Virus record (IMG/VR): IMGVR_UViG_3300006752_002826 | Location: 1 to 31,575 of that record | Source of the DNA: a virus | Strand: one strand, 5' to 3' | DNA length: 31,575 bases | Shown here: positions 1 to 31,575 of the stretch, piece after piece | Layout: every line of letters starts with the position of its first letter | How positions within the stretch are numbered: the stretch's first letter is position 1 | Position numbers and translations under genes: made by a program | The notes under the pieces: generated by a model | What the model saw: the letters and a program-made list of their open reading frames with translations, nothing else | Told to the model about the DNA's origin: nothing | Databases searched by the model: none

Positions 1-47
1 ATTCCAAGTGCAAATAGGTTCGTTGCTGCTATCTTCAAATCTTCCAT
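1..47 (-). CDS. Start of an unidentified gene, cut by the window edge
   Basis: An ATG at base 47 shares its A with the TAA stop of the LamG gene (TAATG), a coupling used repeatedly in this operon. The fifteen complete codons read MEDLKIAATNLFALG and then run off the window. They are too few to name the protein. A short protein with a hydrophobic start after the fibre gene would suit a lysis or membrane protein, but that is only a guess. Confidence 0.5.
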   Translation of the reverse strand, partial: MEDLKIAATNLFALG

Positions 48-2077
48 TAGTTTATTACTTCTGCGTACAACTTAAATACCTCATCTCCATCTAAGGCTCT
101 ATCAAGTATTCTAACTTGGTCTATTTGTCCATTCCAAGCACTATAACCAGATGATTTTCTAGGGGAATTTCCTATTTCAAAATCACTACCACTGCTAAAT
201 GTTGTGTTTGTGGTTGTGTCAGCTGTCCCTGCTGAACTTAATGGTGTGCTGTCTAGATACACGCTATATGCTCCATTACTCATTGTAAGTACAAAATGAT
301 GCCAAGTGTTTAGTGTGAATGTACCCGATGAACCGAAAATGTTTGCACCCGCACCACCAGTTCTGCCATCTATCGCTACCTCTAATTGTCCATTAGGATG
401 CACTGCAAGATATATATCCTGAGAAGTAGAATCCCAATTACTAAAAAACCAAGTATTTATTGAAATGCTTTGTAGATTTAGCCACATTGATATGGTAAAG
501 TTATTCGTAAGTGAAGATATATTTGTATCAATACTACTACTTCCAGCACTACTTCCACCACTAAAACTAGCAGCATAAGTACCAAATAAACCGCTACCAC
601 TTGTGAAGGTTACATTATTAGCAGCTCCATTGTTACTTCCAGTAGAATCATTTGCATTATTCTCTAACTCATAAAAGGCTTCTTCACTATTATCTCCAAA
701 TGGGTCAGAAGCATCCTTTGTTATGTAGGCTTGTTTCTCATTGTATAGATTTGCCACTTCAGTAGCATCTAAAAGCAAACCATAAATTCTAACTTGGTCA
801 ATCTTACCATCAAAAAAACCACCTGCACCTGAAACATATGCACCAATAGTATCACCTTGACCAGCAACATAAACATTCCCAATAGCAAGTGGACTTCCTT
901 GTGCCACACCATCGAAATAAGCAATCATATTACCCCCTGCTTGGGCAGTTAGGCAAATGTGATGCCAGTTACCCACAGTAATTAGATTTTCATTTAAATT
1001 TATTACCTTATTACCTCCATCGTAAAACTTAAACTCTAGTCTTTGACCTGCTGAATATCCTGAATTTATTGAAATCTCAATTAGCCTATTTTCTCTAAGG
1101 CTTATAATAGTCCTATCTCCACTTAAAGTGTCTGCGTTTATCCAAGCTGATATTGAGATGTCTGCTGATACACTTGAAGGAATATCGGTCAAACTCACAT
1201 AGCCGCTAGTACCATTAAACACCGCAGCAGTACCATACCTACCAAATTCATAGGTTATATTAGATTCAGTACCATCGTAGTTTGTTGTTTCATCGTTGGC
1301 ATTACCATCAAATTTATAGTACGCAGTAATGGTGTCTTGATAGTTTAATGTATCTGTTGTAGGTGTATAAACAGTAGCAGTTTCTCCGTAAAGAGTAGAT
1401 ACTTCTGAAGAAGATAGTGCTTTGTTAAACATTCTTACTTGGTCTAATTTCCCTGTAAAATAGTAACTCCCATTACTTCTTCCCAATCTCGCTCCAGTGC
1501 TTAAACCGTAAGGCTTATTCGTTGTAGTTCCAATAGAACTTCCATTAACAAAAACTTCCATATTTATAGAAGCACCAAATGCTGATGCAGTATAAGATGA
1601 TGCCCATCCTGTCATATTTATTACAATATGATTCCACTGAGATGTAAGTGTAGTTGAATTTAATAGGATATTTTGGTTTCCTGTGTTGGCTGTAATGCTA
1701 TTAGACCCTGTGCCATAGGCATAAGGAACTATAACACCATTCCTGTTATTAATCATTAGAATTGGGGAAGTGCCACCTGTGGCATCTGCTTCCATCCAAA
1801 ATGATATAGCAATATTATCACTATTTTGCGATAGTGATGTTTGTATGTATGAACTACTGCCATTAAAACTAGCACCCCAGTTTATTTGCCCATCTACTCC
1901 GAAATCAACATCGTAAGGTGTGCCATCATAATTACCACTAGTATCTGAACCATCGTAGTCTAACGTATAAAGAGCAACACCACTACCATCCCCAAATACA
2001 TCTAATGTGTCAGAAGTACCACCGCTAGGTGCAGCAGCCGCAGCTTCTCCTATAAAAAGTCTTTTTCCTAAACTCAT
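47..2077 (-). CDS. Tail fibre / receptor-binding-type protein with three LamG-like domains
   Basis: This 676-residue protein carries three successive concanavalin A-like (LamG/laminin G) modules at roughly residues 25-230, 245-445 and 455-676. Each has the same landmarks: an opening with A-Y-x-L/F-D/E, a FNGSSS/FNGTSG-like strand, a W-H-H/N-I/F segment, and a closing G-x-[IL]-D-Q-V-R-[IM] followed by the A-L-x-x-x-E-V helix. LamG domains bind carbohydrates, and in phages they are typical of fibres or appendages that contact the host surface. The N-terminus (MSLGKRLFIGEAAAAAP) is short and may attach the fibre to the virion. The gene is last but one in the structural operon seen here, one base after the next gene's stop, as expected for an adhesin. 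Which glycan or receptor it binds cannot be read from the sequence. Confidence 0.82.
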   Translation of the reverse strand: MSLGKRLFIGEAAAAAPSGGTSDTLDVFGDGSGVALYTLDYDGSDTSGNYDGTPYDVDFGVDGQINWGASFNGSSSYIQTSLSQNSDNIAISFWMEADATGGTSPILMINNRNGVIVPYAYGTGSNSITANTGNQNILLNSTTLTSQWNHIVINMTGWASSYTASAFGASINMEVFVNGSSIGTTTNKPYGLSTGARLGRSNGSYYFTGKLDQVRMFNKALSSSEVSTLYGETATVYTPTTDTLNYQDTITAYYKFDGNANDETTNYDGTESNITYEFGRYGTAAVFNGTSGYVSLTDIPSSVSADISISAWINADTLSGDRTIISLRENRLIEISINSGYSAGQRLEFKFYDGGNKVINLNENLITVGNWHHICLTAQAGGNMIAYFDGVAQGSPLAIGNVYVAGQGDTIGAYVSGAGGFFDGKIDQVRIYGLLLDATEVANLYNEKQAYITKDASDPFGDNSEEAFYELENNANDSTGSNNGAANNVTFTSGSGLFGTYAASFSGGSSAGSSSIDTNISSLTNNFTISMWLNLQSISINTWFFSNWDSTSQDIYLAVHPNGQLEVAIDGRTGGAGANIFGSSGTFTLNTWHHFVLTMSNGAYSVYLDSTPLSSAGTADTTTNTTFSSGSDFEIGNSPRKSSGYSAWNGQIDQVRILDRALDGDEVFKLYAEVIN

Positions 2078-2078
2078 A

Positions 2079-2582
2079 TTATGGTAAATCTATTGCAGGT
2101 GGGTCAAACAAGATAGGTGTCCATTTCACTACATTCTTTTTTGTAGTAAGGGCATTTACTTCTGTTTCTCTTTCTTCCACCTTTGCTCTGATATCACTTC
2201 TTTCGGTTGTTATTGCAGAAGGAGTCGCAGTACCTAATTCGGCTTCCCTTGTTATGTACCAATCCGTCTTGGATAGTTCTACATTGGCAAGTTCTTTTAC
2301 TTTTGCTATCTTCTCTGCTTTTAGTTCCGATAATGTACCTTGTATTGTTTTATTAGACTTAGTTCTTTTAAATACACTATTATCAGCATCCCAAGTGATT
2401 TCTCCTAGAACCTCTACTCTAGGGTCATAAGAATCTGAAACAACATCATAAAACCCTTCTGCTTCTAATGTAGCAGTATCAGCTTTTCTGAAGTTCAATA
2501 TTACACTACCATCACTCTTAGTGTAGGTGCTTGGTAATCTTTTGTACTGGACTATTTGCCCATTTATTTGCTTTGCCTTCAT
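2079..2582 (-). CDS. Probable tail fibre accessory or assembly protein
   Basis: The 167-residue protein has a beta-rich N-terminal half. Its C-terminal half is helical and charged, with the stretch LSKTDWYITREAE near residues 103-115 followed by S-A-I-T-x-x-R. That layout (L-x-x-T-D-W-Y-x-x-R-x-x-E then x-R-x-x-x-R) is known from the C-termini of small phage fibre-assembly-type proteins and fibre chaperones. It sits directly between two appendage genes, with one-base gaps on both sides. Assignment is by this C-terminal pattern and by position. The function is probable, not proven, and it could equally be a minor virion component. Confidence 0.5.
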   Translation of the reverse strand: MKAKQINGQIVQYKRLPSTYTKSDGSVILNFRKADTATLEAEGFYDVVSDSYDPRVEVLGEITWDADNSVFKRTKSNKTIQGTLSELKAEKIAKVKELANVELSKTDWYITREAELGTATPSAITTERSDIRAKVEERETEVNALTTKKNVVKWTPILFDPPAIDLP

Positions 2583-2583
2583 A

Positions 2584-3348
2584 TTATGGTGTTGTATCTG
2601 TTTCGTAAGTGTTAATTGAGTAATTTAAAATAGCAGCACTATCTGTATCGTCTACACAAACTACTTGTAAATGATTCGTTTTAGAAGTATCAAAGTCAGT
2701 ACTTCCTACTTTGCTTATTACAGATGTTGTAAAGCTATCTGCTAATGTTATAACTGCACTTGATAAATCAGAACCTGAAAGTAAAATATCTACTACTTGA
2801 CCAGTTTTTAAATCGTTTAGATTTAAGGTTACATTTCCTAAGTTACCAGTAAGATTAAAAGCAGCATAGTCATCACATTCTAAATCAATAGGGCTAGTGG
2901 TTGAAGATATTGTCTGCACTCTAGTATATCTGTTGGCTAGTTGGTCATGACCTACACCATTATCAGCAATCTGAATATCATCTGCATTTACAGCAATACC
3001 AGTTCCTGCACCTACTGCTAAAGAAGCATCTCCACTTGTTGCATCTCCAGTAAGACCATCACCAGCTACTACGCCAGTAATATCCCCCGCTACAACCCAA
3101 GTGAACCCACCACTTGTATGGTCATAGGATAATACATAATCATCAGTCCCAGAGCCTGAGGTGTTTGTTGTTGAAAGCTGACTTGCTTTTATAGCTAGTG
3201 TAGTACCAGATAAGTCCTGAGTATCTCCAGTGTAAGTTTGCCCGTATATCTCAGCAAACATCTTTCTTACCTTTACGAATGCAGCTCTCAGCTCATCGCC
3301 TGTTCCGTCATTAGCCGTTGTTCCTACATCTAAATTTTGTGATGCCAT
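2584..3348 (-). CDS. Phage appendage / tail fibre-like structural protein
   Basis: The N-terminus carries the motif N-L-D-V-G-T-T-A-N-D-G-T-G-D-x-L-R-x-A-F-x-K-V at about residues 5-28. It is found at the start of many phage fibre, appendage and structural proteins. The middle is rich in Gly, Asp and Ser with short beta repeats (GDGLTGDATSGDASL, then DDIQIADNGVGHDQL), as in fibre shafts. The C-terminal 110 residues look like a compact beta domain. The protein is 254 residues long and lies just upstream (in transcription) of the assembly-type and LamG genes, so it probably belongs to the same tip or fibre structure. Confidence 0.6.
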   Translation of the reverse strand: MASQNLDVGTTANDGTGDELRAAFVKVRKMFAEIYGQTYTGDTQDLSGTTLAIKASQLSTTNTSGSGTDDYVLSYDHTSGGFTWVVAGDITGVVAGDGLTGDATSGDASLAVGAGTGIAVNADDIQIADNGVGHDQLANRYTRVQTISSTTSPIDLECDDYAAFNLTGNLGNVTLNLNDLKTGQVVDILLSGSDLSSAVITLADSFTTSVISKVGSTDFDTSKTNHLQVVCVDDTDSAAILNYSINTYETDTTP

Positions 3349-3358
3349 ATCTTAATTT

Positions 3359-3469
3359 TTAATTATTCATACATGATGGCTCTGAAGCTATATCAATAGT
3401 AGACTGGTTGGAGTCATCTCCCCACCAACTACTACAATATATTACAGCCCAATTTATTGTGTTTGCCAT
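3359..3469 (-). CDS. Small structural-operon protein, 36 residues, W-x-x-I-Y type
   Basis: The 36-codon ORF starts at an ATG that shares its A with the TAA of the preceding 55-codon ORF. It reads MANTINWAVIYCSSWWGD and ends DIASEPSCMNN. The segment N-W-A-V-I-Y-C-S-S-W-W-G resembles S-W-G-S-I-Y-S-K-S-H-F-G at the start of its neighbour, so the two may be related small virion proteins. Two cysteines (residues 12 and 33) could pair or bind metal. Support comes from the coupling and the shared motif. Function is unknown. Confidence 0.5.
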   Translation of the reverse strand: MANTINWAVIYCSSWWGDDSNQSTIDIASEPSCMNN

Positions 3470-3636
3470 TATACTTCTGTTTCGTCAATTCTTAACCCGA
3501 TAGAGCTAATAATGAATTTAGTTATGCTTATTACTAAGCTACTTCCTCCTGCTATAATAGGATAAATAATACCCCACGCATTATCTTCATTAGCGTTGCC
3601 AAAGTGACTCTTACTATAAATACTTCCCCAACTCAC
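3469..3636 (-). CDS. Small protein, 55 residues, GTG start
   Basis: This ORF of 55 codons begins at a GTG (3636-3634) and ends in a TAA overlapping the next ATG. The product starts with S-W-G-S-I-Y-S-K-S-H-F-G. It then has a second W-G-I-I-Y-P, and a hydrophobic segment at about residues 26-47 (PIIAGGSSLVISITKFII), so it may insert in a membrane or pack in the virion. No in-frame ATG lies upstream, so GTG is the best start. It fills the otherwise empty space between the adaptor gene and the appendage gene. No family is recognised. Confidence 0.5.
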   Translation of the reverse strand: MSWGSIYSKSHFGNANEDNAWGIIYPIIAGGSSLVISITKFIISSIGLRIDETEV

Positions 3637-3727
3637 GTTTATTCTTTTTTAAATAACTAGACAATCGTATTTCGTTCTTTTTCTTTGGTTTATACTGTCT
3701 CTTGTCTTTTTGTCTTATAACACCCAT
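3614..3727 (-). CDS. Very basic 37-residue ORF overlapping the adaptor gene's end
   Basis: The ATG at 3727 lies inside the last codons of the adaptor gene, and the ORF runs 37 codons to a TAG at 3616-3614. The product is rich in Lys and Arg (MGVIRQKDKRQYKPKKKNE at the start). An AAGG precedes the ATG directly, which is too close to act as a normal ribosome site. It overlaps the next small ORF by 23 bases. Its composition may simply reflect A-rich DNA, so this call is tentative. Confidence 0.35.
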   Translation of the reverse strand: MGVIRQKDKRQYKPKKKNEIRLSSYLKKNKRELGKYL

Positions 3728-4218
3728 CCTTGATAATTGGTTTGCTTATCAGGATATATATCCTCGTTGTTATTTGTGTAATATTCAGGAAACTTAGACG
3801 ATGCATTAAAGCTCATGTATTCCACAAATCTAGTAGCGTAATACTCAGCATAATCCCTTTCCCTAGCGATCAATGAATCTATTTCGTCTTTAGATGCTGT
3901 TTCACTATTCTCTGAGCCATGTTTAAAAACACCACCATTAGCTATTGTGTATGCGGCAAACGGAAGGTACTCAGCCATTGCGAAATGAATCAACATAGGC
4001 TGTACATGATCATTAACTAAATCCAAATAGTCCCCCGTCAAGTCATCATCAATAATATCAGCAGATATTTTATCATACAAATCCGTACCTAAGTAATTTC
4101 TTACATGAACCTCTTGAGCGATCTTTATAAACTGAATGAATTTGTCAGTGTCTATATTGCCGTTTAAAGCCGTATTCTTTACTAGGTCGCTTCTTTTGAT
4201 AAATAGTGCTGTTGCCAT
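3715..4218 (-). CDS. Head-tail adaptor-like protein (DUF6712 type)
   Basis: The 167-residue, mainly helical protein begins with a segment placing an early helix (FIKRSDLVKNTALNGNID) followed by F-I-x-x-I-K-I-A-Q-E-x-H-V-R-N-Y-L-G-T-D-L-Y. This I-x-x-A-Q-x-x-x-I-x-x-x-L-G-T-x-L-Y pattern is typical of small Bacteroidetes phage proteins beside the portal (DUF6712, as I recall the family). Its helical fold and position suggest it completes the connector ring between portal and tail. The start codon overlaps the portal stop as TAATG, so the two are probably translated in coupled fashion. Confidence 0.6.
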   Translation of the reverse strand: MATALFIKRSDLVKNTALNGNIDTDKFIQFIKIAQEVHVRNYLGTDLYDKISADIIDDDLTGDYLDLVNDHVQPMLIHFAMAEYLPFAAYTIANGGVFKHGSENSETASKDEIDSLIARERDYAEYYATRFVEYMSFNASSKFPEYYTNNNEDIYPDKQTNYQGWVL

Positions 4219-5435
4219 TATTCTTCCATTTGTTCTTGTTCTACGTCATCTTTTTTAACCCCAGTTTCTTTTTCAATCTCAGAATCAGTTACAGCGTTTG
4301 TTAAGTCAGTGAATTCTAGAGGTTGCAATGTTTTGAAGTATATATCTAGATTTATGTCATTGTAATCTAAGAGCTGCTCAAAAGCATCTAAGATTGTTAC
4401 CTGCATCGGTCTAATAACAGTGTTATCCATTAGTAGGGATGCCGTCTGGAGTTCGTCAGCATTATTACCCAAGCCTGAATTATCTTTTATACCTACAAGC
4501 ATTGGTGAAACAATTCGATGAGATACCATGACCTTCTTCATCGACTCGTCTGATAAAAACTGGTACTGCTGATGAGCGTCATTGAGAATGACCGGCTCTA
4601 TAGTGGCTGCCAATTCCTTTGAATCATTGAATGCCAAGATGAATTTACCTGCGTTAGAAGAACCTGAGAACTTCTCATAGATAGCTCTTTCGATTGAATC
4701 TCGCTGCTCTTTATCAGGAGTACCATTATTAAAGTTTATGAGCATACTAGGAGAAAGACCATTCTGGATGTTGCTTATATGGTAGTTAGCAATCTCCTCT
4801 TCAAGCTCCGCATATTGTAACCCTCCCTGATAATCTACTGGAGAGTAGTAATAGAATCCTGCCCTGTAAGGCTGAATGTAAAGAATCTCTATAGCAGAGT
4901 TACTTTTGCCAAAAGCCGGTATTCTCTTAGGAGGGTTATTCTTCTTTACTTCAGACCAGTCTGGAGCATAGTAATAAGCCTGTACCTCTCCATTCGCACT
5001 AGATTTCTCAGCTCTTATAGTTTCAATCGGCATATGCTCTACCTGTGCTATCTTAGACCTGTCTTTAGTGTATATCACTTGAACTGCTGCCTGTCCCATC
5101 ATCTTGTAGTCATAGCAAACTTTCTTTACGCAATCCTTTCTAAGCAGCTCCTTCATCTCTGAGTATGCCTCTGAATTTGAATCTCCGTCTGTAGCGTCTA
5201 AACCTCTGCCGTAGATCATCTCAGCAATACCATTAACAGCAGCATTGTTTGTTGGAGATCCGTTGTATCTGTCTATTAGATATGAGAAGTAATCGTTATC
5301 CTCCCCGTACTCAACCCAGTCCTCTCTTTTGTTTTCTATTATTCTTGGGGCTGTGTATGAAGATAGATTCACAACATGAATACTATCCTTTGCTTTTATG
5401 GCAACCTTGTTTGGCGTATGCTTTCTTCTACTCAT
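4218..5435 (-). CDS. Portal protein
   Basis: This 405-residue protein forms the dodecameric ring at one head vertex through which DNA enters and leaves. The recognisable parts are an N-terminal region with YGEDNDYFSYLIDRY (about 43-57), N-N-A-A-V-N-G-I-A-E-M-I-Y-G-R-G-L (63-79), the central wing with basic and aromatic patches, the region around S-M-L-I-N-F-N-N-G, and the late R-I-V-S-P-M-L-V-G-I-K-D-N-S-G-L-G-N-N-A-D-E-L segment that characterises portals of Bacteroidetes siphoviruses. The C-terminus is acidic (DDVEQEQMEE). The length fits compact portals. It is coupled to the gene upstream and downstream by TAATG overlaps. Confidence 0.85.
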   Translation of the reverse strand: MSRRKHTPNKVAIKAKDSIHVVNLSSYTAPRIIENKREDWVEYGEDNDYFSYLIDRYNGSPTNNAAVNGIAEMIYGRGLDATDGDSNSEAYSEMKELLRKDCVKKVCYDYKMMGQAAVQVIYTKDRSKIAQVEHMPIETIRAEKSSANGEVQAYYYAPDWSEVKKNNPPKRIPAFGKSNSAIEILYIQPYRAGFYYYSPVDYQGGLQYAELEEEIANYHISNIQNGLSPSMLINFNNGTPDKEQRDSIERAIYEKFSGSSNAGKFILAFNDSKELAATIEPVILNDAHQQYQFLSDESMKKVMVSHRIVSPMLVGIKDNSGLGNNADELQTASLLMDNTVIRPMQVTILDAFEQLLDYNDINLDIYFKTLQPLEFTDLTNAVTDSEIEKETGVKKDDVEQEQMEE

Positions 5436-5770
5436 TATATTATTACATAATCGTTATCATAACTATCTTCCTCTGTGTATTCCCCTTCATTAATGAAATA
5501 CTTGTCTAAGTTACTCTGATCTGTGCAGAATATCAAACCTCTGTAGATATCATTAGACCCGTCCTTGACTTTGAATGAATACATAACCCCCTCTTTCAAT
5601 GAAAAAGAACCCGTAAGAACCATATAATCACCTGAGGTGGTCTTAGTTACAGACACACTTGATGAAACACCAGTAGACTTATTGGTTATGGATAACGTAG
5701 GGGTTTCTGCGTCACTCCTAGAAATTACCTTTATAAACTGATTATCTGTGGAAGTAGTCAGTATTTTCAT
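5435..5770 (-). CDS. Small conserved virion protein next to portal
   Basis: The 111-residue protein is beta-rich, with an N-terminal 80-residue sandwich-like part. It ends in the run I-Y-R-G-L-I-F-C-T-D-Q and D-S-Y-D-N-D-Y-V-I-I. Proteins ending in an (F/Y)CTDQ...SYDNDYI pattern are common beside the portal in flavobacterial phages, but I know of no assigned function. Its place between tail tube and portal suggests a head-tail interface or neck part. Its stop overlaps the portal start, and the ATG is 90 bases downstream of the tail tube stop, after a terminator hairpin. Confidence 0.5.
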   Translation of the reverse strand: MKILTTSTDNQFIKVISRSDAETPTLSITNKSTGVSSSVSVTKTTSGDYMVLTGSFSLKEGVMYSFKVKDGSNDIYRGLIFCTDQSNLDKYFINEGEYTEEDSYDNDYVII

Positions 5771-5809
5771 ACTAAAGTAACTAAAATATATCTTTTTGTT
5801 TTAAGCAAT

Positions 5810-5842
5810 AAAAAAGGGTAACATAAAGCTACCCTCTTTAAG
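5810..5842 (-). terminator. Rho-independent terminator after the tail tube gene
   Basis: Read on the minus strand, AAAGAGGGTAGC pairs with GTTACCCTTTTTT around a five-base TTTAT loop. This gives about 12 pairs including two G-T pairs, and the 3' arm runs into six T. It follows the tail tube stop at 5861 by about 20 bases. Because the portal operon continues downstream with no canonical promoter seen, it may be a partial terminator. Confidence 0.7.
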
Positions 5843-5860
5843 ATGTTACAATAGATAATC

Positions 5861-6409
5861 TTATGGAGTTCTTTGTGTTGAAGCCGAAGCAGTAGCACTA
5901 GACATTCCTGCAAACGGATCAGCAGAAGTTGGCGAGTCTACGAAGTTAGGCATAGTAGTTTCGTTAGCCGTAAGAGTCAAAGTGTAACCTTGCAAGTCAC
6001 CCATAGCAGTACCAGTCACAGCAGTTCCTCCTGTTACTTCAGCACCATGCTCTCTTCCGATCAACAATACCTTTCCATCAAAAGTCTCAATAAAGACGTG
6101 AGGTCTTCCGTAAGACATCAATTTCAATTCTTTATTATCTTCCTTTGTCAATTTGTGAAGTGTTACATTCACAACCTGCTCAAAGAAAGTAGTTCCATTC
6201 TCCAATGAAGTCTGGATATTGGTTTCTAAGGACGAGTTTCCTTTAACATCGTAAGTGTGGAAAGAGAAAGTGCCACTTAGATCTGTCACCTCATCATCTG
6301 AAAGAGTAACAGTTCCTAAATCGCCAAAATCCACAAAGTGAATTTTTCTTACACCACCTACGGCATCCTTACAGGGTTTTAAACGTCCACCAGTTAAATC
6401 ACAAGCCAT
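5861..6409 (-). CDS. Major tail tube protein
   Basis: The 182-residue protein starts M-A-C-D-L-T-G-G-R-L-K-P-C-K-D-A-V-G-G-V. It then has the G-T-T-F-F-E-Q-V-V-N-V-T-L-H-K-L segment and closes with G-T-A-M-G-D-L-Q-G-Y-T-L-T-L-T at about 133-147. This set of landmarks is characteristic of tail tube proteins of Bacteroidetes siphoviruses, which stack as hexameric rings to form the tail. The C-terminal 30 residues are Ala/Ser/Thr-rich and probably flexible. It follows the major capsid gene and is bracketed by two terminator hairpins, which suggests individually tuned, high expression. Confidence 0.72.
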   Translation of the reverse strand: MACDLTGGRLKPCKDAVGGVRKIHFVDFGDLGTVTLSDDEVTDLSGTFSFHTYDVKGNSSLETNIQTSLENGTTFFEQVVNVTLHKLTKEDNKELKLMSYGRPHVFIETFDGKVLLIGREHGAEVTGGTAVTGTAMGDLQGYTLTLTANETTMPNFVDSPTSADPFAGMSSATASASTQRTP

Positions 6410-6424
6410 AGTATTTTATTTTAT

Positions 6425-6461
6425 AAAAAAGGGGCAGGTAGTAAACCACCTACCCCTTCTT
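6425..6461 (-). terminator. Rho-independent terminator after the major capsid gene
   Basis: On the minus strand GGGGTAGGT pairs with ACCTGCCCC (nine pairs, one T-G) around GGTTTACT. An A-rich flank is on the 5' side and six T on the 3' side. It lies 20-50 bases after the major capsid stop and just before the tail tube ATG at 6409. It probably makes the capsid transcript end or be stabilised here while some polymerase reads on. Confidence 0.75.
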
Positions 6462-6479
6462 ATGTTTAACAATTAATTA

Positions 6480-7433
6480 TTAATTAGCGGAGTTTGTAAT
6501 TCCGTAAGTAACGATATCTTCTACGTTTCCGTATTGTACACCTGCTGTGAATCGCATAACGACTCTAGCATTCTGGCTTCCGTCAAGATCAGCCATGTCT
6601 AAAACCTTAACCTCATTATGGTCAGATAGCAATCCCGTTCCAAAGAATAGGTTGGATTTCTCTGCCGCAACAGCAGTGTTGTCAGCAAGACCGTTGGCAA
6701 CAAACAACTTAACACCGTCAAAGCTAAGGCTTCCGTTGTTCCACCATTGTGTACCTTGGTCATTTGTACCGGCAGCACCTAATCCTGAAGATCCGAATCC
6801 TCCTAATGCACGAACATAAGCTCTTGCCATATTCTGAGATACATAGATGTGAAGGTCTTCAGCCCCATACAAGCTAGAAGGGATAGCATCAACAATGCTT
6901 CCGATCTGAGCAATCACGTTAGAAGACGTTACAGTAGTACCTGCAACTTCTTGTCCGGCAGGAAGGGCAGCATCCAATGCAATCTGAGTGGTCAATCCGT
7001 TGAATTCTCCATTGTTAGAAGTGTCTCCTCTCCAGATGTTAGTTTCAGTTTTCTCAGCAACCTTAGCAGCAATATGACCAATCAAGAAATCAGCAAATTT
7101 CGGTGGTACGTTGTTGTAGGCAGAGAATCCCATCTGTAGAGCTTCCCAGTCAGAAGCAAAATCTTTCTTACAGATTTGTAGGTTAACTTGTTGCTCTTCC
7201 GGTTGTAGGATTCGCTCAGTCAATGTTAAAGTAGAAGTAGGGTCGAAATCACAAGTTGCATCTTTTACGATAGCATCTGTGGATAATTTCTTAATCACCT
7301 CTTTAAACTTTACATTTGGTTTTACAGTGATACCACCGTTAGCGATAGTAGCACCTTCTAGCAGGGCAGCAGCGATATATTCACCGGCAAACTCACCTGC
7401 ATAAGTTGTAGTAATTGAAGTAGTTGTAGCCAT
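6480..7433 (-). CDS. Major capsid protein
   Basis: The 317-residue product has the composition and layout of an HK97-fold capsid protein. It begins with a Thr-rich start (MATTTSITTTYAGEFAGEYIAAAL). A loop with Q-P-E-E-Q-Q-V-N-L-Q-I-C-K-K-D-F follows, then a long helix with E-K-T-E-T-N-I-W-R-G-D, and a C-terminal beta part ending in M-R-F-T-A-G-V-Q-Y-G-N-V-E-D-I-V-T-Y-G. The I-W-x-G-D and G-x-x-Y-G-x-x-x-D-I-V-x-Y segments are those I associate with capsid proteins of Bacteroidetes siphoviruses. It comes right after the scaffold-like gene. Codon use looks cleaner and more regular than in neighbours, as expected for the most abundant virion protein. Confidence 0.85.
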   Translation of the reverse strand: MATTTSITTTYAGEFAGEYIAAALLEGATIANGGITVKPNVKFKEVIKKLSTDAIVKDATCDFDPTSTLTLTERILQPEEQQVNLQICKKDFASDWEALQMGFSAYNNVPPKFADFLIGHIAAKVAEKTETNIWRGDTSNNGEFNGLTTQIALDAALPAGQEVAGTTVTSSNVIAQIGSIVDAIPSSLYGAEDLHIYVSQNMARAYVRALGGFGSSGLGAAGTNDQGTQWWNNGSLSFDGVKLFVANGLADNTAVAAEKSNLFFGTGLLSDHNEVKVLDMADLDGSQNARVVMRFTAGVQYGNVEDIVTYGITNSAN

Positions 7434-7466
7434 TTCTTATTTATTTATGTCTTTTTAAATATATTA

Positions 7467-8009
7467 TTATTTGTTTCCTATTCTAGACATTACTCTGTCT
7501 AGTGTGCTTTGTGGTTTGTTAGAACCGTAAGCAAACATCTTCTTTTCGTTGGTCTCAGCGTCTGGAGAGTGCTTGATTGGCTCAGCGGCAGGTTCAGCAG
7601 ATAGCTTCTCGATCTGAGCTTCCATTGCTTCCTTCTCTGTTTTATAACCTCCCATTTCCTCATCAATCATCTTCTTTAGCGCTTCGATTTCAGCCTTAAT
7701 ACCTGACATAGCAGATTTAAAGTCATCCTCCTTGACATATCCCTCCATCAAGTTTACGTCTTCTTCTACTGACTCCTCAGTCTCTTCTTCCAATTCAACT
7801 TCCTCAGAAACCTCTTCTACGGCTTCTTCTGTAGTCTCTTCGGAAAGTTCAGTAGTGTCTACTGGCTCTTCAATCGCTACTTCCTCCTCAGGAGCAACAA
7901 CTTGTTCTAATACCACTTCTTCTTGAGCGATATCTTGTGCAAGTTCATCCTCCTTAGCAAGAGCAGACAATTTGAGCCAAATCTCATTTAGTAGTTTTGT
8001 ACTCTCCAT
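7467..8009 (-). CDS. Scaffolding-like protein, acidic and coiled-coil
   Basis: The 180-residue protein is dominated by Glu and Val. Residues about 20-95 are a low-complexity acidic stretch, and residues about 95-140 form a probable coiled coil (MSGIKAEIEALKKMIDEEMG). The end is conserved-looking, with E-P-I-K-H-S-P and Q-S-T-L-D-R-V-M-S-R-I. Such acidic coiled-coil proteins placed between the prohead protease and the capsid gene act as internal scaffolds that guide shell assembly and are then cut away. No sequence motif proves this; the call rests on composition and position. Confidence 0.7.
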   Translation of the reverse strand: MESTKLLNEIWLKLSALAKEDELAQDIAQEEVVLEQVVAPEEEVAIEEPVDTTELSEETTEEAVEEVSEEVELEEETEESVEEDVNLMEGYVKEDDFKSAMSGIKAEIEALKKMIDEEMGGYKTEKEAMEAQIEKLSAEPAAEPIKHSPDAETNEKKMFAYGSNKPQSTLDRVMSRIGNK

Positions 8010-8059
8010 GTTCTTTAATGTTTATATAAGTAATTGATTTAAAAATATGTGTTCGATTT

Positions 8060-8440
8060 TTAATTGGCAGCCTGACAAGTGGCACAGTCATCATAAACTA
8101 CTGAAGCTGTATTGATATGTACCCCTTCTGAATGACGAGTTGATGTTATTGTGTAGCAATGATTATGATTATTCTCTAACGTTAGATAATAAACTTTTCC
8201 AACTGTTAAAGTAGCATTGTGAATGTGAACGTGACGAACGTGCCCATCTGAACAAGAAGTGACTGTATATCCATTCCAGCTATCAGCTAAACTTTCACCT
8301 GTAATATTACCTATTCCTTGGGCTTGTAAAGACCCATCACAACAATCGATAGAATATGTTTTTCCATCCGGACACAGACATCCCCTCTTTCCACCCCTAG
8401 GAGATGTTCTACTCGCAGTGTACTTTCTTCTTTTTCTCAT
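8060..8440 (-). CDS. Small Cys- and His-rich virion-operon protein
   Basis: The 126-residue protein starts with a basic tail (MRKRRKYTASRTSPRGGKRG). Then come C21, C23, C33 and C34 in G-C-L-C-P-D-G-K-T-Y-S-I-D-C-C-D-G, and a C-terminal C119-x-x-C122. Between them are many histidines (HVRHVHIHN at 67-75, NNHNHC at 90-95, plus HSEGVHIN). The cysteine and histidine placement suggests metal binding. I recognise the CLCxDGxxYxxxCCDG pattern from capsid-neighbouring proteins of other flavobacterial phages but know no function. Its ATG overlaps the protease stop by four bases (ATGA type). Confidence 0.55.
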   Translation of the reverse strand: MRKRRKYTASRTSPRGGKRGCLCPDGKTYSIDCCDGSLQAQGIGNITGESLADSWNGYTVTSCSDGHVRHVHIHNATLTVGKVYYLTLENNHNHCYTITSTRHSEGVHINTASVVYDDCATCQAAN

Positions 8441-9777
8441 TTCTTAGGTGATTTAGGATGTTTACTTGGAAGTAAGTCGTAATCAGTAGTGTATTTCGGG
8501 TTTTGAGGTCTACCGTTTCTTACTAAATAAAGAAATGCATTAACTCTAGCAAAGCCCCACTGAGAAGCACTACGGACTTTAGGAGAGTGACTAGTATTAA
8601 AAGCACCCAAACCACGCTGATAAACGCTAGACAACTGACCGACAGTAACACCATACCCCAGTTTCTCTTTATACTTCTTATTAAATTCATCTGATTTTCT
8701 TTTTAATGTAGCTCTATCCTTAGCGGATACTTTAGCTCCAGTTTTGCCCTTTGCAGAGCCTCTAGCAGATCCTTTTCCCTTCGGTGAAGTGTTTGGTGTG
8801 TCAGACGCAGGGGCTTTCTTAGAAGGCTTTATTTCGCCTTTCTCGCTAACCTTAGCCATATCAATCTCACCAAGATCCTTCAATTTACCTCTTGCCCATC
8901 TCAAAGCAGCTTTTCCTCCCCATGCATCGTACATCAATTTACCACACCCATCAGAGTAGCTTGTAGAAGACTCCAAATCAGGTGCGTGACGTGATAGGAA
9001 GCTATACATTCTCTTAATAGTAGATACTGTTATCTTTGATTTCGATGCTAATTGCGAGGCTCTGCGTTTTCCTACGGCAGTACCACAAGAACCCCAACCA
9101 TTTTCTTTTACCCATTCTAATACTCTTTTTGCGTTATTAACGACACCCTCCGGATAATCACTGTAAGTCTCGAATTCATACTTTTGTGACTCAAGTAAAT
9201 CATGTATCTCGAATAACATCTCCGCTGCTTCATTCTCTTCTACTCCAGAAACAGCACTCATACTTATCTTATCAGTAAAATACCCCTCAATAGAAAATCC
9301 TTTTACTAATCCTGTTTTAACATAATTATCCCAAACCTCATCGTTGTTTACCTTCATGCTCACCATCCAAGTGCCAACAGGCATTTCTAAACCGTACTTT
9401 CTAGACTTGTCATGGACTTCATCTTCTACTATCCAAGATTCTACAACAGTCAGCCCATTTAACTCAGCTTGATGTTCTAATGTTGACTTACTTTGATTGC
9501 CCTGTATCAGAAACAATTCAGAAGCTCGTCTAACTGTATCTTGGCTAAAGTATATATAATACTCGTCTTCTCCATCAGAACGGTATATTTTCTTATCAGG
9601 TATTAAAGCTGCCCCCATAAGGATTTTCTTTTCCTTATCTATTTCAGCTAGTTCAACCTTCTCTTGTTCTTTAAGTGCTACAAAGTGCTCCTCTATAGCA
9701 GGACGATCCACAATACTAATGGCATCTATACCATGGAATAGTGCATCTTCATCGATAAGTAATTCTATTATTTTCAT
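8437..9777 (-). CDS. XkdF-like prohead protease fused to a C-terminal domain (DUF5824-like)
   Basis: I place the start at 9777 (M-K-I-I-E-L-L-I-D), four bases after the tape measure stop. The upstream in-frame ATG at 9840 would overlap that gene by 59 bases. Residues about 1-180 match the XkdF-type phage serine protease, with A-I-S-I-V-D-R-P-A-I, Y-Y-I-Y-F-S, S-T-L-E-H-Q, E-S-W-I-V, V-G-T-W-M-V-S-M-K-V and G-L-V-K-G-F-S-I-E-G-Y-F. Next is a Y-P-E-G-V-x-N-N-A-K-R segment with G-W-G-S-C-G-T, and a domain near 240-285 containing W-G-G-K-A-A-L-R-W-A-R-G. A Lys/Ser/Gly linker leads to a C-terminal domain with G-V-x-V-G-Q-L-x-x-V-Y-x-R-G-x-G-A-F, known as DUF5824 in other phages. The protease would mature capsid and scaffold. 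The role of the rest is unknown. Confidence 0.75.
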   Translation of the reverse strand: MKIIELLIDEDALFHGIDAISIVDRPAIEEHFVALKEQEKVELAEIDKEKKILMGAALIPDKKIYRSDGEDEYYIYFSQDTVRRASELFLIQGNQSKSTLEHQAELNGLTVVESWIVEDEVHDKSRKYGLEMPVGTWMVSMKVNNDEVWDNYVKTGLVKGFSIEGYFTDKISMSAVSGVEENEAAEMLFEIHDLLESQKYEFETYSDYPEGVVNNAKRVLEWVKENGWGSCGTAVGKRRASQLASKSKITVSTIKRMYSFLSRHAPDLESSTSYSDGCGKLMYDAWGGKAALRWARGKLKDLGEIDMAKVSEKGEIKPSKKAPASDTPNTSPKGKGSARGSAKGKTGAKVSAKDRATLKRKSDEFNKKYKEKLGYGVTVGQLSSVYQRGLGAFNTSHSPKVRSASQWGFARVNAFLYLVRNGRPQNPKYTTDYDLLPSKHPKSPKK

Positions 9778-9781
9778 ATTA

Positions 9782-11482
9782 TTAATTTCCTGTTCTTCTT
9801 CCGCCACCAGTACCGGCAATATTCGTTTGATTGTTGTCAAATTCCTGTTGGTTTGTTATATCCTTACCAACCACATAAGCTCTAACAGGCTGCCCCAATC
9901 CTGAATCTCCCACAGCCATAGCTAATTGATTAGTAGCAGAAGCACCAACCACATTAAATTCTGGAGCTTGTACACCTCCACCTGCCCCACCTGATGCTCC
10001 TCTACCTGAAGAGGGAACTTTAGGATTGTTAGGGTCAATCTTCATTATATTTCTGACCTGTGCGAATCCCATCAAACCTCTAGTTGCAGCGTATATTTCT
10101 CCCAAAGGAGGTGCTATTTTTAATGCTGCCGTAATGCCCTCATAGGTATTGAATAAAGCCATAGCTATAGCGGTAGCCTTACCAACGGCACTTTGCTGTC
10201 CAGACGCTTCAACTATTGCTTGACCCAAGTCTAGAAGTGCTTCTCTTTTTTCCCTTATCATCAACTGATCGTAATATGCGTTGACTTCTCTAAGTGCGGC
10301 TCTCTTCTTTATCTCATCATCAGTTGTTGCGTCAATTTCAGCTATTCTTTGCTGACGCTCCATTTCTATAGCTCCGGCTGCAAATTCTTGCTCTTGAACT
10401 AAAAGCCCCATGTTCTTTTTATGGAAGGCTGATCTTATTTTACCTAATTCTTTTATAGCCTCAATCTCCCTTCTGAGACTTCTAACAGGTAATTCCTCAT
10501 AGTCTTTTTCCGGAGCATTTTTCTCAGCATCTTCCTTGGCTTTTCTTCTAGCTCCTATTTTTGCAGCTTCTATCTTGGCTAACAATATTTGATATTCCCT
10601 GCTTTTTACATACTCCTCCTCTTTAACACCTAAAGCCTCCTGTTCCTTTATGAATACTTGTAGTGCCATTTCCGCTAATTCAACAGGTGTCTTTTTACCT
10701 AATATCCTTTGGACGGCTAAATCTGTACCGAAATCAACAACCTCCTGAGTGACCTTATCTATTTTACCACTACTACTAAGTAATTGATCAATGAATTTAT
10801 TTAATCCCTCAGGATCATGCTCAAAACTAAGCAACTTATTCTTATCAATCTCTACACCTAGTGCTTTTAATCTTTCTAAAGTCTTATCTATAAAATCAGT
10901 ATTACCAAAAATCCTAAAAGGTAAATTTGCCTTTACAGCCAGTCTAAGTCTACCTAGTAGAGTTTTTATAGTGTCATCTTGATCAACAAGAGCCTCGTTG
11001 CTTTCTTTTATCTCTCCTTTTAAGTCAAAGAAATCCTTCCTTAGATTCTTAACCGCAGCACTAAGATCTGAAGTACCATCGCTCACCTCCTTAAACTTCT
11101 TTACTATCTTAGGAAGGAAAGACAAAAGTAATTGAACCCCTATGAGTACTCCACCAACACCGAAAAGAGACTTTTTCAAGTCTTGAAGAGCCGCACCCAT
11201 GCCGCCCTTATTAGTTCTAGCAAATTCCTGACCCAATTCGATTATTCTCCCGATGTTGTTAGCCATACCTTGTATTCCGTATGCAGCATCAGAAGCAACA
11301 CGACCTGATTCTATCAGTATAGCATTATTAAGACCTGATTGAGCCCTATTCCCTTTGTTAGCCTTAGCTAACCTATTTGTCGAGGTAGCTAATTCATCAA
11401 CCCCTTTCTTGGCTTTGCTTAGAGACGGTGATACATTTCTGTCTATTACACCTATTTCAATTAATACCTTCTTACTTGCCAT
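9782..11482 (-). CDS. Tail tape measure protein
   Basis: The 566-residue protein has a basic, helical N-terminus (MASKKVLIEIGVIDRNVSPS...LSKAKKGVDELA) and a hydrophobic segment at about residues 107-124. A long charged helical middle follows, and a C-terminal part contains A-T-A-I-A-M-A-L-F-N-T-Y-E-G-I-T-A-A-L and A-T-R-G-L-M-G-F-A-Q-V-R-N-I. That last block is typical of tape measure proteins of Bacteroidetes phages. The protein is short: at the usual 0.15 nm per residue it predicts a tail near 85 nm. A Gly-rich tail end (GAGGG, GTGGG) follows. Its start overlaps the 48-codon gene before it. Confidence 0.8.
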   Translation of the reverse strand: MASKKVLIEIGVIDRNVSPSLSKAKKGVDELATSTNRLAKANKGNRAQSGLNNAILIESGRVASDAAYGIQGMANNIGRIIELGQEFARTNKGGMGAALQDLKKSLFGVGGVLIGVQLLLSFLPKIVKKFKEVSDGTSDLSAAVKNLRKDFFDLKGEIKESNEALVDQDDTIKTLLGRLRLAVKANLPFRIFGNTDFIDKTLERLKALGVEIDKNKLLSFEHDPEGLNKFIDQLLSSSGKIDKVTQEVVDFGTDLAVQRILGKKTPVELAEMALQVFIKEQEALGVKEEEYVKSREYQILLAKIEAAKIGARRKAKEDAEKNAPEKDYEELPVRSLRREIEAIKELGKIRSAFHKKNMGLLVQEQEFAAGAIEMERQQRIAEIDATTDDEIKKRAALREVNAYYDQLMIREKREALLDLGQAIVEASGQQSAVGKATAIAMALFNTYEGITAALKIAPPLGEIYAATRGLMGFAQVRNIMKIDPNNPKVPSSGRGASGGAGGGVQAPEFNVVGASATNQLAMAVGDSGLGQPVRAYVVGKDITNQQEFDNNQTNIAGTGGGRRTGN

Positions 11483-11618
11483 GCCAATATCTCTTTATTT
11501 GTTGTTTAGCCTCTTTCATGTTAGAGACAGCCTTATACTTTCCCTTAGCAATATCTACGTTCTCAGATACTCCGTACCAATCATCTCTATTCAATAAGTC
11601 TATAATCGTTTTTATCAT
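11472..11618 (-). CDS. Small 48-residue protein just before the tape measure gene
   Basis: The ATG at 11618 shares its A with the TAA of the 748-residue tail gene, and the stop at 11472 lies just inside the tape measure start, so the ORF fills the only gap there. The product is helical and charged: MIKTIIDLLNRDDWYG at the start, a K-G-K-Y-K-A-V-S-N-M-K-E-A-K core, and an end of Y-W-H-G-K. It could act with the tape measure, as small proteins in this position often do, but no family is recognised. Confidence 0.65.
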   Translation of the reverse strand: MIKTIIDLLNRDDWYGVSENVDIAKGKYKAVSNMKEAKQQIKRYWHGK

Positions 11619-13864
11619 TACACTATTTCGTCTGAGTTTAAGTTTATAAGTTCTAATTCCGCTTTTCCTGTGTTTAAATTAACCTCTATAGAATTAATCC
11701 GAAATATAGTATCATGTACCTTAAACTGGTCATTCAGCTTTAGGTTATGGAGTATCTTATGGTCTAGATAAGCCGTATACATGACTATTCTTTTACTCAC
11801 ATCAAACACACTGGTTATATATTTTGTGTAAAATTTATTGAATATAGAATTAGTGCTTAATCCATAATCCTTCAATTGCCATTCATCTATCTCGGCATCA
11901 AAATTAATACTGAATGACGGTGGTGTATCAGGAGTGCCATTTTCGTTACTGTTTGATGGTTTCCAATATGATGATAGTCCAGTTGGAGGAGATGTAGATA
12001 TCCAATTTATATATTCTGTCGAATCCGGTATTGAGATGTTTATGCCGTAAAATAAAAGCGGAGGTATACTCTCAGAGTCATAATTACCAGTATCTTCATT
12101 AAAGTCACCACCGGCAGAATAACCCCACTGAATTAGTGTTTGAGCTGAAGACTCTAGCGGAGATGGAGCTGTGTCCAATAACCTTTCATATTTCAAGTGA
12201 CCAAATGGAAGCTCTAAATTATATTCTTTTTTAAAGTCAGTGTCAGGTATTGTATAATCTAGATCACCAAAAACCTGATTAAACTTGTTTTTATGATGCT
12301 CCATGTTTACAGCTTCAGTCTCATCGTATTGGAAATTTATGGAAGAGAACGGAAGTGAGGTATTTACCTTATGGTTACTGGTGTCTATTAATCTAGATAT
12401 ATCCTTAGTAACACCATCAGCATAAAAATCGTCTAGAGTCTCTACTTTTATTTTGCCAAAATTAGCATCTGAACGATCATCAACATAGAAAGCTGTTAAG
12501 TTGAATAACTTGAATATACCTGTTAGGAAATCTATAACCTTCAGGTCTGGAATAAAGTAACTTTCATTATCACTCCCCGTCAACTTAACTTTTACCTGAG
12601 TCGTTGGAGGTGGCGAGGCAGGGGTGCTAAAGGCTTCATACTTATCCTCAGAGCCTATTGATGAAGGATCAATATCCCTAGTGGCAAACACTAAAAATGC
12701 TAATGGAGTGACTTCTTGATTAGCCTCCAGAAACACCTTATAATTAACTGTAGTGCCTACGGGATCGGATGACGATATTACCTGTATTCTACTCTCTCTC
12801 TGGGTTATATTTGTGCTTGGGTTATAATAAGGGATTACAATCTCTTCATTAGTATCTACATTTAGAAATCGAACTCTAGCGTCAGCACTAAGTGAATGAC
12901 CAAATAAATTAACAGAAGCACCTAAATGATATTCCAGTCCTGTCTCGCTTCCCGTTTTTACTATGGTTAAAGTCCCACTATCATTAGTGAATTCAGAAAT
13001 ATCTGTTTTTGTCCTAGGGAATAGGGATGCTATTGTTGAAGAGTATACCGTTTCACTTATGAATTGATACGAAAATGGAGAATCATCCTGCTCGTCTATT
13101 TCTCCACTAATATTACTAAGCCACATATAAAGATTAGAAAATGCAGCAGTGTCAAAGAAATCTCTAGTAAAAGATAAACCGTACTTGTCTTCTATAGCTT
13201 CTATGACATGGATGCACTTTATAGCAGGTTTCAAGTCCGTGAACTCTAAACCTCTAGTAGTGTCAGGACTAGTTGAGTCATGGTACAAATTACCCTCTGT
13301 GTTTTCTGGGTCTGAGCCAGATAAACCACTGTTAAAAAACAACCTCTTGCTCGATGTTATTAATGGGTATATTATCGCGTCATCCTTAGAAACTCCTCCA
13401 ACGGTAAAATCTAAACCATCAGTCAAACCAGTCTTCACATTAACAGATCCGTAATCATGATTAAAATTAGAAAGGTAGGATAAATCTACTAATTTGTCAT
13501 CCGACAGCTTATCCTTTAGGGATACTAAGTTGCCGTAAAATGTAATTCTATAAGAGTAGGGTTTGTTATTTTTCATGTCTACACCTTCTAGGAATATCTT
13601 TCCTATTTTAAATGGAGCATGATTAAGATGTATCTCAGCATCCTTTCTCTTTCTTGCATCAAAGCCATTATTTATATATGGGCTATAGAAATGTTTGAAT
13701 ATTTTATTATTGGAATCACTAGCCGGAACTACAAAAGATCTACTGAAATCAGTAAACACCGCAGATATATCTCTTACGTTCTGTATAGATAGATTCATTT
13801 GAATCGTTTCTGTATCGAACAGGTCTACTCTTTGGTCTTCTATAAATAATTGGACTTGATTCAT
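11618..13864 (-). CDS. Large tail tip / baseplate-type structural protein
   Basis: The 748-residue protein opens with Q-L-F-I-E-D-Q-R-V-D-L-F-D-T-E-T-I-Q-M-N-L-S-I-Q-N. Next come D-F-S-R-S-F-V-V-P-A-S and N-N-K-I-F-K-H, then G-F-D-A-R-K-R-K-D-A-E-I and Y-R-I-T-F-Y-G-N-L-V-S-L-K-D. This N-terminal signature (roughly residues 5-135) is shared by large tail-associated proteins of flavobacterial siphoviruses. The rest is beta-rich with many Asp, Ser and Thr. Late in the protein Y-L-D-H-K-I-L-H-N-L-K-L-N-D and a final strand resemble tail hub proteins. It probably sits at the distal tail. The exact role (hub or baseplate) is inferred from size and neighbourhood. Confidence 0.6.
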   Translation of the reverse strand: MNQVQLFIEDQRVDLFDTETIQMNLSIQNVRDISAVFTDFSRSFVVPASDSNNKIFKHFYSPYINNGFDARKRKDAEIHLNHAPFKIGKIFLEGVDMKNNKPYSYRITFYGNLVSLKDKLSDDKLVDLSYLSNFNHDYGSVNVKTGLTDGLDFTVGGVSKDDAIIYPLITSSKRLFFNSGLSGSDPENTEGNLYHDSTSPDTTRGLEFTDLKPAIKCIHVIEAIEDKYGLSFTRDFFDTAAFSNLYMWLSNISGEIDEQDDSPFSYQFISETVYSSTIASLFPRTKTDISEFTNDSGTLTIVKTGSETGLEYHLGASVNLFGHSLSADARVRFLNVDTNEEIVIPYYNPSTNITQRESRIQVISSSDPVGTTVNYKVFLEANQEVTPLAFLVFATRDIDPSSIGSEDKYEAFSTPASPPPTTQVKVKLTGSDNESYFIPDLKVIDFLTGIFKLFNLTAFYVDDRSDANFGKIKVETLDDFYADGVTKDISRLIDTSNHKVNTSLPFSSINFQYDETEAVNMEHHKNKFNQVFGDLDYTIPDTDFKKEYNLELPFGHLKYERLLDTAPSPLESSAQTLIQWGYSAGGDFNEDTGNYDSESIPPLLFYGINISIPDSTEYINWISTSPPTGLSSYWKPSNSNENGTPDTPPSFSINFDAEIDEWQLKDYGLSTNSIFNKFYTKYITSVFDVSKRIVMYTAYLDHKILHNLKLNDQFKVHDTIFRINSIEVNLNTGKAELELINLNSDEIV

Positions 13865-15030
13865 TATCTTATATCCTGAATAAAGTTGTGTGAATATTCA
13901 AAGTCTAACGTGAAACTTAGTAATTTTTCATTGACCTCCATCTTCTCTTGGAACTGCAAGTTTGCTGGTTTTACCGGTGTAGGGACTACAAGCCCTGATT
14001 CATTTGCTTCATGTATCCAACAAAATTCAGTAACCAACAATTCTTTTATTACTTGGTTATGATCCTCCGTTACAAAACCGGTATTTAGCTTAATACTCTT
14101 TCTGGCATTTATATCGTAATCGACACTAACGTGCTTAGAGGGATTGAAATCTAATACCTCATTTACAGCGTTGACCCCCAAATCTAGAGTAGATGATCTA
14201 TAGCTATTTTTGTTTACATTGAATGCTCTATCGCTTCTCTTGAAGAACCATAACTCTTGTATCGCTCCAAATTTATTAAGGAATGATATTTTATATGGAG
14301 AATGTTTGCATTCGTCTATCGTTCTAATTGTAATAGTATCAGTACCTCCTTTTTTATTAGTGAAAACACTTCTTGTTACATCTTGACTTACATTAGTATC
14401 AGCTTGACTACCTTCACTATCAGAGCCTCTAAGTGCCGTCATATCTATTGTATACTCATCAAAGGCAGATGCTTTTATTTCTGTCTGATCTATTGTTACA
14501 AATTTAACACTACCTCCGAATTTATAATCACTAACAAGAGTCTGATCATTGTAGTATTCAACACTAAAAGTCCCATCTGTTTCTGAAGAGGTAAAGAAAG
14601 GTAGGTGTAAGTCCTCTCCTCTCGGCTTGAACACAGTTCTATTGCTTATTAATATGTCTCTAGATAATTCTGGATTTATATTTGTATTATCAGTCCTGTT
14701 TATATCATACAATTCACCATATCCTCTAAATGCTATGTAACTTCTATGGAGAGGTAAGTTGTCTACGGCTGTCTCATTAGTAGTGGTATCCTCAAAAGTC
14801 CTAATTAATTCCGTCTCAACCCAGTATGATATTCTTGCATTTCTTGGCTCTCCCTGAAACTTTATCTCTAGGTAGTCCTTTACTAATTCAGATATTTCAA
14901 AATGTATTATACTCTCCCCAGAAAGCCTAGACTTAGTTAATGTGTACTTGGCATCACCTCTATTAGAAGAACCGAAAGTTCCACTATAAACGAATATTTT
15001 TAATTGTGCCGATTTTAAATTTACTGCCAT
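13864..15030 (-). CDS. Tail structural protein (distal tail type)
   Basis: The 388-residue protein is beta-rich. It begins with A-Q-L-K-I-F-V-Y-S-G and I-H-F-E-I-S-E-L-V-K-D-Y-L-E-I. In its middle is the segment S-P-Y-K-I-S-F-L-N-K-F-G-A-I-Q-E-L-W-F-F-K-R at about 244-264. Proteins with that F-L-N-x-x-G-A-x-x-x-x-W-F motif recur next to the large tail tip gene in Bacteroidetes phages. The C-terminal part contains W-I-H-E and a closing F-T-L-D-F-E-Y-S-H. The start of the next gene overlaps its stop (TAATG). I regard it as a virion tail protein without a firmer name. Confidence 0.55.
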   Translation of the reverse strand: MAVNLKSAQLKIFVYSGTFGSSNRGDAKYTLTKSRLSGESIIHFEISELVKDYLEIKFQGEPRNARISYWVETELIRTFEDTTTNETAVDNLPLHRSYIAFRGYGELYDINRTDNTNINPELSRDILISNRTVFKPRGEDLHLPFFTSSETDGTFSVEYYNDQTLVSDYKFGGSVKFVTIDQTEIKASAFDEYTIDMTALRGSDSEGSQADTNVSQDVTRSVFTNKKGGTDTITIRTIDECKHSPYKISFLNKFGAIQELWFFKRSDRAFNVNKNSYRSSTLDLGVNAVNEVLDFNPSKHVSVDYDINARKSIKLNTGFVTEDHNQVIKELLVTEFCWIHEANESGLVVPTPVKPANLQFQEKMEVNEKLLSFTLDFEYSHNFIQDIR

Positions 15031-15032
15031 GA

Positions 15033-16364
15033 TTAATAACTTAAGTAATGACCTAACTGATTTAGAATCACATTAGTGTTGTATCTATAATTTGCGAAAT
15101 AATCTATTGAGTTTCTTGCCTTTGATATTCCGAAATGTGTACCCGTTTTGCTGCCGCTTAAATAAGCGACTCCTCCTGTACCTGTTTCATGCCATCCTAT
15201 ATAAACCTCATTATTGTACCATGTTGAAGGACTACTAATATAATTAGTAGGAGCAAAGTTTATAAATCCATTTTTACCCCCTGAAGTATATGAGTGATCA
15301 TAAGACAGATAAGATCCTGAACTAAGAGTGTTTGCTGCCCATGTCCATTTCCAGTCTGTGCCATCATGGAATATACCTGCTCTGGCAACTTCCAGTCTAA
15401 CTCTAGATCCGGGAGTCAGATTGAATGAAACCTTATTGTAACCTGTTACAAAATATTGTGATTTGTCTATAAACACAGTTGTTCTAGTGTCTTGAGGATT
15501 ATAGAAGTAGAAATCTCCAACAAAAGAATTATCAGTAAACAAGTATGTTGTATTTGCTTCTAGAGTTAGACCTGTATCGACTCCATTCACCAGTAATGGT
15601 AAACCTTCCCTATCAAGAAAAGTTGTATGAAAAGCCAAATCATTTACAGCTATCTTGCTTCCGTCTGGAGTGCTAGGGAGTGTAGCACCAACATTAGGCA
15701 CTGTTATTGGATATGGGTCTGGAACAACAGGGGCAGCAGGAGCATTGAAAGTAAAGCAATAGTCATCAGTTGGGATAGGAGCATATACCACTACATTAAC
15801 AAAACGCTGTGCGTAGGTTGCTTCCGTTTTGATTATAGTTAGTGTGCCAGTCTTCCTAGCGTTAGAAGCTAGACTCATATCTCCTGTGGATATACCTGCT
15901 TCTATCAAATTAGTTTCAAATTGACTATTCCCTACATAATCACCTCCCTCAACAGCATAGGCAAATGAACCATGGTTGGCTGATACTTTGATAGGGACAT
16001 TTATATCGTAATCTATGGTTATAGTTCCTACAGTGTCTTCGCCTGTGTCAAATTCAAACACCCTTGTCCCCACATCTACGCCTGTACATATATTATCACC
16101 GTCATACACTCTTATCTGCTCAACTTCAGGCTCTACATATTCCAAAGGTTTATCTGGTAGATTTTCATTTGTGTATACACCGTCAGAATCCGGAACGTCC
16201 GTTGGGGTTTCAGTTGCCTGATCAAACCCAGACTGTATCCCGTCTGGTTTACCTTCCTCAGTAGCAATAACGTAAAATGGTGATCTTACGTTCATTTTCG
16301 TCATTTTTGTCTCTACGGGTCGTATAGATTCAATCTCCCCATTTGTAACTATGTAATCAGACAT
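15033..16364 (-). CDS. Putative tail-associated protein, beta-rich, unidentified
   Basis: The 443-residue protein has no motif I can name. The N-terminal 90 residues are polar (GVYTNENLPDKPLEYVEPEVEQ). Residues about 90-200 look like an Ig-like or BACON-like beta domain (VFEFDTGEDTVGTITIDYD, then a V-S-A-N-H-G-S turn). A Pro-rich linker (PAAPVVPDPYP) leads to a C-terminal beta domain rich in Tyr, Trp, Asn and Gly (WYNNEVYIGWHETGTGG), as seen in adhesin or carbohydrate-binding parts. Lying within the tail gene block, it may be a decoration or minor fibre. Start and stop are tightly packed with both neighbours. Confidence 0.45.
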   Translation of the reverse strand: MSDYIVTNGEIESIRPVETKMTKMNVRSPFYVIATEEGKPDGIQSGFDQATETPTDVPDSDGVYTNENLPDKPLEYVEPEVEQIRVYDGDNICTGVDVGTRVFEFDTGEDTVGTITIDYDINVPIKVSANHGSFAYAVEGGDYVGNSQFETNLIEAGISTGDMSLASNARKTGTLTIIKTEATYAQRFVNVVVYAPIPTDDYCFTFNAPAAPVVPDPYPITVPNVGATLPSTPDGSKIAVNDLAFHTTFLDREGLPLLVNGVDTGLTLEANTTYLFTDNSFVGDFYFYNPQDTRTTVFIDKSQYFVTGYNKVSFNLTPGSRVRLEVARAGIFHDGTDWKWTWAANTLSSGSYLSYDHSYTSGGKNGFINFAPTNYISSPSTWYNNEVYIGWHETGTGGVAYLSGSKTGTHFGISKARNSIDYFANYRYNTNVILNQLGHYLSY

Positions 16365-16945
16365 TATTTCTGTATTATAAATTCATCTCCTTTTTTACTG
16401 TAACCTGCGTCTATAAGTATCTCTTCTATATTCTTTGCCATATCCTCAGAGAACACTTGTTTTAGAATCTTATTATCTAATTTACTTTCTGCTATATCCA
16501 TGGCATCACCAAGGAAGTTTGTCGCAGGTGATCCAAATTTGCGTATAGAAGCAACCATATATCTGGCAGTTAGATCTATCCTTTTTGGTGTCATGTCTAT
16601 AAACCTGCCCTGAGCGTCTTTTAGCTTTAGCTTCTTATCATTAATCCATTTTACTAAATCCTTCTTGCTGGGGGTGTCTTTACCAGAATCCCTTCCCTTG
16701 TCTAGTATTTCACCATAGGAATTACCTTTTATCTGGAATGAGTATTTACGATCACCAACACTCTTCAGACCAAACCTGATACTATTTCTTAGAGACCCGG
16801 AAGCATCGATAGGTGCATTAACAGTTTTATTGTTAGCATACCTTCTAGTTCTGTCTCTGCCTATTTCAATCTTAATTAGCTTCACTAATCTTTTAGTGTA
16901 GCTCAAGACATATTTCTTCAGGTTTCTATGTTTGTTTACAGACAT
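16364..16945 (-). CDS. HK97 gp10-like head-tail or minor tail protein
   Basis: The 193-residue protein starts with a basic helical region. It then has S-G-S-L-R-N-S-I near residue 49 and Y-G-E-I-L-D-K-G-R-D-S-G at about 77-88. The pattern of an alpha helix, S-G-x-L-x-x-S-I and Y-x-x-x-x-x-x-G followed by a basic end is that of the HK97 gp10 family and related head-tail or tail completion proteins. Here it is followed by a long second domain (W-I-x-D-K-K-L-K-L-K-D). The protein overlaps the next gene upstream by ten bases. The function is inferred from the motif and from its place beside the tail completion gene. Confidence 0.55.
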   Translation of the reverse strand: MSVNKHRNLKKYVLSYTKRLVKLIKIEIGRDRTRRYANNKTVNAPIDASGSLRNSIRFGLKSVGDRKYSFQIKGNSYGEILDKGRDSGKDTPSKKDLVKWINDKKLKLKDAQGRFIDMTPKRIDLTARYMVASIRKFGSPATNFLGDAMDIAESKLDNKILKQVFSEDMAKNIEEILIDAGYSKKGDEFIIQK

Positions 16946-17427
16946 GATGTTCCGTCAGCGTTTATTAGTGCCATATCATTATTGGGGATCATTATATTCA
17001 TCTCCATTCCCCATCCAGTCATAAGATTCTCAAACCTATCCTCAAACATTGTGGCAGTTGCAGACTCGTTTAATTCGTAGTCGTTAGATTCCATGCCTCC
17101 TCTTCTTAGTGAGCTTTGTAATCCATTCACCACAGACAGCATAGAATTAAGTATATCATGCTTGTTGTCTAACCCTAGGTGTGGTTTTGATAGTGTATTC
17201 TTATCTTCTTTTGTTTCATCAACAATATCCAAAGCCATAACGCTAACACTAAAAGACATGAAGTGCTCATCGAATGTCACCGTTGAGATCCCCACATGAG
17301 CCAATGGAAATATAGTTTGCTTGGACAGATCAACATCCATTATATCACCAAAAGTAACTGTGTTTATTTCATTATTGCCGATAAGATAATTGTAGATATT
17401 ATCTACTAAGTCGTAATATGTTTTCAT
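16936..17427 (-). CDS. Probable tail completion / tail terminator protein
   Basis: The 163-residue protein begins Y-Y-D-L-V-D-N-I-Y-N-Y-L. It goes on to V-T-F-G-D-I-M-D-V-D-L-S-K-Q-T-I-F-P-L-A-H-V at about 24-45, and ends with an E-D-R-F-E-N-L-M-T-G-W-x-M-E-M-N segment. This N-x-V-T-x-G-D-I-x-D-x-D-L-x-K-Q-T-I-F-P-L pattern recurs in a conserved tail protein of Bacteroidetes siphoviruses, resembling tail terminators that cap the tube. Its ATG overlaps the stop of the frameshifted chaperone extension by the sequence ATGA, which supports both reading frames. Confidence 0.55.
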   Translation of the reverse strand: MKTYYDLVDNIYNYLIGNNEINTVTFGDIMDVDLSKQTIFPLAHVGISTVTFDEHFMSFSVSVMALDIVDETKEDKNTLSKPHLGLDNKHDILNSMLSVVNGLQSSLRRGGMESNDYELNESATATMFEDRFENLMTGWGMEMNIMIPNNDMALINADGTSCL

Positions 17428-17687
17428 CTCATGCTTTTCTTAATCATTGCTGACTCTAATTGATTCTTTTCCTTCTCGAACACTAAATAGTTTAAACACT
17501 TGAATAATCCCTGACTTGTAACTTCGTCAAATTTGAGGATGTCTCCTTTAGCGATTCCATATATTGATTGATACCAACCCCATTTTGATGCAAAAGTTCC
17601 TTCTGCTGAGATGTTAGTTTCCCCTTCTTGACTAGATCCTCCATATAGTTCAGGGTAGCTATCGACAACTCCTTCCCTAAATCGTAA
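17424..17687 (-). CDS. -1 frameshift extension of the tail assembly chaperone (87 residues)
   Basis: No start codon is needed: ribosomes shifting back one base at the T-run of the chaperone gene enter this frame at TTA (17687). They read 87 codons to TGA (17426-17424), which overlaps the next ATG. The product ends in a convincing protein domain: K-W-G-W-Y-Q-S-I-Y-G-I-A-K-G-D-I-L-K-F-D, then Y-L-V-F-E-K-E-K-N-Q-L-E. The W-x-W-Y-x-x-I-Y-x-x-A-x-G-D-I pattern is what I know from the C-terminal part of tail chaperones in this phage group. The fusion would be 165 + 87 = 252 residues. Parallel to lambda G/GT, the short form and the fusion would chaperone the tape measure and recruit tube subunits. 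Dual coding runs from 17492 to 17686. Confidence 0.78.
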   Translation of the reverse strand, partial: LRFREGVVDSYPELYGGSSQEGETNISAEGTFASKWGWYQSIYGIAKGDILKFDEVTSQGLFKCLNYLVFEKEKNQLESAMIKKSMR

Positions 17688-18181
17688 AAAAAAACCATCG
17701 CACTCATTACAGCATCCATTGGCATCTCCTTCATCATCTCTGATATATCGTCACTGGGCTTGTACGGGGATATTGTATACTTATCCTTCTGCTTAAAGTT
17801 TACCGGTCTGTACAGTACAGCCATCGCTTTATGGATCTTTTGCCAATCCGAAATGTTAGCCTCTAGATCAATATACTCGCCTAGTGATATATCATCCAAC
17901 TTGGGAATAAACCCCATGTCTACATCTAGTAGTTTAAAGTGCCGAATAAGATTAGGTTTTTCCTTGAATGCTTCTTCAAGAATACTAACGACCTTGTTCA
18001 CTTCTACCAGTGGGATACTGTCTACCTGCTCCAATGAAATGTCACAGAATATTTCTATGAGCTTCTTGTTCACGAAATCAATCGCATCTTCACCATTCTG
18101 GTCTACAATCCTCATGTAGTGTTGGTATTGACCAAGTTTGATCTCAGATAGGGATGCAGGAACTTCTAACTGTATCTTCAT
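17492..18181 (-). CDS. Tail assembly chaperone (0-frame product)
   Basis: The 229-residue product is mostly helical. It has S-L-S-E-I-K-L-G-Q-Y-Q-H-Y-M-R-I at residues 10-25, a typical opening of chaperones of this phage group, and Y-I-D-L-E-A-N-I-S-D-W near 103-113. M-D-A-V-M-S-A-M-V-F-F-Y falls at 155-166, exactly at the frameshift site. The 0-frame tail (residues 166-229) also looks like a real helical protein, including L-T-S-Q-Q-K-E-L-L-H-Q-N-G-V-G-I, so both endings are probably made. It is the first gene of the structural operon and lies several genes before the tape measure gene, instead of directly next to it as in lambda. Confidence 0.75.
   Translation of the reverse strand: MKIQLEVPASLSEIKLGQYQHYMRIVDQNGEDAIDFVNKKLIEIFCDISLEQVDSIPLVEVNKVVSILEEAFKEKPNLIRHFKLLDVDMGFIPKLDDISLGEYIDLEANISDWQKIHKAMAVLYRPVNFKQKDKYTISPYKPSDDISEMMKEMPMDAVMSAMVFFYDLGKELSIATLNYMEDLVKKGKLTSQQKELLHQNGVGINQYMESLKETSSNLTKLQVRDYSSV
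17687..17693 (-). promoter_or_regulatory. Programmed -1 frameshift site (T TTT TTT)
   Basis: The 0-frame codons are GTT TTT TTT TAC inside a run of nine T (17694-17686, minus strand), giving the canonical X XXY YYZ heptamer T TTT TTT. A shift by one base keeps perfect pairing of both tRNAs and opens the 87-codon frame. I did not find a clear strong hairpin or pseudoknot just downstream, so the stimulator, if any, is unknown. Confidence 0.72.
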
Positions 18182-18205
18182 ATTTAAGTAATTAAATTAG
18201 CATTA

Positions 18206-18240
18206 TTTGTACCTCATATCATATGTGAGTACGTTTTTTT
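18206..18240 (+). other. Imperfect inverted repeat followed by T-run on the plus strand
   Basis: GTACCTCATAT and ATATGTGAGTAC pair around a single C with one bulge and one mismatch, and on the plus strand G plus seven T follow. It has the shape of a plus-strand terminator, although no plus-strand gene is present. It could equally be a dyad binding site for a regulator of the structural operon, which starts at 18181. Confidence 0.35.
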
Positions 18241-18252
18241 ATAATTGTTGCT

Positions 18253-18387
18253 ACTGCCCAGATGGCAGAATAATGTATAGTGTTATATACACATAGTGTT
18301 AAGATGTATGTTACACTTAGTGTTAAGTATTCATAGTGTATCATTATAAATATAATTAACACATAGTGCTACTAACACATAGTGTAA
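18253..18387. repeat. Control region: CTGCC-N5-GGCAG dyad plus six CATAGTGTTA-type repeats
   Basis: A dyad CTGCC/GGCAG with a five-base spacer lies at 18254-18268. It is followed by six ten-base elements of the form (C/T)(A/T)TAGTG(T/C)(T/A)(A/T), starting at 18276, 18292, 18316, 18332, 18362 and 18378. Starts are 16, 24, 16, 30 and 16 bases apart, so the elements form three pairs with a 16-base step. Several are themselves palindromic (ACAC-TAT-GTGT, ACACT-A-AGTGT). The cluster lies upstream of the structural operon in AT-rich DNA with no ORF. It may be a set of operators for late gene control, or iterons of a replication origin. A related cluster lies at 29883-29972. Confidence 0.65.
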
Positions 18388-18389
18388 CA

Positions 18390-18614
18390 TCAACTCTTGT
18401 TGTTTTCATCGTACAGATGGCAATACAATTCCCATATCTTGATCTGGACTTCTTCAAGTTTGTATTTAGTGCCGCTACGAGTAATATCACCCCCGATATC
18501 CACTTCTATCTCCTGATATTTATCTATCCATTTCCTTGGCACTGGATAAACTCTGATGTTATTCTTTTCACACCAATTGAAGCAATCCCACTGATCAGAT
18601 CTGTATATATCCAT
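18390..18614 (-). CDS. Hypothetical protein, 74 residues
   Basis: I start at the ATG at 18614 (M-D-I-Y-R-S-D-Q-W-D), because the only longer form needs a TTG at 18662 and would read through a less protein-like stretch. The protein contains W-D-C-F-N-W-C-E-K-N-N-I and V-P-R-K-W-I-D-K-Y-Q-E-I-E-V-D-I, and ends in a helical segment before N-N-K-S. No family is recognised. It sits alone between the repeat cluster and a non-coding stretch, so it may be regulated by that cluster. Confidence 0.55.
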   Translation of the reverse strand: MDIYRSDQWDCFNWCEKNNIRVYPVPRKWIDKYQEIEVDIGGDITRSGTKYKLEEVQIKIWELYCHLYDENNKS

Positions 18615-18662
18615 GGGGCTAAGATATAATGTAAAAAGGTAAATCCAATGTGGCAGTTGCAA

Positions 18663-18966
18663 AAGATTGTCTGTGCAGAGAGTAGACTAATTACCGCAAC
18701 CGACATCTGGTTCGGCAGAGTTCGATATACGCAAGCATTTAACCAATTTTAACAAAACTTTAACACTTGAAGCGATTTAAAGCGATTTAAGCATGGGTAG
18801 GGTCGTTTTGAGGGGTAAGTACCACTCGTATGGATAAAGTCGCTTAGAAGGGCTGTAAATAGTCTTAAATGGGCTGTTTGAATGTATTTAAGAGGCGAAC
18901 CCGTATATACAAACATTAATTAAACCCTTTCAATTGATAGTCAACTAATTAACAAAATAAGGGTAC
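18663..18966. other. Non-coding stretch with small repeats
   Basis: About 300 bases without a convincing gene. It contains TGGCAGTTGCA (overlapping its right-numbered start at 18651-18661), an unusually GC-rich patch at 18690-18730 with a short CCGA/TCGG hairpin, two tandem AGCGATTTAA units at 18771-18790, and one copy of the 20-base repeat ATTTTAACAAAACTTTAACA at 18746-18765. A 55-codon minus-strand ORF (18749-18916) is open here but does not look like a protein. The region probably holds control signals. Confidence 0.4.
18746..18765. repeat. 20-base direct repeat, left copy, flanking the Gp88 cassette
   Basis: The sequence ATTTTAACAAAACTTTAACA is identical to bases 20408-20427 and in the same orientation. 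Its minus-strand reading contains AAGTTTTG, one mismatch from the TAnnTTTG promoter element. At this copy no TTTG lies 20 bases upstream, so promoter activity is doubtful. Confidence 0.7.
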
Positions 18967-18994
18967 AAAAAAACCCCGCTTTTATACGGGGTTA
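18967..18994 (-). terminator. Strong terminator ending the Gp88 cassette
   Basis: On the minus strand AACCCCG pairs with CGGGGTT around TATAAAAG, followed by a run of seven T that overlaps the arm. The hairpin lies about 30 bases after the stop at 19026. It would also form on the plus strand but without a comparable T-run. Confidence 0.85.
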
Positions 18995-19025
18995 ACACAA
19001 ATTAAAATTATTTATTTGGGGTTTT

Positions 19026-19223
19026 CTACACTATAAAATTATTTAAAAAGATATCGTTTGCCATTTGTACATGGTCGTTAATTGTTTCCATATGGTAGAC
19101 GTTGCATTTACTTTGAACCAATTTATTGTAATAGTTGTCGAAATGGTGCAAATTTCTAAAGCGTTTTGTGACCGTTACTTTTTTGCCGTTTGCCATTATG
19201 TAAGATATTTTTTTTGTTTCCAT
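19026..19223 (-). CDS. Hypothetical protein, 65 residues, last gene of the Gp88 cassette
   Basis: The product is basic at the start and middle (METKKISYIMANGKKVTVTK). It then has R-F-R-N-L-H-H-F-D-N-Y-Y-N-K-L-V-Q-S-K-C and a helical end. The F-x-N-x-x-x-F-x-x-Y-x-x-K pattern looks like a small folded beta-beta-alpha protein, but I cannot name a family. It starts five bases after the stop of the Cys-rich gene and ends shortly before the terminator. Codon use is very A/T-rich, like the rest of the cassette and unlike the phage structural genes. Confidence 0.6.
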   Translation of the reverse strand: METKKISYIMANGKKVTVTKRFRNLHHFDNYYNKLVQSKCNVYHMETINDHVQMANDIFLNNFIV

Positions 19224-19228
19224 GGGTT

Positions 19229-19381
19229 TTAATTGTTTTCTGTCGTTAGATTATAAAGGTAATTTTTCCAACATTCAACGCTACAAAAGTGCGGGTTTTG
19301 TGTTGGTTCGTTGCAATGGTCGTTTTTGCAATAGTTAATCAATATATAATTGTCGTTTTGCGGGTTTTCAGGTGAATACAT
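19229..19381 (-). CDS. Small Cys-rich, zinc-finger-like protein, 50 residues
   Basis: This ORF runs from ATG at 19381 to TAA at 19229. Its core is Y-C-K-N-D-H-C-N-E-P-T-Q-N-P-H-F-C-S-V-E-C-W, giving C18-x4-C23-x9-C33-x3-C37, a spacing that suits a single zinc site such as a small treble-clef or MYND/FCS-like finger. Such mini-proteins often act as adaptors for nucleic acid or protein binding. The gene is packed four and five bases from its neighbours, which strongly supports translation. Confidence 0.68.
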   Translation of the reverse strand: MYSPENPQNDNYILINYCKNDHCNEPTQNPHFCSVECWKNYLYNLTTENN

Positions 19382-19385
19382 ATTG

Positions 19386-19547
19386 TTAATTATTTATTGA
19401 ATAGGTAAAACGTTTTAAAATATCATCATCCAATAAGTTCATACAACTTTTGTACAACTTTGTTTTTTTGGGATATCTACAAAATTTAAGATAGGTTTTT
19501 TTTGTTCCTGTTCTTTTATACGTTAGTGTAAATTTATATAAGTACAT
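19386..19547 (-). CDS. Basic hypothetical protein, 53 residues
   Basis: The ORF starts at ATG 19547, 14 bases after the Gp88-like stop and behind an A-rich leader. It ends at TAA 19386, four bases before the next ATG. The protein is basic with a beta-like N-terminus (MYLYKFTLTYKRTGTKKTYL), two cysteines (23 and 35) and an acidic D-D-D near the end. No family is recognised. Its regular spacing in the cassette argues that it is real. Confidence 0.6.
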   Translation of the reverse strand: MYLYKFTLTYKRTGTKKTYLKFCRYPKKTKLYKSCMNLLDDDILKRFTYSINN

Positions 19548-19561
19548 AATATTTGTTTTTT

Positions 19562-20200
19562 TTAGTGGTATACTAAACCAATTTTGTTATTTTCAATGTT
19601 ATAATGTTTACTAGCAAATAAGTCAACCTTTGACGCATTAATAAAACCCGCTTCAATTAGTTCGTTTTCACTCTTGAATATTTTTGTGAACCTATCAACG
19701 TTTTCATTTATTAGGTCAACTTGTTTACCGCTATCGGAAAAAATAAAACTAAAATTTTCGGGTTTTTCATGGTTTTGATCTTTTACCAATTTTATGCTGT
19801 TCGTGTAGCTGTAAAATTTCACGCTTGGCAATTGTTTAGCAATGGTAAACCAATCAAGCAAATATTTTTTCGAGTAATAGTCGCCGCTATCATGCACCCG
19901 TAAAAAATTAACTTTTTTTGCTTTTATAGCGTCCACCATGATTGAAACAAAATTTTCGTCTTTTGTCAATTGGTAGCGTTTTTCAAATGCTGGTTTTACA
20001 TTTCCCCAACTATATGCCCCTTTTTGAGCATAACAAAATTTGATACATTTATCCGCAAATGGGCACGTTAATTTTCCGCTTTGCGTTTTATATGCTGGTA
20101 TACCAAAGTTGAAAACCCGCAAACCAGTTTCTTTACTAGTTTTTTTTAGTTTCCCATTTTGGGTTAAAATTGCCGTATTTAAGTATTTGTTTGATTTCAT
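19562..20200 (-). CDS. Gp88-like protein (cysteine-rich phage/plasmid family of unknown function)
   Basis: The 212-residue protein has the hallmarks of the family named after mycobacteriophage gene product 88. First come an N-terminal K-L-K-K-T-S-K and F-N-F-G-I-P-A. Then there is a cysteine cluster L-T-C-P-F-A-D-K-C-I-K-F-C-Y-A (C46-x5-C52-x3-C56), with K-G-A-Y after it. The motif L-R-V-H-D-S-G-D-Y-Y-S follows at about 100-110, and F-Y-S-Y-T-N-S near 129-135. The three cysteines could hold a metal or Fe-S cluster, and H103-x2-G-D look like active-site residues. The biochemical activity is, as far as I know, not established. The gene is far richer in A/T than the phage core genes and stands in a separate operon, so it was probably acquired as an accessory cassette. 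Confidence 0.75.
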   Translation of the reverse strand: MKSNKYLNTAILTQNGKLKKTSKETGLRVFNFGIPAYKTQSGKLTCPFADKCIKFCYAQKGAYSWGNVKPAFEKRYQLTKDENFVSIMVDAIKAKKVNFLRVHDSGDYYSKKYLLDWFTIAKQLPSVKFYSYTNSIKLVKDQNHEKPENFSFIFSDSGKQVDLINENVDRFTKIFKSENELIEAGFINASKVDLFASKHYNIENNKIGLVYH

Positions 20201-20202
20201 AA

Positions 20203-20328
20203 TTAGTAAATGTAAAAGTTAATAATTTGAGCAAATAACCAAATAAAGCAAAGCGTTAAGAATACCTTGCTAATGTTGTCAATTAACTGAATTGTTTTTT
20301 GTTCTGTTTTGTTTTCTGTCGTTTTCAT
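20203..20328 (-). CDS. Small single-pass membrane protein, 41 residues
   Basis: The ORF runs from ATG 20328 to TAA 20203, leaving two bases before the Gp88-like ATG. A polar N-terminal half (MKTTENKTEQKTIQLIDN) is followed by a hydrophobic stretch at about residues 21-39 (VFLTLCFIWLFAQIINF) and a short end. This suggests one transmembrane helix with the N-terminal tail probably in the cytoplasm. It is the first gene of the cassette. A small membrane protein paired with a metal-site protein hints at an envelope-linked function, but this is inference. Confidence 0.65.
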   Translation of the reverse strand: MKTTENKTEQKTIQLIDNISKVFLTLCFIWLFAQIINFYIY

Positions 20329-20407
20329 TGTTTAAAAGTTTAGTTAGTGTTGAATGTTTACACCCGTAAAAGTAGAAAACCCGTAAAAAAAACAATAGGA
20401 AAAAACC

Positions 20408-20427
20408 ATTTTAACAAAACTTTAACA
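20408..20427. repeat. 20-base direct repeat, right copy
   Basis: ATTTTAACAAAACTTTAACA is repeated exactly at 18746-18765. This copy overlaps the probable cassette promoter. The two copies bracket the cassette, so they may be remnants of insertion by recombination, or merely shared promoter elements. Confidence 0.7.
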
Positions 20428-20446
20428 TTGTTAGAAATGTAACAAA
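20415..20446 (-). promoter_or_regulatory. Promoter of the Gp88 cassette
   Basis: On the minus strand TTTG (20446-20443) is followed after 20 bases by AAGTTTTG (20422-20415), one mismatch from the Bacteroidetes TAnnTTTG element. It lies about 90 bases before the first ATG at 20328 and just after the previous operon's terminator. Confidence 0.5.
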
Positions 20447-20469
20447 GTGCTATGCACGCATAGTAAATG

Positions 20470-20499
20470 AAAAAAAGAAACCCCCAGAAAAAGGGGGTA
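20470..20499 (-). terminator. Terminator of the small-gene operon
   Basis: On the minus strand ACCCCC pairs with GGGGGT around TTTTTCT-type loop bases, followed by TTCTTTTTTT. It lies about 50 bases after the stop at 20552 and directly ahead of the Gp88 cassette promoter. Confidence 0.8.
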
Positions 20500-20557
20500 T
20501 TGAATTTATACCTATTGAATTCACAAGGTATTGAATTTACACCTATTGAATTTACAA
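20496..20557. repeat. Two tandem 31-base repeats with internal half repeats
   Basis: Units 20496-20526 and 20527-20557 differ at two positions. Each unit holds two copies of TATTGAATT(T/C)A, so the array has four half units. It overlaps the last codons of the gene ending at 20552 and the base of the terminator. A role as a binding site is possible. It may also be a replication-slippage product. Confidence 0.75.
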
Positions 20558-21067
20558 TTGTGATGTAAATAATTTTCCATTGAAGGTGAACCACGCTTGA
20601 ACATGATCAAACCAACTATGGATGTACTCTTCAGTTAGTGTAGCCTCAGCATCCTTCCTAGCCTCTTCAACCCATTTATCGTATAGGTGTTTGGCTATAG
20701 TATTAGGATTCTCTTCACCACCATAAATACAGTCGTTAAGTGCCGAGTACAATACCTGATCCATGCAGTATCCGGTAAGTATCCCATCACACTTCCTTAG
20801 CTTAGACACTATCTCAGGCTTCAATATATCGCTGTATTTGGACTTTTTTTTCGTGTGGAGGTATGTATCCCCAATAGTCCAGAAGCATATCTTAAAATCG
20901 CTTATTTTAAGTCCTAGGAGGTCATAGTAGGCAAATAGGCTTTCAAAACACTCATCAGCCCAAAGATATCCATGTTTTATCACTTTATCTCTTTCTTGAT
21001 GTAATGCCTCTATTTGAGCCTCCCTAGATAGGTCTTCGAACCTGTATAATTCAATATCGTCTGTCAT
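20552..21067 (-). CDS. Conserved-type phage protein of unknown function, 171 residues
   Basis: The protein starts with I-E-L-Y-R-F-E-D-L-S-R-E-A-Q-I-E-A-L. This pattern (Y-x-F-x-E-L-S-x-E-A-x-x-x-A) is common at the start of phage and plasmid proteins of unknown function. The body is helical and acidic with several Trp, including W-A-D-E-C-F-E-S-L-F-A-Y-Y and H-V-Q-A-W-F-T-F-N-G-K-L-F at the end. The last codons lie in the tandem repeat. Its ATG overlaps the TAA of the previous gene (TAATG). It is a single-domain accessory gene and no activity can be read. Confidence 0.6.
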   Translation of the reverse strand: MTDDIELYRFEDLSREAQIEALHQERDKVIKHGYLWADECFESLFAYYDLLGLKISDFKICFWTIGDTYLHTKKKSKYSDILKPEIVSKLRKCDGILTGYCMDQVLYSALNDCIYGGEENPNTIAKHLYDKWVEEARKDAEATLTEEYIHSWFDHVQAWFTFNGKLFTSQL

Positions 21068-21267
21068 TATTTCAAAGTAAAATATTTATTGAATATTATT
21101 TCTATAACGGCAACAGATATCTTATCGTAGTTAAGCAACTTTAACAATGAGTCCTGTTCAATATCTATCTTTTGAATCTCGAAGTGGCTCTTCAGGTAGT
21201 TACACCTTTCTAATCTACCCATCCTTTTTATAGATTCAAATTCACTAAAGTCTATTGCTGTTTTCAT
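21067..21267 (-). CDS. Hypothetical protein, 66 residues
   Basis: A small charged helical protein beginning MKTAIDFSEFESIKRMGRLE, with an isoleucine- and leucine-rich C-terminal half ending in Y-F-T-L-K. No family is recognised. It lies in a run of tightly spaced small genes: four bases after the upstream stop, and a one-base TAATG overlap with the next gene. These neighbours are the main support for it. Confidence 0.6.
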   Translation of the reverse strand: MKTAIDFSEFESIKRMGRLERCNYLKSHFEIQKIDIEQDSLLKLLNYDKISVAVIEIIFNKYFTLK

Positions 21268-21271
21268 GATT

Positions 21272-21499
21272 TTATCCTTCTATTTTTTTATGGAGGTAAT
21301 CTTTTATCCTAGCCATCATTTCATGATCAAAAGAATCTATGAATTCGTATGGATCTATGTTAAATGCATATTCTTCATAATCCTCTTCACCTCCAAAGCA
21401 AGTAGCGTCTTCAGTATAAAATTCTACAGTCATACCTCTTGAATTCCTCATGGGAGGTATCACACTTGTAATCTTAACATCTCTATAAGTAGCTTTCAT
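21272..21499 (-). CDS. Hypothetical acidic protein, 75 residues
   Basis: The protein has a short beta-like start (MKATYRDVKITSVIPPMRNS). An acidic middle with C-F-G-G-E-E-D-Y-E-E-Y-A-F follows, and then a helical end (D-H-E-M-M-A-R-I-K-D-Y-L-H-K-K-I-E-G). The acidic, compact character is seen in small phage proteins that mimic DNA or inhibit host enzymes, but nothing specific points to that here. It is coupled to the 28-codon ORF upstream through TAATG. Confidence 0.58.
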   Translation of the reverse strand: MKATYRDVKITSVIPPMRNSRGMTVEFYTEDATCFGGEEDYEEYAFNIDPYEFIDSFDHEMMARIKDYLHKKIEG

Positions 21500-21585
21500 T
21501 ATTGTTTAGTTTTTTTAGTTATTATTTGTCCGTTTAAAGAGTACGTTAGTGTACCATCCTTCCAGTAGATAACAATTGAATCCAT
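21499..21585 (-). CDS. Micro-ORF, 28 residues
   Basis: The ATG at 21585 stands one base after the stop of the 86-residue gene (TAA G ATG), and its TAA shares an A with the next ATG. The product begins MDSIVIYWKDGTLTYSLNG, a beta-hairpin-like stretch, and ends with Lys and Thr. Its fit between two starts and stops argues for translation. Function is unknown. Confidence 0.48.
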   Translation of the reverse strand: MDSIVIYWKDGTLTYSLNGQIITKKTKQ

Positions 21586-21586
21586 C

Positions 21587-21847
21587 TTATTCAAATCTAA
21601 TTGTTTTACCGTCTACCTGAATCCACTTCAGTCTATCAAAAGGAATAGATCTGTATCCCTTAGAGTGCATATCGTATACTGGAATCAATTGCTTTTCCTG
21701 TGGGTTGTATTTAAGTACCCCACCCTTCAGATGCTTTACTACACCTCTACGGCAATTCATAACTCTGAACGAGCCATCTTTCTTGGTGAACCCTGCTGAG
21801 AAGATTTTACCGTCACCTACTTTTTCTAGTAATTCTAAATAAGTCAT
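21587..21847 (-). CDS. Small basic beta-rich phage protein, 86 residues
   Basis: First gene of the second operon. It contains a sequence typical of small phage proteins: K-K-D-G-S-F-R-V-M-N-C-R-R-G-V-V-K-H-L-K-G-G at about 22-43, then Y-D-M-H-S-K-G-Y-R-S-I-P-F-D-R-L near 58-73. The strand-turn-strand layout suggests an SH3-like barrel, possibly RNA- or DNA-binding given the basic face. I do not know an assigned function. A very good promoter stands 28 bases before its ATG. Confidence 0.62.
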   Translation of the reverse strand: MTYLELLEKVGDGKIFSAGFTKKDGSFRVMNCRRGVVKHLKGGVLKYNPQEKQLIPVYDMHSKGYRSIPFDRLKWIQVDGKTIRFE

Positions 21848-21874
21848 GTTTTCTTTGTTTTAATGTTTCCACTA

Positions 21875-21906
21875 CAAACATACAAACTATTTTTGCAACT
21901 GCCAAA
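21875..21906 (-). promoter_or_regulatory. Promoter of the small-gene operon
   Basis: On the minus strand TTTG (21906-21903), 20 bases, then TATGTTTG (21882-21875): a full match to the Bacteroidetes promoter consensus. The spacer begins GCAGTTGCAAAAAT, nearly the same as in the promoter at 31163-31194. The terminator of the preceding operon lies directly upstream. Confidence 0.85.
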
Positions 21907-21914
21907 TAGAATGT

Positions 21915-21949
21915 AAAAAAAAGAAAGCCACTCTTTCAAGCGGCTCTCA
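21915..21949 (-). terminator. Terminator of the replication-terminase operon
   Basis: On the minus strand GAGAGCCGCT pairs with AGTGGCTTTC (ten pairs including two G-T) around TGAAAG, followed by eight T. It lies 60-95 bases after the large terminase stop. The interval up to that stop (21950-22011) shows no gene; it contains a TATATTTG at 22007-22000 without a proper upstream element. Confidence 0.85.
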
Positions 21950-22011
21950 ACTTCTAACTAAAAACAAACAATTTTTACATATGATAAACTTAAACACTTC
22001 AAATATACGAA

Positions 22012-23226
22012 TTATTTTATAATATACATTCCCTTCGGAACAGTTCTTTCTAAAACGTATTGAATCGCATACCTAGCCGCATCGATCCCATGGTTAAAAG
22101 TATCAATAGGTTTCATGCCTTTGACGTGCCAAGCATAGTTATTGAATTCCTTAACCAGATTTTCCCCCTGTACATTTATATTGTAATCCTGCATAAGTGC
22201 AATACCGGTAAGAATACTACCCTTCTTTTTTATTGTAGGTGTTAAATTTAACCCTCTAGTATTAAGCTCGGCAATAAGTCTAGGTTCACTGTTATCACAA
22301 ACCACCAAACGTTTACCTGCGTGACGAACACACAAATCATATATATTAGATGTCACAAGACCCTTCTTGTAGAACATCTCTTTTAACCATATAATTTTTC
22401 TTTTTTTATCTACGGCAACTTCAACTAAAACTGACTCGTCTCGGGAGAATCCGAAATCCAAGCCAAAGATCGATTCAACATCATTATTGAATTCACCAAT
22501 TTGCCAGTCAGTAAATATAACTCCCTCAGCTCTCTGAAGCCACCCACCAAGGATTTGATGCCTGTATTTATCTGGTCTACGCTCCTTCATATCCTCCAAC
22601 TGGTCTACGAAAGACTCAGATAGATTATCGATGTTGTCCTCGTATGTTGTATGGATATAAGTTACGTTGTCTTTAGTGCCGTTAAACCCATCAGGTATTC
22701 CTCTGTTCTGGAAGAACCTCTGGTATATCCAATGTTCTTTTGTTGTAGGGTTTAGGATTAACAGGACACGATTCCTAGCGTCCTTAGAACGTATGGAGTA
22801 GTCTATCTTATCGAATGTCTCTTCATCCATAAGCTCCTCTGCTTCGTCCAATACAAAAGTGTTAATCCCACTAATCGATTTAAGTTTCGCTGTCTGATCT
22901 CCAGATGCTGTTTTGATACCTGAGAAATATATAAAGCTCTTTGTGTGCTTATTTTTTATATCATACTTAGTAACATCAAACATATCATTAGCCCCCATCA
23001 AATCTATCTTTTCTAGGAATTCAGGGATAATACTCATAGATGCTGAGCTCATGGTATATCGTGTAAACAATACACCATTATTTTTCTCGTATGTCAATAG
23101 GTTTAAGAATACTGTAACGGCAAAAGACTTACCTGAGCCTCTTCCACCTGTTATAACAAAATATCTGCTATCACTATCGAATAAAGATGAGTATTTAGGA
23201 CTTAGATCTAAAGATTCCATCGACAT
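22012..23226 (-). CDS. terL: Terminase large subunit
   Basis: The motor that cuts phage DNA and pumps it into the prohead, docking on the portal. I start at ATG 23226, one codon inside the longest ORF, whose first codon is TTG. In this numbering the Walker A motif G-G-R-G-S-G-K-S is at 27-34 and Walker B F-V-L-D-E-A-E-E at 124-131. The RNase H-like nuclease has G-L-D-F-G-F-S-R-D-E-S at 255-265 (first catalytic Asp), V-V-C-D-N-S-E-P near 308-315, and the last Asp in H-G-I-D-A-A-R-Y around 379-386. About 404 residues is normal for PBSX/SPP1-like terminases. It is the last gene before a terminator and overlaps the preceding nuclease gene by some 30 bases. It lies in the early operon, separate from the portal. 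Confidence 0.93.
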   Translation of the reverse strand: MSMESLDLSPKYSSLFDSDSRYFVITGGRGSGKSFAVTVFLNLLTYEKNNGVLFTRYTMSSASMSIIPEFLEKIDLMGANDMFDVTKYDIKNKHTKSFIYFSGIKTASGDQTAKLKSISGINTFVLDEAEELMDEETFDKIDYSIRSKDARNRVLLILNPTTKEHWIYQRFFQNRGIPDGFNGTKDNVTYIHTTYEDNIDNLSESFVDQLEDMKERRPDKYRHQILGGWLQRAEGVIFTDWQIGEFNNDVESIFGLDFGFSRDESVLVEVAVDKKRKIIWLKEMFYKKGLVTSNIYDLCVRHAGKRLVVCDNSEPRLIAELNTRGLNLTPTIKKKGSILTGIALMQDYNINVQGENLVKEFNNYAWHVKGMKPIDTFNHGIDAARYAIQYVLERTVPKGMYIIK

Positions 23227-23593
23227 CAAAATTATTAAAGTTATAACCGTATTTAGAGTTTTTGTCAGAATTCAACCTAATGCCCTGCATACTTCCTGTG
23301 TTTTTTATGATAAAAAATCCCTTGAAGTGCTCCGAATAAACAGCAAACAGATCAATGAATTCGTTAGTATATTTAGATTTAATTCCATTGCAGAGTGCAA
23401 CTTGTATTGAATTTCTATCAGTAGGAATTTTACTGGAATATTTCACCTGAACCTTATACAGCTTACCCCCGCCCTCTACAATTATATCATATACAGAAGA
23501 GTCTAGCATTGGTTTACTAGGATGTATACCTCTACTTATGCATTCACAAGAAAACAGGTACTCAGCATACATTCCCTTCTCATTACTGTCCAT
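23195..23593 (-). CDS. PD-(D/E)XK endonuclease-like protein, 132 residues
   Basis: The protein begins with G-M-Y-A-E-Y-L-F-S-C-E-C-I-S-R-G, the helix with a conserved Glu typical of this fold. Then come S-S-V-Y-D-I-I-V-E at about 32-40 (Asp) and K-V-Q-V-K-Y-S-S at 47-54 (Q-V-K, the variant of E-x-K). This is the arrangement of the PD-(D/E)XK endonuclease family related to group I intron endonucleases and to archaeal Holliday junction resolvases. The rest is a beta and charged tail. The stop lies inside the terminase start. Phages of this type use such enzymes for branch cutting before packaging, or for host DNA breakdown. Which it is here is open. Confidence 0.68.
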   Translation of the reverse strand: MDSNEKGMYAEYLFSCECISRGIHPSKPMLDSSVYDIIVEGGGKLYKVQVKYSSKIPTDRNSIQVALCNGIKSKYTNEFIDLFAVYSEHFKGFFIIKNTGSMQGIRLNSDKNSKYGYNFNNFDVDGIFRSKS

Positions 23594-24011
23594 GATGTGT
23601 GTATTTATATAACAGTTCCTTTCTGATCAAGTAAGCCTTTTTACTCTTAGTGTCTCCTCTACCAGTGAAGGTTGCATATTTCAGGTTATTCTCTGTTATA
23701 CACCTTTTTATTTCAGACGGCAAAAACCACTGAAACTCAATCCCATCATATATAACCCAATAGGTTGCTTTAGTGGTTGATAGAGCCGATGGCTTACCGT
23801 TAAACTCAATCTCTATTACTATATTGCCAGTATGCTTACTTTTTTGGTCTGACTTTACTTCAACCCCAATACCTATCTCTGGAACGTATATATCCCATTC
23901 TTTGAAGTAACCTTCTTGAATGTAGGCTTTAGGGTATTTATTTTGAATCTGTAGCAGTACTGATCTCTCCAGAACCTTCCCCGCTTTCAGATCCTCCTGA
24001 AACTGGCTCAT
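23583..24011 (-). CDS. Second PD-(D/E)XK nuclease-like protein, 142 residues
   Basis: A helical start (F-Q-E-D-L-K-A-G-K-V-L-E-R-S-V-L-L-Q-I-Q-N-K-Y) is followed by W-D-I-Y-V-P-E-I-G-I-G-V-E-V-K-S-D at about 44-60. That gives D45 and the E-x-K (E56-V-K58) of a nuclease fold, with N-I-V-I-E-I-E next (the third strand). A segment with T-T-K-A-T-Y-W-V-I-Y-D-G matches the end of the core in related phage proteins. It overlaps the next nuclease gene by about ten bases. Having two nuclease-like genes back to back before the terminase suggests that they act in DNA processing before packaging. Confidence 0.62.
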   Translation of the reverse strand: MSQFQEDLKAGKVLERSVLLQIQNKYPKAYIQEGYFKEWDIYVPEIGIGVEVKSDQKSKHTGNIVIEIEFNGKPSALSTTKATYWVIYDGIEFQWFLPSEIKRCITENNLKYATFTGRGDTKSKKAYLIRKELLYKYTHHGQ

Positions 24012-24108
24012 TATTTTCTAGTTTTTCTATTCGGTGAAGAGCAACCATGACAGCTTGTTGTAGTAGCTTGATATCGTGTTGCATTTTTACGAGTGTAGAT
24101 TCTTTCAT
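23938..24108 (-). CDS. Small coiled-coil-like protein, 56 residues, overlapping a nuclease gene
   Basis: The ATG at 24108 overlaps the stop of the previous micro-ORF as ATGA. The product starts MKESTLVKMQHDIKLLQQAV, continues with an L-H-R-I-E-K-L-E heptad-like helix, and ends in a Gly/Ser/Glu tail that overlaps 74 bases of the following nuclease gene. The first 30 codons lie in DNA that no other gene covers and look protein-like. The tail could merely be read-out of the nuclease frame. A small helical partner of the terminase would fit its position. Confidence 0.52.
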   Translation of the reverse strand: MKESTLVKMQHDIKLLQQAVMVALHRIEKLENNEPVSGGSESGEGSGEISTATDSK

Positions 24109-24185
24109 TTCTTCTTCTCTAGCTCGGGTTTATATCTGTATCCTAGTATTGGATTTATATTATAATTCCAAAAGTCCATTGGCAT
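24105..24185 (-). CDS. Micro-ORF, 26 residues
   Basis: ATG at 24185 follows the stop of the terminase-type gene by one base (TAG T ATG), and its TGA overlaps the next ATG (ATGA). The product begins MPMDFWNYNINPILGYRYKP and is followed by E-L-E-K-K-K. The aromatic, Pro-containing content is not what random AT-rich DNA tends to give. Function is unknown. Confidence 0.48.
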   Translation of the reverse strand: MPMDFWNYNINPILGYRYKPELEKKK

Positions 24186-24186
24186 A

Positions 24187-24570
24187 CTACTTCCCTGAGG
24201 TAGCATCCCCTTTGTCGTTGTTTTTAACTTCTTCATGTTCTACATCTATTGTTTTTGGCTTAGTAAAATTTATAACCGGAATATTTACATTTGTATTAAC
24301 GTCTATTTGTTGCATCTCTTTTGGTTTACCATATCGGTAGTTCATTATGTAATCCCAATGTTTAGCAGAGCCCTCCTTAGCTAACTTAGCAACTTCCATC
24401 CACATCTTCTCTTCACTGCCAAATATCTTTTTTAGTGCCGCTAAAGTCAGATTATTCATATCCTTATCCTTGATACTAATCTTTCTTGGTCGACCTTGAC
24501 CACGACTCACGCCTTTTACCGCACCATTATTCTTTCTACCGTCTTGTTTATTTGGCTCGTCTTCTTTCAT
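24187..24570 (-). CDS. Putative terminase small subunit or DNA-packaging protein
   Basis: The 127-residue protein has a polar start (G-R-K-N-N-G-A-V-K-G) and the motif R-G-Q-G-R-P-R-K-I near 23-31. The central helical region has W-M-E-V-A-K-L-A-K-E-G-S-A-K-H-W-D-Y-I-M-N-Y-R-Y-G-K-P, and the tail is acidic. The G-R-P-x-K element, followed by helices and the phrase Y-x-Y-G-K-P, is what I recognise in small terminase proteins of Bacteroidetes phages. It stands in the operon four genes ahead of the large terminase. The stop of the DnaA-domain gene overlaps its start (ATGA). The role is probable. Confidence 0.55.
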   Translation of the reverse strand: MKEDEPNKQDGRKNNGAVKGVSRGQGRPRKISIKDKDMNNLTLAALKKIFGSEEKMWMEVAKLAKEGSAKHWDYIMNYRYGKPKEMQQIDVNTNVNIPVINFTKPKTIDVEHEEVKNNDKGDATSGK

Positions 24571-25043
24571 TTCACCTCTTCGAATTTCTTAACGGGCTTA
24601 TCAAGAAACTTATGGGAGTAGCCCCCTTTCTTCATTGTTGCCTTCATGAAAGCGTTAAGCGTTTCTATCTTGTTGTATTCCTCAAGTAAATCATGATACT
24701 TGTTTTCTAGATCATGCAATTGTTCCTTCCAGTAATCTACAGGATCAGTGAATTCCCTCATCTCATCCTTGTCGTATTTTTTTATTAGTTCAGAATACAG
24801 ATCCATTAAATCCCTTTCATAAACACTAACAACATTATCAAACACCCTTAAGCCATGAAGAACCGTAGCATGATCCCTGTTGACAGACCTGCCTATAGAA
24901 GCTAAGCTGTGTCTGGTAACCTTCTTACATATCTTGAAGTACAATGATCTGGCATAAACATTATCTCTTCTTCTAGATTTTGATGATAGGTCTATTCCTG
25001 TTTTAAATTCAATCTCGTTCTTCAGTGACTCTAGTATCTTCAT
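24567..25043 (-). CDS. Protein with DnaA domain IV (DNA-binding domain) without the ATPase part
   Basis: I start at ATG 25043 (M-K-I-L-E-S-L-K-N-E-I), which has an A-rich leader and sits directly before the domain. The upstream in-frame ATG at 25097 would add 18 residues. The first 75 residues read like the C-terminal domain of DnaA: T-G-I-D-L-S-S-K-S-R-R-R-D-N-V-Y-A-R, then S-L-A-S-I-G-R-S-V-N-R-D-H-A-T-V-L-H-G. R-D-H-x-T-V-x-x-G/A is the signature that contacts DnaA boxes. The rest is a coiled-coil region with no AAA+ domain. It may compete with the host initiator for DNA, or it may bind the phage's own origin. It overlaps the 68-residue gene upstream by 35 bases. Confidence 0.7.
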   Translation of the reverse strand: MKILESLKNEIEFKTGIDLSSKSRRRDNVYARSLYFKICKKVTRHSLASIGRSVNRDHATVLHGLRVFDNVVSVYERDLMDLYSELIKKYDKDEMREFTDPVDYWKEQLHDLENKYHDLLEEYNKIETLNAFMKATMKKGGYSHKFLDKPVKKFEEVK

Positions 25044-25215
25044 TTTTGTTTTTTTTATATTTAACGAATGCATCAACGACTCCTTGACAACATTCATAAA
25101 ATTCTATCTCCTTATAGTATTCAAGTAAGTGTCGAACATCGGTTTCCTGTATTATTCCCAGTTCCAATGAGATCAATATATCATTATAACATTCTTCCTT
25201 ACTACTATAAATCAT
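25009..25215 (-). CDS. Hypothetical helical protein, 68 residues
   Basis: A short acidic to neutral helical protein starting MIYSSKEECYNDILISLELG, with Y-Y-K-E-I-E-F-Y-E-C-C-Q-G-V-V-D-A-F-V-K-Y in the middle and a polar end. Two adjacent Cys are notable. No family is recognised. It overlaps the exonuclease stop by four bases (ATGA type) and the DnaA-domain gene by 35. The overlap makes its exact extent uncertain, but the first 50 codons are in otherwise unused DNA. Confidence 0.55.
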   Translation of the reverse strand: MIYSSKEECYNDILISLELGIIQETDVRHLLEYYKEIEFYECCQGVVDAFVKYKKNKNEDTRVTEERD

Positions 25216-25979
25216 AATGTATCCTCATATGCAAAATCACCCAGATCCATATCCTTGTTAATGAAATAGCTCTTGTATATATTAACAGCCTTTTGAACAT
25301 CATCCCTACCTCTCTCGTAGCTAGATTCAGATACATTATAAAACCCTAACACTCCAGTTCCTTTTTCCACGGCAATGAACCAGAAGTTTTCCGGCTTTAT
25401 ACCAAAAAGTTCACAGTATATAAATGCCTGACAATGATAACCCCACTTCCAAAATGAACTCTTAAAGTTCCTTACATCTGTAGTGGTCTTTAGGTCTACA
25501 ATGTACCCGTCTCCAAGTATGTCAGCCTTAGCTCTAAATGGAACATCCCAAAGATCTCCAATAGCAGGAACTTCTTTCTCTGTGTGATTAAGCATATCCA
25601 CCGCCCTAGAGTTATCATAGAATGCCGTAGCCAAGCGTTCCACATTATACCTGTCTCCTTCCGTAAAGACTCTTCCATGCTCAGCTCTGGCATCCTTGAA
25701 TTTATTAGTGTTTCTTCTAGCGTCAACAAAATACTGTTTCCTGTATATATGGGGTTCAAGTATTGCTGTGTGGAAAAGCCACCCAAAATCAAGAGCGGAA
25801 CTGTTCTCCTCCTTAGTGGTAAAGGATTGACTGTATGATTTAGGAGAGTCTAATAATCTCTTCACACTACTACTGGATAAAGCGTTCTTTCCTAGGTAGT
25901 TGTAATAGAATTCATCATCCATCATGAATGCTAGAATCTCTTCTTTACTCCAGAATTTACCGTCTAGTGTTGTTATCAT
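25212..25979 (-). CDS. PD-(D/E)XK exonuclease (RecB/Exo8-like)
   Basis: The 255-residue protein has the layout of phage exonucleases related to the RecE/exodeoxyribonuclease VIII nuclease domain. It shows S-S-S-S-V-K-R-L-L-D-S-P-K-S-Y near residues 35-49 and A-L-D-F-G-W-L-F-H-T-A-I-L-E at 62-75 (His70). P-F-R-A-K-A-D-I-L-G (Asp153) follows, with V-D-L-K-T-T-T-D (D162 and K164) at 161-168, and Y-H-C-Q-A-F-I-Y with Gln184. The enzyme would chew one strand of DNA ends to give single-stranded DNA, on which the ERF-like protein of the same operon can act. Together they make a phage recombination pair. Its ATG overlaps the micro-gene upstream by 23 bases. Confidence 0.85.
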   Translation of the reverse strand: MITTLDGKFWSKEEILAFMMDDEFYYNYLGKNALSSSSVKRLLDSPKSYSQSFTTKEENSSALDFGWLFHTAILEPHIYRKQYFVDARRNTNKFKDARAEHGRVFTEGDRYNVERLATAFYDNSRAVDMLNHTEKEVPAIGDLWDVPFRAKADILGDGYIVDLKTTTDVRNFKSSFWKWGYHCQAFIYCELFGIKPENFWFIAVEKGTGVLGFYNVSESSYERGRDDVQKAVNIYKSYFINKDMDLGDFAYEDTL

Positions 25980-26106
25980 TTTTTTCCTTTATGTATTGTT
26001 CATACTCTTGTTCCATCCAATGTAGATGGATCATTTGTGCCTCAGTAAACCACTCCTCTGGATTCCCGAATGCTAACCTTTCTAGTTTTTCTTTTGTCTT
26101 CTCCAT
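25957..26106 (-). CDS. Small helical protein, 49 residues
   Basis: ATG at 26106 shares its A with the TAA of the membrane protein gene, and the ORF runs to TAA 25957 inside the exonuclease start. The product has K-L-E-R-L-A-F-G-N-P-E-E-W-F and then H-L-H-W-M-E-Q-E-Y-E-Q-Y-I-K, and looks like a two-helix protein. Cover of 126 otherwise unused bases and the TAATG link make it convincing. Its function is unknown. Confidence 0.65.
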   Translation of the reverse strand: MEKTKEKLERLAFGNPEEWFTEAQMIHLHWMEQEYEQYIKEKNDNNTRR

Positions 26107-26288
26107 TATCTAACGTATTTAAGTAATGATCTAATTGCTTTTTCTAAGCTGTTAAGCGTAAACTTTAATGGAGCTTCAATGATCAAATATATAATCATTG
26201 CAATCCCCTCTATTATAAACAAAAAGAACAATAGCAGAAAAGCCGCAGTAATTTTTAAGGCGTTTAGAATCAATCGTACTAACTTCAT
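26106..26288 (-). CDS. Small membrane protein, 60 residues
   Basis: A hydrophobic run at about residues 8-35 (ALKITAAFLLLFFLFIIEGI followed by AMIIYLII) is enough for one long or two tightly turned membrane helices. A basic end follows (S-L-E-K-A-I-R-S-L-L-K-Y-V-R). A promoter stands directly upstream (26305-26334). It may be an early membrane-acting protein, for instance one that blocks superinfection, but nothing specific shows this. Confidence 0.6.
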   Translation of the reverse strand: MKLVRLILNALKITAAFLLLFFLFIIEGIAMIIYLIIEAPLKFTLNSLEKAIRSLLKYVR

Positions 26289-26304
26289 TCCTATTTGTTT
26301 TACT

Positions 26305-26334
26305 CAAATATACGAGGAATAATTATATTAACAA
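26305..26334 (-). promoter_or_regulatory. Internal promoter in the early operon
   Basis: On the minus strand TTG (26334-26332), 19 bases, then TATATTTG (26312-26305), which matches the Bacteroidetes consensus. It lies 17 bases before the ATG at 26288 in non-coding DNA, so exonuclease, DnaA-domain and terminase genes can be transcribed independently of the upstream part. Confidence 0.75.
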
Positions 26335-26344
26335 TGGATGTTGA

Positions 26345-26491
26345 TTATTTTTTAGGATTAAAGTTGTCAGACCATATCGATTGACAAACCCCAAACCTCT
26401 GATCACGATCTTTGAATTCAGACATCATAGCAGCATTATTCATGCATCTACGATTGAAATCTTTCTTTTCTTCATACTTCTTTGGTTTCAT
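26345..26491 (-). CDS. Small protein with R-C-M...Q-R-F-x-V-C motif, 48 residues
   Basis: The ORF starts at ATG 26491, inside the previous gene's last codons, and stops at TAA 26345. It reads D-F-N-R-R-C-M-N-N-A-A-M-M-S-E-F-K-D-R-D-Q-R-F-G-V-C-Q-S-I-W. The R-C-M-x-(6)-E-F-x-D-x-x-Q-R-x-x-V-C-x-x-x-W pattern is familiar from C-terminal parts of phage portal and protease proteins and from small stand-alone phage proteins. Two cysteines and the aromatic ends suggest a tiny metal-bound or disulfide fold. Function is unknown. Confidence 0.65.
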   Translation of the reverse strand: MKPKKYEEKKDFNRRCMNNAAMMSEFKDRDQRFGVCQSIWSDNFNPKK

Positions 26492-26729
26492 GTTTAGTGG
26501 CATATTTCTGTGATTTTAGTTTTTCAATGTATAGTGTCGCATCCATTAACTCCTGCTGGAGATGATTTAGGAATTCGTAAAACCCGTCAGGAGATTCCTC
26601 AAGGGTAGTGCCGTATTTGGTTATTCCTATAATGGAACGCATATCGTATTCTTTTTTCACTTTCTCCACGATAGGATCTACCTTTCCGGTAGTATCATCG
26701 CTAGTCCAGTACTCTTGATCTATTGGCAT
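26472..26729 (-). CDS. Small MazG-like phage protein, 85 residues (tentative)
   Basis: After a short polar start, the protein has I-I-G-I-T-K-Y-G-T-T-L-E-E-S at about 33-46 and F-L-N-H-L-Q-Q-E-L-M-D-A-T-L-Y-I-E-K-L at 53-71. The combination K-Y-G-x-T-L ... H-x-Q-x-E-x-x-D-A-x-x-Y is found in phage proteins related to MazG-type nucleotide pyrophosphohydrolases, in which acidic residues hold Mg2+. The protein is shorter than full MazG domains, so this may be a minimal or degenerate version. It overlaps the next ORF by 20 bases. Confidence 0.45.
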   Translation of the reverse strand: MPIDQEYWTSDDTTGKVDPIVEKVKKEYDMRSIIGITKYGTTLEESPDGFYEFLNHLQQELMDATLYIEKLKSQKYATKHETKEV

Positions 26730-26754
26730 ATTTATATAAGTAACAAAATTTCAG

Positions 26755-27174
26755 TTAATTGTCGTACTCGCTGTACACACGCTCCAACTTCTTGTGGACG
26801 TTATTAAGAAAACAACTAGTGCAGGATGTTGTATTCGCTTTATCATTGAATACCCTGTTATATATATCCACTAGCTCCTTCTGCTTCTCTACGCTTATAC
26901 TATTCTTATTAGAGGTAAAGTACTCAGATAGGTACTTATACTCATCCTCTAGCAAGCAGTTGGGTTTCTGGTATGGAAATATCTTATTGAGAATTTCACG
27001 TCTGCCACTGCATCCGCAATCTTCACCGGCAATGAATTTAACCGCCCTATCTATACCTACGGCACTCAATACCTTTTCTACGGTATCACCTATCCCTGTT
27101 GATTTAGTCCTCCCTCGACCTTTTGTATTCTTCGTATTCTTCTTTGAGCTCACTTTTGACTTTTGCTTTGCCAT
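26755..27174 (-). CDS. Conserved phage protein with Cys pairs, 139 residues
   Basis: The N-terminal 25 residues are basic (K-V-S-S-K-K-N-T-K-N-T-K-G-R-G-R). Next comes G-D-T-V-E-K-V-L-S-A-V-G-I-D-R-A, then A-G-E-D-C-G-C-S-G-R-R-E-I-L-N-K-I-F-P-Y. Near the end is C-T-S-C-F-L-N-N. The C-x-C and C-x-x-C pairs may form one zinc site. I have seen this layout in early regions of flavobacterial phages but know no function. It overlaps the sigma-like gene by 71 bases; the basic start could be extra, since later in-frame starts are absent until the core. Confidence 0.58.
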   Translation of the reverse strand: MAKQKSKVSSKKNTKNTKGRGRTKSTGIGDTVEKVLSAVGIDRAVKFIAGEDCGCSGRREILNKIFPYQKPNCLLEDEYKYLSEYFTSNKNSISVEKQKELVDIYNRVFNDKANTTSCTSCFLNNVHKKLERVYSEYDN

Positions 27175-27643
27175 TTGTTAATGTGTTAAATATTGAACTT
27201 AAACTTATTCTGGTTTCTTTTGCTATAGAACGCATACTCTTGCTCCAATAAAAGTAAACATCCCATAATTTCTTATCATACCAATACCAATCACTTGTTA
27301 TCAGATCTATCTTATCTACGAGTGCATTGAATCTCTCTTCTGCCTCCATGTTATGATCTATGTGTGGGGCATCAACATCAGGATCTATGACAAAATGAGA
27401 TCCAGTTATTTTATGGAATCTACTTAGATACAGGTTGCGTAATGTAACATAAACATAGAAAGTGTTGACCTCATCTTCTTTATAGAGGATCTTGTTCTTA
27501 CTCTCTACATATTTATCAATACGAATATACATCTGCTGAACCAATTCATTAGCCTCATCGTTTGTGACACCAAACGACTTAGCCATATTGATCCAATCCT
27601 GATGCTTATCAGCTAATAAATCTATTAATCTCTTGGAATCCAA
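27104..27643 (-). CDS. Sigma-factor-like protein (ECF type)
   Basis: The 179-residue protein has an N-terminal helical region of region-2 type. It shows A-N-E-L-V-Q-Q-M-Y-I-R-I at about 31-42 and T-F-Y-V-Y-V-T-L-R-N-L-Y-L-S-R-F at 61-76, the place where sigma region 2 binds the -10 element. A linker rich in Asp and His follows. The C-terminal helix-turn-helix is region-4-like: S-M-R-S-I-A-K-E-T-R-I-S-L-S-S-I-F-N at 136-153. Such a protein could direct host RNA polymerase to phage promoters. The structural operon shows no TAnnTTTG promoter upstream, which makes that attractive. The homology is weak, and it may instead be a DNA-binding regulator of another kind. Confidence 0.6.
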   Translation of the reverse strand: MDSKRLIDLLADKHQDWINMAKSFGVTNDEANELVQQMYIRIDKYVESKNKILYKEDEVNTFYVYVTLRNLYLSRFHKITGSHFVIDPDVDAPHIDHNMEAEERFNALVDKIDLITSDWYWYDKKLWDVYFYWSKSMRSIAKETRISLSSIFNTLTNGKAKVKSELKEEYEEYKRSRED

Positions 27644-27789
27644 TAGTGAAAAGATATGCCTATTATACCTATCATAAACTGAACTAAATGCTCAGTCTCA
27701 TCTGTTTCTTGGTTATCTGGATCTAGGTCTGTATTCCAGTAGTTTAGACCAAGCATGAATCCGTAGATTGGAAAGAATTGTAAATACAT
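27625..27789 (-). CDS. Small membrane protein with two hydrophobic segments, 54 residues
   Basis: ATG at 27789 shares its A with the TAA of the RusA-like gene (TAATG), and the ORF stops at 27625 within the sigma-like gene's start. Residues 1-16 are aromatic and hydrophobic (MYLQFFPIYGFMLGLN). An acidic loop N-T-D-L-D-P-D-N-Q-E-T-D follows, and then a second hydrophobic segment (V-Q-F-M-I-G-I-I-G-I-S-F) at about 37-48. This suggests a hairpin in the membrane. The whole ORF lies in a space otherwise lacking a gene. Function is unknown. Confidence 0.65.
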   Translation of the reverse strand: MYLQFFPIYGFMLGLNYWNTDLDPDNQETDETEHLVQFMIGIIGISFHYWIPRD

Positions 27790-28178
27790 TATAGTGGTGT
27801 TATGGTTGCTTCTACTCTTGGGTTTTGTTTATCTATTCCATTGTAAGTTCCTTTTATCTCAACAACTATTGAGGTATCATCAGCCTCTATGCATCCCTTT
27901 TCAACTAGTGCATCTTGAAAATACTTGTCTACAACGGATATAATATTCATCAAATCCCTTTTTCTTTTATCTGGTGCATAATAGCTGTATTCTATTTTAC
28001 ATTTACCCTTTATTTTGAAATCAAGCTGAGGTTCTATTTGATCCTTGAACGTTCTCTTGATTTTGTTGTTGGTTTGATAGTGCCAATTCCTATACTGGTT
28101 TAAATTCAAATAATACCTAGTAATCTTGGTTTGGATTACAACTGGTAGTTCTAGTTTATATTGATTTTCTAATTTCAT
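27789..28178 (-). CDS. RusA-like Holliday junction resolvase
   Basis: The 129-residue protein matches the RusA fold used by phages to cut four-way junctions. It starts with a strand region around N-L-N-Q-Y-R-N-W-H-Y, then K-C-K-I-E-Y-S-Y-Y-A. The diagnostic R-K-R-D-L-M-N-I-I-S-V-V-D-K-Y-F-Q-D-A-L follows at 72-91, and then I-E-A-D-D-T near 97-102. Asp75, Asp84 and Asp100/101 correspond to the conserved acidic residues that bind metal. Branches left by recombination or replication would be removed here before DNA is packaged. Its start overlaps the primase-helicase end by 23 bases. Confidence 0.85.
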   Translation of the reverse strand: MKLENQYKLELPVVIQTKITRYYLNLNQYRNWHYQTNNKIKRTFKDQIEPQLDFKIKGKCKIEYSYYAPDKRKRDLMNIISVVDKYFQDALVEKGCIEADDTSIVVEIKGTYNGIDKQNPRVEATITPL

Positions 28179-29880
28179 CTATTTTTGTGAATGGAGTAAA
28201 GTTACTAAAATAATACCTTTGTTCCCTAACACTAAAGTTTATATCACTTACCTCCTGTGGAAAACCTACTAATTTCTGCTTCTTAATCTTCTGTGAACCG
28301 AACACTACAGAAGTATCACTCCACTCAACCGCTCTATTCGGTCTCCACACAAACATAACATTGTCAGCTTTATCAGCAAAAGTACCTCCACCTTTTATTC
28401 TATTGATATCTGGCTTTGGATATCTGCCGTCATCACCTTTAATTGGTGTTACTTGGTGTGCTACTAAGTGTATTGAAATATTATTATCTAAGGCAAACCT
28501 TTTCAGTTCAGACATGAATCTGGATATGTATAAATCCTCACGCTCACCGCTTCTCATTCTATGTTGTACAGTGTTATACGGGTCTATAATCAAAGATCTA
28601 ATACCCTTTGTTTTAACTAGGAATCTAGCCCTGTCAAATATCTCCTCTAAGGTGAACCCTGCTTTTGGATATATAACGAAGAAATGCTTCTTGACGAATT
28701 CCATGGCATTCTCGTATTCAGTCAGACTCATTTGATGTGAGTAATGTGGATCGGCACTCTTGCCCATATACATCTCAATAATATCGTTAAAGAAATCATT
28801 CATAGGCATATTCTCAGGAGAAAACACACCAAATCTCCAACCATCATGAAAAGCCTTAATTGTGGCTAATTGATTCACAAATATTGATTTCCCTTCGTTC
28901 TGGTAACCCGTCCATATATTAACCTCTCCATTTCTCCAAGTCCAAGCCTTGTCTATAGAAGGAATATAAGTAGTAGTGCCTCTTTCCTGACCATTATGAA
29001 AAGAATCCAACATAGAACTCTTTACGTCATCAATAGAGAATATACCCTCTACCTTTGGATTTAAGGCTGTTTTCAGACGATTTCTGAGACTTTCAGTGCC
29101 TTCTGCTATAAGTACCTCATTAGCGTCCTTAAACGGGCTAAAATCGACTAATAAGCACTTATCTGCACCAAACCGCCTTACGAGCTCTTTTTCTAATACT
29201 CTGCCATTTTCATCGTTGTCTGTTGCTACATATATTGTTTTTGCCGTTGAAAATAAATCCCAACAGGTGTTTAAGCATTCGAGCTTCTTGTCTATGTTCT
29301 TGTCACCCTTATTTGGAGCACCCATGTTTACAGAAGTGTGGAAATCTACTCCGGCAACCTCCCAAGACAATGAATCCATTTCACCCTCACATATAACAAT
29401 TGTATCTTGATCCTTACATTTATCGTAGTTATACACTACGGGTTCAGCATCCTTAGACTGTATAAATCTTTTGCCGTCAATATATCTAGTCTTTGTGTTA
29501 ATCATTTTCCCATTTACAAAGTATGGGAATATAATAGCCTTGTCATCTCTTGTTGAGACAATCTTGTTAGCGTCAATAACCTCATCTGTGATAGCCCTCT
29601 TCTTGAGGAAATCCCTACCCTTTTCAGTTATTCTAGCCATGTTATCTTTCTTGGGGGCTTTGTATACTTTTATTTCTTCCATTGGATTGTTTGTTTTAAC
29701 AGAACCACTCCATCCACACTTGTGGCAATGATAAAGTCCTGAGTTAGTGTTGATAGACAAGCAGGTGTCTTTCCAATTCTCTTTACCCATCTGAATGCAC
29801 TTTGGGCATTTAACTTTCTGTTGATTGGAATTACCCTTTATATCTATTCCTAAATTCTGTAAATTGTTTATAGTATCCAT
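28156..29880 (-). CDS. Primase-helicase (T7 gp4-like)
   Basis: The 574-residue protein joins primase and replicative helicase. Its N-terminal zinc site is C25-x2-C28 and C52-x2-C55 (K-C-P-K-C, H-C-H-K-C). The TOPRIM domain has I-V-I-C-E-G-E-M-D at 161-168 with the catalytic Glu165, A-T-D-N-D-E-N-G at 219-226, and K-D-A-N-E at 251-255. The DnaB-like ATPase core has Walker A G-Y-Q-N-E-G-K-S at 325-332, Walker B S-L-I-I-D-P-Y-N at 429-436 and H-L-V-A-H-Q at 471-476. It primes DNA synthesis and opens the fork. No phage DNA polymerase is seen in this window, so host polymerase is probably used unless a gene lies outside. Confidence 0.92.
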   Translation of the reverse strand: MDTINNLQNLGIDIKGNSNQQKVKCPKCIQMGKENWKDTCLSINTNSGLYHCHKCGWSGSVKTNNPMEEIKVYKAPKKDNMARITEKGRDFLKKRAITDEVIDANKIVSTRDDKAIIFPYFVNGKMINTKTRYIDGKRFIQSKDAEPVVYNYDKCKDQDTIVICEGEMDSLSWEVAGVDFHTSVNMGAPNKGDKNIDKKLECLNTCWDLFSTAKTIYVATDNDENGRVLEKELVRRFGADKCLLVDFSPFKDANEVLIAEGTESLRNRLKTALNPKVEGIFSIDDVKSSMLDSFHNGQERGTTTYIPSIDKAWTWRNGEVNIWTGYQNEGKSIFVNQLATIKAFHDGWRFGVFSPENMPMNDFFNDIIEMYMGKSADPHYSHQMSLTEYENAMEFVKKHFFVIYPKAGFTLEEIFDRARFLVKTKGIRSLIIDPYNTVQHRMRSGEREDLYISRFMSELKRFALDNNISIHLVAHQVTPIKGDDGRYPKPDINRIKGGGTFADKADNVMFVWRPNRAVEWSDTSVVFGSQKIKKQKLVGFPQEVSDINFSVREQRYYFSNFTPFTKIDEIRKSI

Positions 29881-29882
29881 AT

Positions 29883-29921
29883 TAGTGTTACACTATTTAG
29901 TATATAACATGATGTTATATA
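29883..29921. repeat. Two palindromes between winged-helix and primase genes
   Basis: A 13-base palindrome TAGTGT-T-ACACTA lies at 29883-29895, and a perfect one with ten-base arms TATATAACAT-G-ATGTTATATA at 29901-29921. The DNA to the right, up to 29950, is almost pure A/T with two more TATAACA words. The TAGTGTTA word is that of the repeat cluster at 18276-18387. The site lies right upstream of the primase-helicase ATG at 29880 and probably controls that gene or serves replication. Confidence 0.68.
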
Positions 29922-29951
29922 TTTTATTTATTATATAACAAGTGTATAACA

Positions 29952-30248
29952 TTATACTGCCACTGTGGCAGTTACAGAAGGATAGATTCGTCTCTCTCTA
30001 CCGTTTTTTCCTATGTATTTCGTTTTACGTGTTAAATAGCCTCTCTCTTCGAGTTTATTTAGAATTCTATACATAGACCTGTCTGATATGCTTAAAGTCT
30101 CGCAAATCGCTCTATTTGAAGCGTAGCAGTACCCCCTTTGCTTACTCAATGACTCTATATGTGATAATACAGCTTTTTCCCTTAACGTCATGTCTTTGTC
30201 CATTGTTGTTAAATCTATATTTAAGTATCTAGTCTTCTTTGTTTTCAT
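29952..30248 (-). CDS. Winged-helix DNA-binding protein (replication initiator or regulator type)
   Basis: The 98-residue protein carries one winged helix-turn-helix: L-R-E-K-A-V-L-S-H-I-E-S-L at about 22-34, Y-A-S-N-R-A-I-C-E-T-L-S-I-S-D-R-S-M-Y-R-I-L-N-K-L-E at 42-67, then E-R-G-Y-L-T-R and a basic wing K-N-G-R-E-R-R-I-Y. This resembles the helix-turn-helix domain seen in phage replication initiators and in HTH_36-type proteins. Its last codons contain the CTGCC-N5-GGCAG dyad, and the palindromes follow at once, so the protein may bind its own 3' region. The gene stands first after the hairpin element and before the primase-helicase, as expected for an initiator or switch protein. Confidence 0.7.
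   Translation of the reverse strand: MKTKKTRYLNIDLTTMDKDMTLREKAVLSHIESLSKQRGYCYASNRAICETLSISDRSMYRILNKLEERGYLTRKTKYIGKNGRERRIYPSVTATVAV
29956..29972. promoter_or_regulatory. Perfect dyad ACTGCCAC-T-GTGGCAGT
   Basis: An inverted repeat with eight-base arms and a one-base centre lies inside the last codons of the winged-helix gene. The core CTGCC-N5-GGCAG has the same spacing as the dyad at 18254-18268. The half-site GGCAGTTRCA also appears in both early promoters (21875-21906 and 31163-31194). Confidence 0.65.
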
Positions 30249-30265
30249 CTTGCTTGTTTATGTAG

Positions 30266-30337
30266 CAAAAAAGAGGGGCATTGGCAGTACGTTTTCATGA
30301 AAGTATCAGTAACAAAACGCTTATGGCTTACCCCTCG
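30266..30337 (-). promoter_or_regulatory. Long branched hairpin with T-tail: terminator or leader RNA
   Basis: On the minus strand GAGGGGTA (30336-30329) pairs with TGCCCCTC (30280-30273, one T-G pair) and six T follow, as in a terminator. Between the arms is a second helix, CGTTTT with AAAACG, around a 17-base loop. The whole structure is some 65 bases, unusually long for a simple terminator. It fills the gap between the SSB-like gene and the winged-helix gene and may end or attenuate transcription into the latter. Confidence 0.55.
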
Positions 30338-30353
30338 ATCTTACTACGTTTAA

Positions 30354-30608
30354 TTAGAACGGCAATCCATCACCTGCCTTAGCAGTTGAAGTTTGCTTTT
30401 TCTCCTGAGGCTTGTAGTCATCAATCCACACACTGTGCGTCTTTCCATACTCATTAACCTGCTTCAAAGCACCTACGGCTAACCTTAGGTATCTTTCACC
30501 ATTGTATTCATACCAATGATCCTTAGTCATACTCTCCTTTATGGAGATGTTTACGATATCATAGCTTCCTGCTTTTTTACCGTTTCCTACATACTTTTTT
30601 TCACTCAT
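30354..30608 (-). CDS. Small SSB-like protein, 84 residues
   Basis: The protein begins M-S-E-K-K-Y-V-G-N-G-K-K-A-G-S-Y-D-I-V-N-I-S-I and has a beta-rich middle with Y-L-R-L-A-V-G-A-L and Y-G-K-T-H-S-V-W-I-D-D-Y. It ends D-G-L-P-F after a polar linker. A compact beta domain, linker and D-x-x-P-F tip is the plan of single-strand DNA-binding proteins, whose tip recruits partners, but the core is shorter than a normal OB fold. It is next to the ERF-like gene, which fits a role on single-stranded DNA. The call is by plan and place, not by clear homology. Confidence 0.5.
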   Translation of the reverse strand: MSEKKYVGNGKKAGSYDIVNISIKESMTKDHWYEYNGERYLRLAVGALKQVNEYGKTHSVWIDDYKPQEKKQTSTAKAGDGLPF

Positions 30609-30612
30609 AATT

Positions 30613-31158
30613 CTAGTTTAATAATTGTTTTTCTACTTCCTTACTAATCTTGTATTTTTTTCTTACGTCTTGTATCTTGAATTTACCAGAAGATATAGCC
30701 TTCTTAGCATTGTTGAACTGCTCAGTTCCTGCATTTAACCAATTCAAATCCTCAGAAATACTCTTGCCATGGGTGTTAGTAGCGTCAGCATCTTTATTAT
30801 CATCAATAAGAAATAATCCACCCAAAGCGTATTTTCTAGCATAAGAACTACTTGATCCAAAAGATTGGGCAATATCCATCCCTTTCTTATTTACATTAAT
30901 ACCTGCCTCTCCTTTACCCTTCTTTGTTTCGTTACCATCTGTCAAGTAAGCGATAGATTCCGCATAAGGAATGCCTACTATCTCCTTTATTTCATCCTCG
31001 ATAGTCAAACACAGACCAGTCTCCACTAATAGTGGTTTTAAAGCCTCCAAGATGTCCTCTTGATTTCTGTAGTTGTAATTACCAAAGCTGTTCCTTTGGT
31101 TTTTAGGTGCTTTCAGTCTCCCCTGAATATACACAAGTTTCTCTGTAAGTGTTTTCAT
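30613..31158 (-). CDS. ERF-family single-strand annealing recombinase
   Basis: The 181-residue protein has the ERF hallmarks: G-N-Y-N-Y-R-N-Q-E-D-I-L-E-A-L-K-P-L-L at about 26-44, a central strand region with E-S-I-A-Y-L, and Q-S-F-G-S-S-S-S-Y-A-R-K-Y-A-L at 98-112, followed by L-F-L-I-D-D-N-K-D-A-D. Such proteins anneal complementary single strands and work with an exonuclease, here probably the PD-(D/E)XK exonuclease further along the operon. The C-terminus is charged and variable, as usual. It is the first gene behind the strongest early promoter (31163-31194), four bases ahead of the SSB-like gene. Confidence 0.85.
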   Translation of the reverse strand: MKTLTEKLVYIQGRLKAPKNQRNSFGNYNYRNQEDILEALKPLLVETGLCLTIEDEIKEIVGIPYAESIAYLTDGNETKKGKGEAGINVNKKGMDIAQSFGSSSSYARKYALGGLFLIDDNKDADATNTHGKSISEDLNWLNAGTEQFNNAKKAISSGKFKIQDVRKKYKISKEVEKQLLN

Positions 31159-31162
31159 ACTT

Positions 31163-31194
31163 CAAATCTAATAAACATTTCTGTAACTGCCAAA
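31163..31194 (-). promoter_or_regulatory. Main early promoter
   Basis: On the minus strand TTTG (31194-31191), 20 bases, then TAGATTTG (31170-31163): a full match to the Bacteroidetes consensus. The spacer begins GCAGTTACAGAAAT, so that TTTGGCAGTTRCANAAAT is common to this promoter and the one at 21875-21906. The ERF-like ATG is five bases beyond the element, so the leader is very short or absent. Confidence 0.82.
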
Positions 31195-31225
31195 AAAAAG
31201 AGCAAGGTAAAAACCCCACTCTTTT
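31192..31225 (-). terminator. Terminator behind the lysis-side genes
   Basis: On the minus strand AAAAGAG pairs with CTCTTTT and the inner TGGGG with CCTTG (two G-T pairs, one T-G), loop TTTTTA, followed by eight T in all. It insulates the early promoter, whose TTTG overlaps the T-run. Confidence 0.8.
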
Positions 31226-31264
31226 ATGGAAAACAAAGAAAACACCTTATAAAAAGCGTCTGAT

Positions 31265-31295
31265 CAAAGTTAAGGTAATAACATCAATCATGCAA
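31265..31295 (-). promoter_or_regulatory. Promoter-like element ahead of the terminator
   Basis: On the minus strand TTG (31295-31293), 20 bases, then TAACTTTG (31272-31265). It overlaps the end of the 34-codon ORF and has only about 40 non-coding bases before the terminator at 31225. It would make a short RNA, or it may be a chance match. Confidence 0.45.
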
Positions 31296-31388
31296 GTTAT
31301 TAAGTTGTTTCTGTTTAATCTGACGATAGAATTCTTCTGCTATCTGTCTAATTTCGGTGGTGCTTATCACCGATGATTTTTTCAGCAC
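31284..31388 (-). CDS. Small ORF, 34 residues, GTG start, overlapping the holin-like gene
   Basis: The frame is open from a GTG at 31388 (TTG starts lie further upstream) to TGA at 31284. It encodes a helical product with S-T-T-E-I-R-Q-I-A-E-E-F-Y-R-Q-I-K-Q-K-Q as its core. The last 20 codons lie beyond the holin-like stop and look protein-like. The start is uncertain, as it lies 40 bases inside the upstream gene. Confidence 0.42.
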   Translation of the reverse strand: MLKKSSVISTTEIRQIAEEFYRQIKQKQLNNLHD

Positions 31389-31575
31389 CTCTTGATCCGA
31401 AGTATCCAATAAATACAATTGTTAAAAGTTCCTTTACAGTGTCCAATCCATCTATCTGCATATACCACCCACATATAAATGCCAGAGTCAATACTATAAG
31501 CGTTAGTGGACGTACATTTTGGGCTAGCCAACCACTTCTTGAGTCTGCTACCCATCTTCTAGTGATACCATCAAA
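31348..31575 (-). CDS. Holin-like membrane protein, C-terminal part only (cut by the window edge)
   Basis: The last 75 residues of a protein that starts outside the window. They contain R-R-W-V-A-D-S-R-S-G-W-L-A-Q-N-V-R-P-L, a hydrophobic segment (L-T-L-I-V-L-T-L-A-F-I-C-G-W-Y), an acidic loop, a second hydrophobic segment (E-L-L-T-I-V-F-I-G-Y-F) and then G-S-R-G-A-E-K-I-I. The plan W-x-x-x-x-R-P, hydrophobic helix, loop, helix and G-S-R-G-x-E-K is that of a group of phage holins in Bacteroidetes phages (3TM type). A holin would let the lysis enzyme pass the inner membrane. Confidence 0.65.
   Translation of the reverse strand, partial: FDGITRRWVADSRSGWLAQNVRPLTLIVLTLAFICGWYMQIDGLDTVKELLTIVFIGYFGSRGAEKIIGDKHHRN

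Follow-up and report, generated by a model that had tools for sequence, protein, structure and literature searches.

Two distant AT-rich arrays of matching, phage-specific repeats in a group of related phages, and their possible role as paired replication origins

Phage SPP1 carries two replication origins about 13 kb apart, which contain direct repeats and an AT-rich unwinding element; oriL lies inside the initiator gene, and the initiator gp38 (G38P) binds both origins (PMC6316719). Two other groups of initiators are of interest here, the RepA-type plasmid initiators (4pql, 4pt7 and 5kbj), which are repeat-binding proteins with a winged-helix DNA-binding domain, and the phage O-like initiators (PHROG 428, 270 and 678), which also have a winged-helix domain. 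In phage lambda, the O gene contains the origin. A DnaA-like DNA-binding domain can also serve outside chromosome initiation, as in the RcGTA regulator GafA, a dimer that controls structural genes and activates those of the gene transfer agent (PMC9638019). For the two loci described here, which we call L1 and L2, the closest parallel by analogy is the oriL/oriR pair of SPP1. As in SPP1, two distant loci carry repeats of the same kind together with an AT-rich, putatively unwinding stretch, one at the gene of the candidate initiator beside a helicase gene and the other among late genes. Unlike in SPP1, the repeats are inverted and completely different between relatives, a primase-helicase replaces the loader and the DnaB-type helicase, and the candidate initiator, whose role is predicted, is a winged helix of 98 amino acids only.

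The window, that is the whole stretch of DNA analysed, is an IMG/VR viral record of 31,575 bases with its genes on the minus strand. By terminase, its closest annotated relatives are the Nonlabens phages P12024L and S (~54% identical), and this kinship, together with the promoter type described below, suggests that this family of marine phages probably has flavobacterial hosts. Searches for relatives used the primase-helicase and the first structural gene as queries (80 loci each); both query genes matched in 24 records, 20 of which were retrieved to give a comparison set of 21 records including the window. The common gene order in the related records is winged helix, L2, primase-helicase, DnaA-domain protein, terminase, small gene, L1 and structural genes. 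The original prediction had described twin control loci in a single phage and proposed a search of related phages for the same arrangement. This arrangement is present at corresponding places in about 20 related records, with L1 before the structural genes and L2 before the primase-helicase. At each locus, short repeats, most of them palindromic, form an AT-rich array, which usually adjoins a CTGCC-N5-GGCAG-like dyad, and the distance between the loci is about 11-15 kb (~12,000 bases). The L2 array is absent from one subclade of relatives, and no cultured relative was found to have the twin-locus anatomy: P12024L and S, and Tenacibaculum phage JQ (compared by gene order only), share genes but lack it. 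An Rfam search of the record gave no match, a tRNA search found none, and GC skew, which mostly reflected the single coding strand, showed no origin signal.

L1 lies directly before the first gene of the structural operon (17492..18181, minus strand), which is conserved in the array-bearing records. An exact pattern search located its dyad, CTGCCCAGATGGCAG, at 18254..18268, at the end of the array nearer to this gene, about 87 bp ahead of its start codon; allowing up to two mismatches, 16 of the 20 related records have the dyad 64-77 bp ahead of the structural gene. Sequence inspection of the array (18274..18389) revealed six palindrome-like elements: TGTATAGTGTTA (18274-18285), ACACATAGTGTTA (18289-18301), TTACACTTAGTGTTA (18311-18325), TTCATAGTGTATC (18330-18342), TAACACATAGTGCTA (18357-18371) and TAACACATAGTGTAACA (18373-18389), with an AT-rich gap at 18343-18356. 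They had been predicted as six CATAGTG-type elements in three pairs with a 16-base step, in agreement with the steps of 16, 30, 16, 24 and 16.5 bases measured between their centres. Relatives have similarly spaced arrays of unrelated sequence at this place.

L2 lies directly before the primase-helicase gene (28156..29880, minus strand; PHROG 239, 2e-78; Toprim and DnaB_C domains) and just downstream of the winged-helix gene, from which it is about 1 kb away in one relative (G022). Its dyad, CTGCCACTGTGGCAG (29957..29971, exact pattern search), sits inside the coding sequence of the winged-helix protein, in the last codons at the 3′ end, a position that may be compared with that of the lambda origin within O. 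Seven of the 20 related records have the dyad, again with up to two mismatches, in this same position. The AT-rich array (29881..29951) holds the record's least stable 60 bp and comprises the element TAGTGTTACACTA (29883-29895), a palindrome with ten-base arms, TATATAACAT/ATGTTATATA (29901-29921), an AT-rich stretch (29922-29938) and the element AAGTGTATAAC (29940-29950). Both palindromes claimed beside this dyad, TAGTGT-T-ACACTA and the one with ten-base arms, were thus found. In some phages the repeats of L2 are degenerate or almost pure AT.

The two loci of the window resemble each other beyond the dyad. The full dyad has only these two matches in the window, with none expected from 100 shuffles, and the proposed similarity in inverted orientation was recovered, with 13 of 15 bases matching in GGCAG(A/T)ATAATGT. 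When the array-facing 70 bases of L1 were aligned to L2, the score was 48 inverted and 32 uninverted, and the best of 300 shuffles reached 34. Moreover, among all 91-bp stretches of the window outside L1, it is L2 that is best covered by the 8-mers of L1. Several other phages differ in that L1 aligns with its left half to L2 directly over ~90-110 bp, better than inverted; where these phages have dyads at both loci, the right part of L1, next to the dyad, aligns inverted to L2.

The sequence of the repeat varies by phage, being TACACTTAGTGTA in G006, TATACAATGTACTATA in G007 and GATACATGTTATA in G023. Per-phage EM motif finding gave motifs of low information except in G006, where the top eight matches outside L1 all fell within L2, and 8-mer matching was used instead. 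Summed over 14 non-redundant phages, the share of L2 covered by the 8-mers of the same phage's L1 was 5.82; in 100,000 permutations it averaged 3.09 and never rose above 5.29. L1 and L2 therefore carry twin repeat families at a distance, matching within a phage beyond all permutations. In a rank-correlation test with core-gene similarity removed, the matching of L1 and L2 was 0.18 (null 95%, 0.16). Because this barely exceeds the null, part of the matching signal follows relatedness.

The layout of the arrays is less variable than their sequence. Where it can be read, the spacing is similar although the repeat sequences are unrelated: the steps are 19, 16, 29, 19 and 19 at L1 and 19, 19, 30, 19 and 19 at L2 of G006, and 19, 16, 30, 17 and 19 at L1 of G007, whose repeat is unrelated to that of G006. 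Between these two phages, nucleotide identity is 0.55-0.75 across the SSB gene, the winged-helix gene, L2 and the 5′ part of the primase-helicase gene. At L1 it is 0.63-0.68, whereas the genes neighbouring L1 are 0.81-0.92 identical. From the sequences, this pattern looks like a natural block exchange. These observations bear on the idea that the likeness of the loci is AT-rich DNA shared by common descent and without function. The arrays are indeed very AT-rich, and some L2 arrays are almost pure AT, but phage-specific repeats containing G and C match more within than between phages, the spacing was kept while the sequence changed, and L1 changed between G006 and G007 where its neighbours stayed alike, so that we find this idea scarcely credible.

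Since the repeats match within a phage yet differ between phages, both loci are most likely read by one trans-acting specificity. The suggestion that one protein binds both loci is in this way well supported by the comparison of sequences. That protein could come from the host, the repeat differences mirroring different hosts; no phage protein would then need to co-vary with the repeats for the loci to match. We regard a host reader as very improbable: the sites of global DNA-binding proteins in hosts are usually conserved, and the G006/G007 difference at L2 runs into the adjoining phage genes. A further reading, which we hold to be unlikely, is that specificity turns over rapidly, with the two loci changing in concert under a single initiator, and that the locus distant from L2, at the late promoter, links initiation to late expression. 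If so, the phages would in effect form specificity groups of origins. The two-locus system as such offers protein-DNA pairs matched by nature, in a series with a similar site layout but many different sequences. Such a series could reveal the rules of initiator specificity, and the arrays suggest that exchange of an origin block between phages needs the distant matching site to change too.

Predicted duplex stability singled out the same two places. The least stable 60 bp lay in L1 or L2 in 20 of the 21 records (G006 being the exception), and L1 and L2 were the two least stable sites in 14 of the 21. On predicted stability, both loci thus contain an AT-rich unwinding stretch of the SPP1 type. 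An origin role would fit this least-stable DNA at both loci as well as the SPP1 precedent. We consider it quite possible, if short of probable, that L1 and L2 are matched cis-elements bound by the winged-helix protein and act as paired, SPP1-style replication origins. Short, phage-specific inverted repeats would flank the easily melted AT-rich DNA at each locus, usually edged by the conserved CTGCC-N5-GGCAG-like dyad, and the small, initiator-like winged-helix protein would bind the repeats at both. Binding would let the AT-rich DNA melt and replication start, at one putative origin beside the initiator and primase-helicase genes and at another before the late genes, where an effect on late transcription may follow. 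A coupling of replication with late genes is possible, and in the sequences of relatives L1 abuts a promoter-like element.

Two phage proteins had been put forward as binders of both loci. The first, which evolves fast, consists of a DnaA domain IV standing alone and extended by a long C-terminal helix (24567..25043, minus strand; Bac_DnaA_C, PF08299, 5e-13). Its assignment to domain IV is supported by sequence (profile match to 1j1v, 1e-15) and by fold, as its model (pLDDT 90) matches the DnaA domain IV structures 1j1v and 3pvp with a Z of 14.3. The base contacts of DnaA, taken from a published list (PMC7561715), are only partly retained: the equivalents of Arg399 and His434 are kept, that of Thr435 is mostly Ala, and those of Pro423 and Asp433 are variable. 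A protein with this fold, with a 40-residue C-terminal helix that could dimerise, with changed base-contact positions relative to DnaA and, like the repeats, fast-evolving might bind the arrays, be they origin or promoter arrays. Against this, in 24 phage pairs with winged-helix proteins more than 90% identical and L2 arrays 91-100% identical, the DnaA-domain alleles were only 21-61% identical, and G003 and G005 share 97% of L1 with DnaA-domain proteins that are 60% identical. As such different alleles stand behind near-identical arrays, this protein does not set the repeats. DnaA boxes (TTWTNCACA) were not enriched in the arrays of 15 phages (19 vs 23.4 expected), which thus hold no oriC-like box cluster. 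Binding of both loci by the DnaA-domain protein is therefore improbable. Presence or absence of its gene does not discriminate, since the gene occurs in all records that extend far enough as well as in phages that have no arrays. It further differs from GafA in that it is not tied to the arrays and is without the other domains of GafA.

To find other candidates, we listed the protein families that are present in nearly all records, conserved where the arrays are the same, and less than 93% identical between G006 and G007. These include an SSB-like protein, the winged helix, the primase-helicase, a sigma-like protein and an exonuclease, as well as one structural protein and small proteins without known function. 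Just two of these are recognisable as sequence-specific DNA binders, the winged helix and the sigma-like protein, the latter a conserved candidate regulator of the Sigma-70/ECF type (27104..27643, minus strand; weak match to TIGR02937 of NCBIfam, 1.9e-5, below the curated cutoff). With the DnaA-domain protein ruled unlikely and so few binders among the compatible families, the winged-helix protein is by elimination the most likely reader of the arrays.

The winged-helix protein (29952..30248, minus strand; 98 amino acids) is an HTH_36 protein resembling replication initiators (PF13730, 3e-14; PHROG 428, replication initiation, 5e-13). Its model matches the fold of the RepA initiator domain with a Z of about 10, nearly tied with other winged helices, which follow within 1-2 Z. 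Both sequence and fold hence agree with a winged-helix domain of RepA-type or O-like initiators. The C-terminal part that recruits the replication machinery is absent, as the protein ends just after the winged helix. It differs in this from the RepA-type initiators, which have further domains, and from the O-like initiators, of which it corresponds to the DNA-binding domain only; moreover, the arrays here are at two loci and the repeats lie outside the gene. The main argument against the winged helix as reader of the repeats comes from its sequence: there is almost no variation in the core of the recognition helix (R57, T58 and R61) or in several residues of the wing, while the repeats vary widely. 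Such residues would perhaps fit the conserved dyad better than the repeats. L040 and L046, in addition, share an array though their winged-helix proteins are only 80% identical. When whole-protein identity was compared with repeat similarity, no family stood out after correction for core genes; the winged helix, which is linked to L2, ranked somewhat above the DnaA-domain protein, and its partial correlation with L1 was small (0.19).

The arrays may instead be operators at which one phage regulator controls the primase-helicase and late operons, for example by repressing one and activating the other, with the dyad as the promoter-box part of a late promoter. Both arrays stand directly before large same-strand operons, and in several phages the last repeat is ~97 bp (L1) or 50 bp (L2) from the start codon; activation of structural genes by GafA provides a precedent. 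This explanation leaves the extreme AT-richness of L2, which persists even where repeats are lost, unaccounted for, and we judge it a serious competitor, though on the doubtful side. The data do not decide between paired origins and such a transcription switch.

Further evidence on the operators came from the dyad, which had been taken as a marker of the twin loci. In the window this holds for the full dyad, but its half-site recurs at other phage promoters. In the 21 records, the half-site GGCAGTT(G/A)(C/G)A has 23 matches on the gene strand and 26 on the opposite one (controls, 0-1), and a strict promoter motif, TTGGCAGTT(G/A)(C/G)A...TAnnTTTG, has 13 matches with none in the reversed control. 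As the half-site belongs to this wider phage promoter element, the dyad alone does not mark the twin loci. In several relatives the L1 dyad lies ~20 bases before a TAnnTTT-like box, the same distance as in this promoter class, which speaks for the switch. The promoter box is more widespread than the arrays, which are found at only two loci, and neither the window's own L1 nor the L2 leaders showed a clear promoter; both points speak against the switch. A scan for E. coli type promoters gave matches no more than chance. For uncultured marine phages, which have had no known origins or promoter class, the arrays and the motif together supply predictions of both. Half-sites in the window were also found within coding sequence and at 31191, 21903 and 18652. 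The first belongs to a phage promoter before the Erf gene (31163..31193, minus strand; TTGGCAGTTACA...TAGATTTG, by motif search), and the second to a promoter matching the strict motif just after a terminator at 21948-21923 (21875..21905, minus strand; TTGGCAGTTGCA...TATGTTTG). The third is an inverted half-site (18652..18661, plus strand) before the small gene that precedes L1, and several relatives have a correspondingly placed half-site.

The promoter motif TTGGCAGTT(G/A)(C/G)A followed by TAnnTTTG was found 13 times across 21 related records, against 0 for the reversed control. In the window, candidate phage promoters with this motif lie on the minus strand at 21875-21905 and 31163-31193. 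A predicted intrinsic terminator (21923-21948, minus strand), located 3′ of the terminase gene, immediately precedes a promoter carrying a half-site of the CTGCC-N5-GGCAG dyad. A sigma-70/ECF-like protein (27104-27643, minus strand) was kept in 20 of the 20 records compared, matches this family weakly, and is possibly a phage sigma factor.

Among the conserved early genes, conservation was lowest for the stand-alone DnaA domain IV protein (24567-25043, minus strand), of which near-identical phages carry swapped alleles. The small protein encoded at 30354-30608 (minus strand) had no family match that can be trusted; its closing DGLPF resembles the C-terminal tip of single-strand binding proteins. 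Between the related records G006 and G007, it diverged along with the winged helix.

In L061 (record G028), the usual replication genes are present and the terminase and structural region is only distantly related. The repeat array was sought at both loci and was found neither at L1 (before the structural genes) nor at L2 (before the primase-helicase). This record may be a recombinant or a chimeric contig.

Close to small genes, two 31-base direct repeats, 94% alike, lie in tandem at 20496-20557.
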